From: Catellatospora sp. KI3
Lineage (GTDB): Bacteria > Actinomycetota > Actinomycetes > Mycobacteriales > Micromonosporaceae
Length of the DNA stretch: 64,000 nt
Assembly: GCF_029948125.1 (NCBI RefSeq)
Contig: NZ_JASAMB010000023.1
Location: forward strand, 1 to 64,000
Direction of reading: 5' to 3'
Shown: positions 1 to 64,000 of the stretch, in pieces
Layout: each line of letters opens with the position of its first letter
How positions within the stretch are numbered: position 1 is the stretch's first letter
Notes under the pieces: model-generated
Seen by the model: the letters and a program-made list of their open reading frames with translations, nothing else
The model's database searches: none
Told to the model about the DNA's origin: nothing
Position numbers and translations under genes: made by a program

Positions 1-1
1 A

Positions 2-172
2 GCCGTGGCGCTGGGCCAGCTGGTGGCCGGTGGCGCGCTGCGGGAGCAGGACGTAGAGGGCCTGCTGACGCAGGCTGCCTTTTCGATCGGCCTGCGGCCG
101 ATGGAGACGGCCCGCACCATCGCCTCCGGCCTGCGTGCTGGGGCGCGGCGTCCGAGGACGGTGGCCGCATGA
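2..172 (+). CDS. Bifunctional DNA primase/polymerase, C-terminal fragment (partial)
   Basis: An open frame enters from the left edge and stops at the TGA at 170-172, giving 56 residues that start AVALGQLVAGGAL and end GLRAGARRPRTVAA. This tail (xxLGQLVAxGAL ... IGLxPxETxxTIxSGLxAGxxxPR) is typical of prim-pol replication proteins of actinomycete integrative elements. The catalytic prim-pol domain lies outside the window. Its stop codon overlaps the ATG of the next gene (ATGA), so the two are translationally coupled. Confidence 0.75.
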   Translation, partial: AVALGQLVAGGALREQDVEGLLTQAAFSIGLRPMETARTIASGLRAGARRPRTVAA

Positions 173-1746
173 ACGGGGATGCCGACAAGCCTCAGGTGAG
201 GGTGGGTACCGGTCCGGAGAGCATCCGGGTCATCAAGGCAGCGCTGGGTGACGGGCTGCTGCCTGACACCTACGTCTCCGATGGCGCCCTGGTCCACATG
301 GAGACCGTGTCCGGTGGCCTGCCCAGCGTCGCCGCTGACGAAGACTCGCCGCTGCCGGTGTCGGCCAGTCCGCTCAACCCGGCCGTCCTAGCCGGGCTGC
401 TGGCCGAGCACGCCCACGTCTACCGGACCAAGACCCGCAAGGACGAACAGGGCCAGCTGGTCACCTACGAGGAGGAGACCACGCCTTCGCGGGAGGTGCT
501 GGCTTCGGCGCTGGCCGGGAAGACGTGGCCGAAGCTGCCGCCGCTGCGGGGCATCATCGGCGCCCCGGTCCTGCGCCGCGACGGCACCCTGTTGCAGCAG
601 CCCGGCTACGACCCGGCCACCGGCCTCTACCTCGCGTCGAAGGTCGCCCTGCCGCCGGTGCCGGAGGCGCCCACGCCACAGCAGGTAGCCGCAGCACGTT
701 CGTTCCTGCTCGACCGGTTCCTGTGCGACTTCCCGTGGGCGGGGCCGGCGGATCGGGCAAACTACATCGCGCTGCTGGCCACGCCAATCCTGCGGCACTT
801 CACCCGGTCGCTGACACCGTTCGCGCTGATCGACGCGACCATGCCCAGCAGCGGTAAGACGATCCTGACCGCCGGGCCGGGCATGCTCTACGGCCAGCGC
901 ATCATCCCGTGGGCCTACGCCGACGAGGAGCTGCGCAAGTCCATCACCGCCGTACTGGCCGAACAGGTCGGGGTGGTGATCTGGGACAACCTCGCCGAGG
1001 GCACCGTCATCGACTCGGCGATCCTCGCCCAGCTCGTCACCACCGGCGTGTGGTCGGACCGGCAGTTGGGCGCGTCGCGGACCCTGGCCACCGTCAACGA
1101 CCGGCTGTGGATGGCCACCGGCAACAACCTCCAGGTCGGCGGAGACATGGCCTCCCGCACCGTCCGGGTGCACCTCGACCCGAACATGCCCCGGCCCGAG
1201 CAGAGGGACCAGGCCGCGTTCGGCATCCCGCACCTCGACCAGTGGATCACCGTTCCCCGTAACCAACTGACGGTCCTGTGGCACCTGCTGGTCCTGGTCC
1301 TGGACTGGACCCGCCAAGGCGCCCCGCGCGTCGCCGGGGTGAGCATGCGCCAGTTCACCCCCTGGGCGCAGTACCTAGGCGGGTTCCTGGCCCATCACGG
1401 CATCGACGGGTTCCTGACCAACGCGGGCAGCGTGCGGGAGATAGACGAGGACGAAACGCGCTGGCGCGCGTTCCTCACCACCTGGCATGAGCGCCACGGT
1501 GGTCGACCTATGACGGCCGCTGACCTGCGCAAGGATGCCGAACCCACACAGCTCGGCGGCGTCGAAGACGACCCATGGGACGGGCAGTTCATCGTCACCG
1601 GGACCGGTCGCCTGCCCAACCCGCTGCAACTCGGGCGGCTACTCACCGGGCAGGCCGGGCGGTGGCGCGGCGACCATGTCGTACGCGCCGGGAAGTCCGA
1701 GCGGGGCGACAGGGCCGTGTTCTGGGTGGAGCAGCACGGCGGTTAA
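169..1746 (+). CDS. AICE helicase-like ATP-binding protein
   Basis: This 525-residue protein starts at an ATG overlapping the stop of the prim-pol gene. It carries a P-loop, ATMPSSGKT, near residues 224-232 and a hydrophobic strand ending in acidic residues, VGVVIWDN, near residues 266-273, that fits a Walker B. A downstream segment (MATGNNLQVGGDMASRTVRV) resembles the sensor/arginine-finger region of DUF3987/SF3-like helicases found beside phage and plasmid primases. The role inferred is unwinding or origin opening during AICE replication together with the prim-pol protein. The C-terminal 150 residues look like a winged-helix region but I cannot assign them. The family match is by motif and context only. 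Confidence 0.7.
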   Translation: MNGDADKPQVRVGTGPESIRVIKAALGDGLLPDTYVSDGALVHMETVSGGLPSVAADEDSPLPVSASPLNPAVLAGLLAEHAHVYRTKTRKDEQGQLVTYEEETTPSREVLASALAGKTWPKLPPLRGIIGAPVLRRDGTLLQQPGYDPATGLYLASKVALPPVPEAPTPQQVAAARSFLLDRFLCDFPWAGPADRANYIALLATPILRHFTRSLTPFALIDATMPSSGKTILTAGPGMLYGQRIIPWAYADEELRKSITAVLAEQVGVVIWDNLAEGTVIDSAILAQLVTTGVWSDRQLGASRTLATVNDRLWMATGNNLQVGGDMASRTVRVHLDPNMPRPEQRDQAAFGIPHLDQWITVPRNQLTVLWHLLVLVLDWTRQGAPRVAGVSMRQFTPWAQYLGGFLAHHGIDGFLTNAGSVREIDEDETRWRAFLTTWHERHGGRPMTAADLRKDAEPTQLGGVEDDPWDGQFIVTGTGRLPNPLQLGRLLTGQAGRWRGDHVVRAGKSERGDRAVFWVEQHGG

Positions 1747-1751
1747 GACCT

Positions 1752-1984
1752 GCTGAAACATCTCCGCATCTCCGCATCTCCGCAGAAACCTTCCGCTACC
1801 TGGGGAAACACTCTGCGGAGATGGGAAAGTCGGCGATCTCCGCATCTCCGCATCTCCGCATTCTGCTTGCGGAGATGGAGCCCGTTTGCGGAGATGACCG
1901 ACCCCCTCTCCCAAGATCTCCGCAAGCATTCGCCCAGCTCGGCGGCATGTTTGCGGAGATGCGGAGATGCGGAGATGTTTCAGC
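1752..1984. repeat. Iteron region: 13 octamers TCTCCGCA bounded by a 33-bp inverted repeat
   Basis: TCTCCGCA occurs three times in tandem at 1761-1784, three times at 1837-1860 and once at 1917-1924. Its complement TGCGGAGA occurs at 1814-1821, 1868-1875, 1887-1894 and three times in tandem at 1952-1975. The outer clusters form a perfect 33-bp inverted repeat, 1752-1784 against 1952-1984, because the flanking GCTGAAACA is mirrored too. Lying just downstream of the replication genes and upstream of xis, it fits a replication origin (iterons for the prim-pol or helicase) or an Xis/Int-binding region. There is no credible gene in it. Confidence 0.85.
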
Positions 1985-2020
1985 CCTCCCCGCAAACCAA
2001 CGGACATCGGGAGAGACGAC

Positions 2021-2374
2021 ATGGCAATCGCACGCTCTGCAAATCGGCAAGCCGCACGAGACGATCTCGCGCTCTACCTTCCTGCCCAAGTCGCCAAGAT
2101 GCTGGGTTGCTCGGAATGGTGGGTCAAAGAGCAGGCCCGCCAACGGCGCGTGCCGTACGCATGGATCGGAGGCGCGTACAAGTTCACGCGAGAGCACGTG
2201 GCCGAGATCATCAGGTTGTACGAGCGCCCGGCAGTCCAGCCCGCCATCAATCGACCGGTCGGCGCCGGAGCTTCCCGCCAGTGCGTCAGAGCCGATCACG
2301 GGGCAGCAATCGCGCTGAGGGCGCGTACGCCGCGGCGGGCGAGAGTCGCCCCCGATCTAAAGCAAGCCGCCTAG
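2021..2374 (+). CDS. xis: Excisionase-like helix-turn-helix protein
   Basis: This 117-residue protein begins at ATG 2021, preceded by GGGAGAGACGAC, a good ribosome-binding site; an upstream in-frame ATG at 1967 lies inside the iteron cluster and is rejected. Residues 15-65 (LALYLPAQVAKMLGCSEWWV ... YAWIGGAYKFTREHVAEII) form a MerR/excisionase-type winged HTH, with the wing sequence typical of AICE Xis proteins. The basic C-terminal tail is low in complexity. Xis proteins bend att DNA and steer the integrase toward excision. Its position directly before the integrase gene, separated by a hairpin at 2386-2410, is the usual xis-int order. Confidence 0.8.
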   Translation: MAIARSANRQAARDDLALYLPAQVAKMLGCSEWWVKEQARQRRVPYAWIGGAYKFTREHVAEIIRLYERPAVQPAINRPVGAGASRQCVRADHGAAIALRARTPRRARVAPDLKQAA

Positions 2375-2385
2375 GTCAGCGATTA

Positions 2386-2410
2386 GCGCCGCACGGATTC
2401 CGTGCGGCGC
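2386..2410 (+). terminator. Hairpin between xis and int
   Basis: An 11-bp perfect stem (GCGCCGCACGG against 2400-2410) with a 3-nt loop is followed by TTCTAT. It lies 12 bp after the xis stop and 10 bp before the integrase ribosome-binding site, so it may attenuate read-through from xis into int. The hairpin overlaps the alternative integrase start at 2402, which argues against that start. Confidence 0.6.
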
Positions 2411-2431
2411 TTCTATCTCGGAGGTGAAACC

Positions 2432-3961
2432 TTGGCTTTCGCGGAAAATCGCGGAACCTACTGGCGCGGCCGGTATAAGACTGACCCGGGCAAATACGAA
2501 TCCGTCAAAGACCAGACCGGCGCCGTAATCCGCTTTCGCACCAAGCGGGAGGCGGAACGAGCCGCCGAGGAGCAAGAGGCAAGCGTACGGAAAGGCACAT
2601 GGCGTGATCCGGCCGTGGGCCGTGAGACGTTCGGCGCGTTCGTCAGCCGGTGGTACGCACTCCAGGACTTGGCCGCATCGACCATGCAGAACTATCGGCG
2701 CCATATTGAGGAGCACCTACTACCGACGTTTGAGAATCTGGCGGTTGCCGACATCAAGCCGCCCGACGTCGCGGCTTGGGAGAAGGCGGAACGTGCGCTC
2801 GGCTATGCCGAATCGAGCCTTAAGACCTGGCGCGCAACGCTGCACCTCATCCTGTCCGACGCGGTGGATGAGGGAATTCGCGACTTCAACCCGGCTGCTA
2901 AGCGGCGCGGGCGAGGCAAGAGAGCTGGGCGCGGTGGGCGCCGAGGCCCGGAGAAGGCCGTGACGGACGCATTGGGCGTTCTGCTGATCGCCGAACGTGC
3001 GGCGCTGCTCTCGGGCAGAGACGATGAGTTCGTGGCCGTGGTGACCATGGGCTACACCGGCGTTCGCTTCGGCGAGCTGGTCGGGCTAGAGGCTGAGTAC
3101 GTGCGGGCGCGCAGTCTGCGCGTGGAGTGGCAGCTCTACGAGCTGGACACCGGCGAGCTGCACCGGTGCCCGCCTAAGGACGACTCCCGGCGCACCATCG
3201 ACCTGCCGGACTGGCATGGTCGGCTGCTGGCCGACCACCTGGCAGCGGCCAGCCCCAAGCCATGCGAGTGCCACGGACGCCGGTATGCGTTCACCGGTCA
3301 TCGGGCAGCCAACCAGGCCGCGCAGGCGCCAGGCGCCAAGCTGGTCGACGTGGCGCGCAGAGCCGGAGTCTCCACCGGCACGGTCTCCAACGTGCTCAAC
3401 CGGCCGGACACCGTGCCGGAAGCCACACGGGAGAAAGTGCAGGCAGCCATAGCTGATCTGGGCTACGTGCGGGGAGCGGCGTCCGGGGGAGTGGCCGCTC
3501 ACTGGCGGCGCAGCGGGTTCGCTACCTGGCTGTTCCATCCGGCCGCGACGGGCCGGTACCCGACGCGGGCAGGTAGTGACCTCCGGCCGGTGCCGATCCT
3601 GGGTGACCCGTGGCCGGGCATCCCGGTGCGCGGGAGGAACGCGTCACAGAAGGCAGACGCGTGCTGGGCGCCGGTCGCCGAACGCCTCACCCCCCACGGC
3701 TCTCGGCACTCCCACAAGACCCTCATGGATGGCCTGGGTACGCCGTCACAGCTCAAGGATGAGCGGATGGGGCACCTGGACGGGTCGGTTCAAGCGCGGT
3801 ACTCGCATGTGACACAGGCTATGCGCGAACGGCTCATGGAGGATCTGACTGAGGTGTGGCACGCGTCGCTGTCTGCCCGCCGCGCCATGAGTCCGGGGTC
3901 GCCCGTGGCCGTCCTGGACCAGTTGCTGAAGGGGGGTGGAGAGCGCCCGCTGACCGGGTAA
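2432..3961 (+). CDS. int: Tyrosine site-specific integrase with embedded LacI-type HTH
   Basis: TTG 2432 is chosen because GGAGG at 2420-2424 sits 7 nt upstream; the in-frame GTG at 2402 lies inside the preceding hairpin. The 509-residue protein has an N-terminal arm-binding segment, a SAM-like core-binding domain (about residues 65-150), and the catalytic domain. The catalytic residues are visible: Arg in TGVRFGEL (about 211), Lys in PPKDDSRR (about 248), HGSRH (about 422), MGH and the nucleophile Tyr in ARYSHV (about 456). Unusually, a complete LacI-family HTH (LVDVARRAGVSTGTVSNVLN and its hinge-side helix) occupies about residues 304-348, between the Lys hairpin and the HxxR box. The gene ends about 100 bp from the tRNA-Pro 3' end, the presumed att site. 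Confidence 0.92.
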   Translation: MAFAENRGTYWRGRYKTDPGKYESVKDQTGAVIRFRTKREAERAAEEQEASVRKGTWRDPAVGRETFGAFVSRWYALQDLAASTMQNYRRHIEEHLLPTFENLAVADIKPPDVAAWEKAERALGYAESSLKTWRATLHLILSDAVDEGIRDFNPAAKRRGRGKRAGRGGRRGPEKAVTDALGVLLIAERAALLSGRDDEFVAVVTMGYTGVRFGELVGLEAEYVRARSLRVEWQLYELDTGELHRCPPKDDSRRTIDLPDWHGRLLADHLAAASPKPCECHGRRYAFTGHRAANQAAQAPGAKLVDVARRAGVSTGTVSNVLNRPDTVPEATREKVQAAIADLGYVRGAASGGVAAHWRRSGFATWLFHPAATGRYPTRAGSDLRPVPILGDPWPGIPVRGRNASQKADACWAPVAERLTPHGSRHSHKTLMDGLGTPSQLKDERMGHLDGSVQARYSHVTQAMRERLMEDLTEVWHASLSARRAMSPGSPVAVLDQLLKGGGERPLTG

Positions 3962-3964
3962 TCC

Positions 3965-4004
3965 TCAAGATCTTCTCCCAGATTTCTCCCAGATCAGATC
4001 TTGA
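3965..4004. repeat. Candidate integrase arm sites near the attachment site
   Basis: A 9-bp inverted repeat, TCAAGATCT at 3965-3973 against 3996-4004, encloses two direct copies of TCTCCCAGA (3974-3982 and 3985-3993) spaced 11 bp, about one helical turn. It sits between the integrase stop and the tRNA-Pro 3' end, where arm-type Int/Xis sites are expected. The assignment is by position and symmetry only. Confidence 0.45.
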
Positions 4005-4010
4005 AACGCA

Positions 4011-4047
4011 TCAGGGCGGGTCTCCCGTGAGGGAAGACCCGCCCTGA
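4011..4047. terminator. Hairpin terminator between int and tRNA-Pro
   Basis: A 13-bp perfect stem (TCAGGGCGGGTCT at 4011-4023, complement at 4035-4047) with an 11-nt loop lies between the converging integrase and tRNA-Pro genes. It could stop both transcripts. Confidence 0.75.
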
Positions 4048-4060
4048 CCTGCACTTACTT

Positions 4061-4137
<77 letters not shown>

Positions 4138-4195
4138 AAGCGGTGCTCCGAAATAGTAGCCGACCCACCCCGCTCCGCCAAAACCGGTATCCCCC

Positions 4196-5071
4196 TCAGC
4201 GTGGGATGAGCGTCAGCAGGGTCGCCTCCGGGCGGCAGGCGAACCGCACCGGCGCCGTCGGATGCGTACCCAGCCCGGCCGAGACGTGCAGCCAGGCCCC
4301 GTCCCAGCGGTGCAGCCCGCGGGCCAGCGAGCGCTCCAGGCCGCAGTTGGTCACCAGCGCCCCGAACCCCGGCACCCGCACCTGCCCGCCGTGCGTGTGC
4401 CCGGACAGCAGCAGGTCGAAGCCGTCGGCGGTGAACGCGTCCAGCACCCGGGGCTCGGGGGCGTGGCTGAGCGCGATCCGCACCGCCGCGGCGGGGTCGG
4501 CGGGCCCGGCCGGGTACGCGTCGAGGCCGATGTGGGGGTCGTCCACGCCCGCGAGGTCGATCATCCGGCCGCCCGCCTTGACGGTGGCGCGGGCGTTGTC
4601 GAGGTCGGTCCAGCCCGCGGCCAGGAACGCGGCGCGCAGCTCCTCGGTGGGCAGCTCGACGCCGTGCCGGTACTCCCGGTCCTTATGGAAGTAGGTGAAG
4701 GGGTTCTTCCAGACCGGGCCGGTGTAGTCGTTCGAGCCGAAGACGAAGGCGCCGGGCAGCGACAGCAGCGGCTCGTACGCCGCGAGCACGCCGGGGACGG
4801 CGTCGGGGTGGGCCATGTTGTCGCCGGTGACCACGACCAGGTCCGGGTCGAGCCCGGCCAGTTCGCTCACCCAGCGCTGCTTCCGTTTCTGGCCGGGGGT
4901 GAGGTGCAGGTCCGACAGGTGCAGCACGCGCAGCGGCTCGGCCTCCGGGGCGAGCAGCGGCACGTCGTACCGGCGGAGGGTGAACATGTTGCGTTCGATG
5001 AGCGTGCCGTACGCGAGCGCGCCCGCGCCCACCACGACCGCGCCCACGGCGATTTTCCCGAGCGGACCCAT
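4196..5071 (-). CDS. Metallophosphoesterase, membrane-anchored
   Basis: The 291-residue protein has one N-terminal hydrophobic segment (about residues 6-22) and a calcineurin-like phosphoesterase domain with the motifs HLSDLHL, VVTGDN, GSNDYTG (an SND variant of GNHD), LSHAP and SGHTHGGQ. These bind a two-metal centre that hydrolyses phosphoesters; the substrate is unknown, with YkuE-type lipid-processing enzymes the nearest architectural class. ATG 5071 is preferred: TACCCT lies 7 nt upstream, which fits a leaderless actinobacterial transcript; in-frame alternatives at 5098 and 5110 lack a ribosome-binding site. It diverges from the YqeY gene. In many actinobacteria this gene neighbours the ponA2-type PBP, as here. 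Confidence 0.85.
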   Translation of the reverse strand: MGPLGKIAVGAVVVGAGALAYGTLIERNMFTLRRYDVPLLAPEAEPLRVLHLSDLHLTPGQKRKQRWVSELAGLDPDLVVVTGDNMAHPDAVPGVLAAYEPLLSLPGAFVFGSNDYTGPVWKNPFTYFHKDREYRHGVELPTEELRAAFLAAGWTDLDNARATVKAGGRMIDLAGVDDPHIGLDAYPAGPADPAAAVRIALSHAPEPRVLDAFTADGFDLLLSGHTHGGQVRVPGFGALVTNCGLERSLARGLHRWDGAWLHVSAGLGTHPTAPVRFACRPEATLLTLIPR

Positions 5072-5158
5072 GTCCCTAAGGGTAGTTTCATCGCCCATGA
5101 GGAAGCACACTGCGTGTCGCGCGTCCGGCGCCGACCGCGAGCCGGGCAGGGAGTCGTC

Positions 5159-5611
5159 ATGGGCCTGAAGGAGCAGCTCACCGAGGACATGCGGGCCGCG
5201 CTGAAGGCCCGCGACGAGGTGACGACCGGCACGCTGCGGATGGCGCTGGCCGCGGTCGGCGTGGCCGAGGTCGCGGGCAAGGCCAAGCGGGAGCTGAGCG
5301 ACGACGAGGTGCTCGCCGTGCTGGCCAAGGAGGCGAAGAAGCGGCGCGAGGCCGAGGTGGCGTTCGCCGACGCGGGCCGCGCCGAGCAGGCCGCCAAGGA
5401 GCGGGCCGAGGAGGAGGTGCTGGCGCGCTACCTGCCCGAGCAGCTCTCCGACGCGGAGCTGGTGGACCTGGTCACGCAGACGCTGGCGACCGGCGGCTTC
5501 AGCGGCATGGGCTCGATGGGCCCGGCCATGAAGGCGGTCCAGGCCGCGGTGGCGGGCCGGGCCGAGGGCGGCAAGGTCTCGGCGGAGGTACGGCGCCAGC
5601 TCGCCGCCTGA
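5159..5611 (+). CDS. GatB/YqeY domain protein
   Basis: The ATG at 5159 follows GGGCAGGGAGTCGTC, a clear ribosome-binding site. The 150-residue product (MGLKEQLTEDMRAALKARDE ...) is a full-length YqeY-like protein: an N-terminal helical bundle, the ARYLPEQLS motif, and a C-terminal helical domain of the kind found at the end of GatB that contacts tRNA acceptor arms. Its role in bacteria is unproven; a tRNA-linked amidotransferase accessory role is often suggested. It ends at a strong bidirectional hairpin shared with the convergent PBP gene. Confidence 0.9.
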   Translation: MGLKEQLTEDMRAALKARDEVTTGTLRMALAAVGVAEVAGKAKRELSDDEVLAVLAKEAKKRREAEVAFADAGRAEQAAKERAEEEVLARYLPEQLSDAELVDLVTQTLATGGFSGMGSMGPAMKAVQAAVAGRAEGGKVSAEVRRQLAA

Positions 5612-5626
5612 GTGCTCGATGACGAA

Positions 5627-5660
5627 GGCCCCGGCCGCCGCGGGTGCGGCGGCCGGGGCC
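5627..5660. terminator. Bidirectional terminator hairpin
   Basis: A perfect 15-bp stem (GGCCCCGGCCGCCGC and its complement) with loop GGGT lies between the convergent YqeY and PBP genes, 15 bp and 18 bp from their stop codons. Confidence 0.85.
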
Positions 5661-5678
5661 TGATCGTTTCTGCAGGTG

Positions 5679-8210
5679 CTATTCGAGCAGCTTGCGCAGC
5701 ACGTCGGCCAGGTTGGCCGGGGGCGGGATGATCGGCCCGCGTCGGCCGTTCCCGCCGTTGCCGCCGTTGCCGCCCGGACCGCCGTTGCCGGGGCCCGGGG
5801 GCGTGCTGGGCGCGACGCCCTTGCCGTCGCTGACGTTGATGATCACGATGGCGCCCTTGACGGTCTTGCCCGTCGGACCGGTGCCCGCCGCGGTGCCCTT
5901 GGGGCACGGCGAGGCGATCTCCTTGGTGGCGACGCTGACGTCGAAGCCGGCGCCCCGCAGGATCGACTTGGCCTCGGGGATCGGCTTGCAGGTCACCGAC
6001 GGGATGCTGATCAGGTTGCCGGTCACCAGCTTGTTGCTGCTGGGCTTGCGGAAGTTGACGCTCTCCTTGCCCTTCATCGCGTCCCGCATGGCCCACTGCA
6101 CGGCCGGGTTGATGATGTCGTGCGACATCTTGTGCGTGTTGACCTGCGCCCAGTCCGGGTCGGTGAAGAAGCCCGACATGGCCAGCTGCCTGGTGGTGAT
6201 GGTCAGCGTCACCGACTTGGAGTTGTCGGTGGTGCCGGTCTTGCCCGCGATCGGCTTGCCGATGATGCCCTTGGAGTTGGCGGCCGTGGTGGCGCCGTCG
6301 CAGCGGCCGTACAGCGAGGAGTCGCCGACGGGGCAGCGGGCCGCGTCGATCGCGGCGCGGGCCACGTCGGTGGAGACGCCGGGCTTGCAGTTGGTCTGCG
6401 AACCGATCTCCAGCTTCTCGCCGTTGCTGTTGGTGATCGACTCCACCGGGACCGGCGCGCAGTACTTGCCGTCGGCGGCCAGCGTGGCGAAGGCGTTGGC
6501 GATCTGCAGCGGGGTCTGGTCGGAGGCGCCCAGGGTGAACGGGCCCCAGTCGTCCGGGTGCTGCGAGTGGTAGAAGTCGTCGACCTTCTGCTTGGGGTTG
6601 TCGTAGAAGGTCAGACCGAGCCGCTTGGCCACGTCGATGACCTTCGCGCCGCCCACCATCTCGAACAGCGGCACGAAGTACGTGTTGACCGAGTGGCCGA
6701 AGCCGGTCCACATGTTCTGCTGGCCCCAGTCCTTGTTGCCCGAGTTGTTCGGGCACCAGTAGCCGCCGCAGTTCGGGTCGCCGTCGATCTTCATGTGCGA
6801 CACGTAGGGTGCCGTGGTCTGGATCGGCGTGGCCAGCGGGAAGCCCGCCTCCAGGGCCGCGACCAGCGTGAAGATCTTCATCACCGAGCCGGCCTGGTAG
6901 CCCGCGATGTCCGGGCCGCCTGACATCAGCGGGTTGGTGGTGTTCGGGTACGACCCCTTGTAGCCCTTCCTGGCCAGCTCAGGGTTCGAGGCGGGGCCGT
7001 TCTGCGGCTTCGTCTTGCTGTCGATCTTGAAGTTGCGGTTGGTGGCCAGGCCGCGCACCCGGCCGGTGCCGGGCTCGACGGCGGCGAGCAGCACCGCGTC
7101 GGACTTGTACTTCCAGGCCTTGCCGGTGCGCTCGTTGTTCTTGCTCAGCGCGCGGGTGATGGCCTGGCGCATCGCCTTCTGGGTCTGCACGTCCATCGAC
7201 GTCTGGATCCGGAAGCCGCCCGACTTCAGCGCCCGCTCCCGGTCGTACGTGGTGGCACCGAACTGCTCCTGCTCGTTCCACCAGCGCTGGAAGAAGTCGC
7301 AGAAGAAGCCCCAGGAGTTGTCGATGGCCTGCACGCAGCCGTTCGGGGTGACCTTCCCGGTGACCTTGAGCTCCTCGGCCTTGGCCTTGGCGGCCTGCTC
7401 GGCCGTGAGCGCGCCGGTCTGCACCATCTCGTCCAGCACGTAGTCGCGCCGCCCGATGGCCTCGTCCTTGCCCTTGCCGGTCTCGACGTTGAAGTCGCCG
7501 GGGAACTTCACCAGCGCGGCCAGGAAGGCCGCCTCGGAGGCGGTCAGGTCCTTGGGCGCCTTGCCGAAGTAGACCGACGCGGCGGCGAAGACGCCGTAGG
7601 CCCGGTTGCCGAAGTAGGCGGTGTTCAGATACCCCTCGAGGATCTTCTCCTTGCCCATCTTCTGCTCGATGGCCATCGCGTAGCGCATCTCGCGCACCTT
7701 GCGCTTGGTGGTGTCCTCGGTGGCGTCCACGACCTCCTGGGCGGTGTTCGCCGAGTACGAGATCGACAGCCGGACGAACTGCATCGTCAGCGTCGAGGCG
7801 CCCTGCTGGACCTCGCCGGAGGCGTTGTTGTTGATGAAGGCGCGGGCGATGCCCATGACGTCGACGCCGTTGTGCTCGTAGAACTTCTGGTCCTCGGCCG
7901 CGATGATCGCCTTCTGCATGATGTCCGGGATCTCTGCGAGGGGGAGGTCGCGCCGGTTCTCATCGTACATGGTGGCGATCAGCGTCTTGTTGTCAGACGC
8001 GTACAGGTAGCTGATCTGCGGCGAAGTCTTGACGGTCAGCTCGTCCGGCAGCTGGCCGAACGCCTCGCCACCGGCCTTCGCGGCCAGACCGGACAGTGCC
8101 ACCGCGGGGAAGGCCGCCGCGGCGACCACCACTCCGGCAAGGAGGCCGCAAATCAGTAAGGATGCGGCGTTCACCAGAAGGTTGTGGTCGCTCTTACGCA
8201 TGGGGGTCAC
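5679..8210 (-). CDS. Class A penicillin-binding protein (PonA2-type)
   Basis: The 843-residue protein has a cytoplasmic N-terminus, one membrane helix (about 11-40), a glycosyltransferase-51 domain with the catalytic EDQKFYEHNGVD motif (Glu about 106), and a transpeptidase domain with AGSVMK (Ser about 442), HSVN and AGKTGT (Lys about 655). A PASTA domain follows and then a Gly/Pro-rich tail. It polymerises lipid II and cross-links peptidoglycan outside the membrane. The start is GTG 8210 or ATG 8201; GAGG lies upstream of both. Position next to wblA/whiB4 and the ArsA pair matches M. tuberculosis ponA2 (Rv3682), an enzyme linked there to stress survival and stationary phase. Confidence 0.95.
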   Translation of the reverse strand: MTPMRKSDHNLLVNAASLLICGLLAGVVVAAAAFPAVALSGLAAKAGGEAFGQLPDELTVKTSPQISYLYASDNKTLIATMYDENRRDLPLAEIPDIMQKAIIAAEDQKFYEHNGVDVMGIARAFINNNASGEVQQGASTLTMQFVRLSISYSANTAQEVVDATEDTTKRKVREMRYAMAIEQKMGKEKILEGYLNTAYFGNRAYGVFAAASVYFGKAPKDLTASEAAFLAALVKFPGDFNVETGKGKDEAIGRRDYVLDEMVQTGALTAEQAAKAKAEELKVTGKVTPNGCVQAIDNSWGFFCDFFQRWWNEQEQFGATTYDRERALKSGGFRIQTSMDVQTQKAMRQAITRALSKNNERTGKAWKYKSDAVLLAAVEPGTGRVRGLATNRNFKIDSKTKPQNGPASNPELARKGYKGSYPNTTNPLMSGGPDIAGYQAGSVMKIFTLVAALEAGFPLATPIQTTAPYVSHMKIDGDPNCGGYWCPNNSGNKDWGQQNMWTGFGHSVNTYFVPLFEMVGGAKVIDVAKRLGLTFYDNPKQKVDDFYHSQHPDDWGPFTLGASDQTPLQIANAFATLAADGKYCAPVPVESITNSNGEKLEIGSQTNCKPGVSTDVARAAIDAARCPVGDSSLYGRCDGATTAANSKGIIGKPIAGKTGTTDNSKSVTLTITTRQLAMSGFFTDPDWAQVNTHKMSHDIINPAVQWAMRDAMKGKESVNFRKPSSNKLVTGNLISIPSVTCKPIPEAKSILRGAGFDVSVATKEIASPCPKGTAAGTGPTGKTVKGAIVIINVSDGKGVAPSTPPGPGNGGPGGNGGNGGNGRRGPIIPPPANLADVLRKLLE

Positions 8211-8692
8211 CGCCTCAGGTTACGTGAGCTGCTTTCGTTCTCGCATACCGCGTCGTGGCGGCCGCACGCGGGGCCGCAACCGGAGCGCGAATGCGTCGTT
8301 GTCCAAGACGCACGACCCCTGGCGTGTGGTTGCGTTGCCAGCCGTGTGATGTCTCCCCGGATGTCACCGACAGCTCATGTGTTACTCGCGATGCGACGCT
8401 CCGTGTCCGGCCGGGCCCCCGCCCACCGGTACGCGGAGTGTCGCGCCTTGGCGCGCACAACCCCAGGTCACGTACATGAGATGCGCCGTTTAAGACCTTT
8501 TTCAGGCATTTTGGCTGACAACGTTGCGTAATCGTCCGACTACGGAGCATGATGGGCGGGCGAGTAACGCACGCCGTTCGCGTCGGTTCGGGGGAACCAT
8601 CGGGGGGATGTGCCCGCTTCCGCGGCAGCAGTCTGTGCTGCGGAAGAAGGCAGGTCGCGAGCGGTAGGGAACGTCAGGGGGGACGTGGACAC
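8211..8692. promoter_or_regulatory. Divergent intergenic region, PBP and wblA
   Basis: No gene is supported in this 482-bp gap. It must hold the promoters of the PBP gene and of wblA. Two small inverted repeats lie in the likely wblA leader: GGTTC/GAACC around GGGG at 8585-8598, and GCAGCA/TGCTGC at 8625-8641. A strong Shine-Dalgarno, AGGGGGGAC, precedes wblA. No consensus sigma site is clear enough to call. Confidence 0.4.
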
Positions 8693-8989
8693 ATGGGCAT
8701 GGTCAACGATTGGCCCAGTCTCGCGGCGTGCCGGAACGGAGATCCGGATGCGCTGTTCGTACAAGGAGCCGAGCAGAACGTCGCCAAGCGCGTCTGCCGG
8801 GGTTGTCCGGTGCGGTACGAGTGCCTGGCGGACGCACTCGACAACCGCATCGAGTTCGGGGTCTGGGGTGGCATGACCGAGCGGGAGCGCCGCGCGCTGC
8901 TGCGCCGCCACCCGCACGTGGCCAGCTGGAAACGAGCCTTCGAGGTCGCCATGCAGGAGCAGGACCGCCGCGAGCTGGTCCGCGTCTGA
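8693..8989 (+). CDS. wblA: WhiB-family iron-sulfur regulator (WblA/WhiB4)
   Basis: The 98-residue protein starts at ATG 8693 after AGGGGGGACGTGGACAC. It has the four cysteines that ligate a [4Fe-4S] cluster (C13 and the CRGCPVRYEC block, C35, C38, C44), the GVWGG turn and the basic TERERRALLRR tail that contacts DNA. FVQGAEQN and DNRIEFGVWGGMTER are characteristic of the WblA/WhiB4 subgroup. In streptomycetes WblA is a developmental and antibiotic regulator; M. tuberculosis WhiB4 (Rv3681c) is redox-sensitive. Both are flanked by a class A PBP and two ArsA-like ATPases, exactly as here, which secures the subgroup call. Confidence 0.92.
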   Translation: MGMVNDWPSLAACRNGDPDALFVQGAEQNVAKRVCRGCPVRYECLADALDNRIEFGVWGGMTERERRALLRRHPHVASWKRAFEVAMQEQDRRELVRV

Positions 8990-9056
8990 GGCGACACCTC
9001 ACCACGCACGGAGCCGCCGGCGACCACTGGTCACCGGCGGCTCCCACGTGCGGCGG

Positions 9057-10166
9057 CTAGGAGGCGGCCAGGGCGTCGCCGACGGCGCGCAGGCCGGTGA
9101 GGTCGTGCACGTCGGTGGGCTGCGCCGGTACGTGGGCGACCGGGACGTCGGGGAACTCGTCGGTAAAATCGGTCGAAACCGTGCTCTCCCGTGCCACCTG
9201 CCGCATCAGCAGCGCGTGCACCTCCAGCGCCTGCGCGGTCATCGCGTGCTCCTCGGCCAGCTCGGCGGCGGCCTCGGTGCTCTGCTTGGCCGACAGCTCC
9301 GGCAGCTCCGAGCGGTGCACGCGGTTCAGGACCAGGCCGACCAGCGGCATCCGCTCGGCGCCGAGGCGGCGGGCGAAGTAGCTCGCCTCGCGCACCGCGT
9401 CGGGCTCAGGCGCGGCCACCACCAGGAACGCCGTCTGCGGGTCCTGGAGCACCCGGTACGTCTGCTCAGCGCGCTCGCGGAAGCCGCCGAAGGTCGAGTC
9501 CAGCGCCGAGACGAAGCCCGACAGGTCGGTCAGCAGCTGCGCCCCGAGGATCTTCTGCACCGCCTTGGAGAACACCCCGAACGATGCGGTGACCAGGTTG
9601 AACATGCTCTTGCCGCCGGCCCGCGCGGGCACCATCAGCAGCCGCAGCATCTTGCCGTCGAGGAACCGGCTCAGCCGGGCGGGCGCGTCCAGGAAGTCCA
9701 GCGCCGAGCGGGACGGCGGGGTGTCGACCACGATCAGGTCCCACCGGTCGCCCGCGCGCAGCTGGCCCAGCTTCTCCATCGCCATGTACTCCTGCGTCCC
9801 GGAGAACGTGGAGCTCATCGCCTGGTAGAAGGGGTTGGCGAAGATCTCGCGGGCACGCTCGGGCGCGGTATGGGTGAGCACCACCTCGTCGAAGGTGCGC
9901 TTCATGTCGAGCATCATGGCGTGCAGCTCGCCCGGCCCGTCGACGCCGTCGACCACGCGCGGGGTGTTGTCCAGCTCGGTGAGGCCGAGCGACTGGGCCA
10001 GGCGCCGGGCCGGGTCGATGGTCAGCACCACGGTGCGGCGCCCGTGCTTCTCGGCGGCGCGCAGCGCCAGCGCGGCGGCCGTCGTGGTCTTGCCGACCCC
10101 GCCCGATCCGCAACACACCACGATGCGCACCCTGGGGTCGCCGAGCACCGCGTCCACGTCGAGCAT
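9057..10166 (-). CDS. ArsA-like (GET3/MinD superfamily) ATPase, Rv3680 type
   Basis: The 369-residue protein has a deviant Walker A, CGSGGVGKTT, at residues 19-28, the switch region TIDPARRL and the switch II-like VVDTPPS, all hallmarks of ArsA/Get3 ATPases. It lacks the arsenite-binding cysteine cluster of true ArsA. The paired homologues in M. tuberculosis, Rv3679-Rv3680, form a complex implicated in resistance to reactive intermediates and glycerol toxicity; the precise function is not settled. It lies 9 bp downstream of its partner gene on the same strand, so the two are one operon. Confidence 0.9.
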   Translation of the reverse strand: MLDVDAVLGDPRVRIVVCCGSGGVGKTTTAAALALRAAEKHGRRTVVLTIDPARRLAQSLGLTELDNTPRVVDGVDGPGELHAMMLDMKRTFDEVVLTHTAPERAREIFANPFYQAMSSTFSGTQEYMAMEKLGQLRAGDRWDLIVVDTPPSRSALDFLDAPARLSRFLDGKMLRLLMVPARAGGKSMFNLVTASFGVFSKAVQKILGAQLLTDLSGFVSALDSTFGGFRERAEQTYRVLQDPQTAFLVVAAPEPDAVREASYFARRLGAERMPLVGLVLNRVHRSELPELSAKQSTEAAAELAEEHAMTAQALEVHALLMRQVARESTVSTDFTDEFPDVPVAHVPAQPTDVHDLTGLRAVGDALAAS

Positions 10167-10175
10167 GTGCTCAGC

Positions 10176-11165
10176 CTAAGCCGCGGCGCGCAGCAGCCCG
10201 GCGAGGTGCCGCACTCCGGCCAGGTCGATGCCGTCGGGCAGCAGCGGCAGCTCCAGCATCGGCCGGCGCAGCTCCGCGAGCTCGCCGCGCAGCTGCTGCT
10301 CCAGGGCGTGCCGGGCCTGGTGGTCGCGCGCCTCGGCGAGCAGGGTCGTCACCGTACGCCGGTCGACGGGCAGTCCGGCGGCGACCAGTCCGCGCTTGAG
10401 CTCGGCCTGGGTCAGCTTCGCGTCGGCCAGCAGCGGCGGGCGGGTGCTGTTGACAATGATCTTGCCGATGGGGATGTTCAGCCCGGACAGCTCCGCGATG
10501 GCGTCGGTCGTCTCCTGCACCGGCATCTCCTCCAGCAGGGTGACCAGGTGTACCGAGGTCATCGGCGAGCGCAGCAGCGCGGCCACGCTCTCGCTCTGCG
10601 TCTTGATCGGGCCCAGCTTGGCCAGGCGCGCTGCCTCGGCGGTGACGTTCAGGAAGCGGCCGATGCGGCCGGTGGGCGGGGCGTCGAGCACGACCGCGCG
10701 GTACACCCGGCGCCCGGCGTCGTCGGTGCGGGTCGTCGCCTCCTTGACCTTGCCGGTCAGCAGCACGTCGCGCAGGCCGGGGGCGATGGTGGTGGCGAAG
10801 TCGATCGCGCCGAGCTTGCGCAGCGCGCGCCCGGCCCGGCCCATCCGGTAGAAGAGGTCGAGGTACTCCAGCAGCGCCTCCTCCGGGTCGACGGCGAGCA
10901 GCCGCACGTCGGGACCGGCGTCGGGCAGCCGCCGCTCGGCGTACGGCAGCGGCTCGAGCTCGAACAGCTGGGCCAGGCCCTGCCGCCCCTCGACCTCCAC
11001 CAGCAGCGTGCGATGCCCGCCCGCGGCCAGCGCGAACGCCAACGCGGCGGCCACGGTCGTCTTGCCCGTGCCGCCCTTGCCCGTGACCACATGCAGACGG
11101 GCCGGCCAGGCAGTGTCGTGCGCACTGCGAGCGGCCGGCCCGTCGGGGGAGTCGTTCAGCACCAC
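10176..11165 (-). CDS. ArsA-like ATPase, Rv3679 type
   Basis: GTG 11165 gives 329 residues and avoids overlap with the upstream gene; an in-frame ATG at 11210 would overlap it by 25 bp. The P-loop VTGKGGTGKTT lies close to the N-terminus, followed by the switch regions VEVEGRQG and VLDAPPTGR. It is the first gene of the two-gene ArsA-like operon and pairs with the Rv3680-type protein. Proteins of this class act as dimers or tandem heterodimers coupling ATP hydrolysis to delivery of a client; no client is evident here. Confidence 0.88.
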   Translation of the reverse strand: MVLNDSPDGPAARSAHDTAWPARLHVVTGKGGTGKTTVAAALAFALAAGGHRTLLVEVEGRQGLAQLFELEPLPYAERRLPDAGPDVRLLAVDPEEALLEYLDLFYRMGRAGRALRKLGAIDFATTIAPGLRDVLLTGKVKEATTRTDDAGRRVYRAVVLDAPPTGRIGRFLNVTAEAARLAKLGPIKTQSESVAALLRSPMTSVHLVTLLEEMPVQETTDAIAELSGLNIPIGKIIVNSTRPPLLADAKLTQAELKRGLVAAGLPVDRRTVTTLLAEARDHQARHALEQQLRGELAELRRPMLELPLLPDGIDLAGVRHLAGLLRAAA

Positions 11166-11185
11166 ATGTTGATGGTGCCAGGTGG

Positions 11186-12322
11186 CTACTTCACCTCGCA
11201 GACGAACCAACCCTCGTGCTTGACGAGGGTCAATGTCAGGTCCTGCTCCGACATCTTCTCGTCGCTCGTGACCAGCTTGATGGTCACCGTGGCGGTCGCC
11301 TCGCTCGTCGCCTCACCGGTGAGCTTGGGGGTCTCCCAGGTGAAGGAGGGGTTCTTCAGCTTCGCCTTGTCGGCCTTGATCTGGTCGACCTTGGCCGCGA
11401 TCTCCTTGCCGTCGCGGGCGCCCTCGCAGACCAGCTTCTCGGCCGCGGTCGCGTCGCCGTTCTTGTACACGGCGGTGAGGAAGCTCTGGGTCGCCTCCTT
11501 GGCCGTCGGCGCGCCGATGCCCTCGGTGTTGCGCAGCACGAAGTAGGCGGTGATGCCGCCGGCGCCGCACAGCAGCACCAGCACGCCCGCGATGATCCCG
11601 AGCACCAGGCCGAGGCGGCCCTTCTTCGGCGGGGTCGCCGGGGCGCCGGGGAACTGCATGGGCGGGTAGCCGGGGGTGCCCGGGTAGGGCTGGCCGGTCG
11701 CCGGGTAGCCGGGCTGGCCCGACACGGGCTGGGCCGTGACCGGGTAGGCGGCCGTCGGGTAGGTCGGCTGTGCGGTGGCCGGGTAGGTCGGCTGCGGGGT
11801 CGCCGGGTAGCCCGGCTGGGCCGACACGGGCTGGCCGGAGACGGGGTACGCCGCGGTGGGCGCGGTGTACGGCGGCTGGCTCGTGGGCTGGCCGGAGACC
11901 GGGTACGCGGCGGTGGGCGCGGTGTACGGCGGCTGCGGGGCGACCACCGGGGGCACCGGCGCGGTCGGCGCGGTCGGCGTCGCCACCGGCGGCGCGGGCA
12001 CGGCCGGGGCCGCGGGCGGCGTCACCACGGGCGGCAGCGGAACAGCGGGCCCGGTGGGCTCGGGCAGCGCCGCGGCCGGCGGCACCGGAGCCGCCTGCAC
12101 CGGGGTGGGCTGCACCGGGGTCGGTTCGGGGGCCGCGGCGACCGGCGCGGGCTCGACCGGCAGCGTGGCGGTGGGCTCGACCGGCGCGGCGGCCGGGGGC
12201 ATCGGGACCACGGGCTGCGCGGCGGTGGGGGAGTCGACCGGACCGGCAGCGAACGGGTCGACCGCGGGCGGGTACGAGCTGCCCGGCTCGACAGGCGGCT
12301 GCTGGTCGTTCGGCTGCGACAT
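11186..12322 (-). CDS. Proline-rich single-pass membrane protein
   Basis: The 378-residue protein is organised as a cytoplasmic proline-rich region (residues 1 to about 235), one transmembrane helix (about 240-263, LGLVLGIIAGVLVLLCGAGG), and an extracytoplasmic domain of about 110 residues with a Cys pair (LVCEGA ... WFVCEVK). That domain resembles the NTF2-like/DUF4878 folds of Rv0361-type actinobacterial membrane proteins. The proline-rich part contains near-exact tandem units (PPYTAPTAAYPVSGQP twice, then PGYPAT/PTYPAT units). Function unknown. It precedes the ArsA-like operon on the same strand with 20 bp between the genes and may be co-transcribed. Confidence 0.8.
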   Translation of the reverse strand: MSQPNDQQPPVEPGSSYPPAVDPFAAGPVDSPTAAQPVVPMPPAAAPVEPTATLPVEPAPVAAAPEPTPVQPTPVQAAPVPPAAALPEPTGPAVPLPPVVTPPAAPAVPAPPVATPTAPTAPVPPVVAPQPPYTAPTAAYPVSGQPTSQPPYTAPTAAYPVSGQPVSAQPGYPATPQPTYPATAQPTYPTAAYPVTAQPVSGQPGYPATGQPYPGTPGYPPMQFPGAPATPPKKGRLGLVLGIIAGVLVLLCGAGGITAYFVLRNTEGIGAPTAKEATQSFLTAVYKNGDATAAEKLVCEGARDGKEIAAKVDQIKADKAKLKNPSFTWETPKLTGEATSEATATVTIKLVTSDEKMSEQDLTLTLVKHEGWFVCEVK

Positions 12323-12517
12323 GTGATCTCCCCCTGGTCGTCACTGCGCGGCGCGACACACCGGCCCCGCAGCGGCTCAGCTTAGCGGCATCCCGCACAT
12401 TCCCGCAGCGCCCCCGACCCCGCTCCCAGCGCCCCCGGGCCACAACCGCGGCGCGGAAGGGACGCGGCGCGGGGTCGGGTGTGCGGGCGGCGGCTGGGCG
12501 GGCGTTAGGTTGTGGCA

Positions 12518-12676
12518 ATGACGAAGTGGGAGTACGTGACCGTCCCGCTGCTGGTCCACGCGACCAAGCAGATCCTGGACAACTGGGGCGCCGACGGCTG
12601 GGAGCTGGTGCAGGTCGTGCCCGGCCCCAACTCGGAGCAGCTCGTCGCCTACCTGAAGCGGCCGAAGGCCGACTGA
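12518..12676 (+). CDS. DUF4177 family small protein
   Basis: This 52-residue protein (MTKWEYVTVPL ... GADGWELVQVVPG ... YLKRPKAD) is too short for most ORF listings but shows the DUF4177 hallmarks KWEY and GxxGWELV. A homologous small gene (Rv3678A in M. tuberculosis) lies at the same place between the ArsA pair and the RidA-like gene, which supports it as real. Function unknown. It is followed after 55 bp by ridA on the same strand. Confidence 0.85.
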   Translation: MTKWEYVTVPLLVHATKQILDNWGADGWELVQVVPGPNSEQLVAYLKRPKAD

Positions 12677-12731
12677 GCCGTGCCGCGGCCGGCGGCCGCG
12701 GAGTGAACAGAGCGAACAAGGAGAGACAAAG

Positions 12732-13193
12732 ATGTCTGACCCGTACTCGAAGCTCGCCGAACTGGGGCTGAAGGTGCCTGAGGTGGTGCCGCCGGTGGCG
12801 GCCTACGTGCCCGCGGTGCGCACCGGCAATCACGTGTACGTCTCGGGCCAGCTCCCGATGGCCGAGGGCAAGCTGCTGGCGACCGGCAAGGTCGGTGCCG
12901 AGGTCACCCCGGAGCACGCCAAGGAGCTCGCGGCCCGCTGCGCGCTGAACGGGCTGGCCGCGCTGGAGTGGCTGGTCGGCCTGGACAAGGTCGTCAAGAT
13001 CGTCAAGGTCGTCGGCTTCGTGGCCTCGGCGCCCGGGTTCTCGGGCCAGCCGGGGGTCGTCAACGGCGCGTCCGAGCTGTTCGGCGAGGTGTTCGGCGAG
13101 GCCGGCCGGCACGCCCGGTCGGCGGTGGGCGTGGGCGAGCTGCCGCTCAACGCCCCGGTCGAGGTGGAGCTGATCGCCGAGATCGCCGACTGA
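12732..13193 (+). CDS. RidA/YjgF/Rid family protein
   Basis: The 153-residue protein follows AAGGAGAGACAAAG, an excellent ribosome-binding site. It is a Rid-superfamily chorismate-mutase-like fold with the GNHVYVSGQLPM and VGVGELPLNAPVEVELIAE segments. Classic RidA hydrolyses reactive enamine/imine intermediates of PLP enzymes, but the catalytic Arg motif (RxxVxVxxLP) is replaced by ARSAVGVGELP: the Arg of the RSAVG segment may fill the role, so activity is plausible but unproven. Homologue of Rv3678c by position. Confidence 0.9.
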   Translation: MSDPYSKLAELGLKVPEVVPPVAAYVPAVRTGNHVYVSGQLPMAEGKLLATGKVGAEVTPEHAKELAARCALNGLAALEWLVGLDKVVKIVKVVGFVASAPGFSGQPGVVNGASELFGEVFGEAGRHARSAVGVGELPLNAPVEVELIAEIAD

Positions 13194-13216
13194 CCGGGCA
13201 GGTCGCCTGAGTGCCC

Positions 13217-13278
13217 AGGTCGCCGTTCGGGTGGAGCGCCGCGCCGATGGGCCGGAATCGCCGCCCGAACGGCGATCT
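13217..13278. terminator. Imperfect hairpin downstream of ridA
   Basis: Two 18-nt arms, 13217-13234 and 13261-13278, match at 16 of 18 positions around the core TCGCCGTTCGGG. The hairpin lies 23 bp after the RidA stop and before the metallo-hydrolase gene. A related core, GATCGCCGTTCG, starts a second hairpin after hpt at 48228. Confidence 0.5.
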
Positions 13279-13337
13279 TGTGTCAGCTACAGCGCCGAGG
13301 GGTGGGCGTACGCGGAAAGCTCAGTAGCATCGCTGGC

Positions 13338-14039
13338 ATGACGCAGCAGGTGGGACCGGTGGCGCTACCGGGGTGGGTCACCCTGGTCAGGGCGCCCAAT
13401 GCAGGGCCGATGACCCTCGACGGCACCAACACGTGGCTGCTCGACGACGGGACGGTCATCGACCCCGGCCCGGACGAGCCCGCCCACCTCAAAGCGATCA
13501 TGGATGCCGGCCCGGTGCGCCGCATCCTGGTCACCCACGGCCACCCCGACCACCTCGACGGCGTCGCCCCGCTGGCCGCGCTGACCGGTGCGGCCGTCGG
13601 CGAGGTCCCCGGCTGGGTGACGGAGCTGAAGACCCCCGGCCACACCGCCGACTCGGTCTGCTTCGTCGCCGCGCGGGACGGGCAGCGCGTCGTGTTCACC
13701 GGCGACACCATCCTCGGCCGGGGCAGCAGCGTGGTCGCGTGGCCCGACGGCGACGTCGCGGCCTATCTGGCCAGTCTGGACCTGCTCGCGGCGTACCCGG
13801 TGCCGGGTCTGCCGGGACACGGCCCGGTGCTGCCCGACTGCGGTGCCGCCGCGGCGTGGCTGCGCGCCCACCGGCTGGAGCGGCTCGACCAGGTGCGGGC
13901 CGCGATCGCGCGGGGAGCCCGCACCCCGACCGAGGTCTGCGAGATCGTGTACGCCGACGTCGACCCCGCCATCCGCTTCGCCGCCGAGTGGACCGTCCGG
14001 GCACAACTTGCCTACCTTGAGACGTTGAGCGAGCTGTGA
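13338..14039 (+). CDS. MBL-fold metallo-hydrolase
   Basis: ATG 13338 gives 233 residues. Metal ligands are visible: THGHPDHLDG (HxHxDH), PGHTADS (His) and FTGDT (Asp), then LPGHGPV (His). This is a full metallo-beta-lactamase-fold hydrolase of the LACTB2/Rv3677c type, probably cytoplasmic; LACTB2-like enzymes act as endoribonucleases or hydrolases, but the substrate here is unknown. It sits between ridA and, in related genomes, crp; here a 10-kb block separates it from crp. The next gene starts 7 bp downstream, suggesting coupling. Confidence 0.9.
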   Translation: MTQQVGPVALPGWVTLVRAPNAGPMTLDGTNTWLLDDGTVIDPGPDEPAHLKAIMDAGPVRRILVTHGHPDHLDGVAPLAALTGAAVGEVPGWVTELKTPGHTADSVCFVAARDGQRVVFTGDTILGRGSSVVAWPDGDVAAYLASLDLLAAYPVPGLPGHGPVLPDCGAAAAWLRAHRLERLDQVRAAIARGARTPTEVCEIVYADVDPAIRFAAEWTVRAQLAYLETLSEL

Positions 14040-14046
14040 AGACGCC

Positions 14047-17000
14047 ATGACCTGCCCCGTCTGCGGGACCGTGCCGGTGCCGGCCGCCCGCTTCTGCCAC
14101 CACTGCGGCGCGGCCCTGCCCGCGGCGGCGACCCTGCCCGCCACCGAGCGGCGCGTCGTCACCGTGCTCTTCGGCGACCTGTCCGACTTCACCTCGTGGT
14201 CGGAGGAGCTGGACCCGGAGCGGGTCGGCGCGGTCACCGACCGGGTGCTGTCGGCGCTGGCCGGGGCGGTCAAGACGTTCGGCGGGCATGTGGACAAGCT
14301 GACCGGTGACGGCATCATGGCCGTCTTCGGCGCGCCCGTGGCGCATGAGGACGACGCCGAGCGGGCGGTGCGGGCCGCGCTGTCGATGCAGCGGGCGGTG
14401 CGCCGGGTGCTCGACGACGAGCGCGGCGGCAGCGCCCCGACCGGGCTGCGCCTGGGCGTCAACACCGGACCGGTGGTCGCGGGGGTGCAGGCCGGGCTGG
14501 AGTACACGGTCATCGGCGACACCGTGAACACCGCCGCCCGGCTGGCCGACGCGGCCGCCGTCGGGGCGGTCTACGCGGGGGCGCGCACCGTCGCGGCGAC
14601 CCAGTCCGTGGCGGGCTGGCGCACGCTGCGGCCGCTGCGGCTGAAGGGCAAGCGCGAGCCGGTCGAGACGTACGAGCTGCTGGGGCTGCACGACGCCCGG
14701 GGCACGCGGGCCGGGCTGGGCGAGGAGGGGCCGTTCGTCGGCCGCGAGGCCGAACTCGGCCGGGTCGCCGGGCGCCTGGCCGAGGTCGTCGACCGCGACG
14801 AGCCCCGCGTGCTGGTCTTCACCGCCGAGGCGGGCATCGGCAAGAGCAGGTTCGCCAGCGAGGTCGAGCGCTTCGCCAACGGGTACGAGGTGAGCGCGGG
14901 CCGCTTCGCCAGCCGTACCCAGGCGCGGGTGCTGTCGGTCCGCTGCGCCGCGTACGGCGAGCGCCGCCGCCTCGCGCCGCTGGCCGACCTGGTCCGGCTG
15001 GCCGTCGGCCTGCCCGCCGACCCGAACACCGCCGTCACCCGGCAGGTCGCCGAGGAGCGGCTGCGCCGCCTCACCACCCGGCTCACCCAGCGCAGCGAGC
15101 CCGGCCGTCCGGTCAACGTGGACGTCGACGCGCTGCTGGCGCTGCTCGGCTACGCCGACCCGAACGAGCTGGCCCAGTGGCACGGCGTGTCCGGCGACGA
15201 CCCCGAGCAGCCCGGCCGGGAGACCGCGGTGCTGGCGGTGGCCGTGGCCCGGCTGCTCGACGCGCTGGCCACCGAGTCGCCGCTGGTCGTGATCGTGGAC
15301 GACCTGCACGACGGCACCCCGGAGACCCTGGACGCGCTCGGTTTCGCGCTGGAGGAGCTGACCGGGCCCGCGCTGGTGATCCTGCTGGGCCGGCCGGAGC
15401 TGGTGCGCCGGGCCGGGCAGCTGACCCGGGTCGCCGACGCCGAGGCGACGGCGCTGCCGCCGCTGCGCGGGGCGGACGCGGCCCGGCTGCTCACCGCGTA
15501 CCTCAAGGGCGGGCGGCTGCCGCAGGCCGACGAGGACCGGCTGCTGACCACCGCCCAGGGCAACCCGTTCTACCTGGCCGAGCTGGTCACCCTGCTGATG
15601 GAGCGCGGGGCGCTGACCAAGGCCGGGGCGCAGCGCGGCCTGCCCGCCGCCCCGAACTCGCCCGGCTGGCGGCTCACCCCCGGCTCGCTCGACGCGACCC
15701 TGCTCTCCCGGGACCTGGCCGCGGTGCTCGCCGCCCGCATCGACGCGCTGCCTGTCGAGGCGCGCGCGGTGCTGCGCGACGCCGCCGTGGTCGGCGACTC
15801 GGTGCCCGCCGGGGCGCTGGAGGCGCTGCGCGAGCGCCGGTCCAGCCGCGACGGCCGCCCGGCCGCCGTGGTCGCGGTCGAGCTGGAGCGGGCCGTCGAC
15901 GAGCTGCTGCAGCGCCGGATGCTGCGCCGGGTGCGGGGCGGGTTCGCCTTCGCCACGCCGCTGCTGCGCGAGGCCGCGTACGCCGGGGTGGGCAAGGCCG
16001 ACCTGGCCGACCGGCACGCGTTCCTGGCCCGCTGGGCCGCCCCCGGCCAGACCCAGGTCACCGTCTCGTCCGGACGGACCGTGCCCGCGCTGGCCGGGGT
16101 CACCGACGACATGCGCGACTCGTTCGTGGCCGACCACGCCGAGCGGGCCACCCGGCTCGCCGACGCGGTCCGGCTGCGCCCTGACGTGCCCGCCCGGCAG
16201 GTCGCGCCGCTGGGCGTGGCGGCGCTGGGCCGGGCCGCGCGCCGGGCCGGGCAGGCGGGCGAGCCCGCCGAGGCGGTGGCGTACGGCGCCCGCGCCGCGC
16301 GCCTGGCCCCCGGTGCGCTGCCGCTGCCCGACCGGCTGGTGCACGCCCGCTCGCTGCTGCAGTACGGCCGGATCGCCGAGGCGCTGCACGACGCCGAGAA
16401 GCTGATCGCCGACGCCGCCGACGACCCCCGGGTGCGGGCCGGTGCGCTGCTGCTGGCCGGCCGGGGGCAGGTGGCGCAGGGCGACCCCGACCACGCGTAC
16501 CGGTCGTGGTCGGAGGCGTTGAAGGCGGCCACCGACGCCGACCTGCCCGGTGAGCGGGCCGAGGCGATGCGGCGGATGGGCATGGCCGACTTCCTCAGCG
16601 GGCGGCTGGGCGACGCGTCCAGCCGGTTCGCGGGGGCGTACCAGATCGCGGTCAGCGCGGGCGACCGCAAGTCGCAGGCCTGGTCGCTGCAGAACCTGGC
16701 CTGGGTGACCACCACCCGGGGCGACTTCGCCGGGGCCGACGCGGCCCTGGCCCGCGCGGCGCGGCTGTTCGCCGAGACCCGCGACCCGGTGGGCCGGGCC
16801 TGGCTGCGCGGCACCACCGCGTTCGCGCGGCTGCTCGCGGGGCGGCTGACCGAGGCGCAGCGGCTGGCGCACGTGTTCCTGCCGTTCGGCGAGCGGGTCG
16901 GCGAGGCATGGGCGGTCGGCACGCTGCGCGCCGTGGCCGCGTTCGCCGCCGCCGAGCTGGGCGAACTGGGCGAGGCCGACCGGGAGGCGCGGCGCGCCTA

Positions 17001-17691
17001 CCGCGACTTCGCCGCCGCCAAGGACGTCTGGGGGCGCGGGTTCGCGCTGGTCGCGCGCGGGGTCGTGGCGCGCGGCCTGGGCGAGTACGGCCACGCCGAG
17101 GACCTGCTCGCCGAGGCGCTGGAGGAGGGGGAGAAGGTCGGGCACCCGCTGCTGGTCGGCATGGCCGGGACGGTGCGCGGCTTCGTGGCGCTGGACCGGG
17201 GCGACTGCGCGGCCGCCGAGACCGACGCCCGCTCGGTGCTCACCATGGTCTCGCCGTACGGCGTGCTCGATCCGGCCCGGGTCGGCCCGCGCGCGCTGCT
17301 GGCCGCCGCCCGGCTGGCCGCCGGGGACGCGCCGATGGCGCTGCGGCTGCTCGCCCCGATCGCGGCGGCGCCGCACGGACCGTCCATGCTCTACTCCCGC
17401 CGCCAGGGCATCGCCCTCTACAGCGAGGCGCTGCTGGCCGACGGGCAGGTGGCGGCGGCGCTGAGCGCGGCCGAGCTGGCCCAGTCACTGCCGGCCGTCG
17501 ATGTGCGCAGCCGGGTGCGCTCGGCGGTGGCGTACGCGAAGGTGCTGGCCGCTGCGGGCCGCGACGCCGAAGCCGTCGAAGCGGCCGCTCAGGCGCGTAC
17601 GTTGGCCGAGGGGACGCAGCAGGCGAGCGAACGCAGCGTTGCGTTGGCGACATGGGGTGCCGTGAGCGAAGGGCGAAGCGCTACCGTCTAG
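14047..17691 (+). CDS. Adenylate cyclase-AAA ATPase-TPR protein
   Basis: The 1,214-residue protein has four parts. An N-terminal zinc ribbon has CPVC and CHHC pairs (C3, C6, C17, C20). A class III cyclase domain (about 35-175) carries both metal Asp positions (FGDLSDFT and LTGDG), the adenine-selecting Lys in VDKLTGDG with Asp in VIGDTVN, and the transition-state residues in NTAARL; it should make cAMP. An AAA/STAND-type ATPase follows from about 235, with FVGREAEL, Walker A EAGIGKS and Walker B VVIVDDLHD. The C-terminal half is a long run of TPR-like helices. Such proteins are signalling hubs with unknown inputs. The kinase gene starts 3 bp downstream; a crp gene lies 6 kb away. Confidence 0.92.
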   Translation: MTCPVCGTVPVPAARFCHHCGAALPAAATLPATERRVVTVLFGDLSDFTSWSEELDPERVGAVTDRVLSALAGAVKTFGGHVDKLTGDGIMAVFGAPVAHEDDAERAVRAALSMQRAVRRVLDDERGGSAPTGLRLGVNTGPVVAGVQAGLEYTVIGDTVNTAARLADAAAVGAVYAGARTVAATQSVAGWRTLRPLRLKGKREPVETYELLGLHDARGTRAGLGEEGPFVGREAELGRVAGRLAEVVDRDEPRVLVFTAEAGIGKSRFASEVERFANGYEVSAGRFASRTQARVLSVRCAAYGERRRLAPLADLVRLAVGLPADPNTAVTRQVAEERLRRLTTRLTQRSEPGRPVNVDVDALLALLGYADPNELAQWHGVSGDDPEQPGRETAVLAVAVARLLDALATESPLVVIVDDLHDGTPETLDALGFALEELTGPALVILLGRPELVRRAGQLTRVADAEATALPPLRGADAARLLTAYLKGGRLPQADEDRLLTTAQGNPFYLAELVTLLMERGALTKAGAQRGLPAAPNSPGWRLTPGSLDATLLSRDLAAVLAARIDALPVEARAVLRDAAVVGDSVPAGALEALRERRSSRDGRPAAVVAVELERAVDELLQRRMLRRVRGGFAFATPLLREAAYAGVGKADLADRHAFLARWAAPGQTQVTVSSGRTVPALAGVTDDMRDSFVADHAERATRLADAVRLRPDVPARQVAPLGVAALGRAARRAGQAGEPAEAVAYGARAARLAPGALPLPDRLVHARSLLQYGRIAEALHDAEKLIADAADDPRVRAGALLLAGRGQVAQGDPDHAYRSWSEALKAATDADLPGERAEAMRRMGMADFLSGRLGDASSRFAGAYQIAVSAGDRKSQAWSLQNLAWVTTTRGDFAGADAALARAARLFAETRDPVGRAWLRGTTAFARLLAGRLTEAQRLAHVFLPFGERVGEAWAVGTLRAVAAFAAAELGELGEADREARRAYRDFAAAKDVWGRGFALVARGVVARGLGEYGHAEDLLAEALEEGEKVGHPLLVGMAGTVRGFVALDRGDCAAAETDARSVLTMVSPYGVLDPARVGPRALLAAARLAAGDAPMALRLLAPIAAAPHGPSMLYSRRQGIALYSEALLADGQVAAALSAAELAQSLPAVDVRSRVRSAVAYAKVLAAAGRDAEAVEAAAQARTLAEGTQQASERSVALATWGAVSEGRSATV

Positions 17692-17694
17692 CGC

Positions 17695-18633
17695 GTGACT
17701 GACACCCCGGCAGCCGGGCCCAAGATTCCCGGACTCACCGATCTGTCGCTGCTCGCCGTCGGCGGCTACGCGACGATCTTCCGTGCGGTGCAGGGATCGG
17801 TGGGCCGCGAGGTGGCGGTCAAGATCGAGAACCGGACCATCGACTCCGACCGGGACCGGGCGCGGTTCCTGCGCGAGGCGCGGGCGGCCGGCAAGATGTC
17901 CGGCCATCCGCACGTGGCCGACCTGTTCGACGCCGGGGTCACCGAGGACAACCACCCGTACCTGATCATGGAGCTGTACTCGGGGTCGTACCAGGACCGG
18001 ATGCCGCTGCGCCCGCACGAGGTGCGCGACGTCGGCGTGAAGATCGCCGACGCGCTGGCCGACGCGCACGAGCGCGGCGTGGTCCACCGCGACGTCAAGC
18101 CAGCCAACATTCTGATCAGCGACTTCGGTGAGCCCGCGCTGGCCGACTTCGGCCTGGCCATCCTGGCCGAGCTGCGCGACCCCGACATCACCCTCGACGT
18201 GATGACTCCCGCGTACGCCCCGCCGGAGGCGTTCCGCCGCGCCGAGCCCGCCGCGGCCGGCGACGTCTACGCCCTCTGCGCAACCCTGTACGCGCTGCTG
18301 CGCGGCACCCCGCCGCGCTGGGAGCCGGACAGCCCGCCCGGCCTGCTCACCCTGATCGAGATGTTCGCGCTGCCGGTGCCCGACCTGCCCGACGTGCCGC
18401 CCGCCCTGTGCGAGGTGCTGCGCCGGGGCATGGCCAACGACCCCGCCGAGCGCCCCACCGCCCGCGCCCTTGAGGAGCTGCTCGCCGCCGTCGACCTGGA
18501 TGCCGGCGACCGGTCGGCCCCAGCCCGCGACGCCAAGGGGACCGCCCCCGACCAGCCCACTGTCCACATCCCCCAGCAGCCCGAACGCCGCACCGGCCTG
18601 AGTGGCTTCCTGGACAACCTCTTCGGGCGTTAA
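17695..18633 (+). CDS. Soluble serine/threonine protein kinase
   Basis: The GTG at 17695 follows the cyclase stop by 3 bp, so translation is coupled. The 312-residue protein has a nucleotide loop (VGGYATIFRA), the ATP-anchoring Lys in VAVKIE, the catalytic loop VHRDVKPANI and the metal-binding ADFGLA, so it should be an active RD kinase. The kinase domain ends near residue 265; a low-complexity tail containing PTVHIPQQ follows. No transmembrane helix or PASTA sensor is present, unlike the housekeeping Pkn receptors, so it probably senses through a partner, perhaps the cyclase-ATPase-TPR protein encoded just upstream. Confidence 0.92.
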   Translation: MTDTPAAGPKIPGLTDLSLLAVGGYATIFRAVQGSVGREVAVKIENRTIDSDRDRARFLREARAAGKMSGHPHVADLFDAGVTEDNHPYLIMELYSGSYQDRMPLRPHEVRDVGVKIADALADAHERGVVHRDVKPANILISDFGEPALADFGLAILAELRDPDITLDVMTPAYAPPEAFRRAEPAAAGDVYALCATLYALLRGTPPRWEPDSPPGLLTLIEMFALPVPDLPDVPPALCEVLRRGMANDPAERPTARALEELLAAVDLDAGDRSAPARDAKGTAPDQPTVHIPQQPERRTGLSGFLDNLFGR

Positions 18634-18648
18634 CCCCGGTCGCGATTG

Positions 18649-18712
18649 CGGCGGTTTCGGGGAAACTGCGGCAATCGGGGCCTTGATTCCTGCACTCTCC
18701 CGGAAACTGCAC
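18649..18712. repeat. Palindromic repeat family A, copy 1
   Basis: This intergenic element has the family A arrangement: outer arms reading GGTTTCGGGGAAACTGC and its near-complement CTCCCGGAAACTGCAC, inner arms GCAATC and GATTCC, and a short GGGGCC centre. Arms are less conserved than in the other copies. It lies 15 bp after the kinase stop and 75 bp before the carboxyltransferase gene, the one copy between tandem rather than convergent genes. Confidence 0.8.
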
Positions 18713-18787
18713 TCTGCGCGCCTCCGTGTCGGCAGTGTCGGACCGCTCGTTGGCTCTGGTGTCACCAAGCCGGAGAGCAGGTTCACC

Positions 18788-20044
18788 ATGGCGACGCTCG
18801 ACACCGCGCTGGACCCCCGCGCGCCCGCCTTCCTCGACAACCGGAGCACCGCCCAGGCCGCGCTGCGGGTGCTGGAGCAGGCGCACGGACAGGCCCGCGA
18901 CGGCGGCGGGGAGAAAGAGGTCACCCGCCACCACGCGCGCGGCAAGCTGCTGCCGCGTGAACGCATCGAACTGCTGGTGGACAGCGACACCGCCCTGCTG
19001 GAGCTGGCCGCGACGGCGGGCCGGGCCAGCGGCGAGCCCGCGGGCGCGGGGCTGGTGACGGCCGTCGGCGTCATCGACGGCGTCGAGTGCATGCTGGTCG
19101 CCAGCGATCCGACGGTACGCGACGGCGGCCCCGCCCAGACCGGCCGGCGCAAACTGGCCCGCGCCGTCGAACTGGCCGGCCGGCAGTCGCTGCCGCTGGT
19201 GCTGCTGCTGGAGGCGACCCCGGACGCGGGCCGCCCGGCCGCGCCCGACCCCGGCCTGGCCCAGCTGAGCCGCCTGGCCACGCCGGTGCTGTGCGCCGTG
19301 TTCGGGCCGCTGGACGCCTGGCTGGCCCCGCTGCCCGACCTGTCCGACCACGCGATCGTGGTACGCGGCCGGGCCGAGGCGGTGCGGGTCGACCTCGTCG
19401 CCGAGGACGACCGCGACGCGCTGCGGCTGCTGCGGCAGAGCGTGCGGCGGCTGGTGACGTCCCGGCCGGTGGCCGCGCCGGACGAGGGCATGGCGCCGCG
19501 GTACGAGGCCGACGAGCTGCTCGCCGTGGCCAGCGCCGACCCGGGCCGCCCCGCCGACGCGCGCGAGGTGCTGGCGCGGGTGCTCGACGGCTCCGACTTC
19601 GACGAGTTCCGCCCGCAGCAGGGCCTGGGCCTGCTGGCCGGGTTCGGCGCGGTGCACGGGCACCGGGTCGCGGTGCTGGCCGGGACCGACGCCGTGATCG
19701 ACACCGCGTCGGCGGCCAAGGGTGCCGAGCTCGCCCGGCTGGCCGCCGCCGCCCGGATGCCGGTGCTGGTCCTGGCCAACCCGCCCGTGCCGGGGCCGGA
19801 CGACCACTCGGCGCTGCTGCTGCGCGAGCTGGGCCGGGCCGAGCGGATCACCGTGGTGCTCGGCGCGGAGCCGGGCGCGTGGACGGTGGCCGGGCCGGGC
19901 TTCCGGTTCACCTGGCCGGTGGGCGACCTGTCGGCCGACCCGTACGACGGAGTGATCGACCCCCGCGACACCCGGACCGTGCTCGGCATCTGCCTGTCGG
20001 TGGCCGCCCGGTCCGCCCCCGCCGACCGAGAGGTGACCCCATGA
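18788..20044 (+). CDS. Acyl-CoA carboxylase carboxyltransferase-like subunit, divergent
   Basis: ATG 18788 gives 418 residues, about 100 fewer than usual carboxyltransferase beta subunits. The N-terminal signature is retained (HHARGKLLPRERIELLVDSD and GLVTAVGVIDGVEC), as is the C-terminal segment EFRPQQGLGLLAGFGAVHGH and the closing YDGVIDPRDTRTVLG. The two oxyanion-hole regions are not: the DSGGAR segment is replaced by EATPDAGRP, GPCAGGA by GPLDAWLA, and the second GGSYGAG region by an unrelated VLGAEPGAW. So this may be a structural or inactive subunit, or have altered chemistry. It overlaps the biotin-carboxylase gene by 4 bp (ATGA). Confidence 0.8.
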   Translation: MATLDTALDPRAPAFLDNRSTAQAALRVLEQAHGQARDGGGEKEVTRHHARGKLLPRERIELLVDSDTALLELAATAGRASGEPAGAGLVTAVGVIDGVECMLVASDPTVRDGGPAQTGRRKLARAVELAGRQSLPLVLLLEATPDAGRPAAPDPGLAQLSRLATPVLCAVFGPLDAWLAPLPDLSDHAIVVRGRAEAVRVDLVAEDDRDALRLLRQSVRRLVTSRPVAAPDEGMAPRYEADELLAVASADPGRPADAREVLARVLDGSDFDEFRPQQGLGLLAGFGAVHGHRVAVLAGTDAVIDTASAAKGAELARLAAAARMPVLVLANPPVPGPDDHSALLLRELGRAERITVVLGAEPGAWTVAGPGFRFTWPVGDLSADPYDGVIDPRDTRTVLGICLSVAARSAPADREVTP

Positions 20045-22065
20045 TCCGTCGACTGCTGGTGGCCAACCGGGGCGAGGTGGCCCGCCGCATCTTCGCGACC
20101 TGCCGGGCCGTCGGCATCGAGACGGTGGCGGTCCACTCCTCCGCCGACGCCGACGCCCCGTACGTGGCCGAGGCCGACTACGCGGTGCAGCTGCCGGGTT
20201 CGGCGCCGAGCGCCACCTACCTGCGCGGGGACCTGATCATCGCGGCGGCCCGCAAGACCGGCGCCGACGCTGTGCACCCCGGCTACGGCTTCCTGGCCGA
20301 GAACGCGGACTTCGCGGCGATGGTCACCGACGCCGGGCTGACCTGGGTCGGCCCGCCCTCGAAGATCATCTCGGTGATGGCCTCGAAGATCGACGCCAAG
20401 CTGCTGCTGGCCGAGGCCGAGGTGCCGACCCTGCCGAGCTGGACCGACCCGACCGCCGTGGACGAGTTCCCGGTGCTGGTCAAGGCCGCCATCGGCGGCG
20501 GTGGGCGCGGCATGCGCATCGTCCGCGACGCCGACTCGCTCGGCGAGGCGGTCTCCTCCGCCCGCCGCGAGGCGTTCGGCGCCTTCGGCGACTCCACCGT
20601 CTTCTGCGAGCGCTACGTCGAGCAGGCCCGGCACATCGAGGTGCAGATCGCCGCCGACGAGCACGGCAACACCATCACCCTGGGCGAGCGCGAGTGCTCC
20701 ATCCAGCGGCGGCACCAGAAGATCATCGAGGAGGCGCCGTCCCCGGCCGTCTCGCCCGAGCTGCGCGAGAACCTGTGCGCGGCCGCCGTCGCGGTCGCCG
20801 AGGCCATCGGGTACGTCGGCATCGGCACGGTCGAGTTCCTGCTCAGCCCTGACGGCGAGTTCTACTTCCTGGAGATGAACACCCGGCTCCAGGTCGAGCA
20901 CCCGGTCACCGAGCTGGTCACCGGCCTCGACCTGGTCCGCCTCCAGCTGTTCCTGGCCGAGGGCGGCCAGCTGCCGTTCCCGAGCGCCCCGCCGATGCGC
21001 GGGCACGCCATCGAGGTGCGGCTGTGCGCCGAGGACCCGGCCAGCAACTGGCTGCCCGCCACCGGCCAGGTGCACCTGTTCGAGGTGCCCGAGGTGTCGG
21101 GGCGGTTCCGGCCCATGCTCCAGCCCGGCATCCGGGTCGACTCCGGCATCGAGGCCGGCTCCGTCGTCGGCGTGCACTACGACTCGATGCTCGCCAAGAT
21201 CGTCGCCTGGGCGCCGACCCGGTACGAGGCCGCCCGCATGCTCGCCGGAGCCCTGGCCCGGACCCGGATCCACGGCCTGGTGACCAACCGCGACCTGCTG
21301 GTACGCGTGCTGCGCCACCCGGCCTTCCTCACCGGCCAGATCGACACCGGCCTGCTCGACCGCCAGCCCGAGGTGTTCGCGCCGCTGCTGTCCTCGGTCG
21401 AGGCCGTCCGCCTGAGCTGCCTGGCCGCCGCCCTCGCCGCGGCGGCGCAACGCCGCGCCCAGGCCCCCGTCCAGCGCGGCATCCCGTCCGGCTGGCGCAA
21501 CGTCCCCACCGTCGCCCAGACCGTCGTCTACGACGGCCCCGCCGGCCCGGTCGAGGTCGGCTACCGCCTCGACGGCACCGGGGCGCTGGCCCAGTGGTGG
21601 GTACGCGCGGTCGACCCCGAGGAGCTCGACCTGGCCGGGCTGGGACAGGTCGGCGTGCTCGACGACCACCCGCCCGTCGCGGTCGTCTCCGCCACCGTCG
21701 ACGACGTGGTGCTCGACGTGGCCGGGATCCGGCTGGCGCTGCAGGTGCACCGCGTCGGCGCCATGTCGTACGTCGACAGCGCCGAAGGCTCGCTGGCACT
21801 GCGCCAGCTGCCGCGCTTCCCGCTGCCGGTTCAGGAGCTGGAGGAGGGGGCGCTGACCGCCCCGCTGCCCGGCGCGGTCGGCCGGGTGCTGGTCGCGCCG
21901 GGCCAGCGCGTCGGCGCCGGCGACCTGCTGCTGACCCTGGAGGCGATGAAGCTGGAGCACCCGGTGCACGCCCCGGCCGACGGCATCGTCGCCCAGGTCA
22001 CGGTCCGCCCCGGCGCCCTGGTCGCCGCCGGCGCCCTCCTGGCGGTCCTCACCCCCGCCGCGTAA
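20041..22065 (+). CDS. Biotin carboxylase/biotin carboxyl carrier fusion (acyl-CoA carboxylase alpha)
   Basis: The 674-residue protein is a full-length alpha subunit. The biotin-carboxylase domain starts IRRLLVANRGEVARRI and has the ATP-grasp glycine loop AAIGGGGRGMRI, EVQIAADEHGN, ERECSIQRRHQK and MNTRLQVEHPVTE. A BT-like middle domain follows, and the C-terminal carrier domain ends with the biotinylation motif EAMKLEH. It carboxylates its own biotin with bicarbonate and ATP. Its beta partner is the overlapping upstream gene, whose catalytic loops look degenerate, so the holoenzyme's substrate cannot be inferred. Confidence 0.95.
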   Translation: MIRRLLVANRGEVARRIFATCRAVGIETVAVHSSADADAPYVAEADYAVQLPGSAPSATYLRGDLIIAAARKTGADAVHPGYGFLAENADFAAMVTDAGLTWVGPPSKIISVMASKIDAKLLLAEAEVPTLPSWTDPTAVDEFPVLVKAAIGGGGRGMRIVRDADSLGEAVSSARREAFGAFGDSTVFCERYVEQARHIEVQIAADEHGNTITLGERECSIQRRHQKIIEEAPSPAVSPELRENLCAAAVAVAEAIGYVGIGTVEFLLSPDGEFYFLEMNTRLQVEHPVTELVTGLDLVRLQLFLAEGGQLPFPSAPPMRGHAIEVRLCAEDPASNWLPATGQVHLFEVPEVSGRFRPMLQPGIRVDSGIEAGSVVGVHYDSMLAKIVAWAPTRYEAARMLAGALARTRIHGLVTNRDLLVRVLRHPAFLTGQIDTGLLDRQPEVFAPLLSSVEAVRLSCLAAALAAAAQRRAQAPVQRGIPSGWRNVPTVAQTVVYDGPAGPVEVGYRLDGTGALAQWWVRAVDPEELDLAGLGQVGVLDDHPPVAVVSATVDDVVLDVAGIRLALQVHRVGAMSYVDSAEGSLALRQLPRFPLPVQELEEGALTAPLPGAVGRVLVAPGQRVGAGDLLLTLEAMKLEHPVHAPADGIVAQVTVRPGALVAAGALLAVLTPAA

Positions 22066-22094
22066 CGCCACCGGGCGCCCACCCCCGCCCCGAG

Positions 22095-22148
22095 GTAAGG
22101 AAGGGCCCCTTCTTATCGCTTTGCGACGTAGAAGGGGCCCTTCTTAAC
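22095..22148. repeat. Palindromic repeat family B, copy 1
   Basis: A 54-bp palindrome: AAGGAAGGGCCCCTTCTT, a spacer with TCGCTTTGCGA, then GAAGGGGCCCTTCTTAAC. Both halves are themselves palindromic around GGGCCC. It lies 29 bp after the alpha-subunit stop and 35 bp before a family A copy. The second copy is at 46248-46300, again just before a family A copy. Confidence 0.85.
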
Positions 22149-22183
22149 GTCCCCGCCACCCGCCGCCGGGTTAGGGGCCGGTC

Positions 22184-22255
22184 GAGGGTGCAGTTTCGGG
22201 GAAACTGCGCGAATCGCGGCCAAGATTCCAGCACTTTCCCCGAAACTGCACCCTC
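22184..22255. repeat. Palindromic repeat family A, copy 2
   Basis: This is the best-preserved 72-bp copy: GAGGGTGCAGTTTCGGGG on the left mirrors CCCCGAAACTGCACCCTC on the right, with inner arms GAATC and GATTC around CGCGGCCAA. Each outer arm also contains a small palindrome, GCAGTTT/AAACTGC. It lies between the convergent carboxylase and chaplin-like genes. Confidence 0.9.
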
Positions 22256-22323
22256 GCGCTGCGCACTCGGTCGGCGCACTCGGTCGGTGAGGTCGGTCGG
22301 TGGGGTCGGGTGTGGGGACAGGG

Positions 22324-22375
22324 ACGTCCCCCGAGGGGTGGGCCGGATGGAGGTGGCCCGTCCCTCGGGGGACGT
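22324..22375. repeat. Inverted repeat downstream of the chaplin-like gene
   Basis: Arms of 14 bp, ACGTCCCCCGAGGG at 22324-22337 and its exact complement at 22362-22375, enclose 24 nt that include GGGCC and GGCCC. It may terminate the leftward chaplin transcript or bind a protein. The rest of the 22,066-22,562 gap holds the two palindromic repeats listed separately and no convincing gene. Confidence 0.6.
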
Positions 22376-22562
22376 GGGTGGTGCGGGTGTCGCGTGCGGA
22401 CTACTCAGCGAAAGGGGTCCGTACGCATGGAACGTGGCGGGGTGCCATGTTCGTTGTCCGGCCTGCCCGCCGAACCGAGGCGGTGCAGTGTTCTGCCTGG
22501 TCGCGGTCCGGAAGTGACGGGAGAAGTCGTTTCGGGCCGGGCTCGGCGGGCAGGGCCGGGGT

Positions 22563-23738
22563 CTACTGCCGCGCCGAGGCGCCGCCGGTGCTCCAGGCGG
22601 CCGCGTCGCCGAGGACGCCGACCGCCACGCCGCTCACGTCGACCGGGAGCTGGATCGGCGCGTACACCTGGGTGCCGTTGAGGATCCCGTGGTTGCCCGC
22701 GCTGATCAGGTTCACGTCGTGGTCGTGCCGGGCGTGCCGGCCGTGGTCGTGGCGGTGGTTGTGGTCGGCGCAGGGCTGCGGGCGGGGCCGGGGACGCGGG
22801 GTCGGGTGGTGGCCGTTGCCGCCACCGCCGCCGCCCGGGTTGGTGCCCGTACCGCCGCCGTTGCCGCCGCTGCTGTGGTCGACGTCGTCGCTCTCGGTGT
22901 CGAAGCGGTCGACGGTGCCGACCGCGTCCAGGGCGTCGAGGTCGATGGCGTCCGCCCCGGTCGCCGCGGTGCGCTGCTGGCCGCCGGTCAGGCCGCCCAG
23001 CAGCGGGCCGACCACGGGCAGGCCGTTGCCGAGGCCGCCGCTGGTGAGGCCGCCGACCACCGGCAGGTTGCCCAGCGAGCCCACCAGCGGCAGGCCGCCG
23101 CCGGTCAGCTCGCCGACGAGCGGGAGGCCGCCGTTGGTGAGGCCGCCGACCAGGGGCAGGTTGCCGACCAGGGGCAGCCCTTCGGTACGGGCCGACTCGC
23201 GGCCGCCGTACCCGCCGTGGCCGTTGTGTCCGTCGTGGCCGTGGCTGCCGCAGCCGCAGTTGTGCCCGTGCCCGTGGTCCGGCCGGGGCCGGGGGAGCGG
23301 CATCGGGCGGTGGCCCGGCGTCGGGCGGTGGCCGGGCTGCTCGGCGGAGGCGCCGCCGTCGCAGAACGCCAGTGCGGACCCGAGCGCCCCGGCGGCCACG
23401 CCGCAGACGTTGATCGGGGCCTGGATCGGGGCGAAGACCTGGGTGCCGTTGAGGATGCCGTGGTTGCCGGCGCTGATCAGGTGCGCGTCGTAGACGCCCT
23501 CCAGCTCGGCGGCGCTGCCGCCCTCGCAGCCGGCGAGCGCGTCACCGGCGACGCCGACGGCCAGGCCGCACAGGTTGATCGGCGCCTGGATCGGGGCGAA
23601 GACCTGGGTGCCGTTCAGGATGCCGTGGTTGCCGGCACTGATGACACTGGCCTCGGCGTACGCCGCGGTGCCGGTGGCCATGACCGCGCCGGCGGTGAGC
23701 GCACCGGCCTTCAGGGAACGTCGAACCCACGTGTTCAT
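22563..23738 (-). CDS. Three-domain chaplin-like secreted protein
   Basis: The 391-residue protein has a signal peptide (residues 1-28, ending AYA). Two chaplin-like domains follow at about 29-76 and 84-131, each with ISAGNHGILNGTQVFAPIQA, a Cys pair (NLCG/AGCEGG; NVCG/AFCDGG) and valine/glycine-rich strands. The centre is His/Gly/Pro-rich, followed by GLPLVG-type repeats and a Gly-rich stretch. A third chaplin-like domain ends the protein (about 341-391) and lacks both cysteines (VDVSG, AWSTG). Chaplins are amyloid-forming surface hydrophobins of filamentous actinomycetes. There is no LPXTG sorting signal. The His-rich linker could bind metals. Start ATG 23738; AGAGG lies upstream. Confidence 0.88.
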   Translation of the reverse strand: MNTWVRRSLKAGALTAGAVMATGTAAYAEASVISAGNHGILNGTQVFAPIQAPINLCGLAVGVAGDALAGCEGGSAAELEGVYDAHLISAGNHGILNGTQVFAPIQAPINVCGVAAGALGSALAFCDGGASAEQPGHRPTPGHRPMPLPRPRPDHGHGHNCGCGSHGHDGHNGHGGYGGRESARTEGLPLVGNLPLVGGLTNGGLPLVGELTGGGLPLVGSLGNLPVVGGLTSGGLGNGLPVVGPLLGGLTGGQQRTAATGADAIDLDALDAVGTVDRFDTESDDVDHSSGGNGGGTGTNPGGGGGGNGHHPTPRPRPRPQPCADHNHRHDHGRHARHDHDVNLISAGNHGILNGTQVYAPIQLPVDVSGVAVGVLGDAAAWSTGGASARQ

Positions 23739-23997
23739 AGTGGTGAGGACCTCTTTCGATCGTCGGAGTCGTTCCGACCGACCGATCGAGGCGGCGTGAG
23801 AGGTGGTCCCATGCTCCCGGGCAGGGGCGCTGGGTCACCGCACGATCGGTCACTGTGGACACGTCTAGCCGCGCGCAGTTTGCGAGGTTCGCGACCACTC
23901 TGACCAACGAGGTCTACCCAGGGGCTGATGTGTCAGGGACAGGTTCCCGACACTTCAGCGATACTATATGCCCGATTTTATCCCGTTTTGGTATGGC

Positions 23998-24675
23998 TCA
24001 GACGCGGGCGCGCCGGGCCAACCGCTCCGGGTCCAGGATGATGACGCTCTTGCCGTCCAGCCGCAGCCAGCCCCGCGAGGCGAAGTCGGCCAGCGCCTTG
24101 TTGACGGTCTCGCGGGAGGCGCCGACGAGCTGCGCCAGCTCCTCCTGGGTGAGGTCGTGCGTCACGCGCAGGACGCCGCCGTCGCGGGTGCCGAACCGGC
24201 CCGCCATCTGCAGCAGGTTCTTGGCCACGCGGCCGGGCACGTCGGTGAAGATGAGGTCGGCCAGCGCGTCGTTGGTGCGGCGCAGGCGGCGGGCGAGCAC
24301 CCGCAGCAGCTGCTCGGCGATCTCCGGGCGGTTGTTCAGCCACGGGCGCAGGGCCTGCTTGCGCAGCCGGGCCAGGCGCACGTCGGTGACGGCGGTGGCG
24401 GTGGCGGTGCGCGGGCCGGGGTCGAACAGCGACAGCTCGCCCAGCATGTCGGACGGCCCCATCACGGAGACCAGGTTCTGCCGGCCGTCGGCGGCGCGGC
24501 GACCGAGCTTGATCTTGCCAGAGAGTACGATGTAGAGACTGTCTCCCGGCTCACCCTCGTTGAACACGATCTCGCCCTTGCGGATCTCGATCGTCTCCAT
24601 CTCGCGGGCAAGCGCCTCCGCGGCCTCCGGGTCGACACCCTGGAAGATTCCGCTGCGAGCCAGCACCTCGTCCAT
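23998..24675 (-). CDS. crp: CRP/FNR-family transcriptional regulator (cAMP receptor type)
   Basis: GGAGG lies 6-7 nt upstream of the ATG at 24675, while the in-frame ATG at 24681 abuts it, so 24675 is the start, giving 225 residues. Residues 10-125 form the cyclic-nucleotide domain with the phosphate-binding cassette [18 protein letters not shown] long dimerisation helix and a winged HTH follow ([20 protein letters not shown]). Sequence and neighbourhood (between a metallo-hydrolase/RidA side and nth) match M. tuberculosis Crp (Rv3676), a global regulator. The gene has a class III adenylate cyclase gene on its flank in this genome, a plausible source of its ligand. Confidence 0.93.
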
Positions 24676-24829
24676 CGCCATACCTCCATCGGCGCGGGGT
24701 GCGTGGGACCGCCATACGCCGCGCGAGGTCAGTCTAGGCGCAACCGGTCTCCAACCGGACGCCAACCCCCAGAATCCGCTTCGCTCGACCGATGTCGCAG
24801 GTGGCGCGCCGCGGGTAGAGTCCCCGGCG

Positions 24830-26131
24830 ATGTCGACAGCACCCCTTACCCCCGCTGACCAGCCCGCCGCCGCCGACCGACCCGCCGCCCCCGTCGCTGC
24901 GACGGCCGTGGATGTTCGACCGTCGGTGTCGGCTCGGCTGCGAAGCGTGCTGCGCGCCCGGCCCGGCGCCTCGGCCGCGGGTGGCGTCGTGCTTCTTGTC
25001 ACAGTGATCGCCCTCGCGGTGACCGCCACGAACTCGGCGGCCGAGGTCGGCCAGTGGCACGACCCGGTCGCGGCTCCGGCGCCGAGCGCGTCGGCCGCCG
25101 CGCCCGCCGGCGCCAGGACCGTCAGCCTCTCCGCCACCGGCGACATCGTCATGGGCGACGCCCCCGGCAAGCTGCCGCCCAACGACGGCAGGGGCTACTT
25201 CGACAAGATCAAGTCGCTGCTGCCGGCCGACGTGGTGATGGGCAACCTGGAGCAGCCGATCACCGACGAGACCGGCACGGGCAAGTGCCCGCGCCCGGCC
25301 GCCAACCCGAGCCCGGCCGTCCCGCTCCCGGGCGCCAGCCCCAGCCCGAAGAACAACTGCCACCAGTTCCGGGTGCCGCCCTCGTACGCGGGGCACCTGA
25401 AGGACGCCGGGTTCGACCTGCTGAACATGGCCAACAACCACGGCAAGGACTACGGGAACGCGGGCTACACGAACACCCAGCGCTCGCTGGAGAAGTTCGG
25501 TCTCAGGCACACCGGGGCGACCAACCAGATCACGGTCGTGGAGGTCGACGGGGTCAAGGTCGCCGTGCTGGGCTTCTCGTCGTACTCGGGGAACAACAGC
25601 CTGCTCAACCTCACCTCGGCCAAGAAGGTCGTGTCGCAGGCGGCGGCCAAGGCCGACATCGTGGTGGTGCAGGTGCACATGGGCGCCGAGGGCGGTGACA
25701 AGAGCCACGTCCGGCCGGGCACCGAGACGTTCCTGGGCGAGAACCGCGGCGACCCGATGAAGTTCGCCCGCGCGGTGATCGACGCGGGCGCCGACCTGAT
25801 CATCGGGCACGGGCCGCACGTCGTGCGCGGGCTCGAGTTCTACAAGGGGCGGCTGATCGCGTACAGCCTGGGCAACTTCGCCGGTGGCGGGGCGCTGAGC
25901 AGCGGCGACCGGGTCGGCTGGGGCGGCGTGCTCACCGTGTCGCTGAACCCCGACGGCAGCTTCGCCTCGGGGCGGTTCCGGTCCACCTACTTCTCCGGGT
26001 CGTACGGCATCCCGCAGCCCGACAAGGCCGAGCGCGCCCTCAAGCTGATGAAGCAGATGACCGAGCAGGACTTCGGCGCGAACGGGGCGCGCGTCTCCAC
26101 CGACGGGTCGATCGCGGCACCCGCGACGTAG
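24830..26131 (+). CDS. CapA-family metallophosphoesterase-like protein
   Basis: The 433-residue protein has an N-terminal Pro/Ala-rich cytoplasmic stretch, a membrane helix at about residues 43-65 and an extracytoplasmic CapA domain: [54 protein letters not shown] and AYSLGNF. CapA/PgsA proteins belong to poly-gamma-glutamate synthesis in bacilli, but in actinobacteria lone capA genes are common and their substrate is unknown. It diverges from crp and is followed after 10 bp by nth. It is an addition relative to the mycobacterial gene order. Confidence 0.88.
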
Positions 26132-26141
26132 GCTCTCTGCC

Positions 26142-26888
26142 GTGGCAGCGGTGAAGCCGGAGACCGAGCTGGGGCGCAAGCGGCGCGTGCGCAGGATGGC
26201 GCGCGAGCTGGCGCTGATCCACCCCGACGCGCACTGCGAGCTCGACTTCACCACGCCGCTGGAGCTGGCCGTCGCGACGATCCTGTCCGCCCAGTGCACC
26301 GACGTGCGGGTGAACCTGACGACGCCGGCCCTGTTCGCGAAGTACCGCACCGCGGCCGACTACGCCGGGGCGGACCGGGTCGAGCTGGAGGAGATGATCC
26401 GGCCGACCGGGTTCTTCCGGAACAAGACCGAGTCGCTGCTGGGGCTGGGCCGAGGGCTGGTCGAGCGGTTCGACGGCGAGGTGCCCAGGACCCTGGAGCA
26501 GCTGGTGACGCTGCCCGGCATCGGCCGCAAGACGGCCAACGTCGTGCTCGGCAACGCCTTCGGCAAGCCCGGCATCACCGTGGACACGCACTTCCAGCGG
26601 CTGGTGAACCGGTGGGCCTGGACCGCGGAGGAGGACCCGGTGAAGATCGAGCACGCGGTCGGGGCGCTGGTGGACAAGCGCGACTGGACCATGCTGTCGC
26701 ACCGGGTGATCTTCCACGGGCGGCGCGTGTGCCACGCCCGCAAGCCCGCCTGCGGCGCCTGCCCGCTCGCGCCGATGTGCCCGTCGTACGGCGCCGGCCC
26801 GACCTCGCCCGTGGAGGCGGTCAAACTGCTCAAGGGTCCGCGCGTGGCGGAGATCGCCGCGCTGGCCGGGATCGGGGCCGCCGCGTGA
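26142..26888 (+). CDS. nth: Endonuclease III
   Basis: The GTG at 26142 gives 248 residues. The helix-hairpin-helix [13 protein letters not shown] carries the catalytic Lys, TVDTHFQR the catalytic Asp, and the C-terminal [17 protein letters not shown] (C-x6-C-x2-C-x5-C) ligates the [4Fe-4S] cluster. It is a bifunctional glycosylase/AP lyase for oxidised pyrimidines in base-excision repair. The next gene starts 4 bp before its stop. Position beside crp matches Rv3674c. Confidence 0.96.
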
Positions 26889-27460
26889 GACGCGCGTTTA
26901 CGCTGCTGGCAGCCGTGACGCTGCTGGCCGGATGCACCGGGCCCGCCGCGCCGGACGGCGAACCGGTGCCGCAGCCGTTCGCGGCCTGCACCCGGCTCGC
27001 CCAGGACGGACCGGTCCAGCCGGCCAAGGACGTGCCGGACATCGGGGTGGGCGGCGACTCCCTGCCGCACCTCAGCCTCGCCTGCATGGCGGGGGGCGGC
27101 GACGTCAGCCTGACGGCGCTGCGCGGCCCGCTGGTCATCAACGTCTGGGCCTCCTGGTGCCCCTCGTGCCGCGAGGAACTGCCCGCGCTCCAGCGGCTGG
27201 CGGCCTCCGGGCGGGTGCCGGTGCTGGGCGTGGTCAGCGATGACGACCGGGACAGGGCTGCCTGGCTCGCCGACGACCTGAAGATCAGCATGCCCACCCT
27301 GTACGACAGGAAAGGCCGGTTCAAGGCTGAGTTCGGTGCGCTCGGGCTGCCGCTGACGGTGTTCCTCCGCGCCGACGGCAGCACCGTGGTCCACCCGCTG
27401 CCGATCCTCACCGACGAAGCGCTGGCCGAACTGGTCGACGAGCACTTCGGCGCCGCCTGA
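26885..27460 (+). CDS. TlpA-like thiol:disulfide lipoprotein
   Basis: The GTG at 26885 overlaps the nth stop by 4 bp. The 191-residue product has a lipoprotein signal ([16 protein letters not shown], lipobox LAGC), a linker and a thioredoxin-like domain with the redox motif [13 protein letters not shown] and the cis-Pro region LGLPLTVFL. It should act on the outer face of the membrane, reducing or exchanging disulfides. Homologue of Rv3673c by position. Two additional cysteines (AACT and SLACM) before the domain could form a structural disulfide. Confidence 0.92.
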
Positions 27461-28158
27461 TGGGCCGCAAGCCGCCGCAGTGGCTGGAGCCGCTGCTCAA
27501 GAACCTGAGCAATGTCAGCGCCGTCGACTTCACCAGCATCCCGACGCCCGAGGACGGCGGCCGTCCCGCCGCGGTGCTGATCCTGCTGGCCGACGAGCAC
27601 GAGCCCGGCGCCGGGCCGGACGTGCTGATCATGCAGCGCGCCGCGACCCTGCGTACCCACGCGGGTCAGCCCGCCTTCCCCGGCGGCACGGTCGAGCCGC
27701 AGGACGCCGACGCCGCCGCCACCGCGCTGCGCGAGGCGCAGGAGGAGGTCGGCCTCGACCCGGGCAGCGTCACGGTGCTGGCCGAGCTGCCGACCCTGTG
27801 GATCCCGGTCACGAACTTCCTGGTCACCCCGGTGCTGGCCTGGTGGCACGCGCCGCACCCGGTCGGCGCGCACCAGCCGGAGGAGGTGGCCCACGTGGCC
27901 CGGCTGCCGCTGGCCGAGCTCGCCGATCCGGCGCACCGGGTGCGGGTACGCCATCGCAGCGGCTGGACCGGGCCGGCCTTCCACGCCCGCGGCATGCTGG
28001 TCTGGGGTTTCACGGCCGGAGTCCTGTCGGCGCTGCTGGACCTGGGCGGCTGGACCCGTCCGTGGGACACGAGCCGGATCGAGAGCATGCCGGAGGTGGT
28101 GGTGCCGCCACACGTCACTGGAGTTAGTGGCAACCCCGATCCCCCTTCCGTAGGCTGA
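27460..28158 (+). CDS. NUDIX hydrolase, CoA pyrophosphatase type
   Basis: The ATG shares one base with the previous stop (TGATG), so translation is coupled. The 232-residue protein contains the CoA-type signature LRTHAGQPAFPGG followed by the NUDIX core REAQEEVGL. CoA pyrophosphatases split coenzyme A or its esters into phosphopantetheine and 3',5'-ADP with Mg or Mn. A Trp/His-rich C-terminal part is typical of the actinobacterial group. Homologue of Rv3672c by position; the MarP protease gene starts 4 bp after its stop. Confidence 0.9.
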   Translation: MGRKPPQWLEPLLKNLSNVSAVDFTSIPTPEDGGRPAAVLILLADEHEPGAGPDVLIMQRAATLRTHAGQPAFPGGTVEPQDADAAATALREAQEEVGLDPGSVTVLAELPTLWIPVTNFLVTPVLAWWHAPHPVGAHQPEEVAHVARLPLAELADPAHRVRVRHRSGWTGPAFHARGMLVWGFTAGVLSALLDLGGWTRPWDTSRIESMPEVVVPPHVTGVSGNPDPPSVG

Positions 28159-28162
28159 ACCG

Positions 28163-29341
28163 ATGTCGGTCGTCGACGTGGTCCTGCTAGCCCTGCTGCT
28201 GCTCTTCGGTATGAGCGGCTACCGGCAGGGCTTCGTCGTGGGCGTGCTCTCCTTCGCCGGCTTCTTCGGCGGCGCCCTGCTCGGCCTGCAGCTGGGCCCG
28301 CTCGCCGCCGGACTCGTCTCCGACGGGGCGCTGAAGCTGATCGTGTCCCTGATCGCCGTGTTCGGCCTGGCCGTGCTCGGCCAGTCGCTGGCGGGCTGGT
28401 GGGGCGGCAAGGTGCGCCGGGCGATCACCAACCCGGCCGGGCAGACCGTCGACGACCTCGGCGGCGCCGTCGTGTCGGTCATCGCCGTGGCGATGGTCGC
28501 CTGGCTGGTCGCGGTGCCGCTCAGCGACGCGGGCCAGCCGTGGCTGGCCAAGGCGGTGCGCAACAGCATGGTCCTCGGCGTCATCGACAAGGTGATGCCG
28601 GGCGAGGCGAAGAACCTGACCGAGGCGCTGCGCGAGACCGTCGACACCAACGGCTTCCCCGAGGTCTTCGGCGACCTGGTGCCCACCCGGGTCAAGGAGG
28701 TGCCCGCACCCGACCCGAAGCTGGCCGGTTCGCAGATCGTGCTGAACGCCAAGAAGTCCGTGGTCAAGGTGCTGGGCAGCGCCCCGAGCTGCAGCCGCCG
28801 GATCGAGGGCTCCGGGTTCGTGTTCGCCAACGAGCACGTGATGACCAACGCGCACGTGGTCGCGGGCACGAGGACCATCCGGGTCGAGGTCAACGGGGCC
28901 CGGCTCAACGGCAAGGTCGTCGTGTACGACCCCGAGCGCGACCTCGCCGTCATCCACGTGCCGGACCTGTCCGCGCCGGTGATGCGGTTCGCCAACTCGC
29001 CCGCCCGCACCGGCTCGGACGCGATCGTGCTGGGCTACCCGCTCGACGGGCCGTACAACGCGCAGTCGGCGCGCATCCGCGACGTCGGCGACATCACCGG
29101 GCCGGACATCTACGAGGACGGCACGGTGACCCGCGAGGTCTACACCATCCGGGGCCTGGTCCGCAGCGGCAACTCCGGCGGACCGCTGGTCTCGGCTGAC
29201 GGGCAGGTGCTGGGCGTGATCTTCGCGGCCGCCGCCGACGACCCGAACGTCGGCTACGCGGTCACCGCCGACGAGGCCGGCACCGTCGCCCTGATGGGCC
29301 GCACCCGCACCACCGCCGTCGGCACCGGCAAGTGCGCCTGA
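28163..29341 (+). CDS. MarP-type membrane serine protease
   Basis: The 392-residue protein has a CvpA-like N-terminal region with four predicted membrane helices (about residues 3-125) and a chymotrypsin-fold protease domain outside the membrane. The catalytic triad is visible: NAHVV, DLAVI and SGNSGGP. Cysteines in APSCSRR and the C-terminal GTGKCA could form the regulatory disulfide known in MarP. M. tuberculosis MarP (Rv3671c) protects against acid and oxidative stress by activating a peptidoglycan hydrolase. Its position after the NUDIX gene is the same. It ends facing mycP, with a family A palindrome between them. Confidence 0.93.
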   Translation: MSVVDVVLLALLLLFGMSGYRQGFVVGVLSFAGFFGGALLGLQLGPLAAGLVSDGALKLIVSLIAVFGLAVLGQSLAGWWGGKVRRAITNPAGQTVDDLGGAVVSVIAVAMVAWLVAVPLSDAGQPWLAKAVRNSMVLGVIDKVMPGEAKNLTEALRETVDTNGFPEVFGDLVPTRVKEVPAPDPKLAGSQIVLNAKKSVVKVLGSAPSCSRRIEGSGFVFANEHVMTNAHVVAGTRTIRVEVNGARLNGKVVVYDPERDLAVIHVPDLSAPVMRFANSPARTGSDAIVLGYPLDGPYNAQSARIRDVGDITGPDIYEDGTVTREVYTIRGLVRSGNSGGPLVSADGQVLGVIFAAAADDPNVGYAVTADEAGTVALMGRTRTTAVGTGKCA

Positions 29342-29360
29342 CGCTCGCGTCGGGCATCGG

Positions 29361-29432
29361 CGTGGGTGCAGTTTCGGGGAAAGTGCTGGAATCATGGGCC
29401 GCTTTCGTGCAGTTTCCCTGAAACTGCACGCT
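29361..29432. repeat. Palindromic repeat family A, copy 3
   Basis: The left arm GGTGCAGTTTCGGGGAAAG and the right arm TTTCCCTGAAACTGCAC flank GGAATCATGGGCC. The right inner arm is degenerate (GCTTTCG in place of GATTCC). It lies between the convergent marP and mycP genes and begins 20 bp after the marP stop. Confidence 0.85.
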
Positions 29433-29464
29433 CGACCTTGCCCCGACGCGCGGCGGCGCGCGCG

Positions 29465-30736
29465 TCAGTCGCGGTGGCGGCCGAGGCGGCGGAGGAGGGT
29501 GAGTGCGCCGCCGACCAGGAGGACGACGCCGGTCGCGGCCACGGCCAGGTCCCGGCGGCCCGGGGCGGGCACCGGCCGGGCGGGGGCCAGCGGCCCGGGC
29601 TCCGGTGTGGGCGACGGCTCCGGGCTGACGCCGGGGGCGGCGCCGAACCCGGCCCGGCCGGGCGGGGGCACCGAGTCCAGCCGGTTGCTCTCCACCGGGG
29701 CGACGTCGGCGGTCAGCGCGGCGACCGGGTCGACCAGGCCGAATCCGTACTGGTCGTCGCGGCCAGGGGCGCCGAGGTCCTGCGCGGTGGCGGTCAGGCG
29801 CTCCACCACGTCGGCCGCGGACATGTGCGGGAAGCGGGAGCGCACCAGGGCGGCCGTCGCCGACACCAGCGGCGCGGCGAAGCTGGTGCCCTGCACCCGC
29901 CAGTAGCCGCCCGGTCTGGCGCCGACCAGGTCGGTCCCGGGGGCGGCGAGCACCGCCTGCTCGCCGGTGAGCGAACCCTGCCACAGGCTGTGCTGCACGC
30001 CGGGGCTCACCGCGGTCACGGCGAGCACGCCCGGCTCGCGGGCCGGATACCAGACGTCGGAGGGCCCGTCCGGGCTGACGTTGCCGACGCAGGCCACCAC
30101 GACCACGTCGCGCGCGAACGCGTAGTCGATCGCCTCGGCCAGCGCGTCGCTGGCGACGCCGCCGCCCAGGGACAGGTTGATCACCCGGGCGCCGTGGTCG
30201 ACGGCCCAGCGGACGCCCTCGGCGACCACCCGGGCGTCGTCGTAGCGGTTCTGCGCGTCGAGCACCCGTACCGGCAGGATCTTGGCGGCGGGGGCCAGGC
30301 CGACCACGCCGCGGTTGTCGTCGTCGCGGCCCGCGATCAGCGCCGCCACGGTGGTGCCGTGGCCGACCCGGTCGTCGCTGCCGTCACCGCCCTTGCCGAC
30401 CAGGTCCAGCCCGGCCAGCACCTGCCCGGTCAGGTCCGGGTGGTGCGCCGACACGCCGGAGTCGACCACCGCGACGGTGACGCCCTCGCCCTTGGCCAGC
30501 TTCCAGGCCCCGGCGGCGTCCAGGGCGCGCAGCTGCCACTGGTCGTCGCGGACGGAGTCGCGGGAGGCGCGCAGCGCCCCGGTGCGGTCGACCGAGAGCG
30601 GGTCGGGGCTGGCCGGTGCCGCCGCGGTCAGCGCCAGCCCGGCCACCACCAGCGTGAACACTCCGGACACACGAAGCAGCGCCGTCGCTGGGTTACGCGG
30701 TACGGCGCTGCGGTCGAGGAGGGCGCGTCTGGGCAC
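29465..30736 (-). CDS. mycP: Mycosin, type VII secretion subtilisin-like protease
   Basis: The 423-residue protein has an N-terminal signal segment (residues 20-44), a subtilase domain with catalytic Asp92 (VVDSGV), His126 (GHGTTVAA) and Ser285 (GTSFAAP) with oxyanion Asn219 (VGN), a Pro-rich linker and a C-terminal membrane helix followed by RRLGRHRD. This is the mycosin layout. Mycosins stabilise the ESX membrane complex and process secreted substrates. The gene lies 45 bp downstream of eccD on the same strand, so they form an operon. The start GTG has only a weak ribosome-binding site. Confidence 0.93.
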   Translation of the reverse strand: MPRRALLDRSAVPRNPATALLRVSGVFTLVVAGLALTAAAPASPDPLSVDRTGALRASRDSVRDDQWQLRALDAAGAWKLAKGEGVTVAVVDSGVSAHHPDLTGQVLAGLDLVGKGGDGSDDRVGHGTTVAALIAGRDDDNRGVVGLAPAAKILPVRVLDAQNRYDDARVVAEGVRWAVDHGARVINLSLGGGVASDALAEAIDYAFARDVVVVACVGNVSPDGPSDVWYPAREPGVLAVTAVSPGVQHSLWQGSLTGEQAVLAAPGTDLVGARPGGYWRVQGTSFAAPLVSATAALVRSRFPHMSAADVVERLTATAQDLGAPGRDDQYGFGLVDPVAALTADVAPVESNRLDSVPPPGRAGFGAAPGVSPEPSPTPEPGPLAPARPVPAPGRRDLAVAATGVVLLVGGALTLLRRLGRHRD

Positions 30737-30781
30737 AGTGCCGCCATTCTCACACGCGATTCGCCGCCGCCGGAAGAAATG

Positions 30782-32230
30782 TCAGGCGGCCCAGCTCTGA
30801 ATCAGTCCGTAGAGACCGAGCACCCACGCCGCCACGGGCACGACCGAGATCACTACGAGGAGATCGAACAGATCCGCGGCGCGGCCGACGTACGGCGAGG
30901 GGGAGCGGCGCGACCAGGTCTGCCCGGCCAGCACCACCACCAGGGCCAGCAGCACCGCGCCGACGGCGAAGAAGGCCCGGGGCCCGCCGTCGGCCAGCCA
31001 CACCGCCGCGCCGAGCAGCAGCACGTGCCCGATCAGGCCGGCGGCGATCAGCGGGGTGCGCTGGCGCACCGTCACGAACAGCCGCGAGCGCAGCAGCAGC
31101 GCCGTCGCGGCGACCGCGACCAGGGCCCGCCCGGCCAGCCCGCCCGCGGTGACCAGCACCAGGCTGGCCCCCGCCATGAGCACCGCGTACCCCATCAGCA
31201 TGCCGGTCAGCAGCTCCTCCGAGCGGGCCACCGCCGCGAACACCCGGGACCGGTCGGGCAGCCCCGTGCCGCCGCCGCGCCGCTGGTACGGGCTCTCCGC
31301 CTCGCCCGGCGCCCGCAGCTGCGTCACCGACGGCACCGGCACCTTGCCGAACCGGATCGCCAGCACCGGCACCAGCCCGATGCCGCACACCAGGGCGCTG
31401 ACCAGCACCGCCGCCGAACCGGCCGCGCCCAGCGAGCCGAGCAGCGCGGTCAGCGCGCCGAGCAGGCCCGCGGTGCCGCCCGCGGTGAACACGCGCAGCC
31501 CGTGGCCGACCCCGGCCGCGCCCAGCACGGCGAACAGCAGCACCGCCACGCAGCCGACCAGCAGCTGCCCCGCGCCGAGCCAGCCGCCCGCGCCGAAGAA
31601 GCCGCCGGGGCCCTCGCCGCCGAGCACCAGCGCACCACCGGCGAACGCGTACGGCAGGGCGAATCCGGCCAGCGCGCTGCCCGCGACGCCGTCGCCGTAC
31701 GCCCGCGACGCCAGCACCCCGCCGACCAGCAGCAGCGCCGCCACGGTCAGGCCGAGGTAGCCGCCGGGCGTCCACAGCGGACCGCCGCGCAGCAGCGCCA
31801 GCACCCCCGCGACCAGCAGCACGCCCGCCCCGACCAGGGTGGCGGTGCGGGTGGCGGCCGGGGTCCAGGCGGCGCCGCGGCGGCGGGCGCCCTCGGCGAT
31901 CGCCTCGACGACGTCGTCGTACTCCAGCTCGGGCCACTCCGCGTGCGCGGCGACCAGGTGCAGCAGCTCGCCGTCGCGCACCGCCTGCTGGTTGAGCGAC
32001 TTGCCCTCGTCCAGCGGCGAGCCGTCGCCGCGGCGCAGCAGCCAGCCGCCGTGCTGCTCGCCGTCGTCGGCAAGCCCCATCCCGGCGTGGCGCAGCAGGT
32101 CGGGCAGCAGTTCGGCCAGCGGCACCTGCTCCGGCAGCGCCACGTCGACGCGGCGGTGCGGCGTGTGCACGGTCACCCGGGCGAGCCCGGCGGCCGAGGG
32201 CGTCGTGGCGGCGGTCGAGGGGTAGCTCAC
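30782..32230 (-). CDS. eccD: Type VII secretion integral membrane protein EccD
   Basis: The GTG at 32230 begins a 482-residue protein with a YukD-like ubiquitin fold (about residues 17-95; VTVHTPHRRVDVALPEQVPL, then a DGSPLDEGKSLNQQ segment) and about eleven membrane helices to the C-terminus (ending LYGLIQSWAA). EccD forms the membrane vestibule of the ESX translocation channel with EccB, EccC and EccE. It diverges from eccC across a 135-bp gap. Confidence 0.92.
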   Translation of the reverse strand: MSYPSTAATTPSAAGLARVTVHTPHRRVDVALPEQVPLAELLPDLLRHAGMGLADDGEQHGGWLLRRGDGSPLDEGKSLNQQAVRDGELLHLVAAHAEWPELEYDDVVEAIAEGARRRGAAWTPAATRTATLVGAGVLLVAGVLALLRGGPLWTPGGYLGLTVAALLLVGGVLASRAYGDGVAGSALAGFALPYAFAGGALVLGGEGPGGFFGAGGWLGAGQLLVGCVAVLLFAVLGAAGVGHGLRVFTAGGTAGLLGALTALLGSLGAAGSAAVLVSALVCGIGLVPVLAIRFGKVPVPSVTQLRAPGEAESPYQRRGGGTGLPDRSRVFAAVARSEELLTGMLMGYAVLMAGASLVLVTAGGLAGRALVAVAATALLLRSRLFVTVRQRTPLIAAGLIGHVLLLGAAVWLADGGPRAFFAVGAVLLALVVVLAGQTWSRRSPSPYVGRAADLFDLLVVISVVPVAAWVLGLYGLIQSWAA

Positions 32231-32365
32231 CCGGTACGTCTACCACGTTGCGGCGCAACGCGTCACCCCGTACCGGTCGCTGTCCACAGCTGTCCACACC
32301 GGCGCAGCGGAAGTGAGCGGCAGCGATTAACCTGTGGTGCGTCAACGCCTGGGGGAGGAGTCGCC
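32231..32365. promoter_or_regulatory. Divergent eccD/eccC control region with tandem CTGTCCACA
   Basis: The gap must contain both promoters. Two copies of CTGTCCACA lie head to tail at 32280-32288 and 32290-32298, 10 bp apart; each is one base from the actinobacterial DnaA box TTGTCCACA. GGGGGAGGAG precedes the eccC start. Confidence 0.5.
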
Positions 32366-35300
32366 ATGGGTACGGTGATCGTGAAGCGGGCGCCGCGGCG
32401 GTCCGCTCCCGAGATCCCGGGCGGTGAGCTGGTCATCGACGCCCCGCCGGAGATCCCGCAGGCAGCGGGCGGCCGGTGGCAGCAGGCCATGATGATCCTG
32501 CCGATGCTCGGCAGCGGTCTGGGCATGGCGATGATGGTCGGCAACGGCCAGAGCAACAAGATGTCCTATCTGGCCGGCGGCATGATGGGCGTGTCCAGCC
32601 TCGGCATGATCGCGGCGAGCCTGATGAACGGCGCGGGCCAGCCGAAGAAGGCCGAGATGATGGCGGCCCGCCGCGAGTACCTGCGGCACCTGGCCGCGCT
32701 GCGGCGCCGGGCCCGGCACGCGGTCCAGCAGCAGCGCATCGGCCTGTTCTACCGCCACCCGGACCCGCAGCGGCTGTGGTCCACGGTGGACAGCCACCGG
32801 CTGTGGGAGCGGCGCGGCAGCGACCCCGACTTCGGCATCGTGCGCGTGGGCGTCGGCCCGCAGTCGCTGGCCACCCCGCTGATCCCGCCGGAGACGCGGC
32901 CGCTGGAGGAGCTGGAGCCGATGACGGCCGGGGCGCTGCGGCGCTTCCTGGACGCGTACTCGGTGGTGCCGGACCTGCCGGTGGCGCTGTCGATCCGCGG
33001 CTTCGGGCGGGTGTTCCTGCGCAGCGAGGGCGGCACCCGGGCCGACAACCAGCGCGCCGACGGCACGTACCAGGGCGGGGTGTTCGGCGGGTCGGCCGGG
33101 TTCGCCCAGACCGACCACCGCGACGGCACCGACGCGCACGGCCTGGCCCGGGCGATGCTGGCGCAGCTGGCCGTCTTCCACGCCCCCGACGACCTGATCA
33201 TCGCGGTGTGCGCCTCGCCGCACCGGCGCGACAGCTGGGACTGGGCCAAGTGGCTGCCGCACCACAACCACCCCACCGAGAACGACGCGCTCGGCCCGGT
33301 GCGGCTGTTCGCCACCTCGGCGGGCCAGCTGGAGGAGCTGCTGTCCGGCGTGCTCGCCGGGCGGGCCCGGTTCGGCGTCGCCGACGCCGCGCCGCACGTG
33401 GTGGTGGTGCTCGACGGCGGCGACCTGGCCGACTCCAACCAGCTGGTGCTGCCCGAGGGCCTGGCCGGGGTGACCGTGCTCGACCTGGACACCGAGCCCC
33501 CGCGCCTGCTCGACCGCGGCATGCTGGTGCTGGAGACGCGTGGTCGCGAGCGCAGCCTGCACACCATCACCGCCGCCTCGGTCGCCGAGGTGGGCACGGC
33601 CGACCGGATCGGGGTGGCCGAGGCGGAGGCGATCGCGCGGCGGCTGGCGCCGCTGCGGCTGTCGGCGGTCGCGGTGGCCAGCAACACCGCTATGACCGGC
33701 GAGCGCGGCCTGGCCGACCTGCTGGGCATCCCGGACCCGGAGCGCTTCGACACGTCGTACGGCTGGTCGCCGCGGGCTGACCGGAACAGGCTGCGGGTGC
33801 CGATCGGCGTGGGCCCGGACGGCTCGGCGATCGAGCTCGACATCAAGGAGTCGGCGCAGGACGGCATGGGCCCGCACGGCCTGCTCGTCGGCGCCACCGG
33901 CTCCGGCAAGTCGGAGCTGCTGCGCACGCTGGTGCTGGGCCTGGCCGCCACGCACTCCTCGGAGCAGCTCAACTTCGTGCTGGTCGACTTCAAGGGCGGC
34001 GCCACGTTCGCCTCGCTGGACCGGCTGCCGCACACCTCCGCGGTGATCACCAACCTGGAGGGCGAGAGCCACCTGGTCAACCGCATGGGCGACGCGATCA
34101 CCGGCGAGGTGCTGCGCCGCCAGGAGCTGCTGCGGGCGGCGGGCAACTTCGCCAACCTGAAGGACTACGAGAAGGCGCGCACGGGCGGGGCCGCGCTCGC
34201 GCCGCTGGCCTCGCTGTTCATCGTCTGCGACGAGTTCTCCGAGCTGCTGACCGCCAACCCGGACTTCATCGAGATCTTCGTGCAGATCGGCCGGGTCGGC
34301 CGGTCCATCGGCATGCACCTGCTGCTGGCCAGCCAGCGCCTGGAGGAGGGCCGCCTGCGCGGCCTGGACACGCACCTGTCGTACCGGATCGGTCTGCGCA
34401 CCTTCTCCGCGATGGAGTCGCGCGCGGTGCTCGGCGTCGGCGACGCGTTCGACCTGCCCAAGGCGCCCGGCCACGGCTACCTCAAGTTCGGTTCGGAGCC
34501 GCTGCAGCGGTTCAAGGGCGCGTACGTCTCGGGCTCGTTCAAGCGGGCCGGGGAGGCGGTGGCCCGCCGCCGCGTCGACGGCGAGCAGTTCGTGCACGAC
34601 TTCACCAACCACTACCTGCCGGTGCCGAAGACCCCCAAGAGCACCGAGCTGGAAGTGAAGTGGGACGTCAAGCCGGGCGAGAGCCTGATGGACGTCATGA
34701 TCGAGCGGATGGTCGGCCAGGGCCCGCCCGCGCACCAGGTGTGGCTGCCGCCGCTGGACGTGTCGGACCCGTTCGACCTCGCGTTCGGCCAGGTCGGCCT
34801 GGTCGAGGGGCGCGGCCTGACGGTGGCCAACCCGGAGCTGCGCGGCGCGCTGCGCGTGCCGGTCGCGGTCGTGGACAAGCCGGCCCAGCAACTACGCGAC
34901 CTCCAGTGGGTACGGCTGGCCGACGGCGCCGCCGGCCACGTGGCGGTGGCGGGCGGCAACCAGAGCGGCAAGTCGACGCTGCTGCGCACCCTGGTCACCG
35001 GCCTGGCGCTGACGCACACCCCGCAGGAGGTGCAGGTCTACTGCCTGGACTTCGGCGGCGGCACCCTGGCGAGCCTGCGCGAGCTGCCGCACGTCGGCGG
35101 CGTCGCCGGTCGCCAGGAGGCGATGCTGGTGCGCCGGACCGTCGGCGAGGTCGCCGAGCTGCTGAACAACCGGGAGGCCCGGTTCCTGGAGCACGGCATC
35201 GACTCGATGGCGTCGTACCGGCGGCTGCGGGCGGCGGGGCGGTTCGCCGACGACCCGTACGGCGACGTGTTCCTGGTCGTCGACGGCTGGGCCACGCTCA

Positions 35301-36391
35301 AGGAGAGCTACGAGGACCTGGAGCCGGTGATCACCGACATCACCACCCGGGGCCTGGCCTACGGCGTGCACGTGGTCGCGGCGACGCTGCGCTGGCGCGA
35401 CTTCCGCCCGGCCATCGCCGACCAGTTCGGCACCAAGCTGGAGCTGCGCCTGGGCGACCCGACCGACACCATCTGCCGGGTGCGCCGGGTCGCGCCGCAG
35501 GTGCCGTCGCGCCCCGGCTTCGGCTGCACCCCCGACGGCCTGTTCTCGCTGGCCCTGCGGCCCGACGTGGACCAGGTCGGCGACCGGGAGGAGCTGGTCC
35601 GGCAGATCGCCAAGCACTGGAGCGGCGCCCCCGCCCCGCGCGTGCGCGTGCTGCCCAACGTCTACGCGTACGACCGGATGCCGGTCGAGGGCGGCGACCT
35701 GTGGACCATGCCGATCGGCCTGGCCGACGATCTCACCCCGGCCACGGTCGACTTCTACGCCGACGTGCACCTGTCGGCGTTCGGCGAGAGCGAGTGCGGC
35801 AAGTCGACGCTGCTGCGCCAGCTCGCGACCACGATCACCCGGCGGTACAGCCCGGACGAGGCGAAGCTGCTCATCGTCGACCCGCGCCGCAGCCTGCTCG
35901 GGGCGGTGACCACGCCGCACCAGTTGGCGTACATCACCAGCCTGGACCAGGTGGCCGACTACATGGACGCGATCGCGGCGAAGATGGCCGAGCGGCGCCC
36001 GCCCGCCGACGTCACCCCGCAGGACATCCCGCGCCGCCCGTGGCTGGCTGGCCGGGGCGAGTTCTTCCTGATCATCGACGACTACGACATCGTGGTGTCC
36101 TCGGGTGTGCACCCGCTGCGCAACCTGGAGCCGTTCCTGTTCGAGGCGCGCGACGTGGGTCTGCACCTGATCACCGCGTCGAACGTGAACTGGAGCCGGG
36201 CGTCGTACGACGCGGCGCTGTCGCGGGTGCTCGCCACGAACGCGCCGTACCTGCAGATGTCGGCCGACCGCAACGTGACCGCCCCGTTCGGCAGCCCGTT
36301 CCGCAACGAGCGGATGACGGCCGGGCGCGGCCGCCTGATCACCCGGCGTGGGGCGCGGCTGGTACAGCTGGCGGACCTGCCGGCGTACTGA
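32366..36391 (+). CDS. eccC: Type VII secretion ATPase EccC (EccCa-EccCb fused)
   Basis: ATG 32366 follows GGGGGAGGAG; a much longer open frame upstream is not coding. The 1,341-residue protein has an N-terminal basic segment, two membrane helices (about residues 35-90), and three FtsK/SpoIIIE ATPase modules with P-loops GATGSGKS (about 509), GGNQSGKS (about 863) and GESECGKS (about 1140). The first module has VLVDFKGGATF and FIVCDEFSEL, as expected of the catalytically important domain. EccC recognises ESX substrates and powers export. No esx, eccB or eccE gene is in the window. Confidence 0.95.
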   Translation: MGTVIVKRAPRRSAPEIPGGELVIDAPPEIPQAAGGRWQQAMMILPMLGSGLGMAMMVGNGQSNKMSYLAGGMMGVSSLGMIAASLMNGAGQPKKAEMMAARREYLRHLAALRRRARHAVQQQRIGLFYRHPDPQRLWSTVDSHRLWERRGSDPDFGIVRVGVGPQSLATPLIPPETRPLEELEPMTAGALRRFLDAYSVVPDLPVALSIRGFGRVFLRSEGGTRADNQRADGTYQGGVFGGSAGFAQTDHRDGTDAHGLARAMLAQLAVFHAPDDLIIAVCASPHRRDSWDWAKWLPHHNHPTENDALGPVRLFATSAGQLEELLSGVLAGRARFGVADAAPHVVVVLDGGDLADSNQLVLPEGLAGVTVLDLDTEPPRLLDRGMLVLETRGRERSLHTITAASVAEVGTADRIGVAEAEAIARRLAPLRLSAVAVASNTAMTGERGLADLLGIPDPERFDTSYGWSPRADRNRLRVPIGVGPDGSAIELDIKESAQDGMGPHGLLVGATGSGKSELLRTLVLGLAATHSSEQLNFVLVDFKGGATFASLDRLPHTSAVITNLEGESHLVNRMGDAITGEVLRRQELLRAAGNFANLKDYEKARTGGAALAPLASLFIVCDEFSELLTANPDFIEIFVQIGRVGRSIGMHLLLASQRLEEGRLRGLDTHLSYRIGLRTFSAMESRAVLGVGDAFDLPKAPGHGYLKFGSEPLQRFKGAYVSGSFKRAGEAVARRRVDGEQFVHDFTNHYLPVPKTPKSTELEVKWDVKPGESLMDVMIERMVGQGPPAHQVWLPPLDVSDPFDLAFGQVGLVEGRGLTVANPELRGALRVPVAVVDKPAQQLRDLQWVRLADGAAGHVAVAGGNQSGKSTLLRTLVTGLALTHTPQEVQVYCLDFGGGTLASLRELPHVGGVAGRQEAMLVRRTVGEVAELLNNREARFLEHGIDSMASYRRLRAAGRFADDPYGDVFLVVDGWATLKESYEDLEPVITDITTRGLAYGVHVVAATLRWRDFRPAIADQFGTKLELRLGDPTDTICRVRRVAPQVPSRPGFGCTPDGLFSLALRPDVDQVGDREELVRQIAKHWSGAPAPRVRVLPNVYAYDRMPVEGGDLWTMPIGLADDLTPATVDFYADVHLSAFGESECGKSTLLRQLATTITRRYSPDEAKLLIVDPRRSLLGAVTTPHQLAYITSLDQVADYMDAIAAKMAERRPPADVTPQDIPRRPWLAGRGEFFLIIDDYDIVVSSGVHPLRNLEPFLFEARDVGLHLITASNVNWSRASYDAALSRVLATNAPYLQMSADRNVTAPFGSPFRNERMTAGRGRLITRRGARLVQLADLPAY

Positions 36392-36401
36392 CGCATATAC
36401 G

Positions 36402-36437
36402 ACGATCGGCCGCCCGGGGTGCCGGGCGGCCGATCGT
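36402..36437. terminator. Bidirectional terminator hairpin
   Basis: A perfect 16-bp stem (ACGATCGGCCGCCCGG with its complement) and a 4-nt loop lie between the convergent eccC and ppa genes. Confidence 0.88.
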
Positions 36438-36462
36438 CACGTCAGTCGGCGAGCAGACCAGG

Positions 36463-36966
36463 TCAGTGGCCGGCGCCGCTCTCCAGGCGGTCGACCTCGC
36501 GCTGGAACGAGCGCTTGATCTCGGCCTCGGCGTCGGCGCGGCCGACCCAGGTGGCACCCTCGACGCTCTTGCCCGGCTCCAGGTCCTTGTAGACCTCGAA
36601 GAAGTGCTGGATCTCCAGCCGGTCGAACTCGGCGACGTGGTGGATGTCACGCAGGTGCTCCAGCCGCGGGTCGTCGGCCGGGACGCACAGCACCTTGTCG
36701 TCGCCGCCCTTCTCGTCGCGCATCCGGAACATCCCGATCGCGCGGCAGCGGATCAGGCAGCCCGGAAAGGTCGGCTCCTGCACCAGCACGAGCGCGTCCA
36801 GCGGATCGCCGTCCTCGCCCAGCGTGTTCTCGATGAACCCGTAGTCGGCGGGGTACTGGGTGGAGGTGAAGAGGGTGCGGTCGAGCCGGATCCGTCCGGT
36901 CGCGTGGTCCACCTCGTACTTGTTGCGCTGCCCCTTAGGGATCTCAACCGTGACGTCGAAATCCAT
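36463..36966 (-). CDS. ppa: Inorganic pyrophosphatase
   Basis: The 167-residue protein is a complete family I pyrophosphatase. [20 protein letters not shown] is the conserved N-terminus, [22 protein letters not shown] contains the metal-binding Asp cluster, and CVPADDPR and the KDLEPGK region complete the site. It hydrolyses PPi from biosynthetic reactions in the cytoplasm. GGGAG lies upstream of the ATG. It diverges from dacB across a 91-bp gap holding an operator-like palindrome; ppa and dacB are neighbours in M. tuberculosis as well (Rv3628, Rv3627c). Confidence 0.97.
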
Positions 36967-36990
36967 TTCACACTCCCAATGGCCTGTAAG

Positions 36991-37008
36991 TTCGCCGACG
37001 TTGGCGAA
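36991..37008. promoter_or_regulatory. Operator-like palindrome between ppa and dacB
   Basis: TTCGCCGACGTTGGCGAA is an 18-bp inverted repeat with one mismatched pair, 25 bp upstream of the ppa start and 50 bp upstream of the dacB start. An AT-rich stretch, AATTTTAGTTAGT, follows. It could bind a dimeric regulator of one or both genes. Confidence 0.5.
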
Positions 37009-37057
37009 TTTTAGTTAGTCTCGCCTGGCTGAGTCCGGGCATCCAAGGAGGGCACCG

Positions 37058-38923
37058 TTGGGGAGGCAAGGTTCACATTACGGTGCCGACCCTGCGGGCG
37101 GCGCCGGTTCGCCGGGCGGCGCGGGCGCGCCAGGCGAATGGGTGTGGAACGGCCGCGAGTACGTGTGGCAGCCCTCCCCAGGTTATCCACAACCCCAGGA
37201 CCAGGGGATGTACGGCTATCCACCGTCTTATCCACAGGCGGCGGGCCCCGGACCGGGTGGTTATCCACAGGATGTGCACAATCCGTGGCCCGGCCATACA
37301 CAGCCTGATGCTTATCCACAGGGCTACGACCGGCGGGGTGGCTACAGCTACGACCAGGTGACCCAGGACACGCACCGCCTGGGCGGCAATCCGGGCGCGC
37401 CCGGCGGCGGTCCCGCCCCGGCCGAGCGTCCGGCCGCGCCGCACAACCGCCGGCTGAAGAAGAAAAAGAAGAAGAGCCGCCGCGGCCTGCTCGCCACCTC
37501 GCTGGTGCTGGTGTCGGCGCTCGGCCTCGGCCTGGTCGGCGTCGGCCTGGCCAAGCCCAGCCTGGTCTCCGACCTGTTCGCCGCCCCGGGCTGGCAGTCG
37601 CCGTCGCCGACCGCGCCCGCCGAGCCCGCCCCCGCGGCGGTGCTCGCCGCGGCCGCCGCCGACGCGCCCATGCCGACCGCCGCCGGGCTCACCACGGTGC
37701 TCGGCCCGCTGGTCACCGGCACCGCGCTGGGCAGCCACGTCAGCGTCTCGGTGGTCGACCTGCACACCGGCCAGGTGCTGTACGAACTCGACCCGACCGA
37801 GATGATCACTCCGGCGTCCAACACCAAGCTGGTGACCGCGGCGTCGGTGCTGGCCACCCGGGGTCCGACGTACCGCATCACCACCCGCGTGGTGGCCGGG
37901 CCCAACCCCGGTGAGGTCGTCCTGATCGGTGCGGGCGACGCCACGCTCGGCGTCAACAGCAAGAAGTTCTACGAGGGCGCGGCCCAGCTGGACACCCTCG
38001 CCGCGCAGGTCAAGAAGGCGATGGGCACCACCCCGATCACCAAGGTGATCACGGACGGGTCGCTGTTCCCGGGCTCCGAGACCGGCCCCGGCTGGTCGTC
38101 GGACGCGCCGCAGGAGGGCAACGTCTCGAAGATCACCGCCCTGATGATCAACGGCGCGCGCACCGACATCAAGGACCGCGAGATGCCGTTCGTACGGCAC
38201 ACCAACCCCGAGCGCGCCGCCGGTGAGGCGTTCGCCAAGCTGCTCGGCCTGCCCGCGAGTGCCGTGGCCAAGGGCGTCGCCCCGCCCGCGCCGGCCACCG
38301 ACCCGGCCGCCCAGCCCAGCGCCGCCGCGTCCGCCGCACCCGTGGCGATCGTGCCCGGCGCGCAGCTCGGCGCGGTGCAGTCGGCGCCGCTGCTGCGCCA
38401 GATCGAGCAGATGCTCACCGAGAGCGACAACACCCTGGCCGAGATGCTGGCCCACCAGGTGGCCCTGGCCAAGGGCAAGCCCGGCTCGTTCGTCGGGGCG
38501 TCAGCCGCGATCGAGGAGGTCGTCACCGAACTCGGCCTGGACCCCGCGCAGATCGACCTGTCCGACGGCTCCGGCATGTCCGGCCGCAACAAGATCTCCC
38601 CGAAGCAGCTGACCGCGCTGCTGGTGAAGGCGGCCGGCGGGGACCACGCGCAGCTGGCCGACTTCTTCAACGGCCTGCCCGTGGCGGGCTGGTCCGGCAC
38701 CATGCTGCCCCGGTTCGCCAAGGTCAAGACCGCCTACGGCCTGGTACGCGCCAAGAGCGGCACCCTCGACGGGGTGAACTCGCTGTCCGGCGTCCTGCAG
38801 ACCGCCGACGGCCGCATGCTCGCCTTCGCCATCCTCGCCGACAACGTCCCCGGCGGCCGCTACCCCGCCCAGGACGCCCTCGACAAGATCGCCGCCGCCC
38901 TGGCCGCCTGCGGCTGCCGCTGA
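37058..38923 (+). CDS. dacB: D-alanyl-D-alanine carboxypeptidase/endopeptidase (PBP4 family)
   Basis: The TTG at 37058 is preceded by AAGGAGGG with ideal spacing, so this rare start is well supported. The 621-residue protein has a cytoplasmic Pro/Tyr/Gly/Gln-rich N-terminus (about 1-125), a KKKKKK-type basic stretch, a membrane helix (about 148-168) and an extracellular S13 peptidase domain. Active-site motifs are SNTK (in PASNTKLVTAA), SDN (in LTESDNTLAE) and KSG (in AKSGTLDGVN). It trims and hydrolyses peptidoglycan cross-links. The N-terminal YPQ motifs are written with TAT-CCA-CA codons that create four DnaA boxes. Position between ppa and the tilS region fits Rv3627c. Confidence 0.95.
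   Translation: MGRQGSHYGADPAGGAGSPGGAGAPGEWVWNGREYVWQPSPGYPQPQDQGMYGYPPSYPQAAGPGPGGYPQDVHNPWPGHTQPDAYPQGYDRRGGYSYDQVTQDTHRLGGNPGAPGGGPAPAERPAAPHNRRLKKKKKKSRRGLLATSLVLVSALGLGLVGVGLAKPSLVSDLFAAPGWQSPSPTAPAEPAPAAVLAAAAADAPMPTAAGLTTVLGPLVTGTALGSHVSVSVVDLHTGQVLYELDPTEMITPASNTKLVTAASVLATRGPTYRITTRVVAGPNPGEVVLIGAGDATLGVNSKKFYEGAAQLDTLAAQVKKAMGTTPITKVITDGSLFPGSETGPGWSSDAPQEGNVSKITALMINGARTDIKDREMPFVRHTNPERAAGEAFAKLLGLPASAVAKGVAPPAPATDPAAQPSAAASAAPVAIVPGAQLGAVQSAPLLRQIEQMLTESDNTLAEMLAHQVALAKGKPGSFVGASAAIEEVVTELGLDPAQIDLSDGSGMSGRNKISPKQLTALLVKAAGGDHAQLADFFNGLPVAGWSGTMLPRFAKVKTAYGLVRAKSGTLDGVNSLSGVLQTADGRMLAFAILADNVPGGRYPAQDALDKIAAALAACGCR
37183..37320 (+). other. Cluster of four perfect DnaA boxes inside dacB
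   Basis: TTATCCACA occurs at 37183-37191, 37228-37236, 37261-37269 and 37312-37320, all on the plus strand. Two weaker relatives, CTATCCACC and CCATACACA, lie between them. The boxes coincide with Tyr-Pro-Gln codons. Tyr residues outside these motifs in the same stretch use TAC. Confidence 0.75.
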
Positions 38924-38944
38924 CCCGCCAAGATCGCGCCGGGT

Positions 38945-39012
38945 GGGTGCGGTTTCGGGGAAAGTGCAGGAATCCGGGTCATGATTCCAACACTTTCCCC
39001 GAAACCGCACCC
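38945..39012. repeat. Palindromic repeat family A, copy 4
   Basis: GGGTGCGGTTTCGGGG on the left mirrors CCCCGAAACCGCACCC on the right; the inner arms GGAATC and GATTCC are intact around CGGGTCAT. The G-for-A change in the left arm is matched by a compensating change on the right, which keeps the stem paired. It lies between convergent dacB and tilS and overlaps the last codons of tilS. Confidence 0.92.
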
Positions 39013-40163
39013 GACTCCGTTGGGTGATCGCGGCCGGACGCGGCCGCCGCGGCGGGGTGGGCGGGTGTCAGGATGTCGGCGGTTCGGGTGACGGTGATGC
39101 CGCCGGGCAGGTAGGCGGGTCCCTGCCCCCGCCAGGCCGTGACCAGTGCGTCCAGGGTTTCGACGTGCCGGTGTGCGAGCGCCGTGCGCGGCGCGCCCAG
39201 TCCGGCGGCCCATTCGTGCAGTGCCCGGGTCCGCAGTGCGGCGGGCAGCTCGCGTAGCGCGGACACGGCCAGACCCGATCCGGTGCGGCACCTGCCGAGC
39301 GCCGCGGCGGCCAGTTCGTCCAGGTAGGCGGTGTCCTGGGCGAGCAGCCCCGCCGTCCGGGCCAGGTTGGCCACGACTCCTTCGCCGAGGGTGGCGACCA
39401 GCGCGGGCAGGGCCTCGGCCCGGACCCGGGAGCGGGCGTAGGCGGGGTCGGTGTTGTGCGGATCGTCCCACGGGGTCAGGCCCTGGGCGGCGCAGGCGGC
39501 GCGGCAGTCGGCGCGGGGCAGGTCGAGGAACGGGCGGCTGAACCGTACCCCCGCCTGGTCCCGGTGGACCGGCATGCCGGACAGGCCCCGCGGCCCGGAC
39601 CCGCGCGCCAGCGCCAGCAGCACCGTCTCGGCCTGGTCGTCGCGGGTATGCCCGAGCAGCACCGCGGCTGCCGAGTGCCGGCGTGCCGCGTCGGCCAGCG
39701 CCGCGTAGCGGGCGTCGCGTGCCGCGGCCTCAGGCCCGCCCGAAGTGCCGACGGTGACCGCCACGACCTCGACCGGGTCCAGGCCGCGCTCGCGCGCCCA
39801 GGCCGCGACCTGCTCGGCGCGCTGCCCCGATCCGGCCTGCAGTCCGTGGTCCACGGTCACCAGTCCGACCTGCCAGCCGAGGCGCGCCCCCACGAAGGCG
39901 GTAGCCGCCGCCAGCGCGAGCGAATCCGCACCACCCGAGCACGCGACCAGCACGAGTCCGGACGGGCGGGGCCGCGTCGGGGTGTCCTGCGGCGCGGACG
40001 ATCCGGGCACCGACGCCACCGCTGTCGTCGACGGGTGATCGCCGCGGGCACCGTGGCGTGGCTGTGCGCCGCGAGTCGGGACGTCGCGAGGTGCGGGCAG
40101 CCGTCGCAGCAGGTCGGTGACGGCGGTTCGGGTGCGGGCGACGGCGGGGGGCAGCGCGGCCAT
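38979..40163 (-). CDS. tilS: tRNA(Ile)-lysidine synthase
   Basis: ATG 40163 gives 394 residues. The PP-loop SGGADS at residues 76-81, VDHGLQAGSGQRAEQV, GHTRDDQAETVLL and RFSRPFLDLPRADCR are classic TilS motifs. The enzyme converts the wobble C34 of tRNA-Ile(CAU) to lysidine using ATP and is normally essential. Residues 27-68 are a low-complexity insertion. The last ten residues and the stop are encoded by the palindromic repeat at 38945-39012, so the C-terminus was probably rewritten by that element. tilS and the next gene are inverted relative to dacB compared with the usual dacB-DUF2342-tilS-hpt order. Confidence 0.93.
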   Translation of the reverse strand: MAALPPAVARTRTAVTDLLRRLPAPRDVPTRGAQPRHGARGDHPSTTAVASVPGSSAPQDTPTRPRPSGLVLVACSGGADSLALAAATAFVGARLGWQVGLVTVDHGLQAGSGQRAEQVAAWARERGLDPVEVVAVTVGTSGGPEAAARDARYAALADAARRHSAAAVLLGHTRDDQAETVLLALARGSGPRGLSGMPVHRDQAGVRFSRPFLDLPRADCRAACAAQGLTPWDDPHNTDPAYARSRVRAEALPALVATLGEGVVANLARTAGLLAQDTAYLDELAAAALGRCRTGSGLAVSALRELPAALRTRALHEWAAGLGAPRTALAHRHVETLDALVTAWRGQGPAYLPGGITVTRTADILTPAHPAAAAASGRDHPTESGAVSGKVLES

Positions 40164-40174
40164 GGGCAGGGCGG

Positions 40175-41221
40175 TCAGGGGGTGGCGACGCGGGCGACCC
40201 AGGCGGCCGGGTCGGTGAGCTCGTTCAGCCGGGGCAGGGTCTGCGGGGAGGTCCAGATCCTGTTGAAGCCGTCCATGCCGACGCGGTCGAGCACACCCTG
40301 CACGAAGGCGCGGCCCTCGGCGTACTGGCGCATCTTGATGTCGATGCCGAGCAGCCGGCGCAGGTACTGCTCGACCGGGTTGCCGGGGTTGCGGCGCCGG
40401 TCGAACGCGGCCCGGATCTGGGCGACGCTCGGGATGACCCGCGGCCCGACCCCGTCCATGACCACCTCGGCGTGCCCTTCGAGCAGGGTGAGGATGGCGG
40501 TGAGCCGGTCCAGCACGGCGCGCTGCTGCGGGGTCTGCATGGCGTCGAGCAGGGTGGTGCCGCGCTCGTCCCCGGCGGCCGAGCGGGCCGCCTTGACCGC
40601 GGCCTCGACCTGGCGGAGCGTCTGCCCGATCACGTTGGCCGTAGGCGGCTCGGTGGCCTCGACGAAGCGGCGCACCTCGCCGAGGAAGTGCTCGCGCAGC
40701 CACGGCACGGCCGTGAACTGGGTGCGGTGGGTGACCTCGTGCAGGCACACCCAGAGCCGGAAGTCGCGCGGGTCGGCCTTGATCCGGCGCTCCATGCCGA
40801 CGATGTTCGGGGCGACCAGCAGCAGCTGGCCGGGGTTGGTCGCGAACACCTCGTACTGGCCGAGGACCTTGCCGGACAGGTAGCCCAGGACCGCCCCGGT
40901 CTCCACCGCGGTGACCTTCGAGCCGACGACGCTGCCGACGACGCCGACCTTCGCCTCCAGCTTGTCGGTGAGCGGGTGGATCACCTGGCGCAGACCCCGG
41001 ATGTTGACCTCGGCCCAGGTGCGCCGGTCGACCACGCGCACCGGGGCGTCGTCGATCCGGGCGGTGAGCCCGGTGTACGCCGACACGTGCGCCACCGCCT
41101 CGTCGGCGAGTTCGCGCAGGTCGCGCACTGCCGCGTTGGCCTGTTCGGCGGTGACCGACGGCCCGGTCGGCCCGAACCGCGCGGCGGCCGAGGTGGCCAG
41201 GTCCCAGTCCACGAGTGCCAT
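40175..41221 (-). CDS. DUF2342 zinc metalloprotease-like protein (F420-associated)
   Basis: The 348-residue protein carries HEVTHRTQF (HExxH at residues 161-165) and the downstream GHAEVVMD segment, as in the DUF2342/TIGR03624 family of actinobacterial zinc-dependent proteins whose distribution tracks coenzyme F420 use. Catalytic activity has not, to my knowledge, been established. It precedes tilS on the same strand with 11 bp between them, an arrangement conserved in many actinobacteria (Rv3626c-Rv3625c). Confidence 0.9.
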   Translation of the reverse strand: MALVDWDLATSAAARFGPTGPSVTAEQANAAVRDLRELADEAVAHVSAYTGLTARIDDAPVRVVDRRTWAEVNIRGLRQVIHPLTDKLEAKVGVVGSVVGSKVTAVETGAVLGYLSGKVLGQYEVFATNPGQLLLVAPNIVGMERRIKADPRDFRLWVCLHEVTHRTQFTAVPWLREHFLGEVRRFVEATEPPTANVIGQTLRQVEAAVKAARSAAGDERGTTLLDAMQTPQQRAVLDRLTAILTLLEGHAEVVMDGVGPRVIPSVAQIRAAFDRRRNPGNPVEQYLRRLLGIDIKMRQYAEGRAFVQGVLDRVGMDGFNRIWTSPQTLPRLNELTDPAAWVARVATP

Positions 41222-41289
41222 GCCTAGAACCTACCCGCGTCACTCCACCTGATGCCCGTGTCGCGCGATCGCGTGGTTTGATCGACGGC

Positions 41290-42882
41290 ATGCGACGTCA
41301 GCCGGTGTACGCGCCGAACGGGGTGGTCGCCACCAGCCAGCCGCTGGCCGCGCAGGCCGGGCTGGCGGTGCTGCGCGAGGGCGGCTCGGCCGTCGACGCG
41401 GCGGTGGCCGCGGCGGTGACCCTGACCGTGGTGCAGCCGGGCTCCAACGACATCGGCTCGGACCTGTTCGCGCTGGTCTGGGACGGGCAGCGGCTGCACG
41501 GCCTGAACGCCTCCGGCCGAGCCCCGGCCGCGCTGACCCGTGAGCTGCTGGCCGAGCGGGGCGAGCGGCCGACCGGCGCGCTGGGTGCGGCGCAGGCGCG
41601 GGCCGCCGTGGCGCCGCCGTCGCGCGGCTGGCTGCCGGTGACGGTGCCCGGGGCTCCGGCGGGCTGGCGGGACCTGCACGACCGGTTCGGCCGGGTGCCG
41701 TTCGAGCGGCTGTTCGCCGACGCGGTCGGCTACGCCGAGCACGGCTGGACGGTGTCGCCGACGGTCGCGGCGGGCTGGGACCGCGCGGTGCGCCTGCACC
41801 GCGGGCTCACCCGGGCCGAGTGCCGGGCCTGGGCGGACGTGTTCGCGCCCGACGGGCGGGCGCCGCGGCCGGGGGAGCGGTTCCGCAACCCGGGGGCGGC
41901 GCGGGCGCTGCGGCTGATCGGCGGCAGCCACGCCGACGCGTTCTACCACGGCGAGATCGCGCACGCCCTGGCCGCGCACGCGGCGGCCACCGGCGGGCTG
42001 CTGACCGCCGACGACCTGGCCCGGCACGAGAGCACCTGGGTCGAGCCGATGCGCGCCGACTATCGCGGCTTCAGCGTGTACGAGCTGCCGCCCAACGGCC
42101 AGGGTGTCGCCGCCCTGCAGGCGTTCGCGCTGCTGGACGGGTTGCCCGGGCACGGGGTGCACGAGCAGATCGAGGCGATGAAGCTCGGCTTCGCCGACGC
42201 CCACGCGTACGTCGCCGACCCCGACGCCGGGCCGGTGCCCGACCTGCTGGCGCCCGGCTACGTCGCGGCGCGGCGGGCGCTGATCGGGCCCCGGGCCGGT
42301 GACCCGCCGCCCGGCGACCCGATGCGCGGCGGCACGGTCTACCTGGCCGCGGCCGACTCCGACGGCATGATGGTGAGCCTGATCCAGTCGACGTACATGG
42401 GCTTCGGCTCGTTCGTCGTGCTGCCCGAGTACGGCTTCACGCTGCAGAACCGGGGCGCCGGGTTCAGCCTCGACCCGGCGCACCCGAACGTCGCCGCACC
42501 CGGCAAGCGCCCCTTCCACACGATCATCCCGGGCTTCCTCTGCCGCGACGGCGCGGCGGTCGGCCCGTTCGGGGTGATGGGCGGGCACATGCAGCCGCAG
42601 GGCCACCTGCAGCTGGTCCTGTCCACGGTGGACGGGGGCCTGGATCCGCAGGCCGCGCTGACCCGCCCCCGCTGGTACTGGCACACCGCCCGCCAGCTGG
42701 AGGTGGAGCCCGAGTTCGACCCGGATCTGCTCCGCGACCTGCGCGAACGCGGTCACGAGGTGACCGTCGCCGAGGACCGGTCCACCTTCGGCATGGGCCA
42801 GGCGATCTGGTGCCTGCCCGACGGCGCGGGTTACGTGGCCGGGTCGGAGCCGCGCGGCGACGGGCAGGCCGCCGCGTACTGA
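41290..42882 (+). CDS. Gamma-glutamyltransferase family protein (YwrD type)
   Basis: ATG 41290 gives 530 residues of an Ntn-hydrolase of the gamma-glutamyltranspeptidase family. GGSAVDAAVAAAVTLTVVQPG and the ELPPNGQG segment belong to the large part; autocleavage is expected before the Thr of GGTVYLAAADSDGMMVS (about residue 348), which becomes the nucleophile. There is no signal peptide, so it is probably cytoplasmic like YwrD; these proteins often lack strong transpeptidase activity. The substrate is unknown. It interrupts the conserved tilS/hpt neighbourhood. Confidence 0.9.
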   Translation: MRRQPVYAPNGVVATSQPLAAQAGLAVLREGGSAVDAAVAAAVTLTVVQPGSNDIGSDLFALVWDGQRLHGLNASGRAPAALTRELLAERGERPTGALGAAQARAAVAPPSRGWLPVTVPGAPAGWRDLHDRFGRVPFERLFADAVGYAEHGWTVSPTVAAGWDRAVRLHRGLTRAECRAWADVFAPDGRAPRPGERFRNPGAARALRLIGGSHADAFYHGEIAHALAAHAAATGGLLTADDLARHESTWVEPMRADYRGFSVYELPPNGQGVAALQAFALLDGLPGHGVHEQIEAMKLGFADAHAYVADPDAGPVPDLLAPGYVAARRALIGPRAGDPPPGDPMRGGTVYLAAADSDGMMVSLIQSTYMGFGSFVVLPEYGFTLQNRGAGFSLDPAHPNVAAPGKRPFHTIIPGFLCRDGAAVGPFGVMGGHMQPQGHLQLVLSTVDGGLDPQAALTRPRWYWHTARQLEVEPEFDPDLLRDLRERGHEVTVAEDRSTFGMGQAIWCLPDGAGYVAGSEPRGDGQAAAY

Positions 42883-42932
42883 GACCGGGGTCCGGCCAAG
42901 TCCCCGCCGGTCGCGGGGTCGTTTGACGCGAT

Positions 42933-45900
42933 GTGAGAATAGCGACGATTGTCCGGATAGCTTGCGGGCTTGCGCTGGTCGCGGGCTCAGCTGCGGTTCC
43001 GGCGGGTACGAGCGCGGCGGCGCCGCCCGGCCCGCACAAGCTGCAACCCCAGTCCCGGGTGGCGGTCGGCCGCGCGCCCTCGAGCCGGCTGGCCCGGACC
43101 GACCGCGGCCTGCTCGGCAGCACCGGCCATCAGCGGATCCCGGTCCTGGTCAAACTCGACTACGACGCGGTGGCCAGCTACCCCGGCGGCCTGCCGGGCC
43201 TGGCCGCGACCAGCCCCGCGGTCACCGGCCGGCGGCTGCGCGCGAGCAAGGCCGAACGCGACTACGAGGACTACCTCATCGGCCGCGAACGCCGCTTCGC
43301 CCAGCACCTCGCCGCCCAGCTGCCCTCGGCCCAGCTCGGCCGCTCCCTGCGTACGGTGTACGGCGGCCTGTCCCTCACCCTCCCGGCCGACCAGGTGCGC
43401 AAGCTCGCCGCCCTGCCGGACGTGGTCGCGGTGCAGCGCGACGAGCTGCGCGAACCGCTGACCGACTCGTCCGGCTCGTTCATCGGCGCCGACGCGCTCG
43501 CCCCGGCCGGGCCGACCGGCGCGGCCGACCTGTCCCGCGCCGGGCAGGGCGTCATCGTCGGCGTGCTGGACACCGGCGCCTGGCCCGAGCACCCGTCCTT
43601 CGCCGACCAGGGCGTCCTCGGCGCGCCCCCGGCCAAGGCCGACGGCACCCGGCGTACCTGCGACTTCGGCGACAACCCGCTGACGCCGGGCAAGGACGTG
43701 TTCCGCTGCAACCGCAAGCTGATCGGCGGCGCCCCGTTCCTGGACGGCTACCTGTCGAGCTTCCCGAAGGAGAAGTACCGCAGCGCGCGCGACTCCGACG
43801 GGCACGGCACCCACACCGCCTCGACCGCGGCGGGCAACGCGCTGGCCTCGGCGAAGATCTTCGGGGTGGAGCGCGGCCCGATCCACGGCATCGCCCCCGG
43901 CGCCTGGGTCAGCGTCTACAAGGTCTGCGGCGAGCAGGGCTGCATGTCGTCGGACTCGGCCGAGGCGGTGGCCCAGGCGGTGCGCGACGGCGTCGACGTC
44001 ATCAACTTCTCGGTCTCCGGCGGCACCGACCCGTTCACCGACCCGGTGGAGATGGCCTTCCTCGACGCGTACGCCGCGGGCGTGTTCACGGCCGCGTCGG
44101 CGGGCAACTCCGGCCCGACCGCGGGCACGGTCAACCACCTGTCTCCGTGGGTGACCACGGTGGCCGCGTCGACCCAGCGCCGGGAGTTCGCCGCCGACCT
44201 GGTCCTGCGGGCCGGTGACGCGACGCAGACGCTGCGCGGCGCCTCGCTGACCGGCGCGGCCGGGCCTGCCCCGATCGTGCGCGCGGACGCCGTCGCGGGC
44301 TACGCCGGTGGCAAGGCCTGCACGAAGGCGGCCAAGCCGAAGACGTTCACCGGCAAGATCGTGGTGTGCGAGCGCGGCGGCAACCCGCGCGTGGAGAAGG
44401 GCTGGAACGTCAAGGCCGGCGGCGCGGTCGGCATGGTGCTCTACAACCCGACCACCCAGGACACCGAGACCGACAACCACTGGCTGCCGACGGTGCACCT
44501 GCCCGACGCCGCGCTGCTGGAGTTCCTCGACGCCCATGCCGACGCGACCGCGACGATCGGCGCGGGCGCCCCCGTCGCCGGCACCGGCGACGTGATGGCG
44601 GCGTTCTCCTCACGCGGACCCGGCGGCCTGATGCTCAAGCCGGACGTGACCGCCCCCGGCGTGCAGATCCTGGCCGGCAACACGCCCACGCCCGCCGACA
44701 ACACCGGCGGCCCGGCCGGGCAGTACTTCCAGGCCATCGCGGGCACGTCCATGTCCTCGCCGCACGTGGCCGGGGCGGCGGCGCTGCTGGCCGCCCGGCA
44801 CCCGGACTGGACCCCGGGCGAGCTCAAGTCGGCCCTGATGACCACCGCCGTCACCGACGTGGTCACCGAGAACGGGGTGGACCGGGCCGGTCCGCTGGAC
44901 CTGGGTGCGGGCCGGATCGCGGTCGACCGCGCCGACGCCGCCGGGGTGACCATCGCCGAGACCGCCGACCGCATGTACGCCCTGGCCGACGACGAGGTCC
45001 GGGCGGTCCAGCTCAACCTGCCCTCGATCAACGCGCCGATCATGCCGGGCCGCCTGTCCATGGTCCGCACCCTGCGCAACATGACCGACCAGGCGCTGAC
45101 CTACCAGGTGACGGCGACCTCGCCGGACAGCAGCACCATCAGCGTCCCGCCGACGGTCACCGTCCCGGCTCGGGGGACCGCGCCGCTGCCGGTGACCATC
45201 TACTCCCGCGCGGTCTCGGCCGGGTTCCTGTTCGGCGAGGTCCGGCTCACGCCGACGACCGGGCAGGCGCTGCACCTGCCGGTCGCGTTCCGGCCCACCC
45301 AGGGCCAGGTCACCCTGGTCAGCGCCTGCACCGCCAAGAAGGTGCAGCTGGCCCGCACCGTCGACTGCACCGTCACCGCCCGCAACACCGGCTACGACCA
45401 GGCTCCGGTGTCGCTGGCGACCCGCCTCGACAAGGGCCTGGCCCTGGCCGACGTGGACGGCGAGGTGCGGCTCGGCCGGGAGGGCGAGGTGCGGCACAGC
45501 TCCACCCTGCCCGGCATCGAGCCGGGCCTGCCCGCCCTGTCCGACCGGTCCGACCGGCTCTGGCGGCCGCTGACCGTCACGCCGGACGCGATCGGCGACG
45601 AGGAGCTGATCAACTACGAGGTGCCCGAGTTCGTGTACGCCGGACAGGCCTACACCAGCATCGGCGTGGTCTCCGACGGCTACCTCGTCGTCGGCGGCGG
45701 CACCGGCCAGGACATCCGCTTCGAGCCGCCGAAGTCGAACGAGGCCGCCCGCCCCAACAACGTGCTCGCGCCGTACTGGGCGGACCTGGACGGGTCGGCG
45801 GCCGACGGCGTGCGCGTGGCCGAGGTGACCCGCGACGGCAAGAAGTGGATCGTCGTCGAGTGGCGGGTGAACCGCTTCGGCACCGAGGACGGCCAGCGCT

Positions 45901-46214
45901 TCCAGGCGTGGCTCGCGACCGGCGACCGCGAGGAGATCCGCTTCGCGTACGACGAGCAGGCACTGCCGAAGGGCGCGGCCGTCTTCGCCGTGGGGGCCGA
46001 GAACGCGCTGGGCAAGGGCGTGCTGTCGACCGAGGCGCCGGCCGCCGACCGGGGCGTGGCGTCCGCGGGCGGGCACCCGGGCGGGGTGGCGTCGTACACG
46101 GTCACGCTGCGGGGGGTCACGCCTGCTGACGGGACGCTGGTGACGGCTATGACCAGTCCGGATGTGCCGGGGACGACGGTGGTGCGGAACCGGCTGCCGG
46201 TGGTGCTGAAGTGA
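42933..46214 (+). CDS. Secreted subtilase with PA domain (S8 family)
   Basis: The GTG at 42933 starts a 1,093-residue preproprotein: signal peptide (1 to about 30), an inhibitor I9-like prodomain (about 65-165) and a subtilase domain with Asp (VLDTGAW, about 211), His (DGHGTHTAST, about 290) and Ser (GTSMSSPHVAG, about 605). A PA domain (VRADAVAGYAGG to the KAGGAVGMVL segment) is inserted before the Ser box, the cucumisin-like layout, and Fn3-like and beta-sandwich domains follow. It is probably an extracellular degradative protease. The C-terminus shows no anchor. It ends in a stack of three hairpins. Confidence 0.93.
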   Translation: MRIATIVRIACGLALVAGSAAVPAGTSAAAPPGPHKLQPQSRVAVGRAPSSRLARTDRGLLGSTGHQRIPVLVKLDYDAVASYPGGLPGLAATSPAVTGRRLRASKAERDYEDYLIGRERRFAQHLAAQLPSAQLGRSLRTVYGGLSLTLPADQVRKLAALPDVVAVQRDELREPLTDSSGSFIGADALAPAGPTGAADLSRAGQGVIVGVLDTGAWPEHPSFADQGVLGAPPAKADGTRRTCDFGDNPLTPGKDVFRCNRKLIGGAPFLDGYLSSFPKEKYRSARDSDGHGTHTASTAAGNALASAKIFGVERGPIHGIAPGAWVSVYKVCGEQGCMSSDSAEAVAQAVRDGVDVINFSVSGGTDPFTDPVEMAFLDAYAAGVFTAASAGNSGPTAGTVNHLSPWVTTVAASTQRREFAADLVLRAGDATQTLRGASLTGAAGPAPIVRADAVAGYAGGKACTKAAKPKTFTGKIVVCERGGNPRVEKGWNVKAGGAVGMVLYNPTTQDTETDNHWLPTVHLPDAALLEFLDAHADATATIGAGAPVAGTGDVMAAFSSRGPGGLMLKPDVTAPGVQILAGNTPTPADNTGGPAGQYFQAIAGTSMSSPHVAGAAALLAARHPDWTPGELKSALMTTAVTDVVTENGVDRAGPLDLGAGRIAVDRADAAGVTIAETADRMYALADDEVRAVQLNLPSINAPIMPGRLSMVRTLRNMTDQALTYQVTATSPDSSTISVPPTVTVPARGTAPLPVTIYSRAVSAGFLFGEVRLTPTTGQALHLPVAFRPTQGQVTLVSACTAKKVQLARTVDCTVTARNTGYDQAPVSLATRLDKGLALADVDGEVRLGREGEVRHSSTLPGIEPGLPALSDRSDRLWRPLTVTPDAIGDEELINYEVPEFVYAGQAYTSIGVVSDGYLVVGGGTGQDIRFEPPKSNEAARPNNVLAPYWADLDGSAADGVRVAEVTRDGKKWIVVEWRVNRFGTEDGQRFQAWLATGDREEIRFAYDEQALPKGAAVFAVGAENALGKGVLSTEAPAADRGVASAGGHPGGVASYTVTLRGVTPADGTLVTAMTSPDVPGTTVVRNRLPVVLK

Positions 46215-46219
46215 GTGCT

Positions 46220-46242
46220 CGTCAGCCGCTGCGCGGCTGACG
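46220..46242 (+). terminator. Terminator hairpin of the subtilase gene
   Basis: CGTCAGCCGC, loop TGC, GCGGCTGACG forms a perfect 10-bp stem 5 bp after the subtilase stop. Confidence 0.8.
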
Positions 46243-46247
46243 TCGCA

Positions 46248-46300
46248 GTAAGGAAGGGCCCCTTCTTCTCGCTTTGCGAGGTGGAAGGGGCCCTTCTTCA
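46248..46300. repeat. Palindromic repeat family B, copy 2
   Basis: It differs from the copy at 22095-22148 at only a few positions, mostly in the spacer (CTCGCTTTGCGAGGTG against ATCGCTTTGCGACGTA). AAGGAAGGGCCCCTTCTT and GAAGGGGCCCTTCTT are retained. A family A copy follows after 43 bp, as at the other site. Confidence 0.85.
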
Positions 46301-46343
46301 CTCTCCACCCGCCCGTGGGGCGCGCGCCCGGGGCGGTGGTCCC

Positions 46344-46408
46344 GGCAGTTTCGGGGAAACTGCTGGAAAGGGGGCCAAGATTCCTGCACTTTCCCCGAAA
46401 CTGCACCC
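46344..46408. repeat. Palindromic repeat family A, copy 5
   Basis: GGCAGTTTCGGGGAAACTGC and CACTTTCCCCGAAACTGC are the outer arms; the inner arms are GGAAAG and GATTCC around GGGGCCAA. It lies between the convergent subtilase and GlxA-type regulator genes. Confidence 0.9.
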
Positions 46409-46431
46409 AACGACGGCGCGTTGGGGCGGGC

Positions 46432-47382
46432 TCAGCGGGTGCGGAAGGTCTGGCGGTAGGTGAGGGGGGTGGTGCCCAGGCGGCGGTTGAAGTGGTGGCG
46501 CAGGGTGGCCGAGTCGCCGAAGCCGGTGCGGGCGGCGACCGACTCCACGGTCAGCTCCGTCTCCTCCAGCAGCCGCCGGGCCAGCAGTACGCGCTGGTGG
46601 GTGATCCAGTCGTGCGGCGTCGCCCCGGTCTCGGCCCGGAACCTGCGGGCGAAGGTGCGCGGCGCCATGTGCGTCCGCCCGGCCAGGTCGTCGACGGTGA
46701 GCGGCTGGTCCAGGTGCCGCAGCAGCCACTCCAGCAGCGGCTGCAGCGTCTCGCACGCGACCGCGTCCGGGATCGGCGCCTCGATGAACTGCGACTGCCC
46801 GCCCGCGCGGTGCGGCGGCACGACCATCCGCCGGGCGAGCTTGGTGGCCACGGCCGATCCATGCACCTGGCGGACCAGGTGCAGGCAGGCGTCGATGCCG
46901 GCGGCGGTGCCCGCGCTGGTGATGATCCGGCCGTCCTGCACGTACAGCTCGTCCGGCACCACCTGGGCGGTGGGGTGGCGCTCGCGCAGCAGGGCCGCGT
47001 GGTTCCAGTGGGTGGTGCAGCGGCGCCCGTCCAGCAGCCCGGCCTGCCCGAGCAGGAACGCGCCCGAGCACACCGACATCACCCAGGCGCCGCGTGCGGC
47101 GGCGGCCCGCAGCGCCTCGACGGCGGCGGGCGCGGCGTCGCAGCTCAGCGGGTGCGCGGGCACCGCGACCAGGTCGGCGGTGGCCAGCGGCGCGAGGTCC
47201 GCGTGCGGTGAGATCGAGAAACCCGACCGGGTACGGACCGGGCCGCCGTCCACGCTGCACACGGCGAACTCGTACCCGGGGAAGCCGTCGGCGGTGCGGT
47301 CGGTGCCGAACACCTCGCACAGCACCCCGAGCTCGAACGGTGCGATCTGGTCCAGCGCCAGCACGGCGACGCGCGTCAGCAT
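46432..47382 (-). CDS. GlxA/AdpA-type AraC-family transcriptional regulator
   Basis: The 316-residue protein has a DJ-1/PfpI-like N-terminal domain (about 3-170, with SVCSGAFLLGQAGLLDGRR and TSAGTAAGIDACLHLVR) and a C-terminal AraC double HTH (about 215-312, MAPRTFARRFRAETGATPHDW and VAARTGFGDSATLRHHFNRR). The layout is that of AdpA and GlxA-like regulators. The DJ-1 domain keeps a Cys in the nucleophile-elbow position but in these regulators it usually serves for dimerisation. Its target is unknown. A 20-bp palindrome lies 40 bp upstream and could be its own operator. AdpA itself is not claimed. Confidence 0.9.
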   Translation of the reverse strand: MLTRVAVLALDQIAPFELGVLCEVFGTDRTADGFPGYEFAVCSVDGGPVRTRSGFSISPHADLAPLATADLVAVPAHPLSCDAAPAAVEALRAAAARGAWVMSVCSGAFLLGQAGLLDGRRCTTHWNHAALLRERHPTAQVVPDELYVQDGRIITSAGTAAGIDACLHLVRQVHGSAVATKLARRMVVPPHRAGGQSQFIEAPIPDAVACETLQPLLEWLLRHLDQPLTVDDLAGRTHMAPRTFARRFRAETGATPHDWITHQRVLLARRLLEETELTVESVAARTGFGDSATLRHHFNRRLGTTPLTYRQTFRTR

Positions 47383-47421
47383 CCCTTCACGCTACCCCAC
47401 GATTGGCAGTAATTCGATGTT

Positions 47422-47441
47422 CAGTGGCATCTCTGCCACTG
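47422..47441. promoter_or_regulatory. Perfect palindrome upstream of the GlxA-type gene
   Basis: CAGTGGCA-TCTC-TGCCACTG is a perfect inverted repeat in the 141-bp divergent gap between the regulator and the small membrane protein gene. A further TTGGCAGT lies 17 bp to the left. TGGC-type half-sites are common for AraC-family regulators, so autoregulation is possible. Confidence 0.5.
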
Positions 47442-47523
47442 TCGGCGGCGCGGCCTGCGGCGGAGACTGGATACCGACACCGGTGCACATCTTGATCAAA
47501 GTTCTCGAAACGGTGAGGCCGTC

Positions 47524-47646
47524 ATGGAGATCTTCGTCTTCGTCGTAGTGTTCTGGCTGGTCCTCGGTGTCGCGGGCCAGCTGGGGATGATCGTCACCAA
47601 TTCCGACCCCGACGTGCGGCAGAGGTCCTTTATCGGGCACGCTTAG
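47524..47646 (+). CDS. Small membrane protein upstream of hpt
   Basis: ATG 47524, preceded by GGTGAGG, opens a 40-residue frame (MEIFVFVVVFWLVLGVAG, then a polar tail with SDPDVRQRSF). It is one membrane helix with an outside or inside polar tail. The stop is 4 bp before the hpt ATG, which has no good ribosome-binding site of its own, so hpt translation may depend on this small gene. No family is recognised. Confidence 0.55.
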   Translation: MEIFVFVVVFWLVLGVAGQLGMIVTNSDPDVRQRSFIGHA

Positions 47647-47650
47647 GCAC

Positions 47651-48214
47651 ATGGGCTGGTACGACGCGGACATTGACCGTGTGATCATCACTGAAGAGGA
47701 GCTCCGCGCTAAGACCGCCGAGCTCGCCAAGCAGGTCGCCGCCGACCACGCGTCGGTCGACGGCCTGCTTCTCGTCTGCGTCCTCAAGGGTGCGGTCATG
47801 TTCATGGCGGACTTCGCCCGGGAGCTGGGCCGCGTCGGCGGTCCGCCGGCGGAGCTGGAGTTCATGGCCGTCTCGTCGTACGGGCAGGGCACCACCTCCT
47901 CCGGTGTGGTGCGCATCCTCAAGGACCTGGACCGCGACATCGCCGGCAAGCACGTGGTCGTGGTGGAGGACATCGTCGACTCCGGCCTGACCCTGAGCTG
48001 GCTGCTGAAGTACCTGGAGTCCCGGTCGGCGAAGTCGGTCGACGTGGTGGCCCTGTTCCGCAAGCCCGAGGCGATCAAGGTGCCGGTGCCGGTCAAGTAC
48101 GTCGGCTTCGACATCCCCAACGAGTTCGTCGTCGGCTACGGCCTGGACTACGCCGAGCGCTACCGCGAGGTGCCGTACGTCGGCATCCTCAAGCCCGAGG
48201 TCTACCAGCGCTGA
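47651..48214 (+). CDS. hpt: Hypoxanthine-guanine phosphoribosyltransferase
   Basis: The 187-residue protein has the PRPP-binding motif VVVEDIVDSGLTL, the ELEFMAVSSYG flexible-loop region and the FRKPEAIKVP and YVGFDIPNEFVVGYGLDY segments that define bacterial HPRT. It salvages hypoxanthine and guanine to IMP and GMP. In actinobacteria it commonly lies between tilS and ftsH; here tilS is inverted and displaced by about 7 kb. Confidence 0.96.
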   Translation: MGWYDADIDRVIITEEELRAKTAELAKQVAADHASVDGLLLVCVLKGAVMFMADFARELGRVGGPPAELEFMAVSSYGQGTTSSGVVRILKDLDRDIAGKHVVVVEDIVDSGLTLSWLLKYLESRSAKSVDVVALFRKPEAIKVPVPVKYVGFDIPNEFVVGYGLDYAERYREVPYVGILKPEVYQR

Positions 48215-48227
48215 GTGGTGCGGTGCC

Positions 48228-48288
48228 GATCGCCGTTCGCGGTCGAATCCTGCTGTCTGCGCACGGGTTCGGACCGGGATCGGCGATC
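48228..48288. terminator. Long imperfect hairpin after hpt
   Basis: GATCGCCG at 48228-48235 pairs with CGGCGATC at 48281-48288, and CGGTCGAATCC pairs imperfectly with GGGTTCGGACCG inside. It lies 13 bp after the hpt stop. The arm start matches the hairpin after ridA. The remaining 220 bp to ftsH must hold its promoter; no consensus is clear. Confidence 0.5.
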
Positions 48289-48509
48289 ATGCTTTGTGCC
48301 CGTATTCGCTCTCAGCGAACAGCGGTACTATTTGTCCGTAATAGTGGGTAGCTGAGCTGAGAAAACGCTGAACGTTGTGCGATCGGCACCACGCATCACT
48401 CAACCGAAGGTTTCTACGGTGTACCGTCGAGTGACCGGGCCGCGCCCGGTGAGCTGACCGCCTCTATCGATCAGGAGGACACGGGCGCGATCAAGCGTCC
48501 GGTAACAGC

Positions 48510-50528
48510 ATGGAGCGTACGCGTATCTTCCGCCGGCCGATCTTCTGGATCTTCATCGTGGCCATCTGCGCGATCCTGCTCAGCCAGCTCTTCACCAGCG
48601 GCCCGAGCTACCAGCCGGTGGACACCTCAGTTGCCCTGAGCACCATCGACCAGGCCGGCGCGGGTGCCATCAAGAAGGTGGAGCTGCGCGACAAGGAGCA
48701 GACGATCCGCATCGACCTGGCCGACAAGGCCAAGTTCGACGATGTGGAGACCGACAAGATCGAGGCGCAGTACCCGGCCGAGGCCGGGCTGCAGGTGTTC
48801 AATCGACTCGAAGAGGCCAAGAAGGCCGGCAAGATCTCGGGGAACTTCAACACCGAGGTCACCGAGGAGAGCGTCTTCCTCTCCCTGCTGGTGAGCCTGC
48901 TGCCGATCGCCATCCTGGTCATCCTGCTGCTGCTGTTCATGTCGCAGATGCAGGGCGGCGGCTCCCGGGTGCTCAACTTCGGCAAGTCGAAGGCCAAGCT
49001 CGTCAGCAAGGACACCCCGAAGACCACCTTCGCGGACGTGGCCGGCTCCGACGAGGCCGTCGAGGAACTGCACGAGATCAAGGACTTCCTGCAGAACCCG
49101 GCGAAGTACCAGGCGCTCGGCGCCAAGATCCCGAAGGGCGTGCTGCTGTTCGGCCCGCCCGGAACCGGTAAGACCCTGCTGGCCCGCGCCGTCGCCGGCG
49201 AGGCCGGGGTGCCGTTCTACTCCATCTCGGGTTCGGACTTCGTCGAGATGTTCGTGGGTGTCGGCGCCTCGCGTGTCCGCGACCTGTTCGAGCAGGCCAA
49301 GGCGAACGCCCCGGCCATCGTCTTCGTCGACGAGATCGACGCCGTCGGCCGCCACCGCGGCGCCGGCCTGGGCGGTGGCCACGACGAGCGCGAGCAGACC
49401 CTCAACCAGCTGCTGGTCGAGATGGACGGCTTCGACGCCAAGGGCGGCGTCATCCTGATCGCCGCCACCAACCGCCCCGACATCCTCGACCCGGCGCTGC
49501 TGCGTCCCGGCCGGTTCGACCGCCAGATCGCGGTCGACACCCCGGACATGACCGGCCGCAAGGCGATCCTGCGGGTGCACGCCAAGGGCAAGCCGTTCAC
49601 GCCCGACGTCGACCTCGACGCCGTCGCCCGCCGCACGCCCGGCTTCACCGGTGCCGACCTCGCGAACGTGATCAACGAGGCCGCGCTGCTGACCGCGCGC
49701 CAGGACAAGCGCGCCATCAGCAACGACTCGCTCGAGGAGTCGATCGACCGCGTGGTGGCCGGCCCGCAGCGCCGCACCCGGGTCATGTCGGACCACGAGA
49801 AGAAGATCACCGCGTACCACGAGGGCGGGCACGCCCTGGTGGCCTGGGCGCTGCCGCACTCCGCGCCGGTGCACAAGGTGACCATCCTGTCCCGCAGCCG
49901 CTCGCTGGGCCACACCCTGGTGCTGCCGACCGAGGACAAGTACACCCAGACCCGCGCCGAGATGATCGACACCCTGGCGTACGCGCTGGGCGGCCGGGCC
50001 GCCGAGGAGCTCGTCTTCCACGAGCCCACCACCGGTGCCGGCAACGACATCGAGAAGGCGTCCGCCCTGGCCCGTGCCATGGTCACGCAGTACGGCATGA
50101 GCTCCAAGCTCGGCGCCGTCAAGTACGGCACCAGCGGCGACGAGCCGTTCCTGGGCCGGTCCTACGGCCACGAGCGCGACTACTCCGACTCCGTCGCCGC
50201 CGAGATCGACGCCGAGGTGCGCCACCTGATCGAGCTCGCCCACGACGAGGCGTACGAGATCCTGGTGGAGTACCGGGACGTCCTCGACGCGCTCGTGCTG
50301 GAGCTGATCGAGAAGGAGACCATCTCGACCGCCGACATGGCGCGCGTCTGCGCCCGCGTCGTCAAGCGGCCGCCGATGGCCCCGTTCAACGGCTTCGGCA
50401 AGCGCACGCCCTCCACCCAGCCGCCGGTGCTCACCCCGGCCGAGCTGGAGAAGAAGGCCAGCGAGAACGGCGCCGCCAGCAACGACGGTGAGGTCACCGT
50501 CGGCTCGGCCGCGGAGGGCACGAACTGA
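48510..50528 (+). CDS. ftsH: ATP-dependent zinc metalloprotease FtsH
   Basis: The 672-residue protein has two N-terminal membrane helices (about 10-30 and 124-146) around an extracytoplasmic domain, an AAA+ domain with Walker A GPPGTGKT (215-222), Walker [12 protein letters not shown] and the second region of homology, and a protease domain with HEGGH (about 437). It degrades membrane and short-lived soluble proteins. GGAGG lies 31 bp upstream of the ATG, too far to act as its ribosome-binding site, so the start relies on the conserved [13 protein letters not shown]-type N-terminus. A folE gene follows at once. Confidence 0.96.
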
Positions 50529-50593
50529 ACGGCGAGCAGGGACTCGACCACCTCGCCGCCCGTCTGGTCGACGGCTCCCTCACCGGTGTTCCG

Positions 50594-51169
50594 GTGGAGG
50601 AGGCCGTCGACCTCGGGCGGATCGAGAAGGCGATCCGCGAACTGCTGATCGCCCTGGGCGAGGACCCCGACCGGGACGGCCTGCAGCGCACCCCCGCCCG
50701 CGTCGCCCGCGCGTACGCCGAACTCTTCGCCGGGCTGCGGGTCGACCCGACGCACGTGCTGACCACCACGTTCGAGGCCGACCACGACGAGTTCGTGCTG
50801 GTCCGCGACATCCAGGTGTTCAGCCTCTGCGAGCACCACCTGCTGCCGTTCAAGGGCGTCGCCCACGTCGGCTACCTGCCCGGCACCGACGGCCGCATCA
50901 CCGGCCTGTCCAAGCTCGCCCGCCTCGTCGAGGTGTACGCGCGCCGCCCGCAGGTCCAGGAGCGCCTCACCTCGCAGATCGCCGACCTGCTCCAGCAGCA
51001 GCTCGCCGCGCGCGGCGTGATCGTGGTGCTGGAGTGCGAGCACATGTGCATGGAGATGCGCGGCATCCGCAAGGCCGGCGCCCGCACGGTCACCAGCGCG
51101 CTGCGCGGCCTGTGCAAGACCGACCCGAAGACCCGCGCCGAGGCGCTGGCCCTCATCAACGCCCGCTGA
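50594..51169 (+). CDS. folE: GTP cyclohydrolase I
   Basis: From GTG 50594 the product is 191 residues, with [30 protein letters not shown] (zinc-binding Cys and His residues) and [11 protein letters not shown]. It converts GTP to dihydroneopterin triphosphate, the first step of folate synthesis. The GTG has no ribosome-binding site. A CTG at 50525 in the same frame lies 6 nt after GGAGGG (50513-50518) and overlaps the ftsH stop; using it would add 23 residues, so the true start may be this rare codon. ftsH-folE is a conserved pair, usually followed by folP-folB-folK, which is not the case here. Confidence 0.95.
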
Positions 51170-51173
51170 CGCC

Positions 51174-51794
51174 TCAGCCCAGCGCGTACAGCGCCGCCGC
51201 CAGCAGCACCGGTGCGAAGCAGGTGACCGCGCCCAGCGGCGCCGTACGCGAACCCTTCGGGAAGACCAGCCCCACCAGCACCCAGCCCGTCGCGAACGCC
51301 AGCAGCGCCAGCGACAACCCGCCGACCAGCAGGTAGAACAGGCGCGCCCCGGCGTCGGCCAACCCCGCCAGGGCCAGCTGCACCACCAGTACGGTCAGGC
51401 TGAGCGGGGCGTAGATGAGCAGGTTGCGCGGGAGCCCGCGTCCGGTCGTACCCCCGAAACGCGCCAGCGAACCGTCCGTGACCTCCAGCGTCGCCCGCGC
51501 CTGGCGCAGCGCGGCCAGCGCCACCGCCGGACCGCCCGTCACCGCCTGCGCCGCCACATGCTGCTCCGACGGGCCCGGCAGCAGCACCGGAGCCGGGGCA
51601 CCGACCCGGCCCGCGCTGGCCACCAGCCGGTTCGCCTGCAGGCTCAGCTGCGCCTGCACCGTCGGCAGCTCATCGCGGGCCGCGGCCAGCGCGGCCGCCT
51701 CCGCCGACGCGACATCGGCCGCCTCCCGCCGAACCGTGTCCAGCCGCTGCGCCGCGGCCAGGTACTCGGTCCAGGCAGCGCTCCGCTCGCTCAT
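51174..51794 (-). CDS. Membrane protein with N-terminal coiled coil
   Basis: The ATG at 51794 overlaps the stop of the upstream FtsK-like gene (ATGA). The 206-residue protein begins with an Ala/Arg/Glu-rich helical region (about 1-60) that fits a coiled coil, and ends with three hydrophobic segments (about 128-205). No family is recognised. Coupling to the FtsK-like ATPase suggests it is its membrane partner. It faces folE tail to tail with 4 bp between stops. Confidence 0.7.
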   Translation of the reverse strand: MSERSAAWTEYLAAAQRLDTVRREAADVASAEAAALAAARDELPTVQAQLSLQANRLVASAGRVGAPAPVLLPGPSEQHVAAQAVTGGPAVALAALRQARATLEVTDGSLARFGGTTGRGLPRNLLIYAPLSLTVLVVQLALAGLADAGARLFYLLVGGLSLALLAFATGWVLVGLVFPKGSRTAPLGAVTCFAPVLLAAALYALG

Positions 51795-53719
51795 GCCATC
51801 TCCTCGCTGCTCGAGCCGATCAGCACCACCGGCGGATCCGAATCCAGGTCCCGGGCCTGCCAAAGCCGCTGCCGCAGCGCCGTCAGCACCTGCAGATCGG
51901 TGTGCGGGTCGGGGAAGCGCACCGTCTTCTCGTGGCCCCGGGTGGCGTTGCGCGGGCCGCCCAGGCCCCCGGCCGTGTTCACCACCGCGCAGCCCACCGG
52001 CAGCGACGCCGCCGCGTCATTGGTCGCCTCCAGCACGTCCGCGCCGCCGGGCAGCGCCACCCGCACCGGGAACTGCCCGAACGCCGAATCCCGGCGCGCG
52101 TGCAGGTCCGCCACCGCGCGCACCGAGCGCGAACTGAGGATCAGGTGCATCCCGTACCCCCGGGCGCGGCGGGCGAGCGATTCCAGCAGCCCCACCGCCT
52201 CCTTCGCGACCGGATCGTCGCCCGCGAGCAGCACCGGGAACTCCTCCAGCACGCACACCACCCGGGGCAGCTGCGCCAGCTCGCGGAACTGGCCGAAGCG
52301 CGGCACGCCCTCCTGCCCGAACAGGTCCACCCGCCGGTCCAGCTCGGCCGTCAGGCCCCGCAGCACCTCCAACCCGGCCTCGCGGGTGCAGCGGCCCCCG
52401 ATCACGCGCGCGTGCGGCAGCCAGGCCGGATCGGTGCCGCTGGGCGCGAACTCCGCATACGCGCCGTCGCGCGCGAAATCGAGCAGGTACAGGGCCAGCT
52501 CGTCGGGGTCGTAGCGGGTGCACAGGCCGTACAGCACATTGGTCAGGAACGCGGTCTTGCCCGCGCTCGCGCGACCCGCGACCAGCCAGTGCGGCGTCAG
52601 CTCGGTGAAGCTCAGCGGGATCGGCGCCTCCCCGGCCAACCCCACGGTCGTCGACAGGCCCGCCGCCGACGACTCCGCCCACCACTGGTCCGGGTCCGGC
52701 AGCAGGTCCATCAGATGCACCTGGCCCGAGGCCGCATAGCGCGCCGCCAGCTCGCGGCACACCCGGTGCACCAGGTCCGCGGGCGGATCCGGGTCCAACT
52801 CCACCGGCACCGACAGGCCCGGCCACGTCGAGGTCGGGCTCGGCGCGTCACCCGGCGGCTGGGTGGCGAACGGACCACCCCCCACCAGCGCGTACGGGTT
52901 GCGCAGCACGATCTGCGTGCTCGTCGGCAGAGGCGCCTGCGCCGACGGCTGCGAGGTGTGCGGCGACAGCGGCGGCGGCGGCCAGCCCGCCACGATCAGG
53001 TGCAGCCCCGCCGCCGGGCCGGCCTGCGCCAACGCCGTGATCCGGGTCAGCTCGGCGCCCTCGACGTTCGACGGCAGCGCCGCGATGAGCAGCAGCATCG
53101 TGCAGTCCCGCCGCCGCGGCCGCGCCGTCGGCCGCCGCTGCGCGATCGGCCGGCTCGGCCGCACCCAGTGCTCCGCCTCGGCCAGCACCGCCTGCAGCCC
53201 GGCCAGATCGTGCACCGGCGGCGGCATCAGACCCGCGTCCGCCAGCGCCCCGAACGGCGCGAACAGAGCCCCGCCGACGGCGTCCACCGCCCGTACCACC
53301 AGGGTGCCCGACGGTGCGGTCGCCAGCAGGCGCAGCAGCACCGACCGCAGCGCCCCGGCGACCCGGGGGTCGCGCGAGTCCGCGCCGAAGGTCAGATGGC
53401 CGGTACCCAGCAACGGCACCACCAGCGGAAACTGATCGTCGTCAAGCGGCCGGGCGGTGCCGACCCGGACGAACTCCGGCCGGCGCTGGTCGCCCAGCGG
53501 GGTGCCGGAGGAGATCCCGTCCAGCCTCGCGCCCAGCCAGCCCGGTGCCAGTCTCGCGGCCGCGCCACGCAGGCGCTCCGCCAGATCATGCTGCTCAGCC
53601 AGATCCGTCCGCGGCGGCGGTAGATAGCTGTCCAAAGCCGACATCGCCGCCTGAACCACAGCCGCCGCATGCCGGTGCAGACCAGCGGCCTGGTCGATGC
53701 GCGCGTTCCATCCTGCCAA
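51791..53719 (-). CDS. FtsK/SpoIIIE-domain ATPase
   Basis: Two in-frame TTG codons compete; TTG 53719 lies 7 nt after GGAGGG (53727-53732 on this strand), while TTG 53725 is only 1 nt away, so 53719 is preferred (642 residues). An N-terminal helical region is followed by a degenerate nucleotide-binding module (about 90-320) and an FtsK-like domain with Walker A GRASAGKT (about 381-388), LYLLDFAR and Walker B VVCVLEEFPVLL. There is no membrane helix. It resembles the C-terminal modules of EccC rather than a cell-division FtsK, and it may move a protein or DNA substrate with the coupled membrane protein. Confidence 0.82.
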   Translation of the reverse strand: MAGWNARIDQAAGLHRHAAAVVQAAMSALDSYLPPPRTDLAEQHDLAERLRGAAARLAPGWLGARLDGISSGTPLGDQRRPEFVRVGTARPLDDDQFPLVVPLLGTGHLTFGADSRDPRVAGALRSVLLRLLATAPSGTLVVRAVDAVGGALFAPFGALADAGLMPPPVHDLAGLQAVLAEAEHWVRPSRPIAQRRPTARPRRRDCTMLLLIAALPSNVEGAELTRITALAQAGPAAGLHLIVAGWPPPPLSPHTSQPSAQAPLPTSTQIVLRNPYALVGGGPFATQPPGDAPSPTSTWPGLSVPVELDPDPPADLVHRVCRELAARYAASGQVHLMDLLPDPDQWWAESSAAGLSTTVGLAGEAPIPLSFTELTPHWLVAGRASAGKTAFLTNVLYGLCTRYDPDELALYLLDFARDGAYAEFAPSGTDPAWLPHARVIGGRCTREAGLEVLRGLTAELDRRVDLFGQEGVPRFGQFRELAQLPRVVCVLEEFPVLLAGDDPVAKEAVGLLESLARRARGYGMHLILSSRSVRAVADLHARRDSAFGQFPVRVALPGGADVLEATNDAAASLPVGCAVVNTAGGLGGPRNATRGHEKTVRFPDPHTDLQVLTALRQRLWQARDLDSDPPVVLIGSSSEEMA

Positions 53720-53731
53720 CGCCAAGCCCTC

Positions 53732-53766
53732 CGCTGCGTCCTCCCCCGGGGGAGGTTAGCGCAGCG
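53732..53766. promoter_or_regulatory. Nested palindrome at the FtsK-like gene start
   Basis: CCTCCCCCGGGGGAGG at 53740-53755 is a perfect 16-bp palindrome, enclosed by CGCTGCG (53732-53738) and CGCAGCG (53760-53766). It covers the leader of the leftward FtsK-like gene, and its left edge touches the Shine-Dalgarno, so the RNA fold could hide the ribosome-binding site. Confidence 0.45.
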
Positions 53767-53876
53767 CACCCTACACCCGTCGCACATACGCGCGGAGGGC
53801 TTTCACATACTTGCGACAGATCGACATCCCGAAAAGGCTGCGCGCAGGTACGGGGTGGAGTAGGGCCGCGCGGCGG

Positions 53877-54158
53877 CTACTCGGCCCCGTTCTTCGACAG
53901 GTAGTCGATGAAACGGGCGCGGATCAGCGGCTCGTTGTCGCCGTAGTCGTGGCCGGTGAACTCGCGCCAGAGCGAGACGGCGTCGTCGACGGCGGCGCCG
54001 ATGTCGGCGAGTTCGCGCTCCTCGGTCTCGGGGGCGGTCGGGAGGTGGCGGAACAGGTCCCAGAAGAAACCGAGGTCACGCTCCTCGCGGGCCTTCGCGA
54101 ACGCGCGCTCGCGCAGCTGCTCGGTCGACAGGGCGTCCAGTTCGGCGAAATCGGTCAC
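53877..54158 (-). CDS. Conserved small hypothetical protein
   Basis: The GTG at 54158 gives 93 residues (MTDFAELDALSTEQLRERAF ... FIDYLSKNGAE). It is acidic, helical and probably cytoplasmic. The segments AREERDLGFFWDLFRHLP and WREFTGHDYGDNEPL look conserved rather than random, and codon use is normal for the chromosome. I do not recognise a function. It is isolated from neighbours by 150 bp and 90 bp. Confidence 0.7.
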   Translation of the reverse strand: MTDFAELDALSTEQLRERAFAKAREERDLGFFWDLFRHLPTAPETEERELADIGAAVDDAVSLWREFTGHDYGDNEPLIRARFIDYLSKNGAE

Positions 54159-54249
54159 CGTGCCAGCGTACCGGGAGGTGCTGGGGACACATCGGTGTGT
54201 GTTGGGAGATCGCTATGCGGCGGGGCGGTTTGGCCATAGGGTGACGGTC

Positions 54250-54408
54250 ATGCAGCCTCAGCCGCCGAAGCCGCCGTCGCGACTGCTCGGATTCCTTAAG
54301 AAGCCAGCGGGGCTGGTGCTCGCGGCGGTCGCGGTCGCGCTGGTGCTGGTGGTCATGTGCTGCTGCGGACTGTGGGCGGCCGGGTCGCTCAACCGCGGGT
54401 CGGTCTGA
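54250..54408 (+). CDS. Small single-pass membrane protein
   Basis: ATG 54250 follows AGGGTGACGGTC. The 52-residue product has a Pro-rich head (MQPQPPKPPSRLLGF), one membrane helix (about 20-45) containing CCCG, and a short polar tail. No family is recognised. The three adjacent cysteines in the helix could be acylated or redox-active, which is speculation. Confidence 0.55.
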   Translation: MQPQPPKPPSRLLGFLKKPAGLVLAAVAVALVLVVMCCCGLWAAGSLNRGSV

Positions 54409-54562
54409 GTCGTCACGGATGCTGACCGCCGATGCGATCGCACGCCGCGCATCAGTTGAGTGGACGGCGATCGTCCTCGCTATGTGGATAGCGGTCTGTT
54501 GTCCCGGTGTGCCAGGCTGACATGCACTCATATGAGTGGATGCTGCGAGTGAGAGTGGTGCG

Positions 54563-55072
54563 ATGGAGCGACAGAGGGGTTGGCGCAGGGTCCTTCTGGG
54601 CCTACTGATCCTGGTTGTCGTCGGTGGCGTCGGTGCGGGCGTCGCCGCAGTAGTGACCTATCACCAGGCGACCAAGATCGACCGTTCCGTTCCTGAGGTC
54701 GTGGTCGCCGAGTATCTGCGGGCCGCGCTTCAGAACAAGGATGCAGTCGGCATCGAGCTGTATGCGTGCGAGGATGCGAGTGCGCTTTCGCCGATCAACT
54801 CTCTGGTCCAAGAGCTGACGCAGCGAGAACACGACTTCAATGTTCAGATCGTCATCAGCTGGGGCGCTCTGACGCGGGTCGACCAGTCTGGTGAGGTGCG
54901 GATCCAGACCGATCTGTCAGTCACCGCGCTGAAGGACGGCTCCGAGGAGAGCAGTAGTCGACAGCGCTGGATCTTCGGCCTGAAGGATGAGGACGGCTGG
55001 CGCGTCTGTTCTGCGGAACGAGGCGTCGAGCCAAGCGCACAACCGAGCCCATCGGCAAGCCTGGTTCCGTGA
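54563..55072 (+). CDS. Membrane-anchored hypothetical protein
   Basis: ATG 54563 gives 169 residues. A membrane helix (about 9-33, VLLGLLILVVVGGVGAGVAA) is followed by an extracytoplasmic domain with two cysteines (LYACEDA and WRVCSAE) and an SNTF2/DUF4878-like pattern: helix, then strands ending RWIFGLKDEDGWRVC. A Pro/Ser tail closes it. Similar folds occur in Mce-associated and Rv0361-type proteins. Its GC content is lower than that of flanking core genes. It meets the next gene stop to stop with no gap. Confidence 0.7.
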   Translation: MERQRGWRRVLLGLLILVVVGGVGAGVAAVVTYHQATKIDRSVPEVVVAEYLRAALQNKDAVGIELYACEDASALSPINSLVQELTQREHDFNVQIVISWGALTRVDQSGEVRIQTDLSVTALKDGSEESSSRQRWIFGLKDEDGWRVCSAERGVEPSAQPSPSASLVP

Positions 55073-55687
55073 CTATTCGAGCCAGAGCTCAGCGAGTGGT
55101 ACGGCGCGCGTCGCCGGGGCCTGTCCAGTGGCGGCCCAGCGGTACCATTCGTGTTCCTGAGCGACCCTGACCTGCGCTGATCCATCTGCTCCCACGTGGG
55201 CTTCGGTAACCGCGCGGAGGCCGCGCTGCTCGCCGTCGTTTCCGGTCTGGACCACGCGACGACCTGTCAGCTGGCCAGGTGCCTGAGAAGCCAGTGTCTC
55301 GGCGGAAACGGCGACCCGGGTGGGCGGATTGTCGAGTGATACGAGCGGTAGGCCGTCAACTGGTGCCGGTCTTTCGGCGGCTGTACTGATGGTCTCTACC
55401 CAGACGCGTTCCACCGGCACCAAGGCCGCGAAGACCTCGACGCGTTCCCGCTCCGCCCGGTACCACTCCGCCTCAGGAAGGACGGGGACCAGGCTCCGGG
55501 CACCCTGTCGAATGATCTCGTCGCCGCGCATCTCGGTACGCCACCCGTGTCCAGGCAGTCCGATCATCACGCGTGCACCGCGGAGTGAGCCCCCGCTCCC
55601 GAGGAGGGACATGGCGGGGACGGGAACGATCGGTGCGGGAGGAGTACGCCACTCGGCCGCCCATGCTGCGAAGTCGGCTTCGGTCAT
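55073..55687 (-). CDS. Hypothetical protein, last gene of the secretion-like operon
   Basis: The 204-residue protein (MTEADFAAWAAEW ...) has no signal peptide or membrane helix. Its ATG overlaps the stop of the M23 peptidase gene (ATGA), so it is part of the same operon. The central part is rich in strands with SLVPVLPEAEWYRAERERVEV, and the C-terminal LAELWLE ends at the convergent gene's stop. No family is recognised; it may be a cytoplasmic accessory or substrate factor of the system. Confidence 0.65.
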   Translation of the reverse strand: MTEADFAAWAAEWRTPPAPIVPVPAMSLLGSGGSLRGARVMIGLPGHGWRTEMRGDEIIRQGARSLVPVLPEAEWYRAERERVEVFAALVPVERVWVETISTAAERPAPVDGLPLVSLDNPPTRVAVSAETLASQAPGQLTGRRVVQTGNDGEQRGLRAVTEAHVGADGSAQVRVAQEHEWYRWAATGQAPATRAVPLAELWLE

Positions 55688-56826
55688 GCGTCCTTACCTC
55701 CATCGCCTAGCGCGGCGCCCTTTCCTGCCATGAACGGGATGGGATCGACGGCCCCGTTGCGCGAACGGTCGCCGTCAAGGTGCACTTCAAAGTGCAGGTG
55801 CGGCCCGGTCGAGTGGCCGCTGTTACCGACATTTCCGATGATCTGCCCAGGTGAGATCCGGTCACCCACGCGAACGAGAGGCCGACTCTGCATATGGCAG
55901 TAGCGGGTGATCACCTGGTCCGCGTGGAGAATGTCGACGTACCAGCCACACCCGGGGGTACTCAGCGAGCCATCCCGGTCACAGTTGCCCAAGTCGCACT
56001 TGCTGACGATGACCACGCCAGCGGCAGCTGCCCGAATCGGCGTGTGACGTGCGGCGCCCAGGTCGACTCCGTTGTGCGCGGGCCTCTCTGCCGTGCGGAA
56101 GCGTGAGTTGAGCGACGCTTTGACAGGTGCGGTCCAGCCAGATGCGGCGATCTGCCCGAATGAGGCACAGCGGAGTTTGTTGTCGACGAGGACCGCCCGC
56201 GCAGCACCGTCGGTCAACTCGTTGACGATCCGGGTAGCAAGGGGCTCGTGTTTCGCGTACGCGTTCGGGTACGCGCTGATCTGCACCCGTTGCGCCGCGA
56301 CGGTGAGGGGCAGCGACTCCCAGCCTTTGACCTTCATAAGCTTCGTGTAGAACTTCGTCGCCGCGTAGACGGGATCCATGACCTGCTCCGGCGTTCCCCA
56401 ACCCTGGCTGGGACGCTGCTGGAAGAGGCCGAGCGAATCGTGATCGTTGCGCTTACCGAGGAAGCCGTGATTCGTCAGGCTGCTCTCCTGCATGGCGGTC
56501 GCCACCGCGATCACCCAGCCTCGAGGTGACACCTTCAGCTGCTGACCGGTCTTGATGATGATGGCCGCGTTCCGGATCTTCTCTTCGCCGTACGGGCCGA
56601 TGCGCGGGAACTGACCCGTGATGGTGACGGCCTTGGTGCTACCGCAGTTCAGCGAGTTGGTAAGCGGGGACTGGCTGGTGGCGAAATCGCCGAAGATCAC
56701 AGCCGTGATGGCCCCACCGCAGCACAGCAGGGCCAATGTGGCGGTCGCCGCGATGATGATCCATGGTCGCAGAAGTCGGCGGCTGCCCTCGCGTATCGGG
56801 TTGGTGATGATCGGCGGGATACTCAT
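55684..56826 (-). CDS. VirB1/TcpG-like cell-wall hydrolase: lysozyme-like plus M23 endopeptidase
   Basis: ATG 56826 gives 380 residues. A membrane helix (about 22-47) is followed by a lysozyme-like domain, with the catalytic-type Glu in AVATAMQESSL (about 112) and DSLGLFQQRPSQGWG, and then an M23 peptidase with HNGVDLG, a Cys-rich loop, and HLHFEVH as metal ligands. Two-domain muramidase-endopeptidases of this kind (TcpG, CwlT, Orf14) open the peptidoglycan for Gram-positive conjugation systems. The ATG overlaps the stop of the upstream VirB8-like gene. This is the strongest evidence that the operon builds a cell-wall-spanning channel. Confidence 0.88.
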   Translation of the reverse strand: MSIPPIITNPIREGSRRLLRPWIIIAATATLALLCCGGAITAVIFGDFATSQSPLTNSLNCGSTKAVTITGQFPRIGPYGEEKIRNAAIIIKTGQQLKVSPRGWVIAVATAMQESSLTNHGFLGKRNDHDSLGLFQQRPSQGWGTPEQVMDPVYAATKFYTKLMKVKGWESLPLTVAAQRVQISAYPNAYAKHEPLATRIVNELTDGAARAVLVDNKLRCASFGQIAASGWTAPVKASLNSRFRTAERPAHNGVDLGAARHTPIRAAAAGVVIVSKCDLGNCDRDGSLSTPGCGWYVDILHADQVITRYCHMQSRPLVRVGDRISPGQIIGNVGNSGHSTGPHLHFEVHLDGDRSRNGAVDPIPFMAGKGAALGDGGKDA

Positions 56827-57344
56827 GTGCGCTCCCAGTCGATGCCGTCCACCAGCCATTTGCCGCCTGGTGCGACCAGGCGCAGCCGGAGTGTTCCCGC
56901 GTCGATGGGAATGGCCACCTCGACGTAGGAGTCGGCTAGCGCCTCCACATGTGCGGCACCGGTGATGCGGCTGGCGGGCACGCTTACGGGATCCACTCCG
57001 TCGAGCTCGGCGGTCAGCGTCTCGGTGCACATGGGCCGTAGTGCTTCCAGCCAGTCGTCGGCGGAGCGGTCGTGCTGTATCCAGTTCTTCGCGAATGACG
57101 TGGCAAGAGAGACAACCTGTGGGCCGCTGCTCGGTTTGAGCGCACTCGGCGTGGGGTCGATTCTCACCACCCCGTCATCGCCGGCGTCCGAGTCGACGGG
57201 AGCTTGGGTGGCAGGCGGTGGGTCGTTCGCAAGCGGAGCGGGCGACCCACCGACAAGCTTTCCGATGATCACGATGAGGGCGACGACTGCGGCCAACCCG
57301 AGCGCCACCACGGTGCGGGGCCGCAGAGGAATCCGGGAAGACAT
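56823..57344 (-). CDS. VirB8/TcpC-like membrane protein
   Basis: GAGGTAAAA precedes the ATG at 57344. The 173-residue protein has a short basic N-terminus, one membrane helix (about 11-30), a Pro/Asp-rich linker and a domain of about 105 residues, beginning VVSLATSFAKNWIQHD and ending GGKWLVDGIDWERT, that fits the NTF2-like fold of VirB8/TcpC conjugation proteins. It lacks a second TcpC-type domain, so it is short for that family. Family assignment rests on topology, fold pattern and operon position. Confidence 0.6.
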   Translation of the reverse strand: MSSRIPLRPRTVVALGLAAVVALIVIIGKLVGGSPAPLANDPPPATQAPVDSDAGDDGVVRIDPTPSALKPSSGPQVVSLATSFAKNWIQHDRSADDWLEALRPMCTETLTAELDGVDPVSVPASRITGAAHVEALADSYVEVAIPIDAGTLRLRLVAPGGKWLVDGIDWERT

Positions 57345-57346
57345 TT

Positions 57347-59227
57347 TTACCTCGACTCGGACCTGGTCTCGGCCCGACTGGGCCGAACGGGCTCACTGGA
57401 CGGCTCGGTGCGAGCTTCCGACCTGGTCGTGGCCTGCTGCGGGACGCTGGCGGGCCGGTACACCGAGTAACTCGGCTCGTGGTCCGGAACATCCGCCGAT
57501 CGCCAGGCCTCGACCCGAACCGGGTCGGTGCCCCCTCGGGCCTCGGCTCTGACCGTAGCGGCGTTGTCTTCGGCGGCCACCGCGAGCTCAGGCCTGGCCT
57601 CTGGAACGGAGCTGCTGGTGGTGCTGCCGGGCGCGGCCGAGACGCCTGACGTGCTGCGGTCGGCGGCTTGGCTGCTGGCGGCCGGAGTGGGCCGCGCTGT
57701 GAGCAACGAGGTCCCGCTGCTGCCGCCAGCAAGCTGAGTGATGCGGCTGTACGGCCGGAGCAGGATCCAGCCGACCACGCCGCAAAGGAGGACGAGGGTC
57801 ACCTGCAGCCATCCTGCCAGTGACGCGGTACTCATGATCAGATCGACGGCGAACAGGTATACGGCGGCGCCGGTGCCGAAGATCGCGATGTTGAACAGCG
57901 CAGCCAGAACCGAGTTGACCAGCCGACGGAGCCCGGCGCTCGCCGGTCGAAGGAGCCCGACGGTGCCCAGCGCGGGAGCGGCGATGACTGCCCACCGGAT
58001 GATCAGGAATCCGAGCAGAACAAGAATGGACGCGATGACGTCGAAGGCGGCGAAGGAGATCGCCGACAGAATGGCGACGAAGCCGGCACCGATCCGTTCC
58101 ATGCCCTTGGTGCCCTGCAGGTACTGGTACGCCTGCGGGTCCTCGGTGCGGATCTGTTCCGCGACCTTCATCCAGTCGCTCTGCTTCTGCCGGATCAACC
58201 CGTCTCGAAGCTGCTGCCTGGCATCGGCATTCGGCGTGTCATTGATCTGCTCGACCTCTTGCCAACTCAGCGACTTCGCCCTGAGCAGCGCGGGGCCGTA
58301 CTTCTTGGCCGTCTCGCTGTCCGCGGATCCGAGTTGGCCGCGAAGCCAGTTCCGGTACAGCAGAGCCTCTACAGCGGTGTCTCCAGCGCGTACCGCAGGC
58401 GGACGGTGGTCGTCACATGCTCCAGGCGCCGGGTCGCTACACGTGGTCGTGGTAGGTGCTGAGCGAGGCCCAACCGCATCGTGCACAACACTCAGAACAC
58501 CTACAAGCGTGCCGTCGGCGGCTCTGGCGGACTGCACCGGCCAGCTGGCCAGGGCGGTCACGCCGACCATGACGAGGATCGCCCAGCCCACGGTGGTCAG
58601 CGCCATGGACATCTGCGCCTGCCGGGATCGCCACAGCAGGTACACGCCGATCACCGCCAGAGTGATCACGCCGAAGACGGTGAAGACCTGGGTGTACAGC
58701 GACTGGGTGGCCTTCTCGACCAGCGGGTCCGCCCATCCCCACATCTCGCTGGGGTCCCAGGCCCGCTCCCGGAGCGCGTTCGACACGCCCACGATGCCAC
58801 TGGCGAACATGAACTCGCCGTTCGCGATCGTGTTCTCGATCTTGTAGTCGGGGTGCATGACGGTCTGCACGCAGTTGATGTCATACGTGGTGTAGTCGTA
58901 CCCCGCATAGCCGTAACGTGCGTACTTGCCCGCCGGTCCTCTGGTGTCCCAGGTGGGCTTGGAGACGAACCAGCCTGCCAGACCGGAGTCGGGGGCGGCC
59001 GGGTTCGGCGCCGACAGGCACTGGGCGCGTGCGGCGCTGACCTCCTGGAGCCGGGAGATGCACTCGTCGAGGCCGCGCTTGGTCCACTCCTCCAGCGAGC
59101 ACAGCTTGTCCCCCGGAGCAGCCTGCACCGCCGCAGCCGTATCCGCAGCAGCCTGCACCGGCGCCCCGAACAGCGTCCCCAGCGCGAGCACCACCGTCGC
59201 GACCGTCGCCGCCCCCAGCCGCCTCAC
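57347..59227 (-). CDS. VirB6/TrbL-like polytopic membrane protein
   Basis: The GTG at 59227 overlaps the VirB4-like stop (GTGA). The 626-residue protein has a signal-like N-terminus (about 1-28), a Cys-containing extracytoplasmic part (about 30-150), two helices (about 165-230), a charged loop, and a second group of about four helices (about 340-470). A Pro/Ser/Glu-rich cytoplasmic tail follows. This TrbL/VirB6-type arrangement suits the inner-membrane channel component of a type IV secretion system. The gene is visibly less GC-rich in codon third positions than the VirB4-like gene upstream. Confidence 0.75.
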   Translation of the reverse strand: MRRLGAATVATVVLALGTLFGAPVQAAADTAAAVQAAPGDKLCSLEEWTKRGLDECISRLQEVSAARAQCLSAPNPAAPDSGLAGWFVSKPTWDTRGPAGKYARYGYAGYDYTTYDINCVQTVMHPDYKIENTIANGEFMFASGIVGVSNALRERAWDPSEMWGWADPLVEKATQSLYTQVFTVFGVITLAVIGVYLLWRSRQAQMSMALTTVGWAILVMVGVTALASWPVQSARAADGTLVGVLSVVHDAVGPRSAPTTTTCSDPAPGACDDHRPPAVRAGDTAVEALLYRNWLRGQLGSADSETAKKYGPALLRAKSLSWQEVEQINDTPNADARQQLRDGLIRQKQSDWMKVAEQIRTEDPQAYQYLQGTKGMERIGAGFVAILSAISFAAFDVIASILVLLGFLIIRWAVIAAPALGTVGLLRPASAGLRRLVNSVLAALFNIAIFGTGAAVYLFAVDLIMSTASLAGWLQVTLVLLCGVVGWILLRPYSRITQLAGGSSGTSLLTARPTPAASSQAADRSTSGVSAAPGSTTSSSVPEARPELAVAAEDNAATVRAEARGGTDPVRVEAWRSADVPDHEPSYSVYRPASVPQQATTRSEARTEPSSEPVRPSRAETRSESR

Positions 59228-62200
59228 CGTGCCCCTCCCTGCGCGGCCCGTGCCTCGGCCTGCCCGGTCGGCGTCGTGTCCAGCGTCTCCAGCAGCCCCG
59301 GCACGTACGACACGTCGACCCGCACCCGCTGCACCCGGCTGTCCACGTCCCGGAGCACGAACTCGCGGTATCCCAGCCGCCCCGCGCTGTTGGCGTCCGG
59401 CGCCGACAACGACGCCAGCACCTCCTCGTAACCCACCTCGGTAGGCACCCGCAGCAGCCGCAGCGCCTCGGACGCGATCTCCGGGTCCTGCGCGATGCGC
59501 CCCACGAATACGGTCGAGACGAGGTTCTGCACGTCGAGCCCGAGGATGTCCTTCGGGTTCTGGGAGGCGACGAGCGCGGCGAGGTTCCACTTGCGGCTGT
59601 CGCGGGCGAGCCGGACCAGGAACGAGCGTCCGGACCGCCAGCCTTCCATGAAGTGCGCCTCGTCGAGGCCGACGAGTTTGCGCTGGTGCATGTCGCCGGA
59701 GTAGCAGCGGCGGACGGCGAGCCGGTGCGCGGTGTGCAGCATCGGCAGCGCCAGCGCCTCCTCCGCCGACCAGTACTCCCGCTCGATCTTGAGGTCGGGC
59801 AGGCGCAGGCCGGACATGGTGATGACGGTGAGGGCCGCGTCGGTGCTGAGCAGGTCGCCGGGCGGGGTGCCGAAGAACAGCAGCGCCAGCGGCATCTCGG
59901 CGGTGTCGAGCAGCAGGTTGGCCAGTTCGCGCCCGGTGTCGTCGATGCCGGCCAGGCAGCGTACGACGTCGTCGAGGGTCGCGGTCTCCTCGGCGGGGAC
60001 GGTGCGGACGGCGTGGCGCAGCAGCGTGGCGGTGGACGCCTCGCGGGCGACCTGCGGCGGCACCAGCATGGCGCAGATGTCCTGCACGAGCATGCGGCGT
60101 TCGGCGCGGGCGTTGCTGACGGCGATCTCGTACTCCCGGTCGCCGTTGGCTCCGGGTGGGAACTCGGTGCGCTGCGGGGTCGGGATCAGGGAGTACGGCG
60201 CGAGCGTGCCCTGCTCCCCGCCGGTCAGGTTGAGCACGCGCGAGTACGGCCGCAGCTCCGGCATGCTGGCCAGCCGGGCCAGCGGGCCGCTCGGGTCGAG
60301 CAGGGTGACCTGGACGCCGCGGCGGGCGTTGAGGTAGCCCATCGCGCCGAGCAGCGTCGACTTGCCGCCACCGGGCTCGGCGACCATGACGGACAGGCCG
60401 GAGCGCTCGCGCACCTCCATCGGGAAGTGCGGGTCGAGGAAGACGGGGCGGCGGCAGGTGCCGGCGGTGCGGCCGAGCAGGTCGCCGCGGCGGTCGCCGA
60501 CGGTCGACGCAGCCTGGGGCAGCGCGGCGGCGAGCAGCCGTACGGGCATGCGCCGCAGGTAGCCGGTGTTGGCGATGGGCTCGCCGGGGATGAACTCGCG
60601 GGCGAGCTGGTCCTGCTGCTTGGGGTGCTGCAGGGCCACCCGCAGGTCGCGGCTGTACGCGGCGATGACCGACCGGGCCCGTTCCAGGCACTCGTCGCGG
60701 GTGGCGCCGCTGATGGCGATGCGGTGCCAGCCGTGCGCGCGGGCGGAGTCGACGGGCAGGCCGGTGGTCATCTCGTCGCCCATGACGAGGGCCCGGCTGG
60801 CCAGGCGCTCCAGCTCGGGCGGGGCGTCCATGCCGTGCTCGAGGTAGTCGAGCTGCTGCGAACGGATCATGCGCAGCCGGTGTTCGAGGTTGCGGAAGCT
60901 GTCCTGCGGGCCGAGGATGTCCACCCGCGACGACAGCTCCATCGGCCACGGCAGGCGCTCGTGGAAGTGCAGCCAGGGCTCGTGCCGCTCGGGGATGTCC
61001 AGCGGCTCCATCCGGCCGACGGTGAGCACGGCGACGTGCCGCTCCTCGCCCGTCATCCGGTTGACCAGCTTGACCGTGCTGCCGTACGGCGCGCGGTAGC
61101 GCTCGATCTGCTCGGTGAGGGCGAGCAGGTCGCCCTCCTCCCAGCGGCCGTGGCCGACGGAGCCCATCATGCTGGGCGGGCTCATGCCGAGCGCGACGGA
61201 CCGGTAGAGCAGCCATTCGAGGTCGGAGGCGGCGGCGCGCTGGCCGCGCATGCCGAACGCGGCCAGGACCTCGTCGAACTGCTCGACCTGCTTGCCGAGC
61301 TTCTTGCGCTCGGAGTCGGCGGTGCCCTTGCCGAAGGCGCGCAGCAGCTTCTCGCTGAACGAGTCGCCCAGCGCCCGGCGGGCGAAGGTGACGCCGAGGA
61401 AGGTCTGGCCCTCGCTGTGGTTGATGTCGAGCAGGTGCCGCTGGGCGTTGACCAGGTGGTCGCCCCAGCCGGGGGCGCCGGGCACGGCCGGCAGCGGGCG
61501 GGTGGTGAGCTGGTCGAGCTGCTGCGCCCACTGGTCGGCCGGGAACGGCCGGGTGGTACGCCGCAGGTGCAGCCGGAACCCGGCCAGGCCCGCGTACTGC
61601 TCGCTGATGGCCGACAGGAGCGCCTCGCGCTCGGCGTCGGGGCGGAACGCCCAGCGGACCTCGGGCAGCAGGTACCAGGCGGTCACCGCGTGCGGAGTGA
61701 ACGTGAGGTGACCGGCGATCTCGGTGATCGCGATCTCCTGGGCGGCGTCGCGGTCGCGCTTCTGCTTCGGCGGCGTCGCGGCCTTGACCGGCTTGGCGCC
61801 GGCCCGGCTGCCCGTGCGCGACGGCGCAGCCGGTGCCGCGTGGCGCCCGGTCTGCGGCGGTGCACCCTGCGGCGCCAGGGGTCGGCTGCTCAGAGGCACG
61901 GTGCTGACCGGCACCGAACTCACCGGCACCGAGCTGACCGGGCGCTGGCGCAGGTCCGGCGGCGGCCGCATCGGGATGCCGCTGACGGGCACGCCGCTGA
62001 CCGGAGCGGTGTGCGGGGTGGCCGCTGGACGGCCCGTGGCGGCGTTGGGGCGTGCGGGTCCGGCGGGGCCGCCGGGGCGGTGTCCGGACAGGCCGGAGCT
62101 GGTCGAACGGCCGCCGGCCGACTCGGCGCCGGAGGTGCGACCGGGCGCGCCGGTCTGGCCCTGCGGCTGGCCGGGAGCAGCGCCAGGCTGGCTCTGCGGG

Positions 62201-62772
62201 TGACCCTGCGCGGTCGTGCCCGGCTGGCTCTGCGTGCGACCGGGGGTCGAGGCAGGCCGCGACGGGTCGGGCGGCAGCGGGACGAAGTTCGGGGCGGGGT
62301 TCTGCGGGGGCGGCGGCACGGGCGGCTGGGCGGCCCGGGTCGGCGCGGTGCGGGGCATGGTGCCGCCCCGGGTGACGGCGCCGGGCTCGGCGGCCTCGGC
62401 GTCGAACAGCTCCAGGAAGGGCGACTCGATGTCCGGGCCCAGCGGCGCGGTCGGCGGTGGCGGCTCGGCGTCGCGGCGGGCGCTGGCGAGCCGTTCCCGC
62501 TGGGCCTGGGTGGCGCGGTCGGCGGCGGCGCGCAGCTCGGCGGCGCGGCGGTCGGCCGCGCTCTGCAGGTCGCTGCGCAGGTCGCCGCGGGCGCCGTCGG
62601 CGCGGGCCTCGGGGCGGCCGTCGCCGGCGGAGGTCTGCTCGGGTGCGGCCGGTTCGCGGCGCCGGGGCGGCTGGAACACGGCCACGGGGCCCTGGGTGGC
62701 CGGGCCGTCGACGGACGGGACGACGTCGGAGACGGTGTCGTCCAGGTCGTACTCGGTATCGTGGCCGGTCAT
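59224..62772 (-). CDS. VirB4/TraC-like conjugation ATPase
   Basis: The 1,182-residue protein starts with about 340 residues of Ala/Pro/Gln-rich low complexity including VPVSS-type repeats. A VirB4-like region follows: an N-terminal domain with EVRWAFRPDAERE and, in the motor domain, Walker A AEPGGGKST (about 798-806), LLDPSGPLARL, Walker B LVGLDEAHF (about 1031) and ASQNPKDIL. VirB4 ATPases drive substrate transfer and pilus assembly in type IV secretion. Both ends overlap neighbours by 4 bp, so the gene is in the middle of a tight operon. The Pro-rich head is unusual for the family. Confidence 0.88.
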   Translation of the reverse strand: MTGHDTEYDLDDTVSDVVPSVDGPATQGPVAVFQPPRRREPAAPEQTSAGDGRPEARADGARGDLRSDLQSAADRRAAELRAAADRATQAQRERLASARRDAEPPPPTAPLGPDIESPFLELFDAEAAEPGAVTRGGTMPRTAPTRAAQPPVPPPPQNPAPNFVPLPPDPSRPASTPGRTQSQPGTTAQGHPQSQPGAAPGQPQGQTGAPGRTSGAESAGGRSTSSGLSGHRPGGPAGPARPNAATGRPAATPHTAPVSGVPVSGIPMRPPPDLRQRPVSSVPVSSVPVSTVPLSSRPLAPQGAPPQTGRHAAPAAPSRTGSRAGAKPVKAATPPKQKRDRDAAQEIAITEIAGHLTFTPHAVTAWYLLPEVRWAFRPDAEREALLSAISEQYAGLAGFRLHLRRTTRPFPADQWAQQLDQLTTRPLPAVPGAPGWGDHLVNAQRHLLDINHSEGQTFLGVTFARRALGDSFSEKLLRAFGKGTADSERKKLGKQVEQFDEVLAAFGMRGQRAAASDLEWLLYRSVALGMSPPSMMGSVGHGRWEEGDLLALTEQIERYRAPYGSTVKLVNRMTGEERHVAVLTVGRMEPLDIPERHEPWLHFHERLPWPMELSSRVDILGPQDSFRNLEHRLRMIRSQQLDYLEHGMDAPPELERLASRALVMGDEMTTGLPVDSARAHGWHRIAISGATRDECLERARSVIAAYSRDLRVALQHPKQQDQLAREFIPGEPIANTGYLRRMPVRLLAAALPQAASTVGDRRGDLLGRTAGTCRRPVFLDPHFPMEVRERSGLSVMVAEPGGGKSTLLGAMGYLNARRGVQVTLLDPSGPLARLASMPELRPYSRVLNLTGGEQGTLAPYSLIPTPQRTEFPPGANGDREYEIAVSNARAERRMLVQDICAMLVPPQVAREASTATLLRHAVRTVPAEETATLDDVVRCLAGIDDTGRELANLLLDTAEMPLALLFFGTPPGDLLSTDAALTVITMSGLRLPDLKIEREYWSAEEALALPMLHTAHRLAVRRCYSGDMHQRKLVGLDEAHFMEGWRSGRSFLVRLARDSRKWNLAALVASQNPKDILGLDVQNLVSTVFVGRIAQDPEIASEALRLLRVPTEVGYEEVLASLSAPDANSAGRLGYREFVLRDVDSRVQRVRVDVSYVPGLLETLDTTPTGQAEARAAQGGAR

Positions 62773-63131
62773 GTGATCGCCCGCCGCACGACGACCCGGC
62801 GCGCGACCAGGCGCGCGTCATGGTGTTCGGCGCCCGCCTCGCGGGTGCGGCGCCAGTCGGTTAGCGCGGTCCGGATGACCATGCGCGCGGGCCGGTCGGG
62901 GTCGACGTGGCGGAAGACGTACGACGTGGAGACGATGGCCAGCGCGATCTCCCACGCGGGGAAGACCTCGATCTGCTGGCTGAACAGCCAGTGGATGCCC
63001 ATGTAGAGCGGCACGAGCAGCACGAACAGGCCGTACTGCGCGTACGGCAGCTGCACCGGCAGGGTGTAGCCGGGCGGTCCGAGATAGACGAGGCGGGCCC
63101 GGTAGATGTCGTCGTCCGTACGCAACCGCAT
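62769..63131 (-). CDS. PrgI/VirB3-like membrane protein
   Basis: ATG 63131 gives 120 residues: a short strand-rich head (MRLRTDDDIYRARLVYLGPP), two adjacent membrane helices (about 28-70) and a basic tail with FRHVDPDRPARMVIRTALTDW. Small two-helix proteins immediately before a VirB4 gene are the VirB3/PrgI/TcpE class, which docks VirB4 on the membrane. The stop overlaps the VirB4-like ATG (ATGA). Confidence 0.75.
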   Translation of the reverse strand: MRLRTDDDIYRARLVYLGPPGYTLPVQLPYAQYGLFVLLVPLYMGIHWLFSQQIEVFPAWEIALAIVSTSYVFRHVDPDRPARMVIRTALTDWRRTREAGAEHHDARLVARRVVVRRAIT

Positions 63132-63139
63132 GGTTCCGC

Positions 63140-63460
63140 CTACTCGAACATGATCTTGACGAGGTTTTCCCCGACCAGCAGCAGCGCACCGGCGCCGACG
63201 ATGAAGGCGATGCCGATGATGGCGATCGCGGAACTGGTGAGCACCTTCGAGACCTCGCCCTTGCTGGCGCGCCCGATGAAGATCACGCCGAGGATGGCGA
63301 GCAGGATCGGGGAGATCTTGGTCGCGAAGAAGGTGAGGATGCTCTCGGTCGCGATCTCGCCCTTGGGGTCGCCCGGTGCGGCCAGGACGGTGTCGGCGAG
63401 CGGGCTCAGCGTCGATGCGACGTGCGTCCACGCCGCCTGGGCGAGCTCCATGGCGATCAT
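63140..63460 (-). CDS. VirB2/TrbC-like small two-helix protein
   Basis: GGGGAGGTAACGA precedes the ATG at 63460, a strong ribosome-binding site for the first gene of the operon. The 106-residue product has a short amphipathic head, a PGDPKGE segment and two hydrophobic helices (about 43-64 and 75-98) split by a basic turn (GRASKGEVSK). This is the topology of VirB2/TrbC pilin-like or TcpD-like subunits, usually just upstream of VirB3 and VirB4. No pilin-type signal peptidase site is obvious. Confidence 0.65.
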   Translation of the reverse strand: MIAMELAQAAWTHVASTLSPLADTVLAAPGDPKGEIATESILTFFATKISPILLAILGVIFIGRASKGEVSKVLTSSAIAIIGIAFIVGAGALLLVGENLVKIMFE

Positions 63461-63691
63461 TCGTTACCTCCCCGCCGCGACCCGGCGCTGCATATTGCCT
63501 AAGCCTTACCGATGGGGGTGCTCATCGGTGGGATGCGCCGAGTAACACCCTGCTTCGTGTCGAGTAACTGGTAGTGAGCGCCGGGGATGTTTCGATGTCT
63601 CGGACCGGTGTCCGATCCATAGCAGAGAGTACGGTGCACCCTGCGGCCCGACAAGCCGCGCAGCATGCGGCGGGTGTCGGATGTCCGCGCG
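63461..63691. promoter_or_regulatory. Upstream region of the type IV secretion-like operon
   Basis: The 231-bp gap between folB and the operon holds no gene. CGAGTAAC is repeated directly at 63539-63546 and 63561-63568, 22 bp apart (two helical turns), and ACCGATG/CATCGGT forms an inverted repeat at 63508-63529. Both could be regulator sites for the leftward operon. Confidence 0.45.
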
Positions 63692-64000
63692 TCACCTGCG
63701 TCCGGTGACCGTGACGCTCACGTCGGCGAAGGACAGCGGGATCGGCGCCTGTGGCTTGTGGACGGTGACCGTCGCCCGGGCGACCCGGTCGTCGTCCATG
63801 CACGCCGCCACCAGGCGCTCGGCCAGTGTCTCCAGCAGGTTCACCGGCGGGCCCGCCACGATCACGGCCAGACGCGAGGCCAGCTCGCCGTAGTGCACCG
63901 TGTCGGCCACGTCGTCGGTGGCGGCGGCGATGCCCAGGTCCAGCTCCAGCTCCACGTCGACGATGAAGTCCTGCCCGTCGCGCCGCTCGAAGTCGAAGAC
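63692..64000 (-). CDS. folB: Dihydroneopterin aldolase (partial, 5' end outside window)
   Basis: The visible 102 residues begin VFDFERRDGQDFIVDVELEL and continue with DTVHYGELASRL and NLLETLAERL, ending SFADVSVTVTGRR. VDV...L, DTVHYGEL and LLETLAERL are the FolB signatures, with the catalytic Glu and the Tyr-containing loop. It cleaves dihydroneopterin to 6-hydroxymethyl-dihydropterin in folate synthesis. It points opposite to folE, 12.5 kb away, and no folK follows it, unlike the usual folE-folP-folB-folK order. Confidence 0.93.
   Translation of the reverse strand, partial: VFDFERRDGQDFIVDVELELDLGIAAATDDVADTVHYGELASRLAVIVAGPPVNLLETLAERLVAACMDDDRVARATVTVHKPQAPIPLSFADVSVTVTGRR

Follow-up and report, generated by a model that had tools for sequence, protein, structure and literature searches.

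The repeats found in the window (the whole 64,000-nt stretch of Catellatospora sp. KI3 DNA that was analysed) belong to a family of double palindromes that we read, with moderate confidence, as a REPIN-like repeat that acts in both directions as a terminator lacking a U-tract, or as a barrier at transcript 3′ ends. Copies are numerous in the sampled sequence, uniform in geometry and biased in position, and their arms and length diverge less than their spacers and flanks. On this reading the range of REP/REPIN-like repeats would extend to actinomycetes of high GC content, in a form lacking the transposase that usually goes with them. What stands out is the combination of hundreds of copies, strict geometry and the replacement of one hairpin family by another at given gene ends. 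The family offers a natural experiment, both in how transcription ends between convergent genes in bacteria with U-poor terminators and in how repeats of this kind can spread when no RAYT is there.

Architecture of the element and its copies in the window

The element is 60 nt long, and is built from two inverted near-palindromic 19-bp arms (GCAGTTTCGGGGAAASTGC) flanking a spacer. The spacer is 22 nt in 79 of the 81 copies counted in this genome and in 34 of 35 in C. tritici, and the arms are nearly always 41 bp apart from centre to centre. Pairs of exact arm cores keep one distance and are inverted without exception (39/39 in this genome and 19/19 in C. tritici), and all 15 matched copies in the Catellatospora genome G008 are 60 nt. 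Position 15 (G or C) often breaks the symmetry within an arm.

All five copies expected in the window were found, each with a 60-nt core (Table 1). The outer-arm motif, with up to three mismatches, matches 13 times in the window, whereas 100 dinucleotide shuffles average 0.03 matches. The original description of the outer arms holds, each being in addition near-palindromic alone, and four of the five copies do lie in convergent gaps according to our home-made, codon-based gene calls, which were made without outside annotation. The inner arms GGAATC and GATTCC were overstated in the original prediction. The strict pair is complete in copy 4 only; of the two, copies 1, 2 and 5 keep just the right-hand GATTCC and copy 3 just the left-hand GGAATC. 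The GGCC centre is missing from copy 4. The compensatory pair of changes ascribed to that copy is real (38951 A to G with 39006 T to C, relative to the consensus), and the predicted stop (38979) of the minus-strand TilS-like gene falls within the element. A search of the window against Rfam at the gathering score returned tRNA only, with no family matching the element.

Table 1. Double palindromes and second-family hairpins in the window, with the genes on either side (strand in brackets).
Feature	Position	Left gene	Right gene	Gap	Detail
Copy 1	18651-18710	Protein-kinase domain, 17695-18633 (+)	Carboxyl-transferase domain, 18788-20044 (+)	Codirectional	Arms 18651-18669 and 18692-18710; spacer 22 nt
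Copy 2	22190-22249	Biotin carboxylase, 20041-22065 (+)	ChpA-C domain, 22563-23738 (-)	Convergent	
Copy 3	29368-29427	Colicin_V and Trypsin_2 domains, 28163-29341 (+)	Subtilase, 29465-30661 (-)	Convergent	
Copy 4	38949-39008	S13 peptidase, 37358-38923 (+)	TilS-like, 38979-39953 (-)	Convergent	
Copy 5	46345-46404	Subtilase, 43059-46214 (+)	DJ-1/PfpI and AraC-type HTH domains, 46432-47382 (-)	Convergent	
Second-family hairpin	22095-22148			Shared with copy 2	Two GAAGGGNCCCTTC dyads 31 bp apart
Second-family hairpin	46248-46301			Shared with copy 5	GAAGGGNCCCTTC family

Spread of the family and placement at gene ends

The repeat family goes far beyond the five copies first noted, with 81 counted in a sample of 1.264 Mb (about 15% of the genome); by extrapolation there may be around 530 copies genome-wide, perhaps 500. 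All 108 exact 12-mer cores in the sample sit in elements of one design, and none was found there outside a 60-nt element. Family matches are present in each of the 11 genomes searched from Catellatospora, a soil bacterium. Matches to the R1 model in six other genomes (G051, G049, G047, G036, G013 and G023) are weak and were left out of membership; the best in G051 resembles, by eye, an unrelated long hairpin. No description of these elements was found in a literature search covering few subscription journals, and searching with the core letters returned papers unrelated by title (on STAT1 and hepatitis B polymerase, for example).

Both the predicted bias to convergent gaps and a closeness to gene 3′ ends are borne out. 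Convergent gaps hold 32 of the 79 intergenic copies, where 17% would be expected from intergenic bp (p=1.1e-6), while divergent gaps hold ten, against 29% expected (p=0.001). In codirectional gaps the copy is nearer the upstream stop in 34 of 37 cases. Genome G008 behaves similarly: 14 of its 15 matched copies are intergenic, seven being convergent and seven codirectional and nearer the upstream stop. A 3′-end bias outside Catellatospora is not established. The four copies in G019 comprise two convergent ones, a divergent one and one in a codirectional gap close to the upstream stop. Placement is mixed among the few copies of G046 and genus g4.

Conservation of the arms and pairing of the stem

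In 27 orthologous pairs the arms differ at 90 of 1026 positions (8.8%), compared with 127 of 572 (22%) in the spacer. Element length is kept in 26 of the 27, while 49 of 51 flanking segments have changed length. The arm letters are nearly invariant and are the most conserved feature of the element. Its two halves differ from each other more than under random pairing of halves (log-likelihood -2636 versus -2687 with an sd of 12, the best among 20 null sets reaching -2659). The conservation probably reflects selection and not conversion between copies, and some factor presumably reads the arm letters.

The suggestion that it is the fold, more than the letters, that is kept stands in part. Compensatory changes in the arms are modestly above chance. 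Complementary double changes between the arms number 10 against 6.05 expected (p=0.008, decay-stratified permutation), and the pair at position 2 stands out with eight double changes against 1.96 expected, four of the eight being complementary; both results are from 113 copies (79 from this genome and 34 from C. tritici, three of other spacer length having been dropped). Across a set of 56 copies, nine pairs are changed on both sides against 5.3 expected, a number reached by one of 500 shuffles. The compensation is seen between arms and not within an arm. An unstratified test (p<1/5000) was set aside because it is confounded by the correlated decay of the two arms.

Against the fold, strong covariation of the stem is rejected. 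In the same 56 copies there is no excess over shuffles in paired cells (85.6 versus 86.2%), in cells changed on both sides (16 versus 19.5) or in the covariation score (0.059 versus 0.063). Arm permutations give 976 versus 970 (p=0.08), and the outer flanks give p=0.04. Several inner positions pair below chance in this genome, and it is the arm letters that are best conserved. The spacer halves are less complementary than chance in the copies of this genome, and not above chance in G008 (67/165 versus 61, p=0.21).

Candidate roles of the element

In 13 copies the predicted hairpins are long and stable, at -28 to -50 kcal/mol, and with their place just past stop codons the copies share this trait of intrinsic terminators. 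Transcribed from either side, the arms would pair to form one long, very stable hairpin, which would probably serve to stop or cap transcripts from both directions, most usefully where convergent genes meet. We infer that RNA is the acting form of the element, and that transcripts end there. Hairpins at corresponding gaps favour this role. At some gaps a close species carries a different hairpin family in place of the element, and 11 of the 18 C. tritici gaps tested that lack the element present here hold an inverted repeat above all 20 shuffles; where both species lack the element, such a repeat is found in 39 of 45 convergent gaps and in 8 of 45 divergent ones. The predicted terminator function fits in position, but there is no U-tract: only 5 of 226 arm flanks have four or more T in 10 nt. 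Enterobacterial BIME/REP elements are similarly located at 3′ ends, with reported roles in termination and mRNA protection; they differ from the Catellatospora element in sequence, spacing and associated transposase. In Streptomyces, transcript 3′ ends are described at stable hairpins that have little or no U following them, in the available parts of two studies (PMC8269248, PMC12207403). These resemble the element in having a stable stem near gene 3′ ends, but those parts do not present them, as we do the element, as members of one sequence family that has a set length and a long spacer.

Some observations sit less easily with a terminator. As intrinsic terminators go, the element has a long, weakly paired middle; for E. 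coli, the portion of PMC8269248 available puts the optimal loop at 4-8; the loop of a terminator needs no exact spacer length; and ten of the 79 intergenic copies are divergent.

The architecture is like that of a REP dimer, in line with the REP-like element originally proposed, with two inverted palindromic units at fixed spacing around a spacer of variable sequence. In the sections of PMC3116915 available, REPINs likewise consist of two inverted palindromes a set distance apart; their ends are conserved, their spacer is kept in length more than in sequence, and they are extragenic, occur in hundreds of copies and have reported compensatory changes. Unlike REPINs, the element is actinobacterial, has a different spacing, lacks the GTAG tag and has no Y1/RAYT match in this genome; and single units, common for REPINs in those sections, contrast with the lack of any exact single arm core in the Catellatospora sample. 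The CGTC-tagged REP dimers of PMC3733652, as far as the text available describes them, are also dimers of short palindromes with no dedicated transposase. REPs in that study are found mostly in convergent or codirectional gaps, near the 3′ ends of the ORFs. The CGTC repeats are listed there for five phyla, Actinobacteria not among them, a word with no occurrence in the text. Reading the consensus, neither GTAG nor CGTC is present in the arms or their neighbours. Some G046 copies have CGTC inward of the core.

These likenesses also suit a selfish REPIN- or MITE-like mobile element with no host role, copied by a putative enzyme acting on paired hairpins, a reading of low though appreciable probability. 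Copies would then lie at gene ends because insertion there is least harmful. The inverted doublet with its length-fixed, sequence-variable spacer fits the REPINs of PMC3116915, and the bias to convergent and codirectional gaps near gene ends is the same as that of REPs in other bacteria (PMC3733652), again as far as the available text of each goes. Presence also differs between close species. Comparing gaps with C. tritici, the element is present in this genome only in 22, in C. tritici only in two and in both in 28; since the profile was built from this genome, part of that skew may be one of detection. Against mobility without a role, orthologous copies keep arms and length while spacer and flanks diverge, unlike dead insertions, unless they have been converted, and the exact arm core never occurs outside an element in the 1.264 Mb. 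Inspection of the own-only gaps by eye showed no clean empty site; the flank test there has little power, as both 40-nt flanks were recovered in three of 21 own-only gaps (with other sequence between) and in only five of 28 shared gaps. The link to a RAYT is not supported. PF01797 has no match in this genome, nor in the many-copy genomes G005 and G009; 17 Y1 matches were found in total, 8 of 18 genomes searched having one, and at the 12 of these 17 loci fetched from relatives there is no TTTCSSSGAAA core within about 1.5 kb.

A broader proposal is offered as speculation, and is rather improbable. The two-dyad unit, with its constant centre spacing of 41-42 bp, could be an old, RAYT-free design of Actinomycetota whose arm letters differ by genus, and which can be swapped with other hairpin families at gene ends. 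Its spacing would be set by a putative host protein reading the two dyads together, in duplex DNA or in paired hairpins, and ending transcription on both sides, perhaps also copying the unit. The genera covered are Catellatospora, then G019, genus g4 and G034 from the same family, and lastly G046 from a different one. The centre spacing is 42 bp in the four G019 copies, and the dyad spacing is 41 bp in 9 of 12 elements of genus g4 and of G046, where the spacers differ. Within this genome the GTTGCSSGGCAAC family has a centre spacing of 42 bp in 14 of 17 copies and 41 bp in three, and in the GAAGGGNCCCTTC family the dyads are 31 bp apart.

Such spacings could also mark a double operator acting as DNA, which we consider distinctly unlikely. 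A dimeric protein would occupy each 13-bp dyad, the two lying about four helical turns apart, and the bridged dyads would form a roadblock to RNA polymerase or a chromosome-organising site. The constant 41 bp between the centres of exact-core pairs, the similar fixed spacings of the GTTGCSSGGCAAC, GAAGGGNCCCTTC, G019, genus g4 and G046 elements and the absent U-tract are in its favour. However, no exact core occurs singly, the inversion is strict despite a nearly symmetric dyad, and the compensation runs between the arms. Helical phasing as the sole explanation is further weakened because the ACGCTGGCCTATC family, also located at gene ends, has a fixed length without dyadic arms.

It is hardly credible that the copies are many independent, ordinary terminators alike by convergence, because the arm sequence is common to them, with nearly invariant letters and every exact core in the 1.264 Mb sample in one design, even though inverted repeats are common in convergent gaps generally.

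Architecture and conservation of the element

The five nested palindromes of the original prediction are present in the window, each with an exact 60-nt core, and the compensatory pair of changes described for copy 4 is real. Each copy comprises a 19-nt arm GCAGTTTCGGGGAAASTGC, a 22-nt spacer and then the reverse complement of GCAGTTTCGGGGAAASTGC; the arm motif matches 13 times in the window (0.03 expected). The predicted inner arms GGAATC/GATTCC form a complete strict pair in copy 4 and an incomplete one in the other four. The flanking genes encode ordinary Pfam domains.

In 1.264 Mb sampled from the KI3 genome (contigs C1 1–800,000, C2 1–280,000 and C3 1–120,000, plus the window) all 108 exact cores (GTTTC[CG]GGGAAA) lie inside elements. 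Exact-core pairs up to 150 bp apart are invariably inverted and at one single distance, both in KI3 (39/39) and in Catellatospora tritici (19/19), and the spacer measures 22 nt in nearly every copy (79/81 in KI3, 34/35 in C. tritici). The G009 (another Catellatospora) orthologue of copy 1 (L156) has direct rather than inverted arms (GGGG in both), the sole such Catellatospora case seen; a single dyad pair in G170 is also direct.

Of 28 gaps sharing the element with C. tritici, 27 were usable as orthologous pairs. The arms differ at 90/1026 positions and the spacers at 127/572, and element length is unchanged in 26/27 pairs, compared with 2/51 flanking segments. Arm letters and total length are thus held while the spacer drifts. 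In another Catellatospora, G008, all 15 matched copies are 60 nt long although their spacers appear largely unrelated among themselves, with complementarity between spacer halves no greater than chance (67/165 versus 61).

The proposal that the fold is kept holds in part. Pairs changed on both sides number 9 among 56 copies, against 5.3 in shuffles, and complementary double changes number 10 among 113 copies, where a decay-stratified permutation gives 6.05 (p = 0.008). Neither the cells paired nor the covariation score of the 56 copies exceeds shuffles, and the inner positions pair below the random level, consistent with the two halves being of different types. Compensation is exact in 4 of 14 copies carrying one change per arm, and pairs within one arm have no clear excess of complementary double changes (113 copies). 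Templated correction between arms could be an alternative source of this between-arm compensation.

Features located in KI3, and dyad spacings in other genomes
Feature	Location	Remarks
Copy 1	window 18651-18710	
Copy 2	window 22190-22249	
Copy 3	window 29368-29427	
Copy 4	window 38949-39008	
Copy 5	window 46345-46404	
GAAGGGNCCCTTC hairpin	window 22095-22148	two dyads 31 bp apart; same gap as copy 2
GAAGGGNCCCTTC hairpin	window 46248-46301	two dyads 31 bp apart; same gap as copy 5
Perfect 33-nt inverted repeat	window 1752-1784 / 1952-1984	arms 167 nt apart
GACGCTGGCCTATCYAGAGGACG long-armed hairpins	C1:2128, 78392, 275742	examples from L031-L070
MITE-like long inverted repeat, ends GATCATGAACTTATGG	C1:10558, 116578, 290651 and others	
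Gap with nested repeats	C1:290542-290944	60-nt element in loop of GATCATGAACTTATGG-ended MITE-like repeat
Dyad spacing	G202	41 bp in 1/1
Dyad spacing	G191	41 bp in 1/1
Dyad spacing	G173	41 bp in 3/3
Dyad spacing	G046 (other family)	41 bp in 4/6; others 40 and 39 bp
Dyad spacing	G170	41 bp in 0/1 (34 bp)

Abundance and related two-dyad families

The consensus occurs far beyond the five window copies. In the 8.2-Mb KI3 genome a loose pattern matches 192 times on the forward and 178 times on the reverse strand, where one element may match both strands; its reversed control has no match. A profile built from 31 seeds (cut-off at least 30 bits) finds 81 copies in the 1.264 Mb (C1 53, C2 15, C3 8, window 5), extrapolating to ~530 in the whole genome. 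A covariance model of the element, R1, matches all 11 Catellatospora genomes (58 to at least 86 matches, with at least 86 in eight), and gives any match in 20/61 genomes and 10/49 genera. The loose pattern matches 21/200 genomes of the family; G019, from another genus, has five matches on each strand, and every other genome outside Catellatospora at most one. On the single-contig chromosome of G008, exact-core copies are nearly absent from C1 ~5.0–6.9 Mb (1 versus 13.9 expected, p = 1.4e-5), a stretch picked after inspection, the positions compared running up to 7.80 Mb.

Sixteen stretches fetched from G019 hold four copies with different arms, all at 42 bp, and G034, also of another genus, has one copy at 42 bp. 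Paired TTTCSSSGAAA dyads occur in six genomes of three genera among 249 of the order (Catellatospora being represented by KI3 alone), and outside Catellatospora 9 of 12 such elements have 41-bp spacing. The centres of the GTTGCSSGGCAAC family are 42 bp apart in 14/17 KI3 copies, 41 bp in 3/17 and 42 bp in 7/7 C. tritici pairs; its pattern has no match in the 100 other genomes of the sample, five of them Catellatospora. The GAAGGGNCCCTTC family has 31-bp spacing in 30/30 close pairs and a length nearly always of 43–44 nt among the matches listed. It occurs in 10/101 Micromonosporaceae genomes (7/44 genera); its pattern has 164 forward matches in KI3, is absent from the five other Catellatospora in that sample and is patchy in the rest of the family Micromonosporaceae.

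Position and turnover at gene ends

Genes were called with a home-made codon-usage caller. Two of the 81 KI3 copies fall inside predicted genes, and the other 79 comprise 32 convergent, 37 codirectional and 10 divergent. The predicted bias to convergent gaps is borne out, given their 17% share of the intergenic bases (p = 1.1e-6, or p = 8e-6 when the count is of gaps of at least 60 nt), while divergent gaps, with 29% of the bases, are depleted (p = 0.001). In codirectional gaps 34/37 copies are closer to the upstream stop than to the downstream start. A strict pattern gives 15 copies in 20 stretches fetched from G008: seven convergent, seven codirectional nearer the upstream stop and one within a predicted gene. 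Contexts outside Catellatospora are mixed or uncertain (in G019 two convergent, one codirectional near the upstream stop, one divergent), so the 3′-end bias is shown for Catellatospora only.

Across 464 orthologous gaps (KI3 C1 or window versus C. tritici) the element is in both species in 28, in KI3 only in 22 and in C. tritici only in 2, a skew that may partly reflect detection with a KI3-derived profile. Some gaps missing the element hold another hairpin, which is either a plain one, a GATCATGAACTTATGG element or a member of the related GTTGCCGGGCAAC family. An inverted repeat scoring above all 20 single-base shuffles occurs in 11 of 18 C. tritici gaps tested that miss the element, and in 39/45 convergent and 8/45 divergent gaps without it in either species (gaps of 40–700 nt, first 45 of each class). 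No gap revealed a clean empty site; power was low, the flank test recovering both flanks in 3/21 KI3-only and 5/28 shared gaps. Repeat families fam1–fam4 lie mainly at gene ends; a fifth is mixed.

The GACGCTGGCCTATCYAGAGGACG hairpins lie almost only at gene ends; of 24 clusters, 18 are in convergent gaps, 5 in codirectional gaps near the upstream stop and 1 in another context.

Proposed function and relation to REPs

Position, orientation symmetry, hairpin stability and the occurrence of other hairpins in these gaps suggest a bidirectional element at transcript ends, one that lacks a U-tract. It exceeds a generic terminator in its fixed spacing and its arm letters, features that match the REPIN (inverted REP doublet) as described in passages of PMC3116915. 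It differs from a REPIN in the transposase. The expected REP-associated Y1 transposase (RAYT) did not emerge: PF01797 (Y1_Tnp) has no match in the KI3 genome, nor in G005 and G009, the other high-copy genomes. Among 18 genomes searched it has matches in eight, six of them Catellatospora, and none of 12 loci fetched from the 17 matches has the arm core nearby. REPs of other bacteria have the same 3′-end bias, according to passages of PMC3733652, so the location of the Catellatospora element is not new; the additions are an actinobacterial family, its geometry and the absence of a RAYT match.

GATC lies 2–4 nt outside the arm in 30/226 element flanks and within 15 nt in 33/226, compared with 7.6% of background 15-mers. 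Some of these sites have the form TGATCA, with a stop codon on each strand.
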